From: Microglena sp. YARC
Taxonomy: Eukaryota > Chlorophyta > Chlorophyceae > Chlamydomonadales > Chlamydomonadaceae
DNA: 64,000 nt
Direction: 5' to 3'
Assembly: GCA_022414725.1 (NCBI GenBank)
Contig: CM039466.1
Span: forward strand, 19,376,925 to 19,440,924
The notes under the pieces are model-generated. The model saw only the letters and a program-made list of their open reading frames with translations. It ran no database searches and was not told the origin of the DNA. Numbering within the stretch: position 1 is the first letter of the stretch; the number at the start of each line of letters is the position of its first letter. This document shows positions 1 through 64,000 of this stretch, in pieces. The translations under genes were made by a program, and so were the position numbers.

Positions 1-170
1 GCAAGCTGTCAGGAAAGACAGCAATGCAGGGGTCAGCAATGCCAGGCCAGGTTATGTGCGTGGTGCAAAGCAAGGTGTCAGGAAAGACAGCAATGCAGGG
101 TTTAACACTGCCGGGCATTATGACCTGGATGGAAAGCAAGCTGTCAGGAAGGACAATAATTTAGGCTGCT
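1..170 (-). repeat. Copies of the 3' (donor) edge of the gene A exon
   Basis: On the minus strand, three partial copies of the last bases of the exon that ends at 439 follow it. They share TTCCTGACAGCTTGCTTT. The nearest copy (about 105-165) also keeps the donor junction, with CCAG followed by GTCATAATGCC. The others (about 45-100 and 1-30) have decayed donors. The array runs off the window edge. Confidence 0.65.
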
Positions 171-218
171 TGCTTTTTATTTGGCTTTACACAGCTTTAA
201 AGGGTGTTTCTGGGTGTA

Positions 219-365
219 CAAGGGTGCCGTAGGGGTGCAGAAAGGGTGCCGTAGGGGTGCAGAAAGGGTGCCTTAGGGGTGCAGAAAGGGTGCTGTAGGG
301 GTGCAGAAAGGGTGCCGTAGGGGTGCAGAAAGGGTGCCGAAGGGGTGCAGAAAGGGTGCCGAAGA
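219..365 (+). repeat. 22-bp minisatellite, about 6.5 units
   Basis: Tandem units of AAAGGGTGCCGTAGGGGTGC type, 22 bp long, differ at one or two bases. The array lies just downstream of the gene A exon, inside its presumed intron. It has no coding signal. Confidence 0.85.
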
Positions 366-438
366 CCCCCCAAATTTGCAGTGCCAGATTAGAAGAGTCC
401 TACTCAGTACAGTTGGCTACACTGCCGGGTATTATGAC

Positions 439-2393
439 CTGGGTGCAAAGCAAGCTGTCAGGAAGGACAAGAATTTAGGCTGCTTGCGTTTGGTCAGATC
501 ACTCTGAGCCTGTTGCTCAGTCTCTTCATTAACAGTGTTCAGCGCCTGAGGCAGGGAAGTATCAGCATTACTGAAGGCTAGCTGCTCTACCCTACCATAC
601 TCCACCGCATACTCCACTCCCTGGCCCCCCTCATGGAGGGATCTGTTCACTCTGGAGGGCTGAGGGGCAGAGGAGTGGGCATGCCCCTCGACTTCCTGGA
701 TCTCAAAGCCGGAAAAGGGCGACTTGAGAGGGCTAGCGCCAAGAATGCCCTCCTGGCAGCCAGCCCGATCATCACCATAGATAGTGACAGGGCGTGCAGC
801 TTTCCTTGCCGACATGGCACCTGTCCCTGGCGTGTTCTGTGTGTGGGCTGTAGGGATAGTGGAGGAGGCTGCAGTGGCAGCACTCAGAGTGGAGCGCAGG
901 CCGTGACGCCTCTGTCTGAGGTTGCGCAGGTTCGAGCCTCCCAGATGGGGCGCCTGAAGGATGAGCTCCATTAGGTGATTGTCAGAGAAGGGTACAGCGG
1001 AGTAGTCTGAGAATGGTGTTGGGCAGGTGGAGCTGGCTTGCTGGCCTAAGTAACCTGTCGGCAGTGAGGTACATGAATCTTCATCAAGGGGACAGCCCGA
1101 GGGGATTCTCGACAAGGATCGCCGTGGTGATGCATTAGGGCTTGCGACAGTTGCTGTGCTGTTGCGATGGGTGATGTTGGAGGGATCAGATCTGTGGCTG
1201 TGGCGGTGGCTGAGGGGGTTAGGGAAGCTGTGTGTGGAGCTAGAGCTGTGGCGGTGGCTGACTGCATTAGAGGAGCTGCGTACTGAGCCCTCTTTATTTA
1301 TCCTACTGGTTTGCTCATCCAGGCCTCGATCTCCCTTCCTAGCAATGTGATCCAAGCCCAACAGGTTTGCACTGCCAAAGCCTCGGAGGAGAGCCACCAG
1401 ATGATCGTGAGAATCAGCATCATGCCTCCTTCTCAGCCTCTGGGCTTTCAGAGGGTTTTCCGAACTGGTGGGGCTGCCCGGCAGCCCGCCATGGAGTCGG
1501 TCTAGAACAGTACTGAAGGAGGAGTGAGGAGGCTTTGTATTGGTGAAGTGGCACACGGTCGGATTCCTAGCATTGCTGCCCTTCTCAATGCTGCCCACAG
1601 AGTGTCGGGCTGGAAGTCCCTTTTCAATACCGCCTATATAATTGCGAGCTGGAGTGACCCGAGATGGGGTGGACCTTGCAGATTGGGAGGCTACTTCTGG
1701 ATGTCCTGGGACTGGGGTCAGGTAGCCGGTATAATTACGCAGCCAAGGTCTCGTGGGGAGCGGGCTTGTCCTATCCAGACTACAAATCGGGAGGGTTGGG
1801 CAGCTGTTCCTTGTTTGTTTACCGTGTGCGCGCTGAGGGGGCCTGAGACAGCGTCCCCTCAGTGGACTTCCCAATATATGAGGAATTCCGAAGAGTTGTG
1901 GACTTTCCGAGGATTTGTGCTTTGTGAAGGCCGAGCTCTGAGCATCAATCACTGGTGCCACAGTGTCGCTGGCAACTTGGGATCCCCCCCCGCCTGCCAC
2001 CTGACCTCCTGGCATCTGGCCAGCTTTCAGGGTCCTGGTGACACTGGCAGCACTGTCCCTGGTGTGTGCAGTGCCTCCCTTAGCTGAGTATTGATCTGAT
2101 GCAGAGTATCGGTCTGAGGCAGAGGCTCGCTCAGCATTGACCCAGGATCGATCGATTATGTTGACAGAGCCTAGCTCGGTGTTGGCTGATGATCGCTCTA
2201 CATCTGACAAGCAGGCCTCCGCATTCACCTTGCCTCCTCGGTACCTAGTGTTGAACGCACTGTCACGAGAGGGCAGAGAGGGCCTGTCAACCACTGGAGG
2301 GTGCAGCTTTAGCCTGCCAGGACCAGGGTTGCTGTCCGGCCTGACGGCCCGCTCCTCAAGGATCTCTTCTGAATCTGAGTAATCTGGTGAAAC
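439..2393 (-). CDS. Gene A: long internal exon of an unrecognised disordered protein
   Basis: Function not recognised. One uninterrupted exon encodes about 651 residues rich in Ser, Arg, Pro and Thr, with no membrane segment or known domain visible. It looks intrinsically disordered, with acidic (DSDSEEILEER-like) and Arg/His/Ser-rich stretches and a short internal repeat of the ARNYIGGIEKG / ARHSVGSIEKG type. The upstream boundary is a textbook 3' splice site: a pyrimidine tract ending CCTCCCAG before GTTTCACCAG at 2393. The downstream boundary is CACCCAG followed by GTCATA at 439, in phase 2. The donor is supported by partial copies of the same edge at 1-170. An open frame this long in mixed-composition DNA is unlikely by chance. 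The first exon may be at 4783-4899; the rest of the gene lies outside the window. Confidence 0.6.
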
Positions 2394-2530
2394 CTGGGAG
2401 GTAGGGGGGAAGGATAATACAACGGGTTCAGCTCATTGGTGTTGGTGGAGAAGGTGCCTCATAGAGTTGGAGTGCATTGCTGGAGGAGTGGGAGAGAAGA
2501 AAGATGGAGCGGGAATAGTGGACTGATAAA

Positions 2531-2672
2531 TAGGTATCGGCATATCATCTGATGTTGACCAAAGGCAAGTATGATATCATACAAACTGCATCATATGATA
2601 TTGTATGTATAGATGGTAACTCTAGCTTAGTCAGACTGCCGGCATTATATGATATCATATTGCTGTTCCCTA
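2531..2672. mobile_element. TAGG..CCCTA-ended MITE, copy 1 (degenerate)
   Basis: AT-rich element with palindromic ATATGATATCAT motifs. It aligns along its length with the better-preserved copy at 38907-39069. The right end is TTGCTGTTCCCTA and the left end is TAGGTATCGGCATATCAT. The flanking octamers match poorly, so no target duplication can be claimed here. Confidence 0.6.
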
Positions 2673-4690
2673 CTGGTGTGGGTGGTGGGACAGAAACAGT
2701 TTGTGGGACAAGTTGACCAATGTCACCGACTTATTTCACACTAAGGAGATGGGCTATCCAGAAGAGATGCACTGACCATGGGCATTCATAAACACCATGC
2801 AAACCTGACCAATACTGACCACCTCCCCTTCAGTCCCAGTCCCAGTCCCCCCCCCCCCCCCCCCCATAAACAGTCACACATGTACCACAACTTCACTAAC
2901 AAACCAGGTCCTTCCCATCCTACACCCGTGCTTTCACCCAAGTCCCCAACTGTGGCGCAGCCGCGCCGCGACCCTAGGAATCCGTGAGACCCCGGCATCA
3001 GATTACCGTACGACAACTACTCCAAACATCACACCAGCCCGCCCCAGCCTCCTGAGTTGCTGTTTGCCGTAGCACGGAGGCTTCATCCCACGTGTCGCAC
3101 GCGTGTAGGAGGGCACCGGAAGGCAAGGCTCCGAAAACAGAAGAGAACAGAAAGAAGAACACGGCATGGATGAGATGGACAGCTATGCCAAGGTGGTCAG
3201 TTGACAAGTGCCTGTGGGGTCTGATGTCGACAATTGAACCGTAGCATATAGCGGTCCGATTTCCTTTTGCTCTTTGTTTTCATGCTGAAGACTGGTAGGA
3301 ACATCCCCCCGGTCGTTGGGATTGGGCTATGAAGACCAGAGACCTTCTCTGATGAAGACATTCCGTATTGTAATTCCTGCCACGGGGATACAGGATGAAG
3401 GCTAGTGCATCGGGATTGTCTGGGAACTTTCAGCAAGCGGGGTTCTAGTGCATCCTATGACGCCTACTGCCTCCCACATGCGACGCCAACACAACCCTAA
3501 CACACAACCAGGCCCCGTCCAAAGCCCGACCTGGTCGATAGGCATTCCAGCCTGCGTCGTCTCCGCCATTATGCGTCTGTATACACAATCGTGGTTGGCA
3601 TTACAATGAATGCATAACCATCACAGCATTAAGGCAAGCGCTTCAGTTGTTGGCAGTATTTGATATCAAGGGTGCCGACAGAGACAAGTGGGTGGGTGCA
3701 TATGTAAGTGTCCATGCGTGAGTTAATCGAACAGGGGGACTTAGAATAGCAAGACGGTGAGCATCACAGAGTTGGCTGGAAAAGGATTTTACAATTCGAT
3801 TCAATTTATGTCGTGAAAGTTCTGGTTGGGCGGTAATTGTGTGCGTCTGTGACGGTCTGTGAGGGGTCGGGGTTAGGTTGCCGATGGTTGGCTGGCCTGA
3901 TTCGTACTGCAGCGACCAGCGTAAGAGCTCCTTCTGAGCTTCTCGAGAGGTGCGGACCAAGTTCAGCTGAACTCGAGCGTATAAAATGAGATACCAGCGC
4001 GCAGAATATAGTTGTGAACTAGCAGCTGTGGACGACCCACAGACGTGAGTGCATGAGTAATGACGTGCGGAACTCAAACGTCAGTTAATGGGCTAACTGA
4101 TCTTCAACGTAGACAGCCGCGCACACACAGTTTTGTGAGTAGTGACAGAATGCTCCGTGTCTAGCAACAACGTGTTAACTCGTGACCCAGTGCTGCGTGT
4201 CTCGAACGTGCCAACTCATGACAAAGCTTACACAATAAGTATGCTTGACTCTCTGCTAAGAAACTTGTGTGCCACTTCAATGTTGGCTCCCCTTCGCTTC
4301 CTGCTTCTTCCAATTCCCCTTACGAGAGACCCTTACTCTCTATCACACTGAACAGCCGCGTGCTTTTCCCGCTCCTTCGATCTGCCCGGAATTATTGTCT
4401 CACAAGGGAGAGATAGACACAGGGTTGCACCTGTTCAATTGCAAATTGCGAAACGATTCGGGAAGACATGCAGAGATCACGAATGCGGGTTGGGTGGGTG
4501 GGACGAGGGCTTGTCAAGCATGGTGCATCCTTAAATATCCATGCATGCCAAAACCAAAACAGCATTGGAAACCAGACGTTTGAAGCATAGACATGAAAGG
4601 AGTACTCAGCCTACAAACGGATTTCCGAACTCACCTCACTCAGAAAAAAGCAGCTCAGTAAAATCAGGTAACTAAGTAAACCTCGGTCAT
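2673..4690. other. Intergenic or intronic stretch, nothing recognised
   Basis: I see a poly-C tract near 2848-2863 and short low-complexity segments. There is no gene, tRNA or repeat family shared with the rest of the window. Short open frames here have no coding signature. It may be an intron of gene A if 4783-4899 is that gene's upstream exon. Confidence 0.4.
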
Positions 4691-4782
4691 TAGAACTCAC
4701 CTCAGTGGGGGCTGGTGTGAGGGCTGGTGGCTGGGCTGGCTGGGAACAGGCGATGCATGCAGGTGGGGACTGGCGAACTCAC

Positions 4783-4899
4783 CTCAGGTGCGGCCAGGAA
4801 ATGCGAGATGGTTGGACGTGCTTCTAGACGTGCTTCCAGACGTGCTTCCAGCATAGAGACGGAACGATGGTACGAACAGTAATGGCGATGAAAATCCAA
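4783..4899 (-). CDS. Possible first exon of gene A
   Basis: A minus-strand frame starts at an ATG at 4899 (MDFHRHYCSYH...). It contains a threefold LEAR repeat and ends with CACCTGAG followed by GTGAGT at 4783, in phase 0. That is compatible with the phase-0 start of the gene A exon at 2393. The donor motif TGAGGTGAGTTC recurs twice just downstream (about 4693-4707 and 4626-4640), echoing the edge copies seen at other exons. No similarity supports it; treat it as a candidate. Confidence 0.3.
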
Positions 4900-5376
4900 T
4901 CAACGCGCAGTCGCTAAGCGCATGAGTTGCATTTTGGCAATTCCCCGATGAATTGATAGCCGGGTGAGGGATAAGGGTTGTGCCGTTCGCGTGCGCGCGT
5001 GCGCGTTTAGTTTTGGTCTCGGTCGGTCTCGGTTTCGGTATCGGTCCCGGTTTCTTAAAGTATTTTGAAGATCGTTCAGTTGTATCTCCGAAACCATTCA
5101 GGTTATGGATACAATTTCAGTGGCAAAGTTATTCCCCACTAGCAGGACGTACCAATTATGCGGCATAATCGTCATGCAATCAACAGGACCTGCTTATATG
5201 TGGGGTGTGGGAGCGTGTGGGAGCGCGGAGCGTCGTGGGCGTGGGGGGTTGGGACGGTTGGGATTCGCCATGTTGATAGATGCGTATATTCGCTCAGATG
5301 CAGGTGGCAGGCTTTGGACCACGAGATAGATTCGCCACGTTGGCAGATTCTCAGATGGCAAACTCATCTCACAAGG

Positions 5377-5660
5377 GCTCGCTTGCATGTCGGAGTTTTT
5401 TGGCGGAGCCCCCCCTTCTGGGGGGCGGGAGCCCCCAGTGTTACCCATTTGTCCGTCCGACCATCCATCCAACCAACCAACCAACCATCCATCCATCCAT
5501 CCATCCATCCATCCATCCATCCATCCATCCATCCATCTGACCGTGACGAAGCCCGACACGTCAGCCAACGGCCTCGTTACTAACTCGCTTCCGTTGCCAC
5601 CTGTCGCTCCCTCGCGATCACTCTCCGCCAATTTTTAGCGTCGCAGGCGACGCTGCATCG
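5377..5660. repeat. Dispersed repeat with internal hairpin, copy 1
   Basis: Homologous in inverse orientation to 37977-38187. Shared blocks include TTGGCGGAGAGTGATCGCGA, the Cys/Gly-codon-like GTCGCAGGCGAC palindrome and a strong hairpin around 5405-5437 (a GGGGGCTCCC arm and its complement). This copy contains a private (ATCC)n microsatellite at about 5460-5537. It has no coding capacity and is probably a non-autonomous element. Confidence 0.65.
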
Positions 5661-6350
5661 AACTTGTTTCGGAGGTTGATCTCGCGCGCTTTGACAGAAG
5701 CACTTCTATCCCTGTCAGAAATTCGCATGATTGGCGTAGCTTGCTTGAGTTGGGGCATCGCTGGGTGGAGCATCGCATATCTACATAGAACAATCGGCTC
5801 GTAACCGGCCGGGGGAGACTAGTGATGGGGGGGTGTGGGCGGGAGTGGTCGTGGGGCTGTGGTAGGAGCGCATGACAGATATGTTAAGAAGGTTGGATGT
5901 AAGAATGCGAATGAGCGAGATGGTGTGCACAATGGACGGCATCAGTTAGCGCCTAGGTATATGATCGATGAGTACAAGGGCCTGAACTCACATATTCTTT
6001 GGCGGGACAACATTCCGGCCCGCAGTAGTCAAACCATTAGTTAGCACTAGTCGTAGAATTGTTACAATGAGAAGGACTGACTTATTAGTTAGCACTAGTG
6101 AAAATTGTTACAAAGAGTAGAAGGCCGTGAAAACAACTGAACCGTCTGACGGTACTTAGCAGTACATCGACGGCGCTGCCCCCTGATAGGGCAGTGGCGA
6201 CGAGGGCTGCAAGCTAAGCAGTCCTGCAAACCAGATGGCAGGACTTGGGAGGGCACAGCACTAGGGCAAAGCACAAAAAAGCCTTTGGGCACTAGCTAGG
6301 GCACACTCGAGTTAATTCTGTGCCACTAATCTAGCTCCGGTTGGGATGGG
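5661..6350. other. Intergenic, nothing recognised
   Basis: The motif TTAGTTAGCACTAGT occurs twice (about 6039-6053 and 6087-6101), as a short local duplication. No gene or structured RNA is visible. Confidence 0.4.
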
Positions 6351-6356
6351 GAGCGC

Positions 6357-6371
6357 GTATTGATAAGTTGA
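6357..6371 (+). repeat. Direct repeat left of the recombinase
   Basis: GTATTGATAAGTTGA matches GTATTTGATAAGTTGA at 7574-7589 except for one extra T. The pair brackets the tyrosine recombinase frame. It could be a recombination-site-like terminus of a Crypton-type element, or coincidence. Confidence 0.35.
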
Positions 6372-6400
6372 GTGAATGATTGAGTGGCGCGATGTAATGT

Positions 6401-7569
6401 TTGTGGTTCGCAGGGTTTGTGGATCCTTTGGGATTGGCTAGGGGGCCGTTCGACGGTTTTTTGCGACGCTGTGTGGAGGAACGGTTCCAGCCTAGTGAGC
6501 GCGGGGCTGGGGTGCCTTATGATGACGGCGCTGCTGCGGGGATGTACGAAGGGGCGCTGCGGCGGGCGTCCAATGTTATGGAGCAGGCGGTGACGGAGGG
6601 TACTGCTAAGCGGACTCGCTCTATTGGGGAGGAGTTTCAGAGTTGGCTGGCGCGGCTGCCTCCCGGGTATCCGCGAACCTTAGCGGCGGCTCGGCCCGAG
6701 GAGGTGTTGGTGTTCTTTGAGGAGCATTACATTTGGGAGCACGGTGCTTCGTCCGTGGGTTCTGGGGGGCGTCTGCAATCTGCCCCTTCTTCTGTTGGCT
6801 GCGCGGTGGCGCATCTACGCAGCTTGATGAAGAAGATAGGTCGGCGAGGACCGTACGACGCTATGACTGGGTTGGGTAATCCCTGCGACTGCTATGAGGT
6901 GAGCGAGTATGTTGCTGGATATAAGCGGAGCCTGTGGGCCGCGGGTTACCAGGAGGGCTCTGCTGTTCCCTTGGATGAGAAGAAGGTGTCAGCTTTGCTC
7001 CGTGATTTGGATGACCAGTGGTATGCTGAGCCTGATGAGTTTCAGAGGTTGATGTTGGAACGGGATGCTACAATGATGTTGTACTTGTGGTACAGTGGCA
7101 TGCGTGGCAAGGATGGTGGGCAGTTGAGTCTGCAGAATTTCCATGATGGTGACCACCGTGCCGTGTTTGCTCGGGGTTATGTGCCCGGGGTTAGGTTGCC
7201 CGACCCTCTGGTGATATTAGCTACCCGTGGGACGAAGACCAATAAGCGGTCAAGGATTCATCAGGATCCGATTGCTCTGATTTTGTCTTTAGGCCCATGG
7301 CTCCTAACAAGCGCTCCTTCAGCGAGGTGCCCTACAGCTCCTCCGCTTTTACTCACATGTTGGAGCGGCGTTTGGAAACCCTGGGACAGGATGAGGGGGA
7401 GACCAGTCACAGCTTTCACCGGGTTTCCATGCAGCACGCCTATGCTACTTGTGGGCTGGCTGGAGCTTCCTTACAGGGGCACGTTAAGAGCCCCGAGGTT
7501 TTGTGGGGTTATTTGGATACCCGCCTTGGCAAGAACTCCCAGAGGGTTAAGCGCAGGCCAGATCAATAA
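6401..7569 (+). pseudogene. Tyrosine recombinase (phage-integrase fold), frameshifted
   Basis: The frame beginning near 6401 encodes a helical N-terminal SAM-like DNA-binding region and then the catalytic domain. Box I is WYSGMRGKDGG, with the first catalytic Arg; a later TRGTKTNKRSR segment fits the beta-hairpin Lys. The reading then continues in a different frame: SDFVFRPMAPNKRS, the box II-like SFHRVSMQHAYATCGLAG (His/Arg/His) and a C-terminal GYLDTR that supplies the candidate nucleophilic Tyr, ending at 7569. The switch lies at about 7260-7285, so one small indel (or an unrecognised intron) splits the gene. The start is uncertain: GTTCGCAG just before GGTTTGTGG near 6411 could be a 3' splice site. 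The family is that of Crypton/DIRS-like or XerD-like eukaryotic recombinases. No other transposon gene is adjacent. Confidence 0.7.
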
Positions 7570-7573
7570 CGCC

Positions 7574-7589
7574 GTATTTGATAAGTTGA
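7574..7589 (+). repeat. Direct repeat right of the recombinase
   Basis: Partner of 6357-6371; it lies five bases after the end of the recombinase reading frame. Confidence 0.35.
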
Positions 7590-7594
7590 TCTAA

Positions 7595-9190
7595 ATAGGT
7601 GACATGTGAAGTGACATTCACGTATACTTTACTTTTTAGTCTACCAGAGTTCGGGAGGGGGAAGGGGGGAAGGGGGGAACGATCACAAAATAGTAGGGGG
7701 CCCTGGCGGGTCCCCTGGAGGTCGGCCCCGAGGGTGGTGTACTGGTGTAATGTTCGTCAAGTGTCAGCATGAATTGCGGTGCTCTCACGCGTTTTATGAC
7801 TTGGTGACTACTTCTGTACTTCCTTAGAACTATCGGCTCTCCCAGTCCTGTGCCAGCTTCCCGTAGTGACAGCTTCCCGTAGACTGTGTCATCCTTGAGT
7901 GACTCAGTGACAGCTTCCTGTTGGCTGCGTCACCGGTCTAGCCTGTACCCTGTTAGGTTCCTGGCTGCCGCCCCCTTTCACCACTGGTGCCCCTTTATGG
8001 GTCTCCTGTGCTTGTAATGCTATTCTCGTCTCCGTGTATAGATTGGCGCGTCTGTTCCGCTGCAACATCTCTGTCCACTCTTCGGAGTGCTTTCTAGCTG
8101 ATATCAAGCAGCAGTGGCAGCTTCCTTGATGATGGATGCACAAGCAGTTGCTTACTTATCCGTACAATTTAATATTGGGGGGTTCAAGAATCAATGTAGC
8201 ATGGCATGGCATTATTATTCAACTTGGTAGCCGGTAAGGCTAATGAACTTATTAGCTCACTGACTTCCCGTAGTTCCATGGAGGCAGGTGCAGCCACTCC
8301 CGAGGCTACAGTTGCTACTTCGCAACCTGCAGGAACTAGTGCGAAAGAGCAGATTTCCTTATCAAGCACTATGCGCTGATGCAATGAGCTACGAGAATAA
8401 CGAAGAAGCAAATTCTTCAAGGGGAAATCGTAGACATGCTCCAGATCCCTAGACTGAGTCCACAGGTCAGGAGGGAAACGACAAAAGAAAAACGCCGCGT
8501 CTACAGTCCGCAACCCTGAGATACGTACGTGAAAAAGTCCCTCCAGAGGTAATCCGCCCCCGACGGGAATCGAACACGAGTTGGTAAGATTTCAGGCCAG
8601 TCAGATTAACCGGCTTATTTGACCGGCGTTCTTGGGAATATATGAAGATGTGAAGATTTGAAAAACAGCCCGATTTCACGTAAGTATCGCATGGGTCTGT
8701 CCCCCTTAGGAGGCCGACCAACAGGAACGAAGTGGAGTGGCTGGGTGGCCTGGCAACAAGTTTTCATCAGGGGAAAACCCTTGAGCGCTAGGAAGTATAG
8801 GGTAGATTAGATATCCTCTCTCTGTAGCTTTAGTGTGATCGAGGTCCGCAGACCGAAGAAGATTTGGTTATTCGCTTGCAACCTGTGCTGCACCGAGTAG
8901 GTACTCTTTTGCGACGCGCATCGCAACTGGAGCATGAAAATAGGAGCTATATAGCTATATTACTATATAGGTTGTTTAGGCATGGCGTTTTTTAAACTCC
9001 TGCATGCGCGCTTCTTCTTGCCCAGAAGTAAAGAAGATGTCTGGCCGAAATAAGAAACATATATACATAATCAGACCCAGCACAGACACTCCAACACGCA
9101 ATTAAAAAACAAAACAGTACCTATGGTCTGTTTTTTTATCATGATTCCGTAACAGTTCTGCTACACTGCCCCTTTAGGTCTATCTGGCTG
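7595..9190. other. Intergenic with no clear gene
   Basis: Contains a purine-rich patch near 7655-7680, two short CAGCTTCC-type repeats near 7855-7920, an AT palindrome (CTATATAGCTATATTACTAT) near 8950, and the tRNA-like segment listed separately. No protein-coding exon is recognisable. Confidence 0.4.
8555..8640 (-). other. Degenerate tRNA-like sequence (tRNA-Ser type)
   Basis: On the minus strand, a B-box-like GTGTTCGATTCCCG follows a CCTGAAATC segment that resembles a tRNA-Ser(UGA) anticodon loop. A CCGGTTAA stretch resembles a D-arm. The acceptor ends do not pair, so this is a tRNA relic or the head of a retroposon, not a functional gene. Confidence 0.35.
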
Positions 9191-9294
9191 GCTTCAAATG
9201 CTTGACAAGCCTCCACATATACTCAAACTCCTTGGTCTATAACTCCCACAAACCAGATGGCGCCACCTCTCGACCGTGCATCCCCTTCCACTTT

Positions 9295-9465
9295 TGGGGG
9301 TTCGGGTTGGGGGCTGGGCTGGTTTGGGTGGGGTTGGGTGGGTGTGAGGGGGTGGGGGGTGGGGGTGGGGGGATTTGTGTGGGTGCGGGACTGCGGGGTG
9401 GGTGGGTGGGTGGGTGGGGGGCTGGGCTGGGCTGGGCTGGGCTGGGCTGGGCTGGGCTGGAACTC
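9295..9465 (+). repeat. G-rich low-complexity tract ending in (GGGCT)n
   Basis: Runs of GGGTGGG lead into seven GGGCT pentamers. The plus strand could form G-quadruplexes. Open frames across it are compositional. Confidence 0.7.
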
Positions 9466-9849
9466 TGGGAGACGCGAGTAAAAAGTTAGCAAAACACAAA
9501 AAGCGGGCTGCCCCCCTCCCCCCCTAAATGAGGTCCTCAGAAAAATCTACAAAAATGCTAAATAAATCGCAAATATTCATGTCATTTACTTCCTATACTC
9601 AGAATAAATCGATCGGCTTATTTCAACTTTTCTTGGCGCATGCCGTGAAAACTGAAAATGCGACTTCCATCACCTGTGCGTCCCCCGTCAGACCAGCGTC
9701 CCAGCCCGTCCCAGCCCGTCCCAGCCCAGCGCTTAGGGGAATCCGGATCACACTCAGACTCTGCGCTGGCCCCTGGGTATACGTAGGTAGCTACACATAT
9801 AGCTACACTTAGCTACTAACTTCTTGGCTCATGGCCTATGGCCCCCAAG

Positions 9850-9935
9850 CCCCGCCCCCCCCCCCCCCCCCCCTCCAGCCCCCCACCTCCCCACCCCCCA
9901 CCCCCAGCACCCACCCACCCACCCACACACCCACC
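9850..9935 (+). repeat. C-rich low-complexity tract
   Basis: Poly-C followed by CCACC repeats; no coding signal. Confidence 0.7.
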
Positions 9936-10367
9936 TCTTGCATATCAGTTTTCTGGAAGCCCCGCACCTGTTCCTGTGCTCTACCTCGCGTTATATTCCT
10001 TAGCCCTCGCTGCAGCGCGCTCTTTTATCGTTCGGTATAATCCAGGTGTGCCGAACTGCTCGGGTCGGTTCTCACCCGGGGTGGTGGTAAATATCCCTCC
10101 ATGCTCCGGTCTGTATCGCCTGGTTTCATGCTCGGAAACCGCTTGGCGACCACGTTACGTCTGGACTTGTGTCCGTTGCGGATAGCACTTCGTGTTTCGC
10201 ATGCCCGCCCTGTAATGGTCGCCTCCAGCGGTAAACGTGAGTGTGCATCTTTATATGCAATCAAGAAGTGAATCATCCCAAGTCACCCCTGTTCAAAATA
10301 CCTGCATGTATGGAGATATTAGTCATGTATGTTTTGACAAGAAAACATTATTTTAATTGTTGATGTG

Positions 10368-10425
10368 ACAGGGAGCAGCCAAATCGCTGGCTGGAGCCAT
10401 GTAACCAAGTTCAAGTTCAAGTTTT
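10368..10425 (+). mobile_element. Retroposon 3' end with TTCAAG tail
   Basis: The core CTGGCTGGAGCCATGTAAC is followed by repeated AAGTTC hexamers. Related copies lie at 28876-28930 and 38690-38745, with a decayed one at 33205-33255. The shared core with a variable hexamer tail suggests the 3' end of a SINE or LINE. Confidence 0.5.
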
Positions 10426-11137
10426 TTGCCAGAAGGTTGAATGACAGTGATAGCATTGCATACAGTGCGAATGGACCCATCAGCTCCCACCTTCAAGCAA
10501 CGTATACATAAGTTCATTGCCCTGCGGTTGGCTGACATGCAGTGATAGCATCTCTGGAAATTCGTTGTAAGGCCTACATACAAGCAACGTATACGTATGT
10601 TCATTGCCATAAGGTTGGCTGATATACAGTGATAGCATGGCATGCAGTGCAAATGGACCCATCAGCTCCCACCTCTCTAGTTGGACCATGTAAGGCATGC
10701 ACAAGAGCAAAGTAAACATATGCTCATTGGCGTAAGGTTGGCTGACGTTCAGTGATAGCATGGCATTAAGTGCGAATGGACCCATCAGCTCTCACCTTCA
10801 AGCAATATATACATATGTTCATTGCAATAAGGTTTGCTTGACATACAGTGATAACGTGGCATTAATTGCAAATGGCCCCATCAGCTCCCAGCTCTCTGGA
10901 TGTTCCATATAAGGCATGCATACAAGCAACGTATACATATGTTCATTGCCATAAGGGTGGCTGACATACAGTGTGAATGGCCCGCCAGCTCCCACCTCTC
11001 TGGCTGTTCCATGTTACTATGAAAGTCATGCATACAAGTACGTATACATGTGTTCATTGCCATAAGGGTGGCTGACATACAGCGTGAATGGCCCATCAGC
11101 TCCCACCTCTTTGTCTGCTCGTTGTAAGGTATGCAAA

Positions 11138-11225
11138 GTAATGATAACGCCTGGTGGGGCGTGGGATTAAGGGAGCCCTGTCTTACGGCGGTAGAGAACG
11201 GACTGCTCCTTTACCTGAAGGCATG
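11138..11225 (-). mobile_element. SINE 3'-end fragment (copy inside array)
   Basis: Matches the body end of the SINE described at 16745-16954 (GCCTGGTGGGGCGTGG, TTAAGGGAGCCC, TTACGGCGGTAGAGAAC). A second copy at 11633-11720 arose by array duplication. Confidence 0.7.
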
Positions 11226-11632
11226 CATACAAGCAACGTGGCATACGATGTGAATGGCCTCATCAGCTCCCAGCTCTCTGGATGTTCCATATAAGGCATG
11301 CATACAAGCAACGTATACATATGTTCATTGCCATAAGGTTGCATGACATACAGTGTGAATGGCCCACCAGCTCCCACCTCTCTGGCTGTTCCATATTACT
11401 ATGTAAGTCATGCATACAAGTAACGTATACATGTGTTCATTGCCATGAGGGTGGCTGACATACTGTGTGAATGGCCCACCAGCTCCCACCTCTCTGGCTG
11501 TTCCATAATACTATGTAAGTCATGCATACAAGTAACGTATACATGTGTTCATTGCTATAAGGGTGGCTGACATACAGTGTGAATGGCCCATCAGCTCCCA
11601 CCTCTTTGTCTGTTCGTTGTAAGGTATGCAAA

Positions 11633-11720
11633 GTAATGATAACGCCTGGTGGGGCGTGGGATTAAGGGAGCCCTGTCTTACGGCGGTAGAGAACGGACTG
11701 CTGCTTTACCTGAAGGCATG
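11633..11720 (-). mobile_element. SINE 3'-end fragment (duplicated)
   Basis: Near-identical to 11138-11225 and 495 bp away, so it is a passenger of the array duplication rather than a separate insertion. Confidence 0.7.
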
Positions 11721-12179
11721 CATACAAGCAACGTGGCATACGATGTGAATGGCCTCATCAGCTCCCAGCTCTCTGGATGTTCCATATAAGGCATGCATAC
11801 AAGCAACGTATACATATGTTCATTGCCATAAGGTTGCATGACATACAGTGTGAATGGACCACCAGCTCCCACCTCTCTGGCTGTTCCATATTACTATGTA
11901 ACGGACTGCTACTTTACCTGAAGGCCTCCATACAAGCAATGTATACATGTGTTTATTCCCAAATGATCGAGTAACTGTGAAAAACATCATACAGTGTGAA
12001 TGAAACCTAGGAGCAAAGACATAGTGAACCTGAGGTCGTTCAGGTGGTTAAGGTGGTTGGACAGTGAGCACTGCGCGAGTGCAACCTAGCTACAATACAG
12101 AGTGAACGTGAGGTGGTTGAGTTGGTTAAGATGATTGGACAGTGAGTACAGTGTGAATGCAACCTAGGAATAAGAGAGA

Positions 12180-12720
12180 GTGAACCTGAGTGAGTGTGAT
12201 TGTGTAATGTATGTCACATGTTGGTAGTGCATGTACCTAAATGAGTGTGATTGTGTAATGTATGTTACAGGTTCGCATTGCTTGTACCTGCTTTGCATTG
12301 AGTGTGATTGTGTAATGTGTGTTGCAGCATTGAGTGTGATTGTGTAATGAATATTGCAGCATTGCTTGTGATTGTGCAATGAATGTTACAGGTTGGAAGT
12401 CATTGTACCTGCTTTGTATTGAGTGTGATTGTGTAATGTATGTTGCAGCATTGCGTGTGATTGTGTAATGAATGTTACAGGTTGGAAGTCATTGTACCTG
12501 CTTTGTATTGAGTGTGATTGTGTAATTTATGTTGCAGCATTGCGTGTGATTGTGTAATGAATGTTACAGGTTGGAAGTCATTGTACCTGCTTTGTATTGA
12601 TTGTGATTGTGTAATTTATGTTGCAACATTGAGTGTAATTGTGTAATGTATGTTGCAGCATTGAGTGTGATTGTGTAATGAATGTTACAGGTTGGAAGTG
12701 CTTGTACATGCTTTGCAATG
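12180..12720 (+). repeat. Minisatellite of GAGTGTGATTGTGTAATG units
   Basis: About a dozen units of roughly 31 and 62 bp (TGTGATTGTGTAATGTATGT plus TTGCAGCATT or TTACAGGTTGGAAG). The two unit lengths alternate. Confidence 0.8.
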
Positions 12721-12827
12721 CTTTTGCATAGTCCAACTTGCACCATCCCGAACCTAAGCCTTATGCCCAAAGGCTAGACCTAAACATGATGAAACCTAGA
12801 CTGGCAAGTGCATGCCCCCCCCCGCAG

Positions 12828-12903
12828 GTTTGGATGGACATGCGATTAACATGAATCTGAACACTCAGAAACTGACGCGGCAGCGTGCATTTTTAGAAAA
12901 GTA
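12828..12903 (+). pseudogene. Decayed copy of gene X exon A
   Basis: CCCGCAG precedes a sequence colinear with the first 75 bases of the exon at 15668 (TGGACATGCGATTAACATG..., then CGGCAGCGTGCATTTTTAGA). In-frame stops make it non-functional. A second copy is at 13203-13278. Confidence 0.55.
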
Positions 12904-13000
12904 TTAGATCAGTGACCAACCTCTTAAACCTTAATCCTGAGGCCCCAAGGCTAGCCCCCCAAAACCTGAAATCTAGCCTCTCAAATCCTTGCCCCTGCAG

Positions 13001-13193
13001 CAGGGTACTACAAAGCGCACGCGGCAGCGCGTTTACGCGCACACTTTTTGAGCCCCACTGCGCATTTCGCGCAGTTTTCAACCCCCTGTGGGCGCAGCGC
13101 GCAGTTTTTGCAGTTTTTACACTACAAAGCGCTGACCAATTTGACGCTTGTGCGCTTTAAGCGCTGACCAATTTGACTAAAAGTAGTACCCTG
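13001..13193. mobile_element. GC-rich hAT-like MITE, copy 1
   Basis: Terminal inverted repeats CAGGGTACTAC / GTAGTACCCTG, 193 bp, rich in GCGC, with the internal motif GCGCTGACCAATTTGAC. The flanking CCCCTGCAG on both sides is a 9-bp target duplication (8 bp plus a chance base is possible). It interrupts a decayed copy of the gene X exon A splice region. Confidence 0.85.
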
Positions 13194-13202
13194 CCCCTGC
13201 AG

Positions 13203-13278
13203 GTTTGGATGTAGATGCGATGAACAGGAATCCGAACATTCAGAAACTGAAGCGGCGTGTATTGTGAGAAAAGGATCG
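13203..13278 (+). pseudogene. Second decayed copy of gene X exon A
   Basis: CCTGCAG then GTTTGGATGTAGATGCG, followed by CTGAAGCGGCGTGTATTG, parallels the real exon's CGGCGCGCATTG segment. Stops are present. Confidence 0.55.
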
Positions 13279-13330
13279 GATCAGTGCCCAACCCCCTAAA
13301 CCTGAAGATTAATACCTAAAGCATAAAGCC

Positions 13331-13383
13331 GAGCCCCCCACACCCTGAAACCTAGCCTCTAGGTTTCAGGGTGTGGGGGGCTC
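13331..13383. repeat. Perfect 25-bp inverted repeat, 3-base loop
   Basis: The left arm begins GAGCCCCCCACACCCTG and the right arm is its exact complement; the loop is CCT. An uncorrupted hairpin of this size is either very recent or maintained. No terminator role is expected in nuclear DNA. Confidence 0.9.
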
Positions 13384-13459
13384 TAATAAGCATAGCAATT
13401 TAGGTTACGTTGTAATTCTAGCACAAGATCAGTCCTTTGATGGCGTTTCACATGTTACG

Positions 13460-13575
13460 TAGGGAACGGCAACTAATTTTAGTGTTTGAAAAACTAATAT
13501 TAACTAATATTATTCTAGTGTTACAAAGATATTAGTTTTTCAAATAATTTCAAAATTCTGGTTAGACAGCTCGTC
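13460..13575. mobile_element. TAGGGAACGGCAACTAAT element, copy 1
   Basis: Homologous, inverted, to about 40060-40169. It contains TTTGAAAAACTAATATTAACT and its near-complement, giving an internal inverted repeat, and begins at TAGGGAACGGCAA. The far end is unclear here. Confidence 0.6.
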
Positions 13576-13619
13576 TAATTCATTCATCATTAAGGGCGCC
13601 TGGTGGCGCGTCCCGAATG

Positions 13620-13846
13620 AAATGAATTGAATCCTTAATTCAATGTATGTTAATTAATTTTAATTAAATTGTATCTAATGTTGTGTTATTTTAATTCTAT
13701 TTTATTCCTTTCAATTTAATTTAATTAACGTGATTTGAATGCATGTAATTGCTTTAAATTTTATCAATCCGAATAGGATTAAATTTCATTTAATTTGATG
13801 TAATTGAAATTCATTGAATCGATGGATGTTGCAGCTTTGTTGGCTA
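13620..13846. other. AT-rich stretch of TTAATTAA-type sequence
   Basis: Much of it is AATT/TTAA permutations; no gene. It separates two mobile elements. Confidence 0.6.
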
Positions 13847-14622
13847 TAAAGTGACGAAAATTAGAGTTTTTGAAGGGTTATTGGATTTTAAGCAGTACTG
13901 AAAGTTCCTAAACCCTAAACCCTAAACCCTAAACCCTGGTAGATAGGCTTTATTTTTAAGAATTTGATACAAGAAAAACGAGACCAATCAGGGGTCTGGT
14001 TGATTTTAAGGATTTATCACAAGGTATTGCATGTTTGGGCCCAGCGCAGACGTGAACGGTACGTCCCGTCCTTCGAACGGGTTTATGGCCAGCGGCAGGT
14101 GGCGTGGCTTGCCCCTGCCCCCGCCCCTGCCCCCGCCCGGCGTCTCATGCCCTTGCCCACGCCCACGCCCACGCACGCCCCTGGGGTGGGGTCTGTGGGC
14201 TAATTATAGCACAAGTGCCCTAGGGGATTGTTTCGTCCATTGTGATGCTTACATGTTTCGCCTCGAATTTTTGACGACTATTCCGCTCCCAAACCTATGT
14301 ATACGCACATGTTTAAGTGGTTCAGATGTGAAATGTTAGCTCAATGCAACCTTAAATCAAATTGTTAACCGTTAATTATAGCTATTTGGCCCAACCTGTA
14401 CTCCTTTTTGTGAATTGCGATGCTCATATGTGCTCTGGTGAGAATTTGTCCTGTATAAATACGGTAAGTTATATAATTCATTCAAAATATAGAATGTTCA
14501 ACTTTTTTTGATGTTTTGCATGAAACCTGAAAATTTGGTTTGTGACGGACTTACGGACTAACAGACAGACATTTTAATGGGGTAATCTCTTCTTCCAAAA
14601 ATCTGGAGATTTTTTCATTCGG
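13847..14622 (+). mobile_element. 780-bp dispersed element, copy 1
   Basis: Aligns over its full length, inverted, with 27555-28320. It runs from ATAAAGTGACGAAAA to AAAAATCTGGAGATTTTTTC. It contains a GCCCACGCCC minisatellite and AGCACAAGTGCCC, and has no coding potential. At the position where this copy has four CCCTAAA repeats, the other has an unrelated short simple repeat. Confidence 0.75.
13907..13937 (+). repeat. Interstitial telomere-type repeat, (CCTAAAC)4
   Basis: Four heptamers of the plant/green-algal telomere type, located inside the 780-bp element and not at a chromosome end. Confidence 0.9.
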
Positions 14623-14711
14623 GTATTCACTCATACTGTCTAACTGAGTCTCTCCCTACATATACGAAGCCTCCTGAAGTATATGCATGCCCTGCAGGTG
14701 ATTTTTTTTCA

Positions 14712-14930
14712 AATCTGAAAGTGGGGTTTTCTAGCTGCATGGTTGTAGGCCTCCTCCAGGGACAGCGTTGTAGTACTTTTTACTGCTTTTCCAGGCTTTT
14801 CGTAGTTTTCATAGCCAGTCAGGGCAAAAACGACTTTTTTTTGTTTACTTTTTATAGGGATAATTTCGCTAGAACAGGGTCAAAACTAGCGATCGCTATA
14901 TATAGTGGGAAAATAAATCCCTGGCCCCTG
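14712..14930 (+). repeat. 220-bp dispersed repeat, copy 1
   Basis: Starts AAATCTGAAAGTGGGGTTTT, passes CTCCAGGGACAGCG and CAAAACTAGCGATCGCTA, and ends AATAAATCCCTGG. Copies are at 43557-43765 and 47465-47640. Confidence 0.75.
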
Positions 14931-14934
14931 CATA

Positions 14935-15667
14935 TGTGTGGACAGGGATGCATTGCTGCATGCACTAATGCTGTTCCCTCTTTGAAAGCCGTAACTTCAA
15001 GAGCATTGTGTTTGAATGCATGCGCCAGCAGATTTTGACTGGGGTGCTTTGCTGTATGTACTAAATATGTTCAAAACCATAACTTCAAAAGCATTGTGTT
15101 TGAATGCATGCCCTTGCAGATGAGGACAGAGATGCATTGCTGAACGTACTACTGCTGTTCAAAACCATAACTTCAAGAGCATTATGTTTAATGCATGCAC
15201 CTGCAGATGAGGACAGAGATGCATTGCTGGAAGTACTAATGCTGTTCCCTCTCTTCCTTTGAACATAACTTCAAGAGCATCGTGTTTGAATGCATGCACC
15301 TGCAGATGAGGACAGAGATGCATTGCTGAACGTACTAAAGCTGTTCAAAACCATAAGTTCAAGAGCATTGTGTTTGAATGCATGCACCTGCAGATTTGGA
15401 CTGGGGTGCATTGCTGTGTGTACTAATGCTGTTCAAAACCATAAGTTCAAGAGCATTGTGTTTGATGCTTGCCCTTGCAGATTTGGGCAGAGATACATTG
15501 CTGTATGCACCAATGCTGTTTCCTCTCTCAAAGCTACAACTTCAAGAGCATTGTGTTTGAATGCATGCCCTTGCAGATGAGGACTGGGGTGCATTTCTGT
15601 ATGCATTAATGCTGTTCAAAACCATAAGTTCAAGAGCATTATGTTTCATGCATGCATGCACCTGCAG
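14935..15667 (+). repeat. Array copying the acceptor edge of gene X exon A
   Basis: About nine units of 80-90 bp each contain CACCTGCAG followed by ATGAGGACAGAGATGCATTG. This matches the real exon start at 15668 (CACCTGCAG, then ATATGGACAGAGATGCGTTG). The rest of each unit (AACTTCAAGAGCATTGTG, ATGCTGTTCAAAACCAT) is intronic. Every unit thus preserves a plausible 3' splice site. Confidence 0.8.
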
Positions 15668-15798
15668 ATATGGACAGAGATGCGTTGAAGAGGAAGCTGA
15701 GAAGTGATAAAAAGAAGCGGCGCGCATTGTTGGAAAAAAAGTGGGATAAAGAGACGGCCATACGACGAGCTACACAGCACAAGGAATATTGGTATGAG
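15668..15798 (+). CDS. Gene X exon A (protein of unknown function)
   Basis: Product not recognised. Acceptor CCTGCAG ends at 15667, and the donor is GAG followed by GTGTGT after 15798. The exon has two leading bases and then 43 codons: a strongly basic, probably helical segment (DRDALKRKLRSDKKKRRALL, then EKKWDKETAIRRATQHKEYW). The phase-0 end joins exactly to exon B at 16610. It is embedded between minisatellites: the upstream array repeats its 5' edge, and one degraded copy of its 3' edge plus donor lies at about 15861-15889. Upstream exons were not found; the decayed copies at 12828 and 13203 are not usable. Confidence 0.6.
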
Positions 15799-15860
15799 GT
15801 GTGTACTCATAGCTTTTATTTCACACTGCAAGCAGCAGCTTCTTGGCTGCTCCCTGATCC

Positions 15861-15960
15861 AGAACAAGGAATATTGGCATGATGTGTGTACTCATAGCTT
15901 TTATTTCACACTACAAGCAGCAGCTTCTTGGCTGCTCTCTGAGCCAGCCGCTGGGCTAAT
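15861..15960 (+). repeat. Copy of exon A donor edge and following intron
   Basis: ACAAGGAATATTGGCATGAT then GTGTGTACTCATAGC repeats the exon A end and the first bases of the intron. Both copies run into a CAGCAGCTTCTTGGCTGCTC segment shared with the inverted-repeat elements at 20869 and 39219. Confidence 0.65.
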
Positions 15961-16015
15961 AAAACAAATCTCAAAAGTATTGGACAGATGATTCTGACGG
16001 CTTTCAGATGCACTG

Positions 16016-16300
16016 TGTTGCTATGTTGCTATGTTGCTATGTTGCTATGTTGCTATGTTGCTGTGTTGCTATGTTGCTATGTTGCTATGTTGCTGTGTTG
16101 CTATGTTGCTATGTTGCTATGTTGCTATGTTACTGTGTTGCTGTGTTGCTATGTTGCTATGTTGCTATGTTGCTGTGTTGCTATGTTGCTATGTTGCTAT
16201 GTTGCTATGTTGCTGTGTTGCTATGTTGCTATGTTGCTATGTTTCTATGTTGCTGTGTTGCTGTGTTGCTATGTTGCTGTGTTGCTATGTTGCTATGTGT
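16016..16300 (+). repeat. Octamer array (TTGCTATG)n
   Basis: About 35 units with occasional TTGCTGTG variants, inside the intron between exons A and B. Long open frames here are artefacts. Confidence 0.95.
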
Positions 16301-16609
16301 TTGGCTTGGTAGAATGCCAGGGGGGCTTCCTAGAAGCTACTGCTAGTAGCCAGGTGGGTGTGGGCGTGGGCGTGGGCACGGACATGGGCATGGATATGGG
16401 CGTGGGTATGGGCATGAGTGCGGGTATGACCGCGGGCGTGGGCATGGGCTTTGGCTTTGGCGTGGGAATATGCTTGGGCATAGGCAGGAGGGCTTCCACC
16501 CTCCACCCATATTCCCCATCCTCACCCCAATCACCCCACACCCACACCCCATCCTTACACCAAACACCCCACCCCACCCCCACTCCCACCCCCACCCACA
16601 TACATGCAG

Positions 16610-16727
16610 ATTCGAGATGATGGCATCTGTGTAGAGCATAGGAGATCTGAAGAGGAGCAGCGGGAATGGTCCCTGCAGCAGAAAGCTAGTAAAGGGAAGA
16701 AGCCTGCATATCAACCGTCTCTCCTAG
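16610..16727 (+). CDS. Gene X exon B
   Basis: Acceptor CATACATGCAG ends at 16609; the donor is CTAG followed by GTACAG after 16727. The phase-0 start follows exon A. It encodes IRDDGICVEHRRSEEEQREW and continues SLQQKASKGKKPAYQPSLL, an acidic/basic, glutamine-containing helix followed by a Lys-rich turn, and ends one base into a codon. Exon C at 18635 completes that codon. A diverged duplicate (exon B') lies at 17237. No family was recognised. Confidence 0.6.
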
Positions 16728-16744
16728 GTACAGTCTAGGGGTAT

Positions 16745-16954
16745 GTAATGAGAGCGCCTGGTGGGGTGTGGTATTAAGGGAACCCATCGTACGCGGGCAG
16801 AGAACGGTCTACCACCTCGACTGGGCAAGCTACCATTGCGGTTGACAGCAACCTGCAACGCTAAGGGTGACCGTAGGGGGAATCAAACCCCCGACCCTTC
16901 GTCGTTCAAGCGATTTGGTGTACCACTAGACCAATCGTATCACTGAAACGGGCT
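16745..16954 (-). mobile_element. Full-length tRNA-derived SINE with head type A
   Basis: Read on the minus strand: CAGTGATACGATTGGTCTAG opens a tRNA-like head with A-box TGGTCTAGTGG and B-box GGTTTGATTCC. The body carries TTGACAGCAACC-type sequence, AGGGAACCC and a 3' end CACCAGGCGCTCTCATTAC. The flanking TAGGGGTAT at 16736-16744 and 16955-16963 is a 9-bp target duplication. It sits in the gene X intron, opposite to transcription. Confidence 0.85.
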
Positions 16955-17236
16955 TAGGGGTATTTATGTATGTTACAGTTCAGGGGTAGGCCACATAGGC
17001 TAAAGGGGCTTGCCCAACCGCGATAAGAAGGGCCGAAAAGAGAATGCATTGTGTGTGGAGGGGTGCTATATGTTAATATGTATGTATGTTACAGTTCAGG
17101 GGTAGGCCACATAGGCTAAAGGGACTTGCCCAACCGTGATAGGAAAGGCTTAAGAAGAAAAAGAACTGAATCCCCAAACAATGTTTTAACCAACGGTGGC
17201 CCTGAGTTGGTGCTACAGTGGGGAAATAGGTTGTAG

Positions 17237-17336
17237 GGCGTGGGGCATCTGGGATCTGAAGAGGAGCAGAGAGAATGGTTGATGCAGCAGAAAGCTAGTA
17301 GAGGGAAGAAGCCTGCAGACCAGCCGTCTCTGCTAG
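17237..17336 (+). CDS. Gene X exon B', duplicate of exon B
   Basis: GTTGTAG precedes GGCGTGGGGCATCTGGGATC; the donor is CTAG followed by GTACAA. It starts in phase 0 and ends in phase 1, exactly as exon B does, and encodes GSEEEQREWLMQQKASRGKK followed by PADQPSLL. Including both B and B' would break the frame, so they can only be used alternatively. It may be a real mutually exclusive exon or an inert duplicate; substitutions are mostly conservative. Confidence 0.45.
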
Positions 17337-17356
17337 GTACAAGCTTCGGGTTTAGT

Positions 17357-17690
17357 TGGGGGGGGGGGGGGGGGGGGTCAAGGGTGGAGGTGGAGGGGGG
17401 GGGGGAGATGGTGGAGGGTGGAGGGTCAAGAGTGGATGTGGAGGGTGGAGGGTCAAGGGTGGAGGTGAAGGGTGGGGGGTACATGGTGGGGGTCGGGGGT
17501 GGAGGGTAGGAGGTAGAGGGTGGAGGGTCAAGAGTGGGGGTGAAGGGAAGGAGGTGGAGGGTGGAGGTGGGGGTAGGAGGTAGAGGGTGGAGGGTAGGGA
17601 TTAAGGGTGGAGGGGGAGGGGGGAGGGTGGTGGAGGTGAAGGGGGGAGGTCAAGGGTGGAGGGTCAAGGGTGCAGGGCCGGGGTGGAGGG
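17357..17690 (+). repeat. Polypurine GGTGGAGG/GGTCAAGG array
   Basis: About 330 bp of nearly pure purine with T, beginning with a long poly-G run. It may form triplex or quadruplex structures and lies inside the gene X intron. Confidence 0.85.
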
Positions 17691-17699
17691 CCTTTTTCA

Positions 17700-18634
17700 C
17701 CTTCCAACTGTTTTTTCACCTTCAAACCGTTGTTCACCTCCAAACTGTTTTTTCACCTTGAAGCTGTTTTCTCACCTCCAAACTGTTGGTTACTTGCAGA
17801 TATTTCACCTCCTACCTGTTCTTCACCTTTAAACCAGGTCCAACAGTTTTTTCACCTTGAAACTGTTGGGCGCTTACAGAACTACTATCCGCCTCAGATC
17901 ATGCCGCTTCAAGACGTTTTTCACCTCGAAACTGTTCAAACTGCATCTAAACCTTCCAAATTGTTGCTTCACCTTCCAGCTGTTTGTTCACCTCCAAGCT
18001 GTTGGATACTTGCAGAACTACTATCTGCCTCGGATCATGCCGCTTCAAGACGTTTTTCACCTCGAAACTGTTCAAACTGCATCTAAACCTTCCAAATTGT
18101 TGCTTCACCTTCCAGCTGTTTGTTCACCTCCAAGCTGTTGGATACTTGCAGAACTACTATCTGCCTCGGATCATGCCGCTTCAAGACGTTTTTCACCTCG
18201 AAACTGTTCAAACTGCGTCTAAACCTTCCAAATTGTTGCTTCACCTTCCAGCTGTTTGTTCACCTCCAAGCTGTTGGATACTTGCAGAACTACTATCTGC
18301 CTCGGATCATGCCGCTTCAAGACGTTTTTCACCTCAAAACTGTTCAAACTGCATCTAAACCTTCCAAATTGTTGCTTCACCTTCCAGCTGTTTGTTCACC
18401 TCCAAGCTGTTGGATACTTGCAGAACTACTATCTGCCTCGGATCATGCCGCTTCAAAACATTTTTTCACATTCAAACCATTTCTCACCTCCAAACCTTTG
18501 TTCACCTTCCAACTGTTTTTCCACCTTCAACTGCTGATTGCTTGCATAACTAATATCTGCCTCGGATCATGCTGCTTCAAACCGTTTTTCACCTTCCAAA
18601 CTGATTTTCACCTTCATCTGTTGGATGCTTGCAG
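17700..18634 (+). repeat. 136-bp array copying the acceptor edge of gene X exon C
   Basis: Five near-identical 136-bp units plus diverged ones each contain TTGCAG followed by AACTACTATCTGCCTCGGAT and CATGCCGCTTC. The real exon C begins TTGCAG then AACTACTATCAGCCTCGGAT. Because 136 is one more than a multiple of three, the array reads open in all three frames with the same peptide. Confidence 0.8.
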
Positions 18635-18753
18635 AACTACTATCAGCCTCGGATCATGCCGCCCCTCTGGTAAGGGAGCTGGAGAATGGTCAGAGTGTGG
18701 AGATCAGTGAAGAGGAGGAGAGTGATGAAGAAAGTGTTGAGCAAAATGAATAG
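18635..18753 (+). CDS. Gene X exon C, terminal exon
   Basis: Acceptor GATGCTTGCAG ends at 18634. Joined to the single base left by exon B (or B'), it reads ELLSASDHAAPLVRELENGQ followed by SVEISEEEESDEESVEQNE and a TAG stop at 18751-18753. The exact phase match and the acidic, low-complexity C-terminus support it as the real end of the gene. Unspliced read-through of exon C in the other two frames stops quickly. Function unknown. Confidence 0.55.
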
Positions 18754-19800
18754 GAGGAGAGTGGTGAAGAGTTGAGGAGTTAGTTGAGGAGGTTGAGTTC
18801 AAAGAAGAGGAGGAGAGTGGTGAAGAGTCGAGGAGTTAGTTGGGGAGGTTGAGTTCAATGAAGAGGAGGAGAGTGGTGAAGAGAGTGCGGAGGGAAATGA
18901 AGAGGAGCGCAGGTTCTTGGGAGATGAATAGCCAGCATGCGCTAGTATTAGAATTAGAAACAGCACTAGCAGCAGCGGCAGCAGCAGCAGCAGCGACAGT
19001 AGGAGCATCATCAGCAGCAGCAGCAGCAGTAGTAGCAGAAACAGCAACAGCGCCAGCAGCAGGAGTAGGAGCAGCAGGAGCAGAAACAGGAACAGCAGGA
19101 GCAGGGGCGGCAGGAGCAGAAACAGGAACAAGAGTAGCAGGAGCAGGAGCGCCAGCACCAGAAACAGAAACAGCTGCAGCAAAAGCAGGAGCAGGAGCAG
19201 CAGGAGCACCAGAAACAGAAACAGAAACAGCACCAGAAACTGCAGCAGCAGGAGCAGGAGCAGGAGTGCAAGCACCAGAAACAGAAACAGAAACAGAAAC
19301 AGCAGCAGCAGGAGCAGGAGTGCCAGCACCAGAAACAGAAACATAAACAGCAGTAGGAGGAGTGCCAGCACCAGAAACAGAAACAAAAACAGCAGCAGCA
19401 GGAGCAGGAGTGCCAGCACCAGAAACAGAAATAGAAACAGCAGCAGCAGGAGCAGGAGGAGTGCCAGCACCAGAAACAGAAACAGAAACAGCAGCAGCAG
19501 GAGTGCCAGCACCAGAAACAGAAACAGAAGCAGCAGGAGCAGGAGCAGGAGGAGTGCCAGCACCAGCACCAGAAACAGAAACAACAGCAGGAGTGCCAGC
19601 ACCAGAAACAGAAACAGAAAAAGCAGCAGCATGAGCATGAGCAGGGGGAGTGCCAGCACCAGCACCAGAAACAGAAGCAGCAGGAACAGGAGCAGGAGGA
19701 GTGCAAGCACCAGCATCAGAAACAAAAACAGAAACAGCAGAAGCAGGAGCAGGAGCAGCAGGAGTGCCAGCACCAGAAACAGAAACAGGAGCAGCATCAG
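18754..19800 (+). repeat. Acidic-exon-derived repeats, then a 45-bp GCAGGAGCAGGAG/CCAGAAACAGAAACAG array
   Basis: First come repeats of GAAGAGGAGGAGAGTGGTGA, which resemble the acidic end of exon C. From about 18940 there is a purine-rich array (AGTGCCAGCACCAGAAACAG). Frames on both strands are open only because the repeat lacks stops; a TAA occurs at 19343 in the best plus frame. Confidence 0.8.
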
Positions 19801-19814
19801 GACTGCTAGCTGCC

Positions 19815-20757
19815 TCAGATCATGCCGACTGATCATGCTGCCTCAGATCATGCTGCCTGAGCTTATGATGACTGATCATGCTGCCTCAGATCGTGCTGCC
19901 TTAGATCATACTGCTTCTGATCATGCTGCCTCTGATTATGCTGCCCCTGATCATACTGCCTCAGATCATGCTGCCTGAGATCATGCTGCCTCTGATCATG
20001 CTTCCTCAGATCATACTGCCTCAGATCGTGCTGACTGATCATGCTGCCTTAGACCATGCTGCCTTGGATCATGCTGCCTCAGATCATGCTGCCTTAGATC
20101 ATGCTGCATCGGACCATGCAGTCTCAGATCATGCTGCCTCAGATCATGCTGCCTTAGGTCATGCTGCCTCAGATCATGCTGCCTTAGGTCATGCTGCCTC
20201 AGATCATGCTGCCTTATATCATGCTGCCTCAGATCATGCTGCCTTAGGTCATGCTGCCTTAGATCATGCTGCCTCAGATCATGCAGTCTCAGATCATGCT
20301 GCCTCAGATCATGCTGCCTTAGGTCATGCTGCCTCAGATCATGCTGCCTTATATCATGCTGCCTCAGATCATGCTGCCTTAAATCATGCTGCCTCAGATC
20401 TTGCTGCCTTAGATCATGCTGCATCGGACCATGCAGCCTCAAATCATGCTGCCTCAGATCATGCTGCCTTAGATCATGCTGCCTCAGATCATGCTGCCTT
20501 ATATCATGCTGCCTCAGATCATGCTGCCTTAAATCATGCTGCCTCTGATCATGCTGCCTCAGATCATGCTGCCTCGGATCATGCTCCCTCAGATCATGCT
20601 GCCTCAGATCATGCTGACTCAGATCATGCTGCCTTAGATCATGCTGACTCAGATCATGCTTCCTCATGCCATACTTCCTCGGATCATGCTGCCTCAGATC
20701 ATGCTTCCTCATATCATGCTTCCTCGGATCATGCTGCCTCAGATCATGCTGCCCTTC
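19815..20757 (+). repeat. 15-bp array GATCATGCTGCCTCA, about 60 units
   Basis: Units encode SDHAA or LDHAA in the frame in which exon C reads ASDHAAP. The array starts ACTGCTAGCTGCCTCAGATC and ends GATCATGCTGCCCTTCTG, both resembling exon C, so exon C is its likely source. Confidence 0.85.
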
Positions 20758-20868
20758 TGCTAACAAATTATAGGAATTATAAAGCTCAAACTAATTCAGC
20801 TTATAATAACAATACAATGTATGCACCCCACGGGCAACCAAAGGGGAGGAATAGAATGCGGAGTTCAT

Positions 20869-21062
20869 CATAGCTTTTCTTTGGGGCAATGAGCAGCAGT
20901 TTCCAGGCAGCTCCTTGAACCAGCCACTGGGTTAAGCCCCAAGATATTGGAAATAAAACTTTGTCAGCTTCCAGAAGCACTACATTTATTCAAGTTTGAC
21001 TGGGTAGCAAAACAGGGGAGCTGTCTAGAAGCTGCTGCTGGTAGCTGAAAAGAAAAGCTACA
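20869..21062. mobile_element. Inverted-repeat element (TAGCTTTTCTTT ends), copy 1
   Basis: The ends are imperfect inverted repeats: TAGCTTTTCTTT...CAGCAGTTTCCAGGCAGCTC and TAGAAGCTGCTGCTGGTAGC...AAAAGCTA. GAGTTCAT flanks both sides (20861-20868 and 21063-21070), a probable 8-bp target duplication. Relatives are at 39219-39412 and, as fragments, near 15820, 15900 and 16300. Confidence 0.65.
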
Positions 21063-21639
21063 GAGTTCATTGAACTGTTTTTCTTTCCTACCATGTGTTG
21101 CCATTCTGTCGCCATTCCGTCGCAGCACCAGCACCAGCACCAGCACCAGTACCAGCATGGTGACGCATGGATCTGGCTAAACTAGTCAGAACTGCCCACC
21201 CGGACACCCCGGGCTCCGTGTTTCGTTATTTCGCGGGGTTCGGGGGGCAGCGCGTCATTCAATTCAAGTGGGACCCCTCCCGACATACGGGTCGCATCTA
21301 GTCGCTCAATTTGCAACGCGTTGCACACAAAAAACAGTGTGATTTCATTGAAGAGCAGCACAGATTCCTAGAAGATTTGCACTCATAGTGAACATGCACT
21401 AGTGTATGTATGTATGTTACAGTCCAGTGGAGGCCCAAATATACACTAGTATTAGTAGCATGCACCTATATAAGTAGCAGAATTTAATTTAATTTAATTT
21501 AATTATTGCATGGTTTCCCAGCCAATTCTGGGCTGCTCCCCGGCCTCCAATTCCTAACCTTCCCATGCGATACCCACGGAAACCAAGGAGCACAATAAGC
21601 GGATTCGAGCCCTTGACTGCAGACTCCTTTGTGGGAGTG

Positions 21640-21930
21640 GCAACGCCATTCAAACTGGATCTTCGGTGTCGCTGGTTTGTGTCAGGAGACTGACGGAATG
21701 ATACCGATTGGTGGAGAGAGGTACAGATATCTGTTGACTCAAGGCATTGTTTACACACGGGGGCTGGGCTATGTCCAGTCGCCAGTCAACTATGAGACTA
21801 GGTTGCGGGCTTAGGAATGCGGCTGTGTCCACGAGGACACGCCACTGTCAGTGAGACTGACCTAGCTGTCGCTTGACTCTGACAGAGACTCGCCACCTGG
21901 GGTAAAATACCTTTCACAACTAAAAAAGAA
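21640..21930 (+). repeat. Dispersed repeat family, copy 1
   Basis: Contains GGTGTCGCTGGTTTGTGTC, GGTGGAGAGAG, CACGAGGACACGCCACTGT and AGTGAGACTGACCTA. Related segments are at 22735-22790 (inverted) and 23010-23215 (same orientation). Nearby, GGGCTCGAATCC on the minus strand (about 21604-21615) resembles a tRNA B-box, so a tRNA-derived SINE is possible. Confidence 0.55.
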
Positions 21931-22191
21931 ACTTTGCAGAAACAGCATCGTCAGTAGCAAGATTAATATTGAGCATGCACTAGAATTAGCAGCAGCAGCA
22001 GCAGTAACAGCAATAGCAGAAGCAATAGCAGTAGCAGCAAAAGCAGCAATAGCAGAATTAGCCATATCAGGGGCATTATAGGGGCAGTAACAGCAATAGC
22101 AGATATTACAGCAATAGCAGGGACATTACAGGAGCAGTAACAGCAATAGCAGCAGTAGCAAGTAGGGGCATTACAAGGGAGATAACAGCAA

Positions 22192-22394
22192 CAGGGTACT
22201 TCATTACTTCAAATGGCCAAATTGGCCAGCGCTTTAGCGCACTTGAAAACAAAAAAACTGCGCTTTGTAGTGCAAAAAGCGCAAAAATTGCTTGTAGCGC
22301 CCACGAGGGGTTGCAAAAATTTGCGCTTAAAGCGCAGAGGGAGTCAAAAAGTCAGCGCTCAAAAGCGCAAAAGCGCGCGCTTTGAAGTACCCTG
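22192..22394. mobile_element. GC-rich hAT-like MITE, copy 2
   Basis: Ends CAGGGTACTTC / GAAGTACCCTG, 203 bp, with AACAGCAA on each side (22184-22191 and 22395-22402), an exact 8-bp duplication. The interior shares AAATTGGCCAGCGCTT and CAGCGCTCAAAAGCGC-type sequence with the other copies. Confidence 0.9.
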
Positions 22395-22520
22395 AACAGC
22401 AATGGAAGATAAAACAGTTGGAGCAGAAACAGCTGCAACAGAAGAAATAGCAGCGGTGGCAGTAGCAGTTGCTGCAATAGCAGAGGCATTACAAGGGAAG
22501 GCTATGGTGACTTGGACTGG

Positions 22521-22558
22521 GAGGGTCCCCTTAACACCACGCCCCTCCAGGCGTTATC
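22521..22558 (+). mobile_element. SINE 3'-end fragment
   Basis: GGGTCCCCTTAACACCACGC and CTCCAGGCGTTATC match the 3' end of the SINE at 16745-16954. Confidence 0.6.
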
Positions 22559-22613
22559 TTTTTTCTTTTAGGTAGGCCACACGAAGGCATCTGGTTCGTT
22601 TATATTTTATCCA

Positions 22614-22722
22614 AGGGTGAAATACCTTTCATTACTAAAAAAAACCGCAAGAGCCACGCATGTGATACGTATTGGGAGTTTTTTTGTTTTTAGTTGTGGC
22701 CTGGTTGTGAAAGGAATTTCAC
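22614..22722. repeat. Imperfect palindrome of about 110 bp
   Basis: GGGTGAAATACCTTTCATTA at the left pairs with GTGAAAGGAATTTCACCC at the right, with TACTAAAA / TTTTAGTTG continuing the stem. The right half adjoins the repeat family of 21640. Confidence 0.6.
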
Positions 22723-23009
22723 CCCAGGAGGTGCGTGCCCCGACACAAACCAGCGACCCGGAGGATTCAGTTCAAATGGCGTTGCCCCTCCAACAAGAAT
22801 GACACTGAGTCCGCTCTCCCAAGGATACCGGTACTTCGATCGCAATACCCAGTACTAATGTTCCAGCAGAAGCAAATCAACGTTTGCAATGCCGCGTGTT
22901 TTTTCGACCTTGGGAAGTCCCTTTGGCCTATCTGGCTATCTCTAGCCTACCGTATACGATCATTACATATATAAATAAAATACGTAAACGGTAGGCCTTA
23001 TAACTGTGA

Positions 23010-23215
23010 AAATGACACCAGATGGTGGAGAGAGAGAGAGAGACGGGACTTTGATTACTCAAGACAAGAATTTACAGACGGGAGGCTGGACAATATCAGC
23101 CTCCATTCTACTATGAGGTTAGGTAACGGGCTGAGAGGGCGGCTAAGTCCACGTACTGATGTACGAGGACACGCCACTGTGAGTGAGACTGACCTACCAG
23201 TCATCTAACTCTGAC
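23010..23215 (+). repeat. Dispersed repeat family, copy 2
   Basis: Shares GGTGGAGAGAGAG, GGACACGCCACTGTGAGTGA and GACTGACCTAC with 21690-21890. Confidence 0.55.
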
Positions 23216-23998
23216 AATAACCCTTATTACGAAGGTTGAGGCTAAGGGGTCCAGCCCGTTTGCTTGCACTGGGGCCATCCACCAATTAAAATATTTGAAT
23301 ATCCCTGGAACTCAGTACCCCTGGTATGTGCCTCTGGTTGACCGTTCGTTGGATGCCAGCTCATCTCAAGTGGTAGTTGGTCGGCCCGTAGGCGCCAGAC
23401 CTACGCAGCGACACCACAATATTGGTCGAAATCGCCGGGGTTCGGCGAAATCGCCGGTCAACATGTGACCTGTCATATCATAACCTTGGGACGCCTCGGT
23501 GTTCATTGCTCATTGCTCATTGCTTATTGCTCCCTGCCATATTACCATATACACAAGTCAACAACGACACACGAGCCCCAAGGCCGACCTCGGGGGGACC
23601 CATCAGGGCACCCTACTATTTCAATTGGCCCTTCCCTCCTGTTAATCTATATTTGTTTCTTGATGTTTCGAGGTTGATCAAGTTCCTTCAGCCTGGTGAG
23701 CTACCCCTGGACTGTAACATGTATTATACCGTTTGTAGAGATATGTCTTTTGATAGTCCAGGGGTAGCCAAATGTAGGCTAAAGAGACTTGCCAAACCTT
23801 CACAACAGGAAATAGTGGCTCACTATGGCTCACAACTCGTACAGACTAAGTGCGAGCGCTGAAGTTGCGTTGATTGATCCCCGCAGCTCGAAAATGCTAG
23901 AGAGAGGCGTGTCAATGCAAATAGCACCTGCAAGCCCTGAGAGAGCGAAATTAACCCTTCATAAAAAGGATTACATCCTGATAAAAAAGTGTCCTATC

Positions 23999-24071
23999 CT
24001 CTCCCTAGCAGGTTCGAACTGCTGACATACAGATTAACAGTCTGGCGCTCTACCAACTGAGCTAAGGGAGA
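23999..24071 (-). tRNA. trnN-GUU: tRNA-Asn (GTT), bacterial/organellar type
   Basis: A complete 73-nt cloverleaf on the minus strand. Acceptor TCTCCCT pairs perfectly with AGGGAGA and the D-arm is GCTC...GAGC. The anticodon loop CTGTTAA has anticodon GTT, the stem CCAGA/TCTGT has one mismatch at its outer pair, and the T-arm AGCAG TTCGAAC CTGCT is perfect. No CCA is encoded. The arm sequences (CTGTTAATCTGTATGTC in particular) resemble bacterial and organellar tRNA-Asn more than cytosolic plant tRNA-Asn. It may be organelle-derived or horizontally acquired; whether it is expressed is unknown. Confidence 0.85.
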
Positions 24072-24090
24072 CCTGCAGAGAGAAGTTGAT

Positions 24091-24776
24091 TTACAAATAT
24101 GAACGCTCAAAGCCAAAGAGAGCGTTACCCCAATGCCCTCTTTGAGCATCTCCAATTTCTGTCTGCCCCTTTACTCCGGATTGGCCTCGCGCCAATTCCT
24201 GGAGGCTGCCGAAGAGGTACAGTGCCAAGCAGTACTTCTGGAGGAGCTTTTTTCTTCGGTCGAGCTCCTCTGCCTCCTCTTTGAGCATCTCCAATTTCTG
24301 TCTGCCCCTTTACTCCGGATTGGCCTCGCTCCAATTCATGAAGGCCCTCGCCCCCTACGGACGCGAGGGCCGTGGAGCTCGTCCCTCGCTCTACGGTTTC
24401 TCCTTGCTGGAGGACTGCATGGGTACGTTCTGTCCTCTCTCCTTTTCCTCCCACCTTTTCTCAAGTCCAGCTATGCTCTGATGTTGGTCTTGCCACCTCG
24501 ATGGGATCCTCGCTTCCTGCCCTGGTTTCTGAGGATTTGGCACTTCTGCTAGGCAGTGCTCTATCTACCTTTGGTTCTCGAGATTCTACGAGTTTTCTCG
24601 TGGATCCAGAGTTTCTCTTTGTTTCCCCTTGGACTGTCGTCTGCCGGGCCATGCCCTTTGGCCCCTTCTGGATATTTAGCTGGTCGTCTTTGGGCGGGCG
24701 ACCAGGCCTACGGGCTGTACTTGATATCTGGGAGGAGGAGCCCAATACCGGATATCTGGCTGGAATGATTACCTAA
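24091..24776 (-). other. Possible relic of a coding element, not recognised
   Basis: Minus-strand frames have some protein-like character (MEMLKEEAEELDRRKKLLQK, and a GRPGRPPKDDQ segment). However, they are interrupted and contain a tandem duplication of GTCTGCCCCTTTACTCCGGA (about 24160 and 24300). This could be a decayed retrotransposon gag-like region; I cannot assign it. Confidence 0.25.
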
Positions 24777-25099
24777 GGATTTCTGGATGGCTGCCTTTGG
24801 ACCTGGCCGGTGACGATATCCTTTGGTGGACATTGCAGCGCTGTGGATACTAAAGTTTGTAGAGCCTTTCTAGCAAGGCTGTGTGTTTGCTGCATATAGC
24901 CAACAGGTCTGCCCTGTCTACGGGGGTGGATTCCTTTATCTTAGATGTTTGTGCGTGCTTGCGGCGTCTTGTTAGCTTTGTTTTGTGGACTCTCTGCGTG
25001 TAGTTTGGATTCCCCCTTTACTCCTTGGGGTGTGTTTGGTTGTTCTCCTAGGCACTCTTGTCCTTATTTGCAAGCAGGTGGTGCGGGGTTGTTTAGCGC

Positions 25100-26080
25100 T
25101 TTTTCCTGTTAGGGGCATTATCGCTGCATATTAAGGTGCTCATAGCGAGTGCCCTTGATTGGTCTTTTGCTCTTTTGGCTCAGCCCTCTTCTCTTGTGTT
25201 TGTTGGGCTTGGTGCTCTGGATTGCCTGCTTCAGCATCCCTCCCCTTCACGCTCCCCTTTCCGCTCTTCTTTCCGCCACTAGTTTGTTTCCTTTTTTTGG
25301 ACTTGACCTAGTTTGTTTTCAGGTTTGTGGGGGTGCCTTCAAAACCCTCATGCTTTCGTGTTATAAAATTGGATGGTTGGCAGGCTGTGCTGCTGTCCAG
25401 TCTCGGCAGTGATTTGCTGAGTTTATGTAACGAACCCTCTCTCTCTCATGCCCCCTCCCTTCTCCTTTTCGCCTCCCTTTCTCGCTGGCTGTGCTTAGAT
25501 TGTTGGTTTCGTTTCTCTAGTAATAGCTCTAGTTTGTGGCTTCTGGTGTACGGGCAGGGCAGTTCTACCAAGTGTGGTGGATTCTCTTGTCCCTGACATG
25601 TGTGCTTGCCTTCTGAGTCTTGCTAGGTTGGTTTCTGGCCTCTCTGTTTTCGGCTGGCCCCCCCCTTTCCTTCATGGGGTGTCTATGGTTATCATCCTTG
25701 ACGCTCCGGTCCTTTTCTGCAAGTTGGTTGTGTCGGGTTGTCTTGTGCTTTCTTCCTTTGAGGGCATTATCGCTGCATATTAAGTTGCTCATAGCGCATG
25801 CCCTTGGGTGGTATTTAGCTCTTTTCGTTTGGCCTTCCTGTCTTGTGGTTGGTGGGCTTGGTGTTCTGGATTGCTTACTGTTGCATCCCTCCCCTTTCCG
25901 CTCTCCTTTACGCCTCTAGTTTGTTTCCTTTTTTGGGACTTGACCTAGTTTGTTTTCAGGTTTGTGGGGGTGCCTTCAAAACCCTCGTGCTTCCGTGTTA
26001 TAAAATTGGATGGTCGGCAGGCTGTGCTGCTGTCCAGTCTCGGCAGTGATTTGCTGAGTTTATGTAACGAACCCCCTCTC
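25100..26080 (+). repeat. Tandem duplication of about 650 bp
   Basis: GGCATTATCGCTGCATATTA through CTGAGTTTATGTAACGAACC occurs at about 25113-25440 and again at 25764-26073. A third partial copy of the end (TCGGCAGTGATTTGCTGAGT) is near 27514. No gene recognised. Confidence 0.65.
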
Positions 26081-26103
26081 TCTTGGGATCAAAAAAAAAA
26101 AAA

Positions 26104-26960
26104 CGGAGTTCGAGCCCCGCTGCCGGAAGACGGCGAGTGGTTTCTCGAGTCCGACTTTAGGGCGGTGTTGTTTCACTGCTAGGACACGAGCCCCTTGTAA
26201 TCTTTTTTGCTCAGTCTGGAGGACATGAGCCCCTTGTAGAGAGGATATAGTTACATACTCAGCAAAAATCAATGCCGAGACTGAACAGCGCCGAGGCAGC
26301 TGGACAGTTTTATAACAGTGAGGGTTTGGGCAACATACCCCTCAGAACCTGGTCCAGGAGGTGACCTCCAAAAAAGCGTACGAAAGAGCAAAAGCCTTGT
26401 AATCTTTCTTTTATCTTTCTGGAGGGCGGTAAATTTAATCTTGTAATCATTGTAATCTTCATCTGGAGGGCAGTATGGTCCAGACTCCGCTGGTATAGGT
26501 TGCGCCAATCGGGATAAGTTCGAGTCCCACTGCCGGAAGACAGTGGGCTCGGAGTCCGTTCCCTCGGGGGCGGTGGTGTTTCCACTGTCAGGATAAGTGC
26601 CCATTGTAATCTTCTTCCTCTCTCTCTCTCTCATTCCAGACCCGGTGGTTACGGCTTCGGCCACCGGAGTTCGAGCCCCACTGCCTGAAGACGGCGGGTG
26701 GTTTCTCGAGTCCGACTTTAGGGCGGTGATGTTTCACTGCTAGGACATGAGCCCCTTGTAATCTCTCTTTCCTCCAGGCTGTGCTCCTGTCCAGTCTCGG
26801 CAGTGATTTGCTGAGTTTATGAAACTAACCCTCTCTCTCATTCCTCGCTTCGGCGACCGGAGTTCGCGCCCCGCTGCCGGAAGACGGCGGGTAGTTTCTC
26901 GAGTCCGACTATAGGGCGGTGTTGTTTCACACCTAGGACATGAGCCCCTTGTAATCTTCT
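26104..26960 (+). mobile_element. Cluster of SINE-like units ending TTGTAATCTT
   Basis: Four units (about 26104, 26520, 26668 and 26858) share GAGTTCGAGCCCC, resembling a tRNA T-arm/B-box. Then come CTGCCGGAAGACGGCG, TCTCGAGTCCGAC, GGGCGGTG and a CCCCTTGTAATCTT tail with pyrimidine runs. Tail-to-head clustering suggests insertion into earlier tails. Confidence 0.5.
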
Positions 26961-27034
26961 TCCTCCCTTTCACGCCCCCCTTGTAATCTTCTTCTTCCTC
27001 CCTTTCACGCTCCCCTTACCGATCTCCTTTCCGC

Positions 27035-27425
27035 CTCTAGTTTGTTTGGGCTTGACCTAGTTTGTTGTCAGTTTGTTTGGGCTTGACCTAGTTCCTTTTT
27101 TGGACTTCACCTAGTTCGTTGTCAGTTTGTTTGGGCTTGACCTAGTTCCTTTTTTGGACTTGACCTAGTTTGTTGTCAGTTTGTTTGGGCTTGACCTAGT
27201 TCCTTTTATGGACTTGACCTAGTTTGTTGTCAGTTTGTTTGGGCTTGACCTTGTTCCTTTTTTGGACTTGACCTAGTTTGTTGTCAGTTTGTTTGGGCTT
27301 GGCCTGGTTCCTTTTTTGGACTTGACCTAGTTTGTTGTCAGTTTGTTTGGGCTTGACCTAGTTCTTTTTTTGGACTTCACCTAGTTTGTTGTCAGTTTTT
27401 TTGGGCTTGACCTAGTTTGTTGTCA
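27035..27425 (+). repeat. 54-bp array, about 7 units
   Basis: Units of TTTGTTTGGGCTTGACCTAG plus TTCCTTTTTTGGACTTGACC and TAGTTTGTTGTCAG. Confidence 0.85.
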
Positions 27426-27554
27426 GGTTTGTGGGGTTGCCTTCAAAACCCTCGTGCTTCCGTGTTATCAAATTGAATGGCCGGCAAGCTGTGCTGCTGT
27501 AGTGCTGTCCAGTCTCGGCAGTGATTTGCTGAGTTTATGTAACGAACCCTCTCT

Positions 27555-28320
27555 CGCTATGAAAAACATCTCCAGATTTTTGGAAGAAGGGATTTGACCA
27601 ATTAAAATGTCCGTCCGTTAGTTAGTCCGTCCGTCACAAAACAACATTTCCAGGCTTCATGAAAAACGTCAAAAAGTTGAACATTCTATATTTTTGATGA
27701 ATTATAAGACTTATTTATACCGGACAAATCCTGACCATAGCACATATGAGAGCATCGCAATTCACGAAATGGAGTGTAGGTTGGGCCAAATAGCTACAAT
27801 TGACGGTTAGCAATTTGATTTAAGCGTGTTTAGAGCTAACATTTCAAATTTGAACCATGTAAACATGTGCGTAAACATAGGTTTGGGAGCTGAATTGCCG
27901 TCAAGAAATCGAGGCGAAACTTGTAAGCATCACAATAAACGAAACATTCTCATAGGGCACTTGTGCTATAATTAGCCCACGGACCCCACCTCAGGGCCGT
28001 GCGTGGGCGTGGGCGTGGGCGTGGGCGTGGGCGTGGGCGGGGGCCACCGGGCGGGGGCAGGGGCAAGCCACGCCACCTGCCGCTGGCCCAAAACCCGTTC
28101 AGGAGGACGGGACATACCGTCCACGCCTGGGCCGAAACATGCAGTACCATGTACAAATTCCGTAAAACCAACCAGACACCTGATTGGTCTCAGTTTTCTT
28201 GCATCAAATTCTAAAAAATAAAGCCAATCTACATACATGCATTGCATTACATTACAGAAACGTTCAGTACTGCTTAAAAATCAACAACCCTTAAAAAACT
28301 CGATTTTTCGTCACTTTATA
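27555..28320 (-). mobile_element. 780-bp dispersed element, copy 2 (inverted)
   Basis: Inverse of 13847-14622, with an expanded GTGGGC hexamer tract (about 28000-28040). ACATTACATTACA-type simple sequence occupies the site where copy 1 has telomeric heptamers. Confidence 0.75.
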
Positions 28321-28639
28321 CTGTACTTGGTTACGTAGTCGACGTGCTGGTCAACGTATCTATCTACGTAGTCAACGTGCTGGTCTATGTATCTGTCTAC
28401 GTAGTCTAGTACGTTCCGAGCAACGTACTCAGGAATAGTTCGTGTTCGCTCCCGCAAGGACCTCAAAGGCTCAGACCCGGCAGATTTCGCCCTATACCCG
28501 CATTACTAAAATCTGCGTTACAATTGTAAATAATTTATAAGGACCGTCGAAAGCCCAGCACAACACTGACGCTCAAATGAGTTTGTTGCACAGGAAAACA
28601 TTTGCTCATCGATATTACATGTGCTGTAGATGGACTCGG

Positions 28640-28805
28640 ACATTAGGGCACGGCAATTTTGTGACAGGAATGACTGTAGGAGGACAATTTTAGACAACTG
28701 AACTACAAACCCAGAAGCCATCGTGTTCCATACCCCACCCCGAGACCGACCTCCAGGGCATTAGAGCACGGCAATTTTGTGACAGGAATGACTGTAGGAG
28801 GACTA
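28640..28805 (+). repeat. Two copies of a 45-bp segment
   Basis: CATTAGGGCACGGCAATTTT followed by GTGACAGGAATGACTGTAGG occurs at about 28641 and 28758. A retroposon-type TTCAGA tail follows at 28876-28930. Confidence 0.7.
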
Positions 28806-28989
28806 GTATCGATGGTGGACAATGTTTTGCTTGTCCTTTTGGTGAGTAATTTGTCCTTTATCCCCCTTTCTTGCCCAGACGGCAAGCAGCCTGATGGCTG
28901 AAGCCATGTAACCAGATTCAGATTCAATATCGATGGTGGACATAGTTACATTGACTGCTTTGAGCGCTAGATCTGTCAATTGAAACAAA

Positions 28990-29225
28990 GGTTATGTACA
29001 TCTAAATGCAATTACAGTTGTAATCTGTTAAATACCAAAATGTAATTACAGGTATGCCGTGTCAAATATAATTATCGGAGTTAAATTTCATTTCAGATGT
29101 GGTGTGTTAAAGATCTAAATGTAATTACAGTATAATGTGTTACATATAATTATCGGTGTTAAATATCATTTCAGGTGTGGTGTGTTAAATATCTAAATGT
29201 AATTACAGTATAATGTGTTACATAA
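28990..29225 (+). repeat. AT-rich tandem repeat, about 80-90 bp units
   Basis: Shared TCTAAATGTAATTACAGTA, ACATATAATTATCGGTGTTA and CATTTCAGGTGTGGTGTG. Confidence 0.7.
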
Positions 29226-29344
29226 GAAGGTCAAAGTAATGTAAATCTACATGTAAATAAAGGTACACCAAACCAATGGGTGCGAAGCTCAAAGCAGGAA
29301 AACAAGTCCAATGGTATTGATTCCCACCGAAGGGAGACCGGGGC

Positions 29345-29690
29345 GATTCTAGATCAGGACAATTCTACAGGCAGGCAGTACAGATCTAGATTCTAGATCA
29401 GGACAATTCTACAGGCAGGCAGTACAGATCTAGATTCTAGATCAGGACAATTCTACAGGCAGGCAGTACAGATCTAGATTCTAGATCAGGACAATTCTAC
29501 AGGCAGGCAGTACAGATCTAGATTCTAGATCAGGACAATTCTACAGGCAGGCAGTACAGATCTAGATTCTAGATCAGGACAATTCTACAGGCAGGCAGTA
29601 CAGATCTAGATTCTAGATCAGGACAATTCTACAGGCAGGCAGTACAGATCTAGATTCTAGATCAGGACAATTCTACAGGCAGGCAGTACT
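29345..29690 (+). repeat. 44-bp near-perfect tandem array, about 8 units
   Basis: Units of GATTCTAGATCAGGACAATT, CTACAGGCAGGCAGTACAGA and TCTA. Units are virtually identical, so the expansion is recent. There are no spacers, so it is not CRISPR. Confidence 0.95.
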
Positions 29691-30106
29691 GCGGCATCAA
29701 TTTGAATTCAAACCAGATTCCATCCAGATTATGAACGTATACAAATTGTATCCAGCGCTCGAGCCATCTACAAACTTAGGTTAGCCCATGGGTTTAGGGT
29801 TGGGGTTGAAGTAACCTTTAACCACCGAAAACACCTCAACCATGCAACAAAGTGCGACCCATGTAAATGCACATCTCTCCAGAATTGTCCCAACCTCCAT
29901 GCTTTTAAGGCTAGTGCTCACTAGGCAGAATACACATGAGTAGGATTAGCCGTCAAACAAGGACAATTTCCAAATCACTTGTTAACACACTTCCCAAATA
30001 TTGCTTCAAAACAACCAGGTACATATTTTTTTATGGTACATTGTAATACGAGAATACAGATATTGGTGTACATTTTCACATACCCATGTACAAGTTGGCC
30101 CAAATG

Positions 30107-30676
30107 TAGGGCTGTCAAGATTTGTATCGTACGATATTTGTTATATCGTGTATATGTCGTACGATATTGCACTTGCATTATACGATATTTTTGGGGTTAG
30201 TGTACGATATATCGTGTTTATAGGGATATATCGTGCTGCGTGTAGCGTTTTATCGTACGATATATATCATGTTAAGTGGGTAAATACATGTTTTCAGTTC
30301 GGCCTGGACATCTGCGCCAATTTTTTGGGGGTCCGCGGGTACAATGCAAGCTGGCAGTCACACCTTTCTGCTCTCACCTTTTTTGCTCACTAGCAGAAGC
30401 TCTTGAGGGCAGCACGCTCACCATAGCATCAGCAGCAATGAGAGTGGTGAGCGTGATTTTCCATGCACTTCTGGTGCTATAGGGTGGGTGCTTTAGGTGG
30501 AAGTGTAGTTTGGGGCTTCAAGCGGAAGAGTAGTTTGGTCTAGTGGTATGATTAGCAGCTTTGCCTGGGATTTCCTTGTACTGGGCCAGGAAATTCAGTA
30601 TATCGCCCTGTATCGTACGATAATAGAGCACGATATTATCGATAATTGAAAATATCATACGATATTGACAGCCCTA
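30107..30676. mobile_element. hAT-type non-autonomous transposon, 570 bp
   Basis: Terminal inverted repeats TAGGGCTGTCAA / TTGACAGCCCTA. CCCAAATG at 30099-30106 and CCCATATG at 30677-30684 form an 8-bp target duplication with one mismatch, as expected for hAT. Both ends are packed with the palindrome TATCGTACGATA, a plausible subterminal transposase-binding array. The interior encodes no transposase. Near 30535 it contains TTTGGTCTAGTGGTATGATT, which matches a tRNA A-box region without a convincing B-box. Confidence 0.85.
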
Positions 30677-31044
30677 CCCATATGTTAGTTAAAAAAAATC
30701 CAAGTATCACAATCTAAGCCAACGGATTTCATGATTCATAACGTCTAGAATATCAACAGTACTTCCGCATACTGCGTAATACTGGCTTAAATAATTATGC
30801 TGGAGCAGTACTGCATCAAGGCAACCTTTGACCCATTGAAGAGATGAACTGCGAAGCAATCAAGCACCGAATAATCAACCGCCAAGCAACCGCAAAGCAT
30901 GAAGTTCGGCTTGAAGTACAGATTGCCCAGGACAGCCCAGGCACAAAGTTGGAAGAGACCTAGAAAGGAACACAACCTCCCAGCGAGATCTTTGTAGGTG
31001 CAGGGTGCAGGGATGAAAAACCCTTGGGTCCCCAACCCTGAAAC

Positions 31045-34000
31045 CTAAACCACCTGTTGCTTAGGGGGGTTGTAGGCAGTGTGTGAGCTCACATCTTGGG
31101 CCAGCTTGGGGGTGCCATCATCAGAGCCTGAGGCTTCTAGGTCAAGGATAACCTTCTGCTCATTGAATGGCAGGCCATCAATCTCATCCATCTCAGGCTC
31201 AGATGGGAGGCTCACTTGGTCAAAGGGCAGGATGAGGTTGAGAACAATGGCCAGGAGGGAGCCGACGCAGAAGGGAGTGGAGAGCACGGTGAGGCAAGCG
31301 GTACGGAAGGAAGCCGCGCCAACTGAGTAGGCAGCGTTGGAGGGCCACAAGTTGTTGGTAGCCCACTGAGGAACGATACTGATGCCCACGCCGAGGCCGA
31401 GAGAGAAGGCAAGGATAAAACGATCACGGCGTGTCATGGCGCCCTTGGAAATCAAGATCTTGATACCCGAGCCGATGACGTTGGCGAAGAGGAAGGTGGT
31501 CATACCACCAAGCACACAGTTGGGAATGGACAGTACCTGAGAGTGAGAAGAGGCAAGGAGGATGTGAGAGTGAGCATTTAGTTACTAGTACTTAAACTGA
31601 CTGGCTGTCAGACACTTATAGACTTAAATCATGGTTGTACGTGTGGCAGGACCACATTTTTAAATGTTAAACACCTTCAGACAGAGTGAGGAGAGGCAAG
31701 GAAGATGTGAGAGTCAGGAGAGGCAAGGGGGATGTGAGAGTGAGAGTCAGGAAAAACAAGGGGGTGTGAGAGTTAAGAGAGGCATGGGAGTTGTGAGAGT
31801 CAGGAAAGGCAAGGGGGATGTGAGAGTGAGGAGAGGCAAGGGGGATGTGAGAGTGAGGAAAGGCAAGGGGGATGTGAGAGTCAGGAGAGGCAAGGGGGAT
31901 GTGAGAGTGAGGAAAGGCAAGGGGGATGTGAGGGTCAGGAGAGGCAAGGAAGTTGTGAGAGTCAGGAAAGGCTAGGGGGATGTGAGAATTAGGAGAGGCA
32001 TGGAAGATGTGAGAGTGAGGAAAGGGAAGGGGGATGTGAGAGTTAGGAGAGGCATGGAAGATGTGAGAGTGAGGAAAGGGAAGGGGGATGCATGTGAGAG
32101 TTAGGAGAGGCAAGGGAGATGTGAGAGTTAGGAAAGGGAAGGGGGATGTGAGAGTTAGGAAAGGCATGGAAGATGTGAGAGTGAGGAAAGGCAAGGGGGG
32201 TGTGAGAGTTAGGAGAGGCATGGCAGATGTGAGAGTGAGGAAAGGGAAGGGGGATGTGAGAGTGAGGAAAGAGAAGGGGGATGTGAGAGTTAGGAGAGGC
32301 ATGGAAGATGTGAGAGTGAGGAAAGGGAAGGGGGATGTGAGAGTTAGGAGAGGCAAGGGGGATGTGAGAGTGAGGAAAGAGAAGGGGGATGTGAGAGTTA
32401 GGAGAGGCATGGAAGATGTGAGAGTCAGGAAAGGCAAGGGGGATGTGAGAGTGAGGAGAGGCAAGGGGGATGTGAGAGTGAGGAAAGGCAAGGGGGATGT
32501 GAGAGTGAGGAGAGGTAAGGGGGATGTGAGAGTGAGGAAAGGCAAGGGGGATGTGAGGGTCAGGAGAGGCAAGGAAGTTGTGAGAGTCAGGGAAGGCAAG
32601 GGGGATGTGAGAGTTAGGAGAGGCATGGAAGATGTGAGAGTGAGGAAAGGGAAGGGGGATGTGAGAGTTAGGAGAGGCAAGGGGGATATGGGAGTGAGGA
32701 AAGGGAAGGGGGATGTGAGAGTTAGGAGAGGCATGGAAGATGTGAGAGTGAGGAAAGGCAAGGGGGGTGTGAGAGTTAGGAGAGGCATGGAAGATGTGAG
32801 AGTCAGGAAAGGCAAGGGGGATGTGAGAGTTAGGAGAGGCATGGAAGATGTGAGAGTCAGGAAAGGCAAGGGGGATGTGAGAGTTGGAAGAGGCATGGGA
32901 GACGTGAGAGTCAGGAAAGGCAAGGGGGATGTGGGAGTTAGGAGAGGCATGGAAGATGTGAGAGTGAGGAAAGGGAAGGGGGATGTGAGAGTTAGGAAAG
33001 GCAAGGGGGATGTGAGAGTCAGGAGAGGCAAGGGGGATGTGAGAGTGAGGAAAGGCAAGGGGGATGTGAGAGTCAGGAGAGGCAAGGAAGTTGTGAGAGT
33101 CAGGAAAGGCAAGGGGGATGTGAGAGTTAGGAGAGGCAAGGGGGATGTGGGAGTGAGGAGAGGCAAGGGGGATGTGAGAGTGAGGAGAGGCAAGGGGGAC
33201 GTTAGATTGAGCCAAAAGGCTGGAGCCTTGAAACATTGAATTCAAGTTCAAGTTTAGTAGACCTCTCAAAATCAACCCACAACTCACCCAGCCTCCAAAC
33301 TTGGCGAATATTCCGAGGAGGAGGAGCCAGAAGGCGCATGCAAAGCCAGCCTGGCGTGAGGCTACTCCTGTGAGGTTGATGACTCCATTGTTCTGTGCAA
33401 ACGTAGTGATGGGCATGGAGCCAGCGATGGAGGAGAAGAAGCAAGAAAACCAATCATTTCGTAGTCCTCCCTTCACACGATCCGTGTGTGCCTGTTTGAA
33501 GGTTGAATAGTTGGTTGGTTGGTTGGTTGGTTGGTTGATTGGTTGGTTGGTTGATTGGCTGCTTGGATGGTTTGCTAGTTGGCTGGTTGGCTGGTCGTGA
33601 GGGTGATATACTTTTAGGCTGACTGGCTGTCAGATGCTTTAAGAGTTGGATCTCTCATGGCTGAATGTGTAGCAGGACCGCATTTAAGTGGGTTACACTT
33701 AAAGAGAGGGTAAAACCTTGTCGTTCCGCAGCTCTCCCGTGAAGCCGGAATAAAGTATAGAGACATCCATCAACAATTCAACACACTTTCAACATGTATG
33801 ACACTAACTGCTTCGGAAAAAACTACAGCATCATTCCCAGACCCACCTGTCCAATGATTTCCAGCTTACTAGCCTCCTCGGTGGCCACCACATCTCCAAT
33901 GGTCTCGATCGATGTGATGAGGTAGACGATAAACAGGGGGATGAAAGCAGGGGTGTAGATCCCCCACTTAAAAGTGGTGGTCCATAGGAAGGTGGCCACG

Positions 34001-36714
34001 GGGGCTTGATTAATGATGCCAATGTCAATGTATTTGTGGCCATGAGGTCCAGGAACCACAGCAGCGATGAAGTAGCCAAAAAGCAGGGCAATCACCACAG
34101 CTCCATTCCTCATGAATGGGGAGCCGAAGACCTCGAGGAAGACAAAGGTCACGTAGACGAGCCAACCGAGGCCAATGTAGCAGGCAGAGCCAAAGGGTTC
34201 GAGGACAAAGCCGTTGCCAGCACATTTCACTGTCTGGGCAACGTAGCAAGTGGAGTTGGAGGGGAAGCCTGTAGCGTTGTAGATGGTGCAGGACCTGGTG
34301 GTTGGCAGGTGTTGGTAGTTCTGGCCGCAGAAGGATCCACCTCCCCAGTTGTAAAGACCACTGCCTCCTGTCAGCTTGATGCCAATCCTGCAGGGCCATA
34401 GGATAATGTGTTATATTAACAATAATATTAAAGTCTGCGGGACACCTCAAGGGTGAATGAGACCCTGTGTCAAATCAAGCAAGAAAAAGCACCCATTGAG
34501 GAAAAATACCATTGAGGAGAATGAGGGTTCGTGGCCAACTCATGCTAGTCTACGTGGCTATCCCTGGACTTCATGCATGTGCTTGATTTGACACAGGGCA
34601 CTTCATGCATGTGCTTGATTTGACACAGGGCACTTCATGCATGTGCTTGATTTGACACAGGGCACTTCATGCATGTGCTTGATTTGACACAGGGCACTTC
34701 ATGCATGTGCTTGATTTGACACAGGGCACTTCATGCATGTGCTTGATTTGACACAGGGCACTTCATGCATGTGCTTGATTTGACACTTCATGCTGGACTT
34801 CATGCTTGTGCTTGTGATTGGTGACAGTGATTTCATCCGGCCAAGTAACCGAAGGGCAAAGAGGGAGAATGAACTTACAGCATGATGGTGACACCCAGGA
34901 CCACTGGGGGAAAAACCCGCTTGATGTATCTGTAGGGCATGAAGGAGATGAGCAAGGGGATGATGCAGCAGATGGCGCAGGTGCCCATCATGCGTCCGTA
35001 GGCTTCAGAGAACGTGTTTCCATCCTCTTTCATCATAGCTCTGATGCTGGTCTGGGGACAGAAAGATTGAAATAATAAGTCAGGGTGGCTGAGTTGCAGA
35101 GGTTGGAGTGTAGCGATGTAGTGGACATGGGCCATGACACATGGCTCTGCCAATTTGGGTATGGGGCACCCTACAAGTTTTGTATGTATCCCAGTCCAGG
35201 GGTATCCAATAAACGGCTTTTTACATTACATTACATTACATTACATTACATTACATTACATTACATTACATTACATTACATTACATTACATTACATTACA
35301 TTACATTACATGTTAAAGTCTACTTGAAAACGCGAGGTTGTATGAGACTCTGTGCTTTAAACCAAAAGAAAAGCACCCACAAAGCAAAAAACCCCATTAC
35401 ATCAGGGGTGTGTCGAGGCTGAAGGGATAAGCCAAAGCAAGAATGAGGAAGGGCTAAAAGAATGCTTACGCCGAAACTTACCTGGAATACGGTGACAGAG
35501 GCGAAACTGACACCCATGACGGACAGAATGCCGGCACCGAGCTGGGGCATGCGCGGGGGCTTGAATCCTAGCACCTGGATGAAGGTCGTGAAGGAGCACA
35601 AAAGCAAGGCTGCCTGGACCAGATCTGCAACGCACAATGAGTAGGAGTGAGGAAGTGGTTCATGGGGGATGGGAGGGAGAAGTTGAGGAGAGGAAGGAGG
35701 GGGGGGGGGGGGGGGGGGGAAGAAAGATAGCAATACGCCAAGTCGGCGTGGGTTCAAGAACTGTCCTGAAGGGAGGGAGGGAAAGAAAGATAGATAGACG
35801 CCAGGGTCGGCGTGGGTTAAAGAACTGTCCTGGGAGAGAAGGGGGGGAAGAAGACGTGCGCGAGCGTCCTGCAGCAGGGAGGGAAATACAGCGACAGATA
35901 GTTCGCGCGCGTGCACGTGGTCGCAGGTTGTTTTGGAGGGGTGTACGCGTCCATGTACGGTCAAGATCTCAAATCACAGGTTCGGATCTCCGGGTCCGTG
36001 GACAGACTTCCGATGAGGAGCGGAGGAGTGATGAGACCACCAGTCATGGCGAGGCAATGCTGCAGACCCATAAACAGCGCAGTCACAATGCCCAGGTGCT
36101 CATCCACTCCGAAAAACTTTGGCGGGTTGCGATCTTGCTTCCTGCACCAAGGCCTGTAAGGGAGGGTGGGGTGGGTGGGTGAGATCTGTCTAGCTCCGAC
36201 ATGACGAGGGGTGTTGGTGAGGGATGGGGGGGTAGGGGTGGGGTGGGGGTGGGGTGAGGTGGGTGGGTGGGTGGGTGGGGGTGGGCGTGGGGGTGTGGGG
36301 GTGTGTGTGTGGGGGGGGGGGGGGGGGGGGAATGGGGTGTGTGGGGGGGGGCACGACAGGCACTGGAACCTCTACAGTCTAGGGGCTTTCAATCTTCAAA
36401 CCGATTGTGCACAAGAACCTCTCTGAACATGCAAGGTTGGGGTGGCAGTGGGGAGGGAGGGTTGCACGTGCATGGGGGGGAGGGGTTCGCTTCCACGTGG
36501 GATAAGTGGTCGCCGACAAAACCCTTGTTCCATCTCAATCATGCCAGCGCATCTGGCGGTGGCCATGAACTCATGCTCTTGCATCTTCTTCTCTTTCCAT
36601 AATACCAAGACTTGCATAGCGCTAGAGCGGAGACCCAGTCGACGGATGGACAATCGAGGTGGACATCACATGTGAACCACGTGCGGCGCACCATGCTCAC
36701 ATGGGCCGAAACGC

Positions 36715-36749
<35 letters not shown>

Positions 36750-37212
36750 GCAGGGCGAAGGAGCAAAGCAGGAAAGCTGGCGCTATTGCATCAGCCAAGT
36801 GGATGCAAGGTGCCGCAAGGTGGAGGGAGGGCGGGGGGGCTTATCCGCGCGCGTAAGGAAAGGAACGGGCAGTAAGGCGGTTGGGAAGGGGGGGCAGAAG
36901 AGAGTCGCTACGTAAATGGAAGGCACACATGGGTAAGCATGGGCGCATTCGGAGGCGATGAGGCATTGGCCAACTCTTGAGACTGGGAGCAAGACCTTAC
37001 CATTGAGGTATGCATAGGAAGACGTAGTCGAAGTCGCCGAACCACGTGTTCTTGGAAGCCAAGGTTTTCTTGACCTCCGCCCCAGTGGGCATCCCGATCT
37101 TGGGCACAGGCATGCTGGCGATGGCACGCTTGAGGCACCTCAGCAGAAAAGTTCCGTTTAGGAACTGATGATTTGAGTTGACACACTTTGCGGGACTATA
37201 ATAAATTGCCAT
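31045..37212 (-). CDS. Nucleobase-ascorbate transporter (NAT/NCS2), xanthine/urate permease type
   Basis: A plasma-membrane H+-coupled purine permease by family. Seven exons on the minus strand join in perfect phase: 37212-37001, 36153-35978, 35624-35482, 35051-34879, 34387-33847, 33491-33288 and 31536-31045 (1,941 nt, 646 aa, stop at 31045). All introns are GT-AG. In order: N-terminal [12 protein letters not shown] junction; TM1 motif LQH at 101-103 (the QH conserved in UapA); [11 protein letters not shown]; a long Cys-containing extracellular loop (about 245-285); [12 protein letters not shown] with the conserved Glu396; and the NAT signature [10 protein letters not shown] at 448-457, followed by VASR. 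The C-terminal exon has [12 protein letters not shown] and a cytoplasmic tail. It is somewhat longer than fungal UapA-type proteins. The signature plus GVASR resembles bacterial XanQ and fungal UapA rather than plant NATs. The start could be the ATG at 37212 or an internal Met about 34 codons on (MPVPKIGM). Confidence 0.9.
31675..33195 (-). repeat. 1.5-kb pyrimidine array in the last NAT intron
   Basis: About 55 units of 27 bp (plus strand GATGTGAGAGTTAGGAGAGG plus CAAGGGG or CATGGAA). In transcript sense it is pyrimidine-rich, with recurring CTAAC, resembling a branch point. It has a single AG between about 31680 and 33190 (at about 31972). The unit matches the intron's own 3' end, whose plus-strand form is GAGAGTGAGAAGAGGCAAGG. 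Long open frames on both strands are artefacts. Confidence 0.9.
34560..34795 (+). repeat. 32-bp array in a NAT intron, about 7 units
   Basis: Units of GCTTGATTTGACACAGGGCA followed by CTTCATGCATGT; nearly perfect. It lies between the fourth and fifth NAT exons. Confidence 0.9.
35222..35311 (+). repeat. (TTACA)18 microsatellite
   Basis: Pentanucleotide run in the third NAT intron. Confidence 0.95.
36210..36350 (+). repeat. G-rich tract in a NAT intron
   Basis: GGGTGGG repeats and a poly-G run; another poly-G run of about 30 bases lies at 36717-36747 in the same intron. On the transcribed minus strand these are pyrimidine tracts. Confidence 0.8.
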
Positions 37213-37976
37213 CTGAGCAGCGCCTGTATACCCCGAACCCTGGCTTCTGCTTCTTTTCCCTGGCCGGCGTATAGCAAGTCGATACCTACCTGGACTTTGA
37301 CTCCCCTCATGCGTATCTGATTCGGCCCGGCTCCAGGTTACCCGGCTCCTAATTATCCATTATGATGTCATACCGCAACCGGGCGGGTTGCGGTACATTA
37401 TAACATTATATCAAAGCGAGCGGGAATGTCGCGATTTGGTCCCAACTCGTCCCAACAGCTACTTTTCGCAAATACGAATCCCAACTTAAGATAAATATTT
37501 GCCATCGCCATCGCTGCTGCTGCTGTCCTGATGGCAATTATCCATTGATTGTTTTGCTACTTTTCTTACGAGGCTGATGTTGACTGATTTTGAGGAACTA
37601 CCGGCAGCTCGCCGGTCTTCATGCAGCCAGCTACCACATCCAATGGAAGCTGTGCCAGGTCAGCCTTCAAGGCTTGGATGGAAACAACAGCTTTCCGTAC
37701 GAGTCCTGCTCCCCTGATCCTGCTCCCTCAAACAGCCTGTTTCTATTATAGGAACAGGTTACGGTCATGGGTAACCCCGCAAACTGTGGTGCGGGAATAC
37801 TCGTAACCCGTGTTCTAGCCAGCTTCCTGCCGCGTAACCCCGGCAGGCAATATTGGTTGAAAGGGTTGTTTAAAGCCCTCTCGAGTTCACGTGGCACACG
37901 CACATGCCCCCCGAAATCCCGGACGCCCAAGTACTGTCAAAATGTGCTTGCAAACCTGCAAAAACAGGTGGAACAA
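37213..37976. other. 5' flank of the NAT gene, nothing specific recognised
   Basis: No TATA-type element can be assigned with confidence. Contains an ATGATGTCATACCG / GGTACATTATAACATTATA region near 37360-37410. Confidence 0.35.
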
Positions 37977-38187
37977 GTTCTATGCAGCGTCGCCTGCGAC
38001 TTTAAAAATTGGCGGAGAGTGATCGCGACGGAGCGACAGATGGCAACGGAAGTGAGTTAGTAACGAGACCGTTGGCTGACGTGTCAGGCTTCATCGCGGT
38101 CAGACGGTCGGTCGAACGGGACGAAGGGGTTAACATGGGGGCTCCCTTCCCCTTGAAGAGGGGGCTCCGCGAAAAACTCGCACGTCT
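37977..38187. repeat. Dispersed repeat with hairpin, copy 2
   Basis: Inverse of 5377-5660. Shares TTGGCGGAGAGTGATCGCGA, GTTAGTAACGAG, GGCTGACGTGTC and GGGGGCTCC; lacks the (ATCC)n insert. Confidence 0.65.
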
Positions 38188-38689
38188 CAGTCAAAGTATG
38201 GAAATATATGTTGACCATGTCCGTCTTCACACGCACATCCTAGGGTATTCACAGACACGAACGTGATTAACTACCCCGAGTCCCTGGCCCTCACCTGGTT
38301 TCCATGCTCTAAATCACTAAATGAGTCAGAGTGAATCAACATTCGCGTTAACAACACAATTAGTCGAAATTCCTGATGTCTTAACCCCCCATCCCGCTCA
38401 GTGAAAAGGACTTTCCATTACATGACCTCTCCGTGACTCCGTGTTCGTCTCGTGGATATTCCCTGCCTTTTTTCCCGTCTCCTTTGATATCTCACTACCG
38501 GTAATTAGGCCTTAAAGACTGGAGAAAGCTATGTCTTCAGTTCAAGAAGCCTGCATTAGGTATGAATACCGGTAGGTTTTTTTGTTTGCTATTTTTTATC
38601 GTTTAGAAGAAGGGGAGGGAAGAATAAAATGGAAACAAGTGATTTGTTCGAGTTCACATTTTCCTGGTAATAATGTTTTTACCGCCGAG

Positions 38690-38745
38690 GACGGCAAGCA
38701 GCCAAATTGCTGGCTGAAGCCATGTAACTAAGTTCAAGTTCAAGA
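38690..38745 (+). mobile_element. Retroposon 3' end with TTCAAG tail
   Basis: GACGGCAAGCAGCCAAATTG, CTGGCTGAAGCCATGTAAC, then AAGTTCAAGTTCAAG. The same family is at 10368 and 28876. Confidence 0.5.
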
Positions 38746-38906
38746 AGCCTGATATATGCATGTTGTAACATTCCAGAGATATATGATATATGCATGTTGT
38801 TACATTCCAGAGATATCTGCAACCAAGTCGAAAAATTACATGCTTGATCGACAATGCCACGCAACAAAATTAAACACACCAAACCGAAGTGCCAATCGCC
38901 AAGTAG

Positions 38907-39069
38907 GTAGGGACCTGCATATCATATGATTCTGACCAAATGCGGGTATGATATCATGCATGCAAATTGCATCATATGATATTGTATATAAATGGTAACT
39001 TTAGCCTAGTGAGACTGCCGGCATCATATGGTATCGTATGACGACATGATATCATATTGCCGTTCCCTA
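38907..39069. mobile_element. TAGGGA..CCCTA MITE, copy 2, 163 bp
   Basis: Ends TAGGGACCTGCATATCATA and ATATTGCCGTTCCCTA. The flanks CAAGTAGG (38899-38906) and CAAGTAAG (39070-39077) form an 8-bp duplication with one mismatch. The interior is rich in ATGATATCAT palindromes. hAT-like. Confidence 0.8.
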
Positions 39070-39218
39070 CAAGTAAGGTGTGCCTAAGTTAGTTTAAAAT
39101 CTCCAAGAAATATACGTGTAATTAAATAAATTAAATGAAATCACTGAGAGGCGTCATGCGTGTGGCCAACCATATGTAGTGGTTTTCTACATGTAGACTC
39201 GACGATGGCCATTCCACC

Positions 39219-39412
39219 AGAGTTTTTCTTTTCAGCCACCAGCAGCAGCTTCTTGGCAGCTCCCCTGGCTTGCTACCGAGCCAAACATGTAGCAACTAAG
39301 TGCACCTGGAAGCCTGCAGAATTATAGTTCCAATACTGTTGACATATTAGGGCAGTTGCTGGCCCAGGAAGCTGCCTGGAAGCTGCTGCTCATAGCTTAA
39401 AAGGAAAGCTAT
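39219..39412. mobile_element. Inverted-repeat element, copy 2
   Basis: CAGCCACCAGCAGCAGCTTC, TTGGCAGCTCCCCTGG at the left and CCAGGAAGCTGCCTGGAAGC, TGCTGCTCATAGCTT at the right. Same family as 20869-21062. Confidence 0.6.
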
Positions 39413-39499
39413 GGATTCCACAACGCCAGGAGTGTCGCGCGCTATGGTTTATATCAGGGTAGCTCAAAACGTACCGATTGTGTGACACAGGCTCAAATC

Positions 39500-39835
39500 A
39501 CGTTCAAACACATTCACACCTGAAGCAGTCACACATTCACACCCGTAGCAGCCACACGTTCACACCCAGAGCAGTCACACATTCCCACATTCACACCCGT
39601 AGCAGTCACACGTTCACACCCAGAGCAGTCACACATTCACACCCGTAGCAGTCACACGTTCACACTCATAGCAGTCACACATTCACGCCTGTAGCAGTCA
39701 CATGTTAACACCCAGAGCAGTCACACATTCACACCCGTAGCAGTCACACGTTCACACCCAGAGCAGTCACACATTCAAACCCGTAGCAGTCACACGGTCA
39801 CACCAAGAGCAGTCACACATTTACACCCCTTGGTG
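39500..39835 (+). repeat. CACACCCGTAGCAGTCACAC array
   Basis: About 14 units of 21-24 bp alternating CGTAGCAGTCACACGTTCA and CAGAGCAGTCACACATTCA. Confidence 0.85.
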
Positions 39836-40019
39836 GTTGGCCCCAGTGCAAGCAAACGGGCTGGTGTCCTCAACTTCTCGCATTGTTATAAGGCTTGCTA
39901 TTTATTTATGTATGCATTCACACCAGGAGGATCGAAGTCAGTCCTTCCCCCACTAACAGACCTGTTGATGTTGGAAATAGACTAAAATCACTAGGGGTCG
40001 GCTATGTTATATAATATTA

Positions 40020-40169
40020 GTCAATAAATAATATTATATAATATTAGTCGGACGAGCCCCCTCACCAGAAATTCGAATATATTTGAAAAACTAATATTAT
40101 TGTGACACTCAAATAATATTAGTTAACATTAGATTTTCAAACACTAATATTAGTTGCCGTTCCCTGCAA
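40020..40169. mobile_element. TAGGGAAC-type element, copy 2
   Basis: Inverse of 13460-13575. ACTAATATTAGTTGCCGTTC ends the element, with TTTGAAAAACTAATATTA and its complement inside. The right terminus CCGTTCCCTGC resembles that of the 38907 family. Confidence 0.6.
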
Positions 40170-40354
40170 ATCACACATACTTTTGAGGATCACTGTGTGT
40201 TCTCAAACACAATTTAGGTGAAATGTTATATTTTTAGACTCATGATCGCTGTAACCAAGTTCAAGTCTAGGCTCATGATCGCGTGACAAAAAAACATATT
40301 GCGCACATTTTGCAAGGACAGTGCGTACTATTACGCACGTGTTTAGATTTATGA

Positions 40355-40435
40355 GAACACCTGGTGGGGCGTGGTATTAATAAGGGAGCCCCGTCTTTCG
40401 GCAGTACAGAACTGGCTGCACATATCTAGAAAGGC
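40355..40435 (-). mobile_element. SINE 3'-end fragment
   Basis: ACACCTGGTGGGGCGTGG, AAGGGAGCCCCGTCTT and GGCAGTACAGAACTGGCTGC match the SINE body. Confidence 0.65.
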
Positions 40436-40895
40436 TTGAACAACCTAAGTGCATGTACCAGGGTACTACAAAGCTTGAACAACCTAGGTGCATGTACCAG
40501 GGTACGACAAAGCGCAGCCTCTTTCACCTTGTAGCATAGCATCTTTCCCTTGGATAGCGATCCATTGACGCAGGTATGCTGTTTGTTGCTGTTGTGCACC
40601 CACCTAGGGACAACAAGCATTCACAGATATGACCCAGCCTTTCACCTTGTAGCACAGCATCTCTCCCTTGGATAGCGATCCATTGACGCAGGTATGCTGT
40701 TTGCTGCTTGTTGCTGTTGTGCACCCACCTAGTTACAGCAAGCATTCACAGATATGACCCAGCCTTTCACCTTGTAGCACAGCATCTCTCGCTTTGATAG
40801 CGATCCATTAACGCAAGTATGCTGTTTGTTGCTGTTGTGCACCCACCAAAGGCTTGCACCACCTAGGTGCCTGTACCAGGGTACTACAAAGCCCC
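40433..40895. repeat. Mosaic of 40-bp and 115-bp tandem repeats
   Basis: The block CTTGAACAACCTAGGTGCAT followed by GTACCAGGGTACTACAAAGC occurs at about 40433, 40472, 40850 and 41097. It contains the target site and left end of the MITE at 41123. Three 112-120-bp units (TTTCACCTTGTAGCACAGCA, GATAGCGATCCATTGACGCA) fill 40521-40850. Confidence 0.7.
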
Positions 40896-41099
40896 TTTCA
40901 GTGATATACGATGGTCTAGTGGTAGACCAGATCGCTTGAGGATGAAGAGTCGGGGGTTCGACTCCCCCTTCGGTCGCTCTTGGCGTTGCAGGTCGTCGTG
41001 AACCGCGATGGTAGCTTGTCCAGTTGAGGTAGGAGACCGCTCCCCACCCGCGTACGACGGGCTCCCTTAACACCACGCCCCACCAGGCGTTATCAATAC
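40891..41099 (+). mobile_element. tRNA-derived SINE, head type A, full length
   Basis: TTTCAGTGATATACGATGG, A-box TGGTCTAGTGG, B-box GGTTCGACTCCCCC, then the body CCGCGATGGTAGCTTGTCC and 3' end CACCAGGCGTTATC. It is the same family as 16745-16954. Confidence 0.8.
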
Positions 41100-41122
41100 T
41101 TGAACAATCTGGGTGCATGTAC

Positions 41123-41305
41123 CAGGGTACTACAAAGCGCGTGCGGCAGCGCAATTTTGCGCACGCTTTTTGAGCCCCACTGCACGTATCATCCCCTTTT
41201 TGGCGCAGCACACAGTTTTTTCGTCTTTTTGAACTAAAAAGCGCTGAGCAGTTTGATGTTGGTGCACTTTAAGCGCTGACCAATTTGACAAAATGAAGTA
41301 CCCTG
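41123..41305. mobile_element. GC-rich hAT-like MITE, copy 3
   Basis: Ends CAGGGTACTAC and GAAGTACCCTG, 183 bp. GCATGTAC on both sides (41115-41122 and 41306-41313) is an exact 8-bp duplication. Confidence 0.9.
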
Positions 41306-41439
41306 GCATGTACTTTAAAGTACACTTACTCATCTACTGTAAATAGCGATTTATCATCTATCGTCAAGTGCACTAACTCGTTTATTGTCAAGTGTACTGT
41401 CTTATCTACTGTTTAGCGCACTTGCTATCAACCGCCATA

Positions 41440-41530
41440 ATAGCTTTGCCCAGGTTAAGCAGCAGCCCGTTCCCTAACGCCGTAAGACAGGGCTCCCTTA
41501 ATACCACGCTCCACCAGACGTTATCATTAC
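41440..41530 (+). mobile_element. SINE 3' half
   Basis: Body from CCCAGGTTAAGCAGCAGCCC through CCGTAAGACAGGGCTCCC to CCACCAGACGTTATCATTAC. Confidence 0.7.
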
Positions 41531-41554
41531 TAAATAGCACTTTCTCATCCTTGT

Positions 41555-41850
41555 TTTGACGAATGGCTCAATGGTAGAGCTCGTTGAACGATGAAGGTGC
41601 CAGGTTCGAATCCCTACGGGTGTGCTTTAGTGTTCGCGGCAGGGTACTACATTTTGTCAAATTGGTCAGCGCTTAAAGCGCACAAACGACAAATTGGTCA
41701 GCGCTTTGTAGTGCAAAAAGCACAAAAACTGCGCGCTGTGCCCACAGGGGGTTGAATAAACTGCGCGAAACGCGCAGTGGGGCTCAAAAAGCGTGCGCGA
41801 GATCGCGCTGCCGCGCGCGCTTTGCAGTACCCTGGTTCTCGGTGGCTGTC
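41555..41850 (+). mobile_element. SINE with head type B, interrupted by a MITE
   Basis: A-box ATGGCTCAATGGTAGAGC and B-box GGTTCGAATCCC, then GTGCTTTAGTGTTCGCGG. The MITE 41640-41834 interrupts here, and the SINE resumes with GTTCTCGGTGGCTGTCAA. The intact paralogue is at 47646-47836. Confidence 0.75.
41640..41834. mobile_element. GC-rich hAT-like MITE, copy 4, nested in the SINE
   Basis: Ends CAGGGTACTAC and GCAGTACCCTG, 195 bp. The flanks GTTCGCGG and GTTCTCGG form an 8-bp duplication with one mismatch. The empty site is visible in the uninterrupted SINE at 47646-47836. Confidence 0.9.
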
Positions 41851-43242
41851 AATTGCCCCTCCCTCCTTCCCTAAGGGGTCCAGAATGCAGCGGGTAAATC
41901 GAGATAGGCCAGCAACAAGATCATGCCGCTCAATCAGTTGGCAATGCTGCCATGCCGTTGTCACCTCCCCCTCCTTTAACAAGGGGTCCACTTGGCGCGA
42001 GAATACAGCGGGCAAATCGAGATAGGCCAGCAACAAGATCATGCCGCTCAACCATTTGGCAATGCTGCGATGCCCTTGTCACCTCTCCCCTCTTTTAACA
42101 AGGGGTCTACTTGGCACCAGAAGGCTGCAGCGAAGACGAGGTAGGCAGGTAGCAGGATGATGGCATGCAAGCAGTAGGGTATACTGTCATGCCCCTGTCA
42201 CCTCTCCACTCCTTTAACAAGGGGTCTACTTGGCACCAGAAGGCTGCTTACTAGCAGATAACATGACGTAGGCCAGCCGCAGGATGATGCCACACAAGCA
42301 GCTGGCAATGCTGACATGCGGCGCAACCAGTTGGCAATGCTGTCATCCCCCTGTCACCTCTGCCTTTTTTAACAAGGGGTCCACATGGCACCAGAAGGCT
42401 GCAGAGAAGACGAGGTAGGCAGGTAGCAGGATGATGATGGCATGCAAGCAGTAGGAAATGCTTTCATGCCCTTGTCACCTCTCCCTCCTTTAACAAGGGG
42501 TCCACATGGCACCAGAAGGCTGCTGACTAGCAGATAACATGATGTAGGTCAGCAACAGGATGATGCTGGCAAGCGGTTGGCAATGCTGTCATGCGGCGCA
42601 ACCAGTTGGCAATGCTGTCAATGGGTGAAAGCAGTAGGCAATGCTGTCATGCCCCTGACACCTCTCCCTCCTTCAACAAGGGGTCCACATGGCACCAGAA
42701 GGCTGCTGCCTGGCAGATAACACGACGCTGGCAATGCTGTCATGCCACACAAGCAGCTGGCGGTGCTGTCATGCCACACAAGCAGCTGGCAATGCTGTCA
42801 TGCCACACAAGCAGCTGGCAATGCTGTCTTGCCACACAAGCAGCTGGCAATGCTGTCATGCCACACAAGCAGCTGGCAATACTGTCATGCCACACAAGCA
42901 GCTGGCAATGCTGTCATGCCACACAAGCAGCTGGCAATACTGTCATGCCACACAAGCAGCTGGCAATGCTGTCATGCCACACAAGCAGCTGGCAATGCTG
43001 TCATGCCACACAAGCAGCTGGCAATGCTGTCATGCTGCGCGGCCAGTAGGAAATGCTGTCATGCCCCTGTCACCTCTCCCTCCTTTATCAAGGGGTCCAC
43101 ATGGCACCAGAAGGCTGCTGACTAGCAGGGAACATGACATAGGCCAGCGGCAGGATGATGCCACACAAGCAGCTGGCAATGCTGACATGCGGCGCAACCA
43201 GTTGGCAATGCTGTCATGGGGTGCAAGCAGTAGGCAATGCTG
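41850..43242 (-). repeat. Array copied from the CAX terminal exon
   Basis: Downstream of the CAX stop, about eight partial copies of the last exon (AAGGAGGGAGAGGTGACA, CTGGTGCCATGTGGACCCC, CTGTTGCTGGCCTACCTC) are spread over 1.4 kb. At 42730-43040, 27-30-bp units (GACAGCATTGCCAGCTGC, TTGTGTGGCAT) match the exon's GACGGCATTGCCAACTGG, TTGCGCGGCAT. Copies are frameshifted or stop-containing. Confidence 0.8.
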
Positions 43243-44106
43243 TCATGCCCCTGTCACCTCTCCCTCCTTTAACAAGGGGTCCACATGGCACCAGAAGGCA
43301 GCAGCGAAGGCGAGGTAGGCCAGCAACAGGATCATGCCGCGCAACCAGTTGGCAATGCCGTCGTGAGAGATGAAGAAGACCTGTGTGGGGGAAGGAGAGA
43401 AGTTAGGACAGACGATTTGCAATTATTATATGTATTCCCCCCATGCTCCCTTGCACACATGCCATCCTGCAAGCACCAGGCCTCGCTCTAAACACAGATG
43501 GAAGTACCATCATAGACAAACACGGCGTCCAGTGCCTGGGGGCCAGTTATTTTGTTCAAATCTGAAAGAGTGTTTTTACTAGCTTTATGGTTTTAGGCCA
43601 CCTCCAGGGACAGCGCTTTTGTGCTTTCTATAGCTTCTTGTAGCTTTTTAGGGCAAAGTTTTATTTGTATTTTTTTACTTTTCCTGTAGCGAGAATTTTG
43701 CCGAAACGGCGTCAAAACTAGCGATCGCTAAATAAAGAGGAAAATAAATCCTTGGTTGGTGTCAGGGATATTTTATCTGAAATACATACCGATCGGAATA
43801 CGAGACCCCGTTTTTGCCAAAAATGGCCGGAATAAGAAACCGTTTTTTTTTTAAAGCTGCAATTGACTACAAATGACCCCAATTGACAAAAAAAAAAATT
43901 GACCTCTCGGGCCGCTGCACGTTGCCCCCCGCATGGACCCTGCCGGACAGGGCATCAATGCAGGCATCAATAGCGCCAAACTCGTGACAATTTAGCAGGC
44001 ACTTAGATCAGCCCCCCCCTGGGTGTATCAACATAATTTCGATGGTATCGACCTGTGCTCGCGGTTCTCAATTCGTATCAAACATGCGGTACAAAATATT
44101 TTTTCT

Positions 44107-44148
<42 letters not shown>

Positions 44149-47100
44149 CCATATATACTATATATAATCGAAAAAAATCGATATCTAGATACGATTTAGT
44201 TTGCTACATATCCTTTGGTGGTTGGACCTGAACTGGTCAAGTCTGTAAACTGTCTATTCCGCATACCGGTTGTTGCCCCCCTGGCACGGGGGGGCTTGGC
44301 GTTGGAATACGGTGAGCAGCCCAGAGTTGGCTGAAAAAACATGTAAAAAAGCAATCCAATCCAATTGTCTGGTGATTGGACCCAGACCAAGCTAGCGGGC
44401 TGGCCCCCTCAACCTCACATCTCGTAATAAGACGTACTATTGATTTATTATGCTACATATATGCTATATATTTACTTATTATTACTTTATTATGCTACAT
44501 ATAATTACTTTATTATGCTACATATAATTACTTTATTATGCTACATATAATTACTTTATTATGCTACATATAATTACTTTATTATGCTACATATAATTAC
44601 TTTATTATGCTACATATAGGCTATATATTTATTTATTATGCTGCATATATGCGGGACCTGGGCAATTCTTTAAATGGTCTTATCCACATACTAATCACCA
44701 CGCCCCTCCAGGCGTTTGTTTTTCAATCCACATAAGGGTAGTGTTCTCCTCCTTGAGCTTCAGGTCCACGGTCCATTGTTTATACCCACCAAATTGCTAC
44801 AAATCCTGGACCTGGACAATTATTATGCCACAGATACTGCACCTGGACAAGTCTTTAAATAGTCCAATCCACATAGCGGTAGTGTTATCCTTTTTGAGGT
44901 TCGGGTCCACGGTCCATTCTGTTTTGGAAACCCAACAAATCACTACAAATCCCGGAACTGGACAATTATTATGCCACAGATGCTGGACTAGGACAGTTCT
45001 TTAAATTGTCCAATCCACATACCGGTAGTGTTATCCTCTTTGAGGTTCGGTTTGAAACCCACCACATTGCTACGAATCCTGGACCTGGACAATTATTATG
45101 CCACAGATGCTGGAGTAGGACAATTCTTAAAATGGTGTCATCTCCATAGTACTTCTAACAAGGAGACTCTTTTATGGTGACTACTGCTAGTTCCCGCTTG
45201 CGCAGTGGAGTCCTTAACTTCTCGTCCTGAGGGTGGCACATTACTCGGACGTAACCATTTTAATTTCAATTTCATCTGCATAGTATGCTCCTGGTTGAGG
45301 TTCAGCGGTCCATGGGCTGCCCCATCATGCATTATCGTTTTGAGACAACCAACCCTGCACCAACATCATATTTTTGAAACTAACATGCCCCATACCATGT
45401 TTGAAACCCACCAGTATGACGGTCATGAGGAGAACCCATAATTCAAAGGTGTTGGTTGAGTTCAGCTCCAAGGGATGCCCCACAAAGCATTCTGCTTTTC
45501 TGCACTAACATGCCCCATACCATGTTTGGAATCCATCACTATGACGGTTATGAAGATTATTTTTGGAACCCACCAATATGACAGTCATGAGGAGAACCCA
45601 TGATTCAAAGGTGTGGTTGAGGTTCAGCTCCAAGGGATGCCCCACCAAGCATTCTGTTTTTCTGAGCCAATCAACCGAATCAACCGAACCAACATTATAT
45701 TTTGAAATTATCAACATGCCCCTTACATGTTTGTCCCCCACCAATATGACAGTCATGAGGAGAACCCATGACTCAAAGGTGTTGAGGTTCAGCTCCAAGG
45801 GATGCCCCACCAAACATTCTGTTTTTCTGCACCAACATGCCCCATACCATGTTCGGAATCCTCTACTATGACGGTTACGAACATTATTTGTGTAACCCAC
45901 CAATATGACGGTCATGAGGAGAACCCATGATTCAAAGGTGTTCAGGTTCAGATCCATGGGCTGCCCCATCATGCATTCTGTTTTTCTGAACTAACATGCC
46001 CCATACCATGTTTGAAACCCACCAGTATGACGGTCATGAGGAGAATCCATGATTCAAAGGTGTTCAGGTTCAGGTCCATGGGCTGCCCCATCATCCAAGC
46101 TAGGAGCACAGCAAAGGGCAGGATGAGGACAAGAATCTGCGTAGAGCTTCCTGCAAAGGTACACGTAGAGGTCAAGGTGAAAGTGGGCTGTTACAGTAAA
46201 GTACACTAAAGTTAAGGTGAAAGTTAAGTAAGGGTTAAGGTGAAAGTGAGCAGTTACAGTACAGGACAGTACAGTAAAGGTGAAATGTAAAGGTTAAGGT
46301 AAAAGGCAGCAGTTACAGTAAAGTAAAGGTGAATGTGAGCAGTGAAGTAAAGTAAAGTAAAGTGAAGTAAAGTAAAGTAAAGTAAAGTAAAGTAAAGTAA
46401 AGTAAAGTAAAGTAAAGTAAAGTAAAGTAAAGTAAAGTAAAGTAAAGTAAAGTAAAGTAAAGTAAAGTAAAGTAAAGTAAAGTAAAGTAAAGTAAAGTAA
46501 AGTAAAGTAAAGTAAAGTAAAGTAAAGTAGAGTAGAGTAGAGTAGAGTAGAGTAGAGTAGAGTAGAGTAGAGTAGAGTAGAGTAAAAGTAAAATAAAGGT
46601 TAAGGGCAAAGTAAGGTAAATGTGAGCAGTTGGGTTGGGTCATTGAGCGTGACAGCACTTAAGTGTGTTCTGATTCGTTTTTGTCTTAGCATTTGCAGGG
46701 TAAGCAGCAGAATCTGGGCCGAGCCTCTTGTGAAGACAATTAGAAGGGAGGTGGGCAGTTGGGTTGGGTGTGACAGCACGTAAGAGTGTTCTGATTTGTT
46801 TTCTTTTCTTTTCTGTCTTAGCCACTTTGTCTTTGTCTTTGCCGGTAAGCACCAGAATCTGGCCGTGTGAAGGCAATTAGAAGGGAGATGGGCGGTTGCA
46901 TTGCGTGAGACAGCAGTAGAGTGTGCTCTGATTTTTTTGTCTTAACCACTTCGATTTTGTCTTTGTCTTGTCTTTGCCGGATAAGCAGCAGAATCTGGGT
47001 TGAGGATCCCGAGAAGACTAGGAGGAAGGTGAGCAGTTGCATTGCATGAGACAGCAGTAGAGTGTGCTCTGATTCGTTTTTTTCTTTGCCACTTTCTTTT

Positions 47101-50100
47101 TGTCTTTGTCAGATGAGCAGCAGAATCTGGGACGAGCCTCGAGTGAAGACAATTAGAAGGGAGGTAAGTAGTTGGGTTGGGTGAGACAGTAGATAGGTGA
47201 GTTCTGATTCGTTTTTATCTTAGCCACTTTGATTGTGTCTTTGTCTTTGCCGGATAAGCACCAGAATCTGGGATGAGCTTGATGTAAAGACAAGTAGGGG
47301 GAAGGTGAGTACGTAGATTGGGTGTGACAGCAGTTGAGTGTGCTCTGATTCGTTTTTATCTTGCCACTTTTAATTCTAAGGGGTAAGTTAATTTTGGGAC
47401 CCCAAGAGCATCTAACGCACACAAGGGTCTCAAACTGTCATAGTAATGGTTAGGGATTATTTGTTGAAATCTGAAAGTGGTTTTTTCTAGATCATTGATT
47501 TTAGGGCTCCTCCAGGGACAGCACTTTGTAGCATTTATAGCTTTTAAGGGCCATAGAGGGGATTGGTTTTTACTTTGTATAGAGAGAATGATAATTTGGG
47601 CCCAAATGGGGTCAACAGTGGCGATCGAAAATCCCTGGTAAGGATTACACCAGGTGGGGCGTGGTATTAAGGGAGCCCCATCTTACGGCGGTAGATACCG
47701 GGCTGCTACTGTACCTGGACATAGCTACCATGGTGGTTGACAGTGGCCACGAACACTAAAGCGCACCCGGAGGGATTCGAAACCCACACCTTTTGATTTT
47801 AACGAGCTCTACCATTGAGCCAAGTGTCGAAATAGGAACCAAACCGTTATATTTACCTGCATTATTGAATAATATAATTTGGTAAATGGAGCAAACAACT
47901 CATCCATGATGGCGCATTATGGTACATTTAGATTAGATGTTTATATAAGATGTTAAGATTAACGTATCAAGATAGTTTGGCTACTGGAGCTGGTGGGAAG
48001 CTGCCAGCAGTAGCCCCCAATAGAAACTGTGATTACCTTCCTCGTCAGCATCTATCCATCAATATAATCTGGTGAATGGAGCATACATCAATAAATAGTA
48101 CGCCTTGCTATGAGGCGTGAGGTTGAGGGGGCCAGCCTTTTTGCTTTCACTGGGGCCAACCACCAATAGGGGGGTGGGTGGGTGGGTGGTGGGGGGGGGG
48201 CTATCATCCCCATGGGGGAGGTTTTTTGGGCCTGTTCTATGTGTCTTCTGCACGCAACAATGGACTGGAAGGAGATGAATGGAGCAAACAACTCACCCAC
48301 GGACTTTTGTAAGCCCCCTTCACGGTTGGGCAAGTACCTTTACCCTATTTGGCCTACACCTGGACTGTAACATACACACGTACATACATACATACACACA
48401 CACATACAAACATACATACATTCATACATACATACAAACAACTCACCCATGACAATTCCCATGGTAACCTCCAGCTTGTTCTTGATGGCAAAGATGATGG
48501 CTACTGAATGTTCACTTGCATTGTTGATAATGGGCAGCAGGATGACAACAAGGAAGGGCAGAGGCACATTCATTTCAACGGCAGCACCCTGCATGGAAGA
48601 GGGTGGCATGGTTTGTGGGTGTTACTGTTGGTGTTGGTGTTGTTGGTGTTGGTGCTGCTGCTGTTTCATTTTTGATAAGGGCAAAAGGATGACGACCAGG
48701 AAAGGTAGAGGCACATGCATTTCATCGGTGGCACCCTGCATGGAGGAGGGAGGCATGGTTTGGGGTGTTGGTGTTGGTGATGGTGCTGCTGCTGTTTCAT
48801 TGTTGATAATGGGCAAAAGAATGACAACCAGGAAAGGCAGAGGCACATGCATTTCATCGGCGGCACCCTGCAGAGATGCATATGGGGTGAGGTTTACGGC
48901 AGCGGGTTTGTGAGGGTGGGGCTGGGTTTGTGGAGGTGAGGCTGGGGTTGTTGGGGGTGGGGGTGGGTTTATGACCGTTGAGATGCATGTGTGGTGGGGG
49001 TGATAATGGGCAGCAGGATGACAAACAGGAAAGGCAGAGGCACATGCATTTCAACGGCAGCACCTTGCATGGAGGGGGGAGGTATGGTGGGGGGAGGCAT
49101 GGTGTTGGGGGGGGGGGGGGGGGGGGCGCTGTTGCATTGTTAATAATGGGTGACAAGCTGGAAAGGTAGAGGCACATGCATTTCAACGGCAGCACCTTGC
49201 ATGCAGAAGGGAGGAGGTAGGCAAGGTGTTGGGGCGCTGGTGGTGTAATGTTGATGATGGCAAGCAAGATGGCAAGCAGGAAGGACAGAGGCACAGCCAG
49301 GACAAAGCCAGGACAAACCCACCCTCACATCCACCCACCCACCCACATCCACCCACCCAGACACCCACACCCAGGGCAAAGGAGGGCAAAGGAGGGCAGA
49401 GGTATGCCTTCAACAGGATTAGGACATACCACAATTGACGTCACGAGGTAGTCAGACAGGATGGCTATCAGCAACGCCACAACCCCCATCGTGGTCACTG
49501 CACTCGTGCGACTGATGGAAGGGCCGTCCTCATCCTCGTCATCGCTCTTCACGGGGCGTGGAGTGTCAGGGGCGACGGCTATGGTGTGGTCGTCGCTACC
49601 ACCAGCCATCTGCAACAGAGGCTGATCATCACTACAACGGCTCTTTTCATCATCGCTGGCGCTGTCGCCATCCTCCTCGTACAGGTCCCTGCAAGTGTTG
49701 ACATATGCTGTTACATCTCTTGTTACATAGGATATCGTGTATTGGATATATCATTGATTGCATAGGATATTATGAGGTCCTATGTAACATATATTGGACA
49801 TAGGATATCATATTACATGACTTCATTGGTCACAACTGCCACGCCTCTTGCCATCATCGCTATCATTATCCTCCTCGTACAGGTCCCTGCAATTGTTAAC
49901 TTGTACGTGCATGTTTCGGTCCAGGGGTAGCCAAGTAGGCTCAAGGGAGGCTGGTCACAACTGCCACGTCTCTTGCCATCATCGCTGTCGCCATCCTCCC
50001 TGTACAGGTTCCTGCAAGTGTTGACATGTCTTGTTGCATGTCTTGTTACATAGGGTATCATATCGCATGACTAGGTCAGCCAGTTCTGCTGCGTCTATTG

Positions 50101-52497
50101 CCATCATCGCTGTCGCCATCCTCCTCGCACAGGTTCCTGCAAGTGTTGACATGTTTTGTTACATAGGATATCATATTGCATGACTTCATCCGTTACAAAT
50201 GCCACGTCCATTGCCATCATCGCTGTCGCCATCCTCCCTTGCACAGGTTCCTGCAAGTGTTGACATGTGCTGTTAAATCTCTTGTTACATAGGGTATCAT
50301 ATCACATTACGTCATTTGTCACCACCGTCTCGTCTATTGTAATCATCGCTGGCGCCATCCTTCTCGTACTTATCCATGCAAGTATTGACATGTCTGTGCA
50401 TGTTTCGGTCCAGGGGTAGCCAAGTAGGCTAAAGAGAGGATATTCACAACTGCCACGTATCTTGCCATCGGTGCTGTCACCATCCTCCTCGTTCAGGACC
50501 CTGCAAGTGTTAACATGCACGTGCATCTTACAGTCCATTGCTCCCTTTAGAATGTGCCACAATGTTGTTTTCGTCCGAATTTGAGCGACTCGGTCGACCC
50601 CAGTGCAACGCACTGTCATTGTTTCAGTTCGGAGGGGGGGGGGGGGGGGGGGGGGGGGCATATCTGGCTAGTTTAGCCAGAATCATGCGTCGCTGCTTGG
50701 CGACATGATGACAAGGGGAAATGGGGACGCTTTGTTAGGAAGACAAAATGTGGCGACGCATTGTTGGAAAAAAAAAAAAAAAAGGGGGGAAGCGTCATTG
50801 GAAGAAAAAAAAAAAGTGGCGACGCGTCATTGGAAGAAAAAGAAAGTGGCGACGCGACGCTGGAAGAAAAAAAGTGGCAACGCAACGTTGGAAGAAAAAA
50901 GTTTCAACATCAGCCCACTCTGGAGGGTGGGAACTCTCTTGTGTCATCATAATACGACCAAGTCCAAAGCTCGTAGCGACGCGGAAACTTGACGGAGAGT
51001 GTTAGCTATCGGAGCGCCAGGTGGCACCAGAATCGAGTGCAGCAGACCGAAGCCAGGGTTTACGACAGGGCCAGGGGCCAGTTAGGGCCAGGGACGTGCG
51101 GATAACAAGACAAACGGACCACGTGGTGACCCTGGGGGCTCCGCTAATACAATCAATAACAGGGGAATGAAATATTTATATTGCAACATGAAATACAGAA
51201 ATGAAACATGAACAGACAAATAAGTACGTATACAAATGAAATGAAACAAACACAAATTAATTTGTGCACATGTAATCGTGCATAAATTCACTTGTTTGTG
51301 TGTAAACATCTGGAAGACCATGTAGCCAGCATACACCAACATGTATAAACTCACAACATCTGGAAGACCACGTAGCCAGCATACGTCAACATATATAAAC
51401 TTACAACATCTGGAATACCATGTAGCCAGCATACGCCAACATGTATAAACTCACTTGTGTGTAAACATCTGGAAGACAATGTAGCCAGCATACGCCAACA
51501 TGTATAAACTCACATGTGTGTACACATCTGGAAGACCATATAGCCAGCATACGCCAACATGTATAAACTCACTTGTGTGTAAACATCTGGAACCCATGTA
51601 GCCAGCATACACCAACATGTATATACTCACAACAAGTGGAAGACCATGTATAAACATCCGCTAACATGTATAAACTCACTTGTGTATAAACATCTGGAAG
51701 ACCATGTAGCCAGCATACGCCAACATGTATATACTCACAACAAGTGGAAGACCATGTATAAACATCCGCTAACATGTATAAACTCACTTGTGTGTAAACA
51801 TCTGGAAGACAATGTAGCCAGCATACGCCAACATGTATAAACTCACATGTGTGTACACATCTGGAAGACCATATAGCCAGCATACGCCAACATGTATAAA
51901 CTCACTTGTGTGTAAACATCTGGAACCCATGTAGCCAGCATACACCAACATGTATATACTCACAACAAGTGGAAGACCATGTATAAACATCCGCTAACAT
52001 GTATAAACTCACTTGTGTATAAACATCTGGAAGACCATGTAGCCAGCATACGCCAACATGTATATACTCACAACAAGTGGAAGACCATGTATAAACATCC
52101 GCTAACATGTATAAACTAACTTGTGTATAAACATCTGGAAGACCATGTAGCCAGCATACGCCAACATGTATAAACTCACCTGTGTGTAAACATCTGGAAG
52201 ACCATGTAACCAGCCTCTGCCAACATCTATAGACTCACTCGTTTGTAAACATCTGGAAGACCATGTAGCCAGCATACACCAACATGTATAAACTCACTTG
52301 TGTGTAAACATCTGGAAGACCATGTAGCCAGCATACGCCAACACCATCAAGACTGATATGAAGCGACTCAACCTAAGCAGCCGATCAGTCCCTGGGCTGA
52401 AGCTGCTGCTGTCGAACAGGACAGACGGCATGAACACGCAGAGCGTTCCAAACCACAGGAGAGTCATATTCATCATGCATATCTGCTTGTTGAAGGT
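43243..52497 (-). CDS. CAX: Ca2+/H+ antiporter (CAX family), C-terminal five exons
   Basis: By family, a vacuolar-type cation/proton exchanger that loads Ca2+ into acidic stores. Exons: 52497-52298, 49688-49430, 48588-48447, 46150-46023 and 43380-43243, with GT-AG introns and matching phases; 288 residues visible. In order: TFNKQICMMNMTLLWFGTLC; LSRFISVLMVLAYAGYMVFQ with MFTHK (the LSR...FQL.TH block of fungal Vcx1); an acidic linker DLYEEDGDSASDDEK...; ALLIAILSDYLVTSIV; the second alpha-repeat PFLVVILLPIINNASEHSVA; GSSTQILVLILPFAVLLAWM; and NTFESWILLMTVIL. The last exon gives VFFISHDGIANWLRGMILLL and then a short hydrophilic tail ending TGA. The canonical GNAAEH is NNASEH here. The N-terminal part, with the first alpha-repeat, must lie above 53.7 kb; the 53.74-59.2 kb array carries copies of the preceding exon end. 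Confidence 0.9.
43557..43765 (+). repeat. 220-bp dispersed repeat, copy 2
   Basis: AAATCTGAAAGAGTGTTTTT, CACCTCCAGGGACAGCG, GTCAAAACTAGCGATCGCTA, AATAAATCCTTGG. It is in the last CAX intron. Confidence 0.75.
44112..44146 (+). repeat. Poly-C run of about 35 bases
   Basis: Homopolymer in the last CAX intron; its length is probably unreliable in the assembly. Confidence 0.9.
44213..44440 (+). repeat. Dispersed repeat TTGGTGGTTGG...CCCCCTCAACCTCAC
   Basis: Related pieces at 23225-23290, 39832-39905 and 48088-48172 share the GGTGGTTGGCCCCAGTG and AGCGGGCTGGCCCCCTC blocks and a following TACTATTTATT. This one appears split by inserted sequence. Confidence 0.5.
44440..44640 (+). repeat. 26-bp AT-rich array
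   Basis: ATTATGCTACATATAATTAC followed by TTT, about seven units. Confidence 0.9.
44650..46000 (-). repeat. Array of donor-edge copies of the CAX exon 46023-46150
   Basis: At 45290-46000, about six units repeat, in transcript sense, GGACCTGAACCTGAACACCT, TTGAATCATGGGTTCTCCTC, ATGACCGTCATACTG and the donor GTGGGT. From 44650 to 45290, more diverged 120-130-bp units keep GTGGACCCGAACCTCA-type remnants. An SINE 3' fragment (CACGCCCCTCCAGGCGTT) sits at 44698-44715. Confidence 0.8.
46340..46590 (+). repeat. (AGTAA)n/(AGTAG)n microsatellite
   Basis: About 50 pentamers in the intron upstream of CAX exon 46023-46150; the long frames in it are artefacts. Confidence 0.95.
46660..47400 (-). repeat. 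Array of acceptor-edge copies of the CAX exon 46023-46150
   Basis: Six or seven units of about 110 bp contain, in transcript sense, GCTCGTCCCAGATTCTGCTG followed by CTTATC. This corresponds to the exon start GAAGCTCTACGCAGATTCTT. Each is preceded by pyrimidine-rich sequence (CCTTCTAATTGTCTTCAC). Confidence 0.75.
47465..47640 (+). repeat. 220-bp dispersed repeat, copy 3
   Basis: GAAATCTGAAAGTGGTTTTT, CTCCTCCAGGGACAGCAC, AACAGTGGCGATCGAAAATC, CCTGG; shorter than the others. Confidence 0.7.
47646..47836 (-). mobile_element. tRNA-derived SINE with head type B, uninterrupted
   Basis: Minus strand: A-box TTGGCTCAATGGTAGAGC, B-box GGTTTCGAATCCC, then GTGCGCTTTAGTGTTCGTGG, CCACTGTCAACCACC and the shared 3' body. 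It shows the intact sequence across the MITE site at 41640. Confidence 0.8.
47880..48310 (-). repeat. Two donor-edge copies of CAX exon 48447-48588, plus dispersed repeat
   Basis: GGTGAGTTGTTTGCTCC follows the exon end in transcript sense; related segments occur at about 48283-48300 (donor intact) and 47888-47912 (donor changed to GATGAG). Between them lies a piece of the GGTGGTTGG dispersed repeat. Confidence 0.5.
48650..49215 (-). repeat. Array of acceptor-edge copies of CAX exon 48447-48588
   Basis: Four or five copies (about 48690-48750, 48805-48870, 49005-49075 and 49150-49205) have CATGCAGGGTGCCGCC or a variant. Then come GAAATGCATGTGCCTCTGCC and, in most, TTTCCTGGTTGTCATTCTTT and CCCATTATCAACAATG. 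They break off after roughly 75 bases. Confidence 0.8.
49850..50530 (-). repeat. Array of acceptor-edge copies of CAX exon 49430-49688
   Basis: Six units of about 115-140 bp, in transcript sense: CAACACTTGCAGGAACCTGT, ACGAGGAGGATGGCGACAGC, GATGATGGCAAGA. They match the first 45-60 bases of the real exon. Two units have absorbed a GGGGTAGCCAAGTAGGCT dispersed repeat. Confidence 0.8.
50634..50920 (+). repeat. Poly-G run and 30-bp GACGCGTCATTGGAAGAAAA array
   Basis: Poly-G at 50634-50658, followed by five units of GTGGCGACGCGTCATTGG plus AAGAAAAA. No gene. Confidence 0.8.
51300..52290 (-). repeat. Array of donor-edge copies of CAX exon 52298-52497
   Basis: About 17 units of 49-65 bp read, in transcript sense, GTTGGCGTATGCTGGCTACA, TGGTCTTCCAGATGTTTACA, CACAA and then GTGAGTTTATAC. 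They copy the last 45-50 bases of the exon together with its 5' splice site. A larger unit (about 327 bp) is itself duplicated between 51450 and 52110. Confidence 0.9.
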
Positions 52498-52609
52498 CTG
52501 CAGTGGGGTGGGGTAGAGTGGGGAGGTGAGTGGGGTAGGGTGGGGGTTTTGGTTTGGTTGGGTTGGGGTCGGGGTGGAGGTGGTGGTGGTGGTGGTGTGT
52601 GTGGGGGGG

Positions 52610-53700
52610 ATGGGGGCGGCATGAACATGCAGAGCGTTCCAAACCACAGGAGAGTCATATTTATCATGCAGATCAGCTTATTGAAGGTCTGTGGTGGGTG
52701 GGGTGGGGTAGGGTGGGTGAGTGGGGTAGGGGTGGAGGCGGTGGTGGTGGTGGTGGTGGTGGTGGTGGTGGGCAGGTAAACAGAGAATTCCGAACCACAT
52801 GAGCGTCATGTTCATCATGCAGATCTGCGTGTTGAAGGTCTGTGGTGGGTGGGTGGGGTAGGGTGGGTGAGTGGGGTAGGGGGTCGGGGTGGAGGCGGTG
52901 GTGGTGGTGGTGGTGGTGGGCAGGTAAACAGAGAATTTCGAACCACATGAGCGTCATGTTCATCATGCAGATCTGCGTGTTGAAGGTCTGTGGTGGGTGG
53001 GGTGGGGTAGGGTGGGTGAGTGGGGTAGGGGGTCGAGGTGGAGGCGGTGGTGGTGGTGGTGGTGGTGGGCAGGAAAACAGAGAATTTCGAACCACATGAG
53101 CGTCATATTCATCATGCAGACCTGCGTGTTGAAGGTCTGTGGTGGGGTGGGGTGGGGTGGAGTGGGGGGGTGGGGTAGGGTGGGGGTGGTGGTTTGGTTT
53201 GGGTCGGGGTGGGGGTGGGGTGATGGAGGGGGGGGGGGGGGGGGGGGATGGGGGGCAGCATATACAGGCAGAGCGTTCAAAACCACAGGATTGTTACGTT
53301 CATCATGTAGATCTGCTTGTTGAAAGTCTGCGGTGGGTGAGTGGGGAAGGGTGGGGTGGGTTGGGGAGGGGGGTTTGGTTTGGTTTGGTTTGGTTTGGTT
53401 TGGGGTGGAGGTGGTGGTGTGGTGGTGGGAAGAAGGGGGGGGGGGGGGGGCATGAACAAGTAGAGAATTCCCAACCACATGTGTGTCATGTTCAGCATGA
53501 AGATCTGCTTGTTGAAGGTCTGCGGTGGGTGGGGTGGGGTGGAATGGTGGTGGTGGTGGTGGTGGTGGTGTGTGTGTGTGGGGAGGGGGGTATGTGTGTG
53601 TGTGGGGGGGGGGGGCAGGTAAACAGAGTATTCCATACCACATAAGTTGCATGTTCATCATGCAGATCTGCCTGTTGAACGTCTGCAGTGGTGTTGGGTG
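52610..53700 (-). repeat. Array of acceptor-edge copies of CAX exon 52298-52497
   Basis: Seven units of about 140-200 bp contain, in transcript sense, a C-rich tract, CTGCAG or CCACAG, then ACCTTCAACAAGCAGATCTG, CATGATGAACATGAC and GTGGTTTGGAACGCTCTG, fading into intron. The CACCACCACC tracts lie on the pyrimidine side of the acceptor. Confidence 0.9.
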
Positions 53701-53739
53701 GGGTAAGGTGGTGTTGGGTGGGGTAGAGGGGTCAGTGGA

Positions 53740-56700
53740 GTAGGTTCATACCCAACACCTACCATGGTCCTGTTCTTGATGCTGCCTGCCACAAACAGCG
53801 TACCACAACCGCAGTCCCAGTAACGAGTTGGCAACAAGTAATGTTAGCAATGTTCACACCCAACACCTACCATGGTCCTGTTCTTGATGCTGCCTGCCAC
53901 AAACAGCGTACCACAATCGCAGTCCCAGTAACGAGTTGGCGACAAGTAATGTTAGCAATGTTCATACCCAACACCTACCATGGTCCTGTTCTTGATGCTG
54001 CCTGCCACAAACAGCGTACCACAACCGCAGTCCCAGTAACGAGTTGGCAACAAGTAATGTTAGCAATGTTCATACCCAACACCTACCATGGTCCTGTTCT
54101 TGATGCTGCCTGCCACAAACAGCGTACCACAACCGCAATCCCAGTAACGAGTTGGCAACAAGTAATGTTAGCAATGTTCACACCCAACACCTACCATGGT
54201 CCTGTTCTTGATGCTGCCTGCCACAAACAGCGTACCACAACCGCAGTCCCAGTAACAAGTTGGCAACAAGTAATGTTAGCAATGTTCATACCCAACACCT
54301 ACCATGGTCCTGTTTTTGATGCTGCATGCCACAAACAGCGTACCACAACCGCAGTCCCAGTAACGAGTTGGCAACAAGTAATGTTAGCAATGTTCATACC
54401 CAACACCTACCATGGTCCTGTTCTTGATGCTGCCTGCCACAAACAGCGTACCACAACCGCAGTCCAGTAACGAGTGGCAACAAGTAATGTTAGCAATGTT
54501 CATACCCAACACCTACCATGGTCCTGTTCTTGATGCTGCCTGCCACAAACAGCGTACCACAACCGCAGTCCCAGTAACGAGTTGGCAACAAGTAATGTTA
54601 GCAATGTTCATACCCAACACCTACCATGGTCCTGTTCTTGATGCTGCCTGCCACAAACAGCGTACCACAACCGCAGTCCCAGTAACGAGTTGGCAACAAG
54701 TAATGTTAGCAATGTTCATACCCAACACCTACCATGGTCCTGTTCTTGATGCTGCCTGCCACAAACAGCGTACCACAACCGCAGTCCCAGTAACGAGTTG
54801 GCAACAAGTAATGTTAGCAATGTTCACACCCAACACCTACCATGGTCCTGTTCTTGATGCTGCCTGCCACAAACAGCGTACCACAAACCGCCAGTCCCAG
54901 TAACGAGTTGGCAACAAGTAATGTTAGCAATGTTCACACCCAAACACCTACCCATGGTCCTGTTCTTGATGCTGCCTGCCACAAACAGCGTACCACAAAC
55001 CGCAGTCCCAAGTAACGAGTTTGGCAACAAGTAATGTTAGCAATGTTCACACCCAACACCTACCATGGTCCTGTTCTTGATGCTGCCTGCCACAAACAGC
55101 GTACCACAACCGCAGTCCCAGTAACGAGTTGTCAACAAGTAATGTTAGCAATGTTCACACCCAACACCTACCATGGTCCTGTTCTTGATGCTGCCTGCCA
55201 CAAACAGCGTACCACAACCGCAGTCCCTAGTAACGAGTTGGCAACAAGTAATGTTAGCAATTGTTCACACCAACACCTACCATGGTCCTGTTCTTGATGC
55301 TGCCTGCCACAAACAGCGTACCACAACCGCAGTCCCAGTAACGAGTTGGCAACAAGTAATGTTAGCAATGTTCACACCCAACACCTACCATGGTCCTGTT
55401 CTTGATGCTGCCTGCCACAAACAGCGTACCACAACCGCAGTCCCAGTAACGAGTTGGCAACAAGTAATGTTAGCAATGTTCATACCCAACACCTACCATG
55501 GTCCTGTTCTTGATGCTGCCCTGCCACAAAACAGCGTACCACAACCGCAGTCCCCAGTAACGATTGGCAACAAGTAATGTTAGCAATGTTCACACCCAAC
55601 ACCTACCATGGTCCTGTTCTTGATGCTGCCTGCCACAAACAGCGTACCACAACCGCAGTCCCAGTAACGAGTTGGCAACAAGTAATGTTAGCAATGTTCA
55701 TACCCAACACCTACCATGGTCCTGTTCTTGATGCTGCCTGCCACAAACAGCGTACCACAACCGCAGTCCCAGTAACGAGTTGGCAACAAGTAATGTTAGC
55801 AATGTTCATACCCAACACCTACCATGGTCCTGTTCTTGATGCTGCCTGCCACAAACAGCGTACCACAACCGCAGTCCCAGTAACGAGTTGGCAACAAGTA
55901 ATGTTAGCAATGTTCACACCCAACACCTACCATGGTCCTGTTCTTGATGCTGCCTGCCACAAACAGCGTACCACAACCGCAGTCCCCAGTAACGAGTTGG
56001 CAACAAGTAATGTTAGCAATGTTCACACCCAACACCTACCATGGTCCTGTTCTTGATGCTGCCTGCCACAAACAGCGTACCACAACCGCAGTCCCACAGG
56101 ATCAGAGTTGTCAACAAGTAATGTTAGCAATGTTCATACCCAACACCTACCATGGTCATGTTCTTGATGCTGCCTGCCACAAACAGCGTACCACAACCGC
56201 AGTCCCAGTAACGAGTTGGCAACAAGTAATGTTAGCAATGTTCACACCCAACACCTACCATGGTCCTGTTCTTGATGCTGCCTGCCACAAACAGCGTACC
56301 ACAACCGCAGTCCCAGTAACGAGTTGGCAACAAGTAATGTTAGCAATGTTCACACCCAGCACCTACCATGATCCTGTTCTTGATGCTGCCCACCACGAAC
56401 CGCGTACCACAACCGCAGTCCCGGTTATGTGAGAGTTGTCAACAAGTAATGTTAGCATTGTTCATACCCAACACCTACCATGGTCCTGTTCTTGATGCTG
56501 CCTGCCACAAACAGCGTACCACAACCGCACTCCCAGTAACAAGTTGGCAACAAGTAATGTTAGTAATGTTCACACCCAACACCTACCATGGTCTTGTTCT
56601 TGATGCTGCCTGCCACAAACAGCGTACCACAACCGCAGTCCCAGTAACGAGTTGGCGACAAGTAATGTTAGCAATGTTCATACCCAACACCTACCATGGT

Positions 56701-59205
56701 CCTGTTCTTGATGCTGCCTGCCACAAACAGCGTACCACAAACCGCCAGTCCAGTAACGAGTTTGGCAACAAGTAATGTTAGCAATGTTCATACCCAACAC
56801 CTACCATGGTCCTGTTCTTGATGCTGCCTGCCACAAACAGCGTACCACAACCGCAGTCCCAAGTAAACGTTGGCAACAAGTAATGTTAGCAATGTTCACA
56901 CCCAGCACCTACCATGATCCTGTTCTATGATGCAATGCCTGCCCCCCACACGAACCGCGTACCACAACCGCAGTCCCGGTATGTTGTAGAGTTGTCACAC
57001 AAGTAATGTTAGCATTGTTCATACCCAACACCTACCATGGTCCTGTTCTTGATGCTGCCTGCCACAAACAGCGTACCACAACCGCAGTCCCCAGTAACGA
57101 GTTGGCAACAAGTAATGTTACAATGTTTCACACCCACCCTACCATGTCAACACCTACCATGGTTTTTACCATGTTTCTTGCGATGCTGCCTGCCACAAAC
57201 AGCGTACCACAACCGCAGTCCCAGTAACGATGTTGGCATGCTGCCTCCACAAGTAATCCAGTTGCAGTAATGTTACAATGTTCATACCCAACACCTACCA
57301 TGGTCCTGCAGTTCTTGATGCTGCCTGCCACAAACAGCGTACCACAACCGCAGTCCGAGTAAACGATGTTGGCAACAAGTAATGTTAGCAATGTCACACC
57401 CAACACCTACCATGGTCCTGTTCTTGATGCTGCCTGCCACAAACAGCGTACCACAACCGCAGTCCCAGTAACGAGTTGGCAACAAGTAATGTTAGCAATG
57501 TTCACACCCAACACCTACCATGGTCCTGTTCTTGATGCTGCCTGCCACAAACAGCGTACCACAACCGCAGTCCCAGTAACGAGTTGGCAACAAGTAATGT
57601 TAGCAATGTCATACCCAACACCTACCATGGTCCTGTTCTTGATGCTGCCTGCCACAAACAGCGTACCACAACCGCAAGTCCCAGTATACGAGTTGGCAAC
57701 AAGTAATGTTAGCAATGTTCACAACACCAACACCTACCATGGTCCATTGTTCTTGATGCTGCCTGCCACAAACAGGCGTACCACAACCGCAAGTCCCAGT
57801 AACGAGTTGGCCAACAAGTAATGTTTAGCAATGTTCATACCCAACACCTACCATGGTCCTGTTCTTGATGCTGCCTGCCACAAACAGCGTACCACAACCG
57901 CAGTCCTGAGTAACGAGTTTGGCAACAAGTAATGTTAGCAATGTTCATACCCAACGACCTACCATGGTCCTGTTCTTGATGCTGCCTGCACAAACAGCGT
58001 ACCCGACAACGCAGTCCCAGTATTGGCAACAAGTAATGTTAGCAATGTTCACACCCAACACCTACCCATCGGTCCTGTTCTTGACCTGCAACACCCACAA
58101 CCCAGTCCCTCTGCCAGTTAACAAGTGTCATGGTCACACCCACACCTACCATGTTCTTGATGCTGCCTGCCACAAACAGCGTACCACAACCGCAAAAGTT
58201 CCCTAGTAAACCGAGTTGGCAACATAGTATGGTTTAGCATCAAATGTTCACACCCAACCACCACATGGTCTGTTCTTGATGCGCCTGCCACTAAACAGCG
58301 TATTCGCACAACCGCTCAGTCCCATATCCTATAGTAACGTAGTTGGTCAACACAGTAATGTTAGCTGTGAATAGTTCACATACCGCACACCTACCATGGT
58401 CCTCGTTCTTGATGCTGCCTGCACAAACAGCGTACCACACGACCGCAGTCCATGGGACACTCATGTAACGAGTTGGCAACAAGTAAGTGTTAGCAATGTT
58501 CATACCAACCCTACCATGGTCCTGTTCTTGATGCTGCCTGCCACAAACAGCGTACCAAACCGCTCCGCAGTCCCAGTTAAAGAGTTGGCAACAAGTAATG
58601 TTAGCAATGTTCACACCCACACTACCATGGTCCTGTTCTTGATGCTGCCTGCCACAAACAGCGTACCACAATCCGCCATCCCAGCCGTGTGGGTGGCACA
58701 AGTAATGTTAGCAATGTTCACAGTAAACTGAAGTGGCAACAGTAATGATTTAGCATAGTAATGTTATAACGTCAATACCAACACCTACCATGGTCATGTT
58801 CTTTGATGCTGCCTGCACAAACAGCCGTACCACAACCGCTGTCACCCTCAAACAAGTAACGAGTTAATATGGGCCGGGGTTAAACAAATTGTTAGCAATG
58901 TCATGCGCCCAACACCTACATGGTCCTCGTTATGAATATGCCTGTTAATCATGTCGTGCCTGACCAACTCGCTATCCCCCTTCTTTCAGGTCGTATTAAG
59001 ATAAATGCACAGAGACAGCGTACTTCATTAAGAATAGTCACCGCACCAGTAAAGTTGGCAACAGTAATGTTAGCACATGTTCTACCCAACACTTAGCCAT
59101 GGTCCGTGTCTTGATGCTGCCTTCCACAAACAGGTACAGCGACGCTCAGTCAGTAGGTTGTGGCACAAGTAGTTAGCAATGTTCATACCAACACCTTACC
59201 ATGTC
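53740..59205 (-). repeat. 5.4-kb array of the donor edge of the preceding CAX exon
   Basis: About 47 units of roughly 114 bp. In transcript sense each reads TGCGGTTGTGGTACGCTGTT, TGTGGCAGGCAGCATCAAGA, ACAGGACCATG and then GTAGGTGTTGG. The peptide GTLFVAGSIKNRTM joins in phase 0 to TFNKQ of the exon at 52497 and fits the CAX region before the fifth membrane segment. Units are nearly identical to about 56.8 kb. Towards the assembly gap they accumulate single-base indels, which looks like unpolished sequence. Confidence 0.85.
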
Positions 59206-59212
59206 CTGTTTT

Positions 59213-60212
59213 NNNNNNNNNNNNNNNNNNNNNNNNNNNNNNNNNNNNNNNNNNNNNNNNNNNNNNNNNNNNNNNNNNNNNNNNNNNNNNNNNNNNNNNN
59301 NNNNNNNNNNNNNNNNNNNNNNNNNNNNNNNNNNNNNNNNNNNNNNNNNNNNNNNNNNNNNNNNNNNNNNNNNNNNNNNNNNNNNNNNNNNNNNNNNNNN
59401 NNNNNNNNNNNNNNNNNNNNNNNNNNNNNNNNNNNNNNNNNNNNNNNNNNNNNNNNNNNNNNNNNNNNNNNNNNNNNNNNNNNNNNNNNNNNNNNNNNNN
59501 NNNNNNNNNNNNNNNNNNNNNNNNNNNNNNNNNNNNNNNNNNNNNNNNNNNNNNNNNNNNNNNNNNNNNNNNNNNNNNNNNNNNNNNNNNNNNNNNNNNN
59601 NNNNNNNNNNNNNNNNNNNNNNNNNNNNNNNNNNNNNNNNNNNNNNNNNNNNNNNNNNNNNNNNNNNNNNNNNNNNNNNNNNNNNNNNNNNNNNNNNNNN
59701 NNNNNNNNNNNNNNNNNNNNNNNNNNNNNNNNNNNNNNNNNNNNNNNNNNNNNNNNNNNNNNNNNNNNNNNNNNNNNNNNNNNNNNNNNNNNNNNNNNNN
59801 NNNNNNNNNNNNNNNNNNNNNNNNNNNNNNNNNNNNNNNNNNNNNNNNNNNNNNNNNNNNNNNNNNNNNNNNNNNNNNNNNNNNNNNNNNNNNNNNNNNN
59901 NNNNNNNNNNNNNNNNNNNNNNNNNNNNNNNNNNNNNNNNNNNNNNNNNNNNNNNNNNNNNNNNNNNNNNNNNNNNNNNNNNNNNNNNNNNNNNNNNNNN
60001 NNNNNNNNNNNNNNNNNNNNNNNNNNNNNNNNNNNNNNNNNNNNNNNNNNNNNNNNNNNNNNNNNNNNNNNNNNNNNNNNNNNNNNNNNNNNNNNNNNNN
60101 NNNNNNNNNNNNNNNNNNNNNNNNNNNNNNNNNNNNNNNNNNNNNNNNNNNNNNNNNNNNNNNNNNNNNNNNNNNNNNNNNNNNNNNNNNNNNNNNNNNN
60201 NNNNNNNNNNNN
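59213..60212. other. Assembly gap, 1,000 N
   Basis: Exactly 1,000 undetermined bases, probably a placeholder of nominal length between two arrays. The missing N-terminal CAX exons and upstream exons of gene Y may be here or in unassembled repeat. Confidence 0.99.
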
Positions 60213-60239
60213 GGAAAAGAGAGAGATAACTGGTAAGGC

Positions 60240-60690
60240 TGCTGGACCCCCATCCAGGGTGTGGTGGTGTGTGGTGTGTGTGTGTGGTGTGTGTATCAAC
60301 ATGCAGCCAACTGGTAAAGGCTGGCTAGACCCCATCCAGGTGTGTGTTTGTGTGCATGGTTTTGTGTGTGCTGGTACTCCACATGCAGCAAACTATAAGG
60401 CTTGGGCTGGACCCCATCCAGGTGTGTTTTTGTGTGCGTGTGTTTGTGTGTCGTATGTTGCTACTTCACATGCAGCCAACTGGGTAAAAGGCTTGGCTGG
60501 AAGCACCTCCGATCCAGGTGTGTGTTGTGTGCGTATAGTGCTCTGGTGGTGTGTGCGACCAACATTGACAGCCAACTGGTAAAGGCTGGCTGGACCACAT
60601 CGCAGGTGTGTGTTCTGCGTGTGCGTGTGTTTGTGTGTGTGGTACTCCACAATGCAGCACTGGTAAGCTGGCTGGACCCCATCCAAGGTT

Positions 60691-60724
<34 letters not shown>

Positions 60725-62125
60725 AGTACGTCAACATGCAGCCAACTGGTAAGGCTGGCTAGACCCCATCCAGGTGTGTGTTTGTGTGCATGCGTTTGTG
60801 TGTGTGTACTCCACATGCAGCAAACTAGTAAGGCTGGCTGGACCCCATCCAGGTGTGTGTTTGTGTGCGTGTGTTTGTGTGTGTGTACTTCACATGCAGC
60901 CAACTGGTAAGGCTGGCTGGACCCCATCCAGGTGTGTGTTTGTGTGCGTGTGTTTGTTTGTGTGTACTTCACATGCAGCCAACTGGTAAGGCTGGCTGGA
61001 CCCCATCCAGGTGTGTGTTTGTGTGCGTATTTTTGTGTGTGTGTACTCCACATGCAGCCAACTGGTAAGGCTGGCTGGACCCCATCCAGGTGTGTGTATG
61101 TGTGCGTGTGTTTGTGTGTGTGTACTTCAAAATGCAGCCAACGTAAGGCTGCTGGACCCATCCAGGTGTGTGTTTGTGTGCGTGTGTTTGTGTGTGTGTA
61201 CTCCACATGCAGCCAACTGGTCAGGCTGGCTGGACCCCATCCAGGTGTGTGTTTGTGTGTGTGTGTTTGTGTGTGTGTACTTCACATGCAGCCAACTGGT
61301 AAGGCTGGCTGGACCCCATCCAGGTGTGTGTTTGTGTTGCGTGTGTTTGTGTGTGTGTACTTCACATGCAGCCAACTGGTAAGGCTGGCTGGACCCCATC
61401 CAGGTGTGTGTTTGTGTGCGTGTGTTTGTGTGTGTGTACTCCACATGCAGCCAACTGGTAAGGCTGGCTGGACCCCATCCAGGTGTGTGTATGTGTGCGT
61501 GTGTTTGTTTGTGTGTACTTCACATGCAGCCAACTGGTAAGGCTGGCTGGACCCCATCCAGGTGTGTGTTTGTGTGCGTGTGTTTGTGTGTGTGTACTCC
61601 ACATGCAGCCAACTGGTAAGGCTGGCTGGACCCCATCCAGGTGTGTGTTTGTGTGTGTGTGTGTTTTGTGGTGTGTGTACTTCCAACATGCCCACCAACT
61701 TGTAAGGCTGGCTGGACCCCATTCAGGTGTGTGTTTGGTGCGTGTTTTGTGTGGTGTTGTAATTCACATGCAGCCAACTGGTAAGGCCTGGCTGGACCCT
61801 CCAGCGTGTGTGTTTGTGTGCGTGTGTGTTTGTGTGTGTACCCACATGCAGCCAACATGGTAAGGCTGGCTGGACCGATCAGGTGTGTGTTTGTTGTGCG
61901 TGTGTTTGTGTGTGTGTACTTCACAATGCAGCCACAACTGGTAAGCTGGCTGGGCCCCATCCAGGTGTGTGTTTGGTGTGCGTGTGTTGTGTTGTGTACT
62001 TCACATGCAGCAAAACTGGTAAGGCTGGCCGACCCCCATCCAGGTGTGTGTTTGTGTGCGTGTGTTTGTGTGTGTGTACTTCACATGCAGCCAACTGGTA
62101 AGGGCTGGCTGGACCCCATCCTTTA
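60240..62125 (+). repeat. 79-bp array with plus-strand splice-like junctions
   Basis: About 24 units: CTTCACATGCAGCCAACTG, then GTAAGGCTGGCTGGACCCCA, TCCAGGTGTGTGTTTG and (GT)-rich sequence. CCAACTG followed by GTAAGG is a strong 5' splice site on the plus strand. By analogy with the other arrays this would be the donor edge of a gene Y exon hidden in the gap. Confidence 0.7.
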
Positions 62126-62129
62126 GGTG

Positions 62130-62540
62130 TGTACTCACTTCTTTCCTGCTATCTTCTCCCCCCACCCCCACCCACCCGCCCCCCCCTTCGCGTCCGCTTC
62201 CTCATCCCACTCATGTCCCTCCCTCCCAATATCCCACACCCACCTCCACCCCACCACCCCTGGTGTCCCTTACCCTTACCCCCCACACATACGCACACTC
62301 ATATCCCTTACCCGTTACCCCCCCACATGTCCCTTAACCCCCGCCCCCCCCCTTTACTCACGCCCGCTTGCCTTACCCCAACCATGCACCTTACCCTTAC
62401 CCGCCCCCCACCCCGCACACACACACACTCACGTCCCTTACCCTGCCACCCCATGCCCTTACGCCTTACCCCCTACCCCGCTCATGCCCCTAAATCTTAT
62501 CCCCACCTGCTCATACGCCCGTACCCTTCCATGCTTTCAT
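62130..62540 (+). repeat. C-rich CCCTTACCC low-complexity stretch
   Basis: Pyrimidine-rich on the plus strand (CCCTTACCC, CCACACACAC). It precedes the acceptor copies of gene Y and gives no coding signal. Confidence 0.6.
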
Positions 62541-62544
62541 GTAC

Positions 62545-62910
62545 AAGAAACATGAAGTACAGTTTGTTGGAGCTTCTGCTCACATCCTCTCCCTCCAATA
62601 CCTCCCTCACTCCACCCACCCACACCACCCCAACTGCTGGCTGCAAGAACATGAAGTACAAGTTTGTTGAGGCTTCTCTCACATCCTCTCCCTCCACTCC
62701 CCTCACCCACCCACCCACACCCACTAGCTTGCTGCAGAACATGAGTAACAAGTTTGTTGAAGCTTCTGCTCACCATCTCTCGCCTCCACGCTCCCCTCAA
62801 ACACTCACACACTCACACACATCTCTCGTCTCTTCTCATCTCTCGTCTCACACGACACACACAGTGACACACACGACTGCTTCTGCAGAACAGTGAGTAG
62901 CAAGTTTGTC
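62545..62910 (+). repeat. Acceptor-edge copies of the gene Y exon
   Basis: Four units at about 62558, 62645, 62735 and 62886 have a pyrimidine-rich stretch ending CTGCAG or GCAAG. Then come AACATGAAGTACAAGTTTGT and TGAGGCTTCT or variants, matching the first 30 bases of the exon at 63144. Confidence 0.75.
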
Positions 62911-63143
62911 AATCTTCTGCTCACATTCTCTCCCTCCACCATCTCGCACATACACTCTCTCCACAACACACACACACACAAGCACGCACACACGCATACA
63001 CATCTCCCCCCCCCCCCCCCACCCCCCTTCACACACACACACACATACTCTCCCACCACCCTCCCTCCTACGACCTAACCATCCGCACGCGGACCACACC
63101 ACACACCCACACAACCAAACACCCCACACAACTGCTTATCCAG

Positions 63144-63218
63144 AACATGGAGTACAAGTTTGTTGAGCTTCTGAGTTGTGGTTTCATCGCCTCCTCTGAG
63201 GAGGTTGTGAGGCAGCAG
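63144..63218 (+). CDS. Gene Y exon (function unknown)
   Basis: Not recognised. A 75-nt exon between CTTATCCAG and GTGGGTTG. The open frame reads NMEYKFVELLSCGFIASSEE followed by VVRQQ, with both splice sites canonical. It is identified as an exon mainly because its 5' edge is repeated four times upstream and its 3' edge plus donor (GTTGTGAGGCAGCAG, then GTGGGTTGTAGC) twice downstream. The phase is not certain. Confidence 0.5.
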
Positions 63219-63394
63219 GTGGGTTGTAGCCTCCTCAACCTTTTTTGAATAGTGTGGTTACATTTGTACATTAAGATTACGAGTGAAGTTGCATTTAGTG
63301 AGTTACATTTTACATTTTTCAGAGTGTAGTTACATTCTTAACTTTTCGGCCGGTATTTCATATTAATATGGTATTCTTTTATGTATTGAGCTCT

Positions 63395-63600
63395 GACTTG
63401 GAATTCATCGCTCTAGATGAGATTGTGAGGCAGCAGGTGGGTTGTAGCTCCTGGGCTCAGTATTTAAATATTTAGTGTATCTATACTCACTCTCTCACCA
63501 CTCTCTCTCACACTCGCTCCTTGAAGCTTCTGGCTGTGGTTCATTCCTCCTATAAAGAGGTTGTGAGGTAGCAGGTGGGCATTGTAGCGCTCCTGGGCAG
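63395..63600 (+). repeat. Donor-edge copies of the gene Y exon
   Basis: AATTCATCGCTCTAGATGAG, ATTGTGAGGCAGCAG, GTGGGTTGTAGC at 63400-63451, and TTCATTCCTCCTATAAAGAG, GTTGTGAGGTAGCAG, GTGGGC at 63541-63585. Confidence 0.75.
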
Positions 63601-63609
63601 TACTTAACA

Positions 63610-63870
63610 TTTTACGAGTGTATTTACATGTTTACATTCTAGAGTGTATTTACATGTTACATTCTAGAGTGTATTTACATATTACATTCCTAGAGTGGTT
63701 TACATGTTACCATTCCTAGAGTGTATTCACTTTTTTTTACATTTACGAGTGTATTCACTTTTTAACAATTTACGAGTGTATTCAACATTTTTACATTTAG
63801 AGCGTATTCATATTTTACATTCTAGAGAGTGTATTACATTTATTAGCAATTTTCTAGATGTACTTACATT
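63610..63870 (+). repeat. 27-bp AT-rich array
   Basis: Units of GAGTGTATTTACATGTTACA plus TTCTA, with small indels. The array continues the GAGTGTAGTTACATT-type sequence at 63300. The last 130 bases of the window show nothing else. Confidence 0.75.
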
Positions 63871-64000
63871 TAATAAAAGAATCATTAAGTACATTTGAAT
63901 CCGAGTTGATTCGTTTAATGTACAAGGTATGAAGTTGAATATAATTGACATCACTATGTTTGCCTTCGCAATAATAAACAACTGGAGCAATAAAAACAGC

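What the first reader, a model, noticed from the sequence alone, without database searches (positions are those of the whole stretch)
1..63600. Exon-edge arrays: introns filled with serial copies of the neighbouring splice junctions
In four independent genes, on both strands, intronic arrays are built from the adjacent exon edge. Arrays upstream of an exon repeat [3' splice site + first 20-75 nt of exon]. Arrays downstream repeat [last 30-70 nt + 5' splice site]. Seen at: gene A donor edge (1-170); gene X exon A acceptor edge (14935-15667) and donor edge (15861); exon C acceptor edge (17700-18634); CAX exons 52298-52497 (both sides), 49430-49688 (upstream), 48447-48588 (upstream, with a weak downstream echo) and 46023-46150 (both sides); and gene Y 63144-63218 (both sides). 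Copies are truncated at the inner side and diverged from each other, so this is a recurrent process and not one duplication. The result is dozens of decoy splice sites per intron. I know of no named element or mechanism that does this. Replication slippage or break repair seeded at exon-intron junctions is one possibility; a role in splice-site competition is another.
Basis: partly seen in the sequence, partly recalled or inferred. Interest (0 to 1): 0.9.

Follow-up and report, generated by a model that had tools for sequence, protein, structure and literature searches.

The report
Exon ends repeated into neighbouring introns
In a green alga, introns beside many exons hold rows of cut-off copies of those exon ends, splice sites included; they were likely made by runaway tandem duplication and are likely harmless because splicing is predicted to use the innermost, intact sites.

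Summary
The arrays are real and not confined to this window. In the window's CAX-type Ca2+/H+ exchanger gene, 40-nt exon-edge queries find 42 direct copies beside 6 of 10 exon ends; one of 420 comparisons with non-adjacent regions passed, from the same terminal exon. A nine-exon permease gene in the window has 0 of 18. Two chaperonin (CCT) genes on other contigs, chosen before looking at their repeats, have 21 copies beside 7 of 27 ends, against 0 of 27 on the wrong side and 0 of 378 controls. One CAX array repeats the stop-codon end, where no splice site exists. Decoy sites keep GT/AG in 31 of 36 (CAX) and 17 of 22 (CCT) cases; for CAX this is what background divergence predicts. Best reading: a genome-wide tandem-duplication habit, in which exon ends are caught about as often as intron DNA, and survive because the copy falls outside an intact exon. 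Single duplications of this kind are published; kilobase arrays at many junctions are a new variant.

The parts
52298..52497 (-). CAX exon ca1, bordered by edge arrays on both sides
   Evidence: homology and splice sites
52649..53682 (-). acceptor-edge array of ca1, 7 copies
51296..52277 (-). donor-edge array of ca1, 13-14 copies, with a 333-nt higher-order repeat
49430..49688 (-). CAX exon ca2
49868..50500 (-). acceptor-edge array of ca2, 6 copies
48447..48588 (-). CAX exon ca3 (donor set by conservation, not by the EukProt model)
48698..49196 (-). acceptor-edge array of ca3, 4-5 copies
46023..46150 (-). CAX exon ca4
45412..45940 (-). donor-edge array of ca4, 4 copies of the last 40 exon nt (7 pieces with a longer query, down to about 45300)
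47240..47308 (-). one diverged copy of the ca4 acceptor junction
43243..43380 (-). CAX terminal coding exon ca5 with stop codon
41948..43096 (-). array past the stop codon built from the coding end of ca5, 7 copies of the last 40 nt
31045..38342 (-). xanthine/uracil permease gene, 9 exons, no exon-edge copies (internal negative case)
31683..33211 (-). 27-nt x 56 array in permease intron 8, like the 3' splice-site pyrimidine tract of exon 9, no exon part
14996..15620 (+). gene X (unverified) exon A acceptor-edge array, 7 copies
17720..18600 (+). gene X (unverified) exon C acceptor-edge array, 7 copies
62549..63600 (+). gene Y (unverified) exon 63144-63218 with 4 upstream and 2 downstream edge copies
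89..440 (-). gene A (unverified) donor edge and 2 copies

Best explanation
The rows are direct tandem copies of DNA segments that cross exon ends, likely made by the same runaway tandem duplication (slippage or unequal exchange) that fills this genome's introns, and likely kept because splicing is predicted to pair the innermost, intact sites across each exon. Shown: direct orientation, copies on the outer side, truncation inside the exon, matches confined to the adjacent intron or flank, presence in three of four conserved genes tested, one array at a stop codon, and no significant excess at junctions over collapsed intron DNA. Inferred: a duplicated segment holding the end of an intron and the start of an exon leaves the inner copy with the whole exon, while the outer copy becomes intron; the mirror case holds at donors and, without splicing, at the stop codon. 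In exon-defined genes with long introns the sites closest across the exon are preferred (measured in human genes and minigenes, PMC9225289), so outer decoys would be almost silent and arrays could lengthen. Duplications inside the exon would be purged.
For: Copies at 6 of 10 CAX ends and 7 of 27 CCT ends, with 1 of 420 and 0 of 378 control hits and 0 of 27 wrong-side hits in the CCT genes. Exon ends amplified at about the rate of collapsed intron DNA: 11 of 48 against 7.8 expected, P 0.14. Array past the stop codon. Intron-only array at permease intron 8. Higher-order repeat in the ca1 donor array. Splice dinucleotides kept as background predicts: 31 of 36 against 79-80%. All four CAX introns are 841 nt or longer. 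Using the nearest decoy would break the frame: stop at once past the ca1 donor, 17 codons past the ca4 donor, in-frame stops from the nearest ca2 and ca3 decoys, and a shift of 191 nt from the nearest ca1 acceptor decoy.
Against: No RNA was available, so silent decoys are untested. The cross-exon rule is from human cells and is weaker at 3' splice sites in the passages seen. The permease has 0 of 18 ends although 93 of 224 of its intron windows are in repeats. Upstream CAX exons were not found in the window or in the next 50 kb, so CAX may be a truncated gene; the CCT genes do not share this doubt. Exon-interior windows also have local copies in 6 of 28 (CAX) and 9 of 57 (CCT). A lean of copy-to-copy changes to third codon positions (p 0.06 and 0.03) is not explained.
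Confidence: 0.72

Rival explanations
1. Junction-seeded extrusion: something at exon-intron borders (pyrimidine tracts, R-loops, stalled transcription, break repair with short homology) starts the duplications, and the exon edge goes on emitting copies outward.
For: Hand-set seed test on CAX and permease: 5 of 13 families, 1.4 expected, P 0.003. Identity falls with distance from the exon in the ca1 acceptor array (rho -0.89, p 0.007) and the stop-end array (rho -0.65, p 0.043). Half or more of the CAX ends are hit.
Against: Automated test over four genes: 11 of 48, 7.8 expected, P 0.14. Array at a stop codon. The gradient is reversed in the ca1 donor array (rho 0.61, p 0.027) and absent in three others. 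0 of 18 permease ends.
Confidence: 0.12
2. Functional decoys: the copies are kept by selection to tune splicing, for example by holding splicing factors near the exon.
For: Splice dinucleotides are intact in 31 of 36 CAX and 17 of 22 CCT copies; all 13 ca1 donor decoys keep GT.
Against: CAX retention does not differ from background identity (p 0.53 and 0.32); two of four ca3 decoys have lost AG; the stop-end array has no splice site; the permease does without.
Confidence: 0.06
3. The copies are real alternative or repeated exons of multi-repeat proteins.
For: Differences from the exon lean to third codon positions (96, 64 and 146 mismatching cells at positions 1, 2, 3).
Against: CAX and permease coding sequences read through with one terminal stop and no copy included; the copies reach only partly into the exon; in-frame stops follow. 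The lean between copies alone is weak (p 0.06 and 0.03), and changes in the exon itself would also produce it.
Confidence: 0.05
4. Assembly artefact: misjoined long reads multiplied the edges.
For: A 1000-N gap at 59213-60212 with indel-rich copies beside it.
Against: CAX copies differ from the edge by 3-21%, mostly by substitutions, with shared differences; the same picture appears on two other contigs, where the fetched stretches hold no N.
Confidence: 0.03

Closest known systems
Tandem duplication across an intron-exon boundary in potato RdRp (PMC4974935; abstract and passages seen)
   Same: A duplicated segment crosses the end of an intron and the start of the next exon, carrying pyrimidine tract and 3' splice site.
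   Different: One duplication, and it made a new intron; here there are up to 14 copies per end, at many ends, at donors, acceptors and a stop codon, and no new intron is needed.
Internal gene duplication and introns from tandem arrays (Gao and Lynch 2009; Zhuo et al. 2007; seen only as reference entries in PMC3488318; not held)
   Same: Tandem duplication inside genes that involves splice signals (content recalled from titles and general knowledge).
   Different: As recalled, they concern intron gain or new alternative introns, not truncated exon edges that lengthen existing introns.
Minisatellites
   Same: Direct arrays of 20-160-nt units with higher-order repeats.
   Different: The unit is an exon end with its splice site rather than anonymous DNA.
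Cross-exon proximity rule of splice-site choice (PMC9225289; passages seen)
   Same: Predicts that beside long introns the site nearest across the exon wins, which here is the intact one.
   Different: Measured in human genes and minigenes; the 3' splice-site effect is weaker in the passages seen; not tested in algae.

Membership tests
Minisatellite array | direct tandem units of about 10-160 nt | tested here: met
   TRF rows with periods 59, 108, 113, 159 and others; forward scores up to 78, reverse-complement at most 27
[quoted passage not shown]
   junction-spanning alignments in CAX and CCT genes
[quoted passage not shown]
   CAX and permease coding sequences read through with one intron at each place and all copies inside introns or flanks
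Introner elements | near-identical element present in introns of many unrelated genes | tested here: not met
   exon-edge queries against non-adjacent regions: 1 of 420 (same exon) and 0 of 378 reach 36; whole-genome dispersal of single units not tested
Introner elements | target-site duplications or terminal inverted repeats | not tested
   no call looked for them
Tandem (mutually exclusive) exon duplication | copies are complete exons with both splice sites | tested here: not met
   CAX splice-end copies reach 29-75 nt into exons of 128-259 nt
Functional decoy exon or splice site | use or effect on splicing | not testable with these tools
   no RNA data held

The most novel reading that the evidence does not exclude
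Across a 568-Mb algal genome introns lengthen largely by copying themselves, exon ends included, so that many exons are flanked by rows of near-perfect decoy splice junctions; only strong cross-exon pairing by the spliceosome makes this bearable, and each lengthening favours that mode further, a self-feeding route to long introns.
Probability: 0.35. Interest if true: 0.75.

Novelty: new variant of a known kind. Interest (0 to 1): 0.58.

Why it matters
It shows a route by which introns can grow from their own borders, and it offers natural tests of splice-site choice: up to 14 nearly identical splice sites in one intron, of which the innermost is thought to be used, in housekeeping genes as well. 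It also warns gene finders: the EukProt models of both window genes skip conserved pieces.

Tried and rejected
Junction seeding: a hand-set test favoured it; an automated test on four genes did not. Serial copying from the exon: distance gradients in 2 of 6 arrays, reversed in 1, absent in 3, so not general. Inverted copies: none at threshold. Upstream CAX exons: none in the window or 50 kb beyond; a search of the genome for a full CAX did not complete. Related viral contigs: 5 pattern matches, none confirmed. Species: Cymbomonas was a first guess and is not supported; a permease tree puts the window with Chromochloris, Scenedesmus and Tetradesmus at 89/91, under the tool's mark. Passages of two Cymbomonas papers show nothing like this. 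Gene X: no homologue. Papers: nine searches listed no title that describes exon-edge arrays; most subscription papers are not held, so this does not prove absence.
Full report
What the window is. It is nuclear DNA of a green alga, contig C5 of an unnamed assembly of 568,105,699 bases in 2390 contigs. Two genes in it have homology support. One is a CAX-type Ca2+/H+ exchanger on the minus strand, of which five exons lie between 43,243 and 52,497. The other is a nine-exon xanthine/uracil permease, minus, 31,045-38,342 (Pfam hit). The EukProt proteins P0001 and P0021 match the window exactly in 232 of 240 and 635 of 636 residues, so they come from this genome or one nearly identical. I departed from their models in places where conserved residues were skipped (the donor of ca3 and acceptor of permease exon 8) and extended the last CAX exon to its stop codon. 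With these borders both coding sequences read through with one terminal stop, and all 12 introns are GT-AG. The first half of CAX was not found in the window or in the next 50 kb, so this CAX may be truncated.

The observation. A 40-nt query of exon sequence from each of 28 exon ends was aligned to its adjacent intron or flank and, as control, to the other regions (at the CAX stop end the query held 2 nt past the stop). Six of 10 CAX ends pass, with 42 copies: ca1 acceptor 7, ca1 donor 14, ca2 acceptor 6, ca3 acceptor 4, ca4 donor 4, ca5 stop end 7. The ca4 acceptor has one diverged copy, found with a longer query. None of 18 permease ends passes. One of 420 controls passed, the acceptor end of ca5 against its own 3' flank.

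Outside the window. Exon borders were set from the family match, GT/AG and recalled CCT sequence; one donor reads GC. The same test gives 7 of 27 ends with 21 copies, 0 of 27 on the wrong side of the exon and 0 of 378 against other regions; two more ends score 33 and 34. One acceptor (CCT-b exon 4) has six copies at 158-nt steps. So three of four conserved genes tested show the feature, on three contigs.

Anatomy. Copies are direct and lie on the outer side. In CAX they reach 29-75 nt into splice-bordered exons of 128-259 nt and 63-123 of 138 nt at the stop end. Identity to the edge is 0.79-0.97 in CAX. Splice dinucleotides are kept in 31 of 36 CAX copies (7/7, 13/13, 5/6, 2/4, 4/6), where background predicts 79-80%, and in 17 of 22 CCT copies. 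In permease intron 8 a 27-nt unit repeated 56 times resembles the pyrimidine tract before exon 9, with no exon part (28 copies of the last 40 intron nt).

Is the junction special? Three tests were run. By coverage in the window, 201 of 362 usable CAX intron windows and 7 of 10 CAX ends have a local copy; in the permease 93 of 224 and 0 of 18. A seed test with families set by hand gave 5 of 13 against 1.4 expected (P 0.003; 0.0006 to 0.04 with other lengths; 0.025 without the diverged family, 0.007 to 0.16 with other lengths). A third, automated test tiled all 24 introns of the four genes, weighted each tile by one over its copy number, and compared the 48 exon ends that border them: 11 copied, 7.8 expected, P 0.14; per gene CAX 4 of 8, permease 0 of 16, CCT-a 3 of 12, CCT-b 4 of 12. 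Against plain coverage 22.9 are expected (P for 11 or fewer 0.0003). I take the automated test as the fairest: exon ends are amplified about as often as any other intron-side DNA. With the array at a stop codon, this argues against a splice-specific cause.

How the arrays grew. Copy-to-copy identity is below copy-to-exon identity in all six CAX arrays tested, and 8 columns differ between the exon and all copies. Identity falls with distance in two arrays, rises in one, and shows nothing in three. Mismatches to the exon lean to third codon positions (96, 64, 146), and variable columns among copies do so weakly (46, 38, 60, p 0.06; minimum changes 56, 42, 69, p 0.03). Changes in the exon itself, repeated copying from it, or mutable third positions could each do this.

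Mechanism. Inference: tandem duplication is frequent in this genome. One that crosses an exon end leaves the exon whole on the inner side and turns the outer copy into intron or flank, so it costs little if splicing uses the inner site. In human genes and minigenes beside introns over about 250 nt, the sites closest across the exon are preferred, exclusively so for equal 5' sites in the tested minigenes; the 3' effect is weaker (PMC9225289, passages). Use of the nearest decoys would break CAX in the five cases checked. None of the splicing argument was tested in the alga.

Relation to the known. A single duplication across an intron-exon border is published in potato (PMC4974935, abstract and passages). 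Nine searches of open literature listed no title on arrays of exon edges. I rate it a new variant of a known kind.

Noticed in passing
60213-62200: About 79-nt units on the + strand each carry CATGCAG, a 32-nt exon-like piece and CCAG followed by GTGTGTG: motifs for both splice sites, with no source exon seen.
   Followed up: no
53690-55300: 108-nt units (minus strand) each contain ACCATG followed by GTAGGT; they might be donor-edge copies of a missing CAX exon, but the protein match is not significant (E 24).
   Followed up: partly
60213-60700 and 61700-62000: Repeat copies near the 1000-N gap are rich in single-base indels, as if long-read errors were left uncorrected.
   Followed up: no
15805-15860: The stretch just after the gene X exon A donor has about 40 matches of 79-89% identity over the genome, so it belongs to a dispersed repeat family.
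   Followed up: no
17283-17350: Gene X exon B has a second diverged copy of its donor half with donor site downstream.
   Followed up: partly
11128-11250, 11623-11745 and 40732-41268: A peptide stretch like DNAWWGV.LREP recurs on opposite strands about 30 kb apart, perhaps a dispersed mobile element.
   Followed up: no
19809-20753: A 15-nt unit GCTGCCTCAGATCAT repeated about 63 times resembles the start of gene X exon C (GCCTCGGATCATGCC), some 1.2 kb downstream of it.
   Followed up: no
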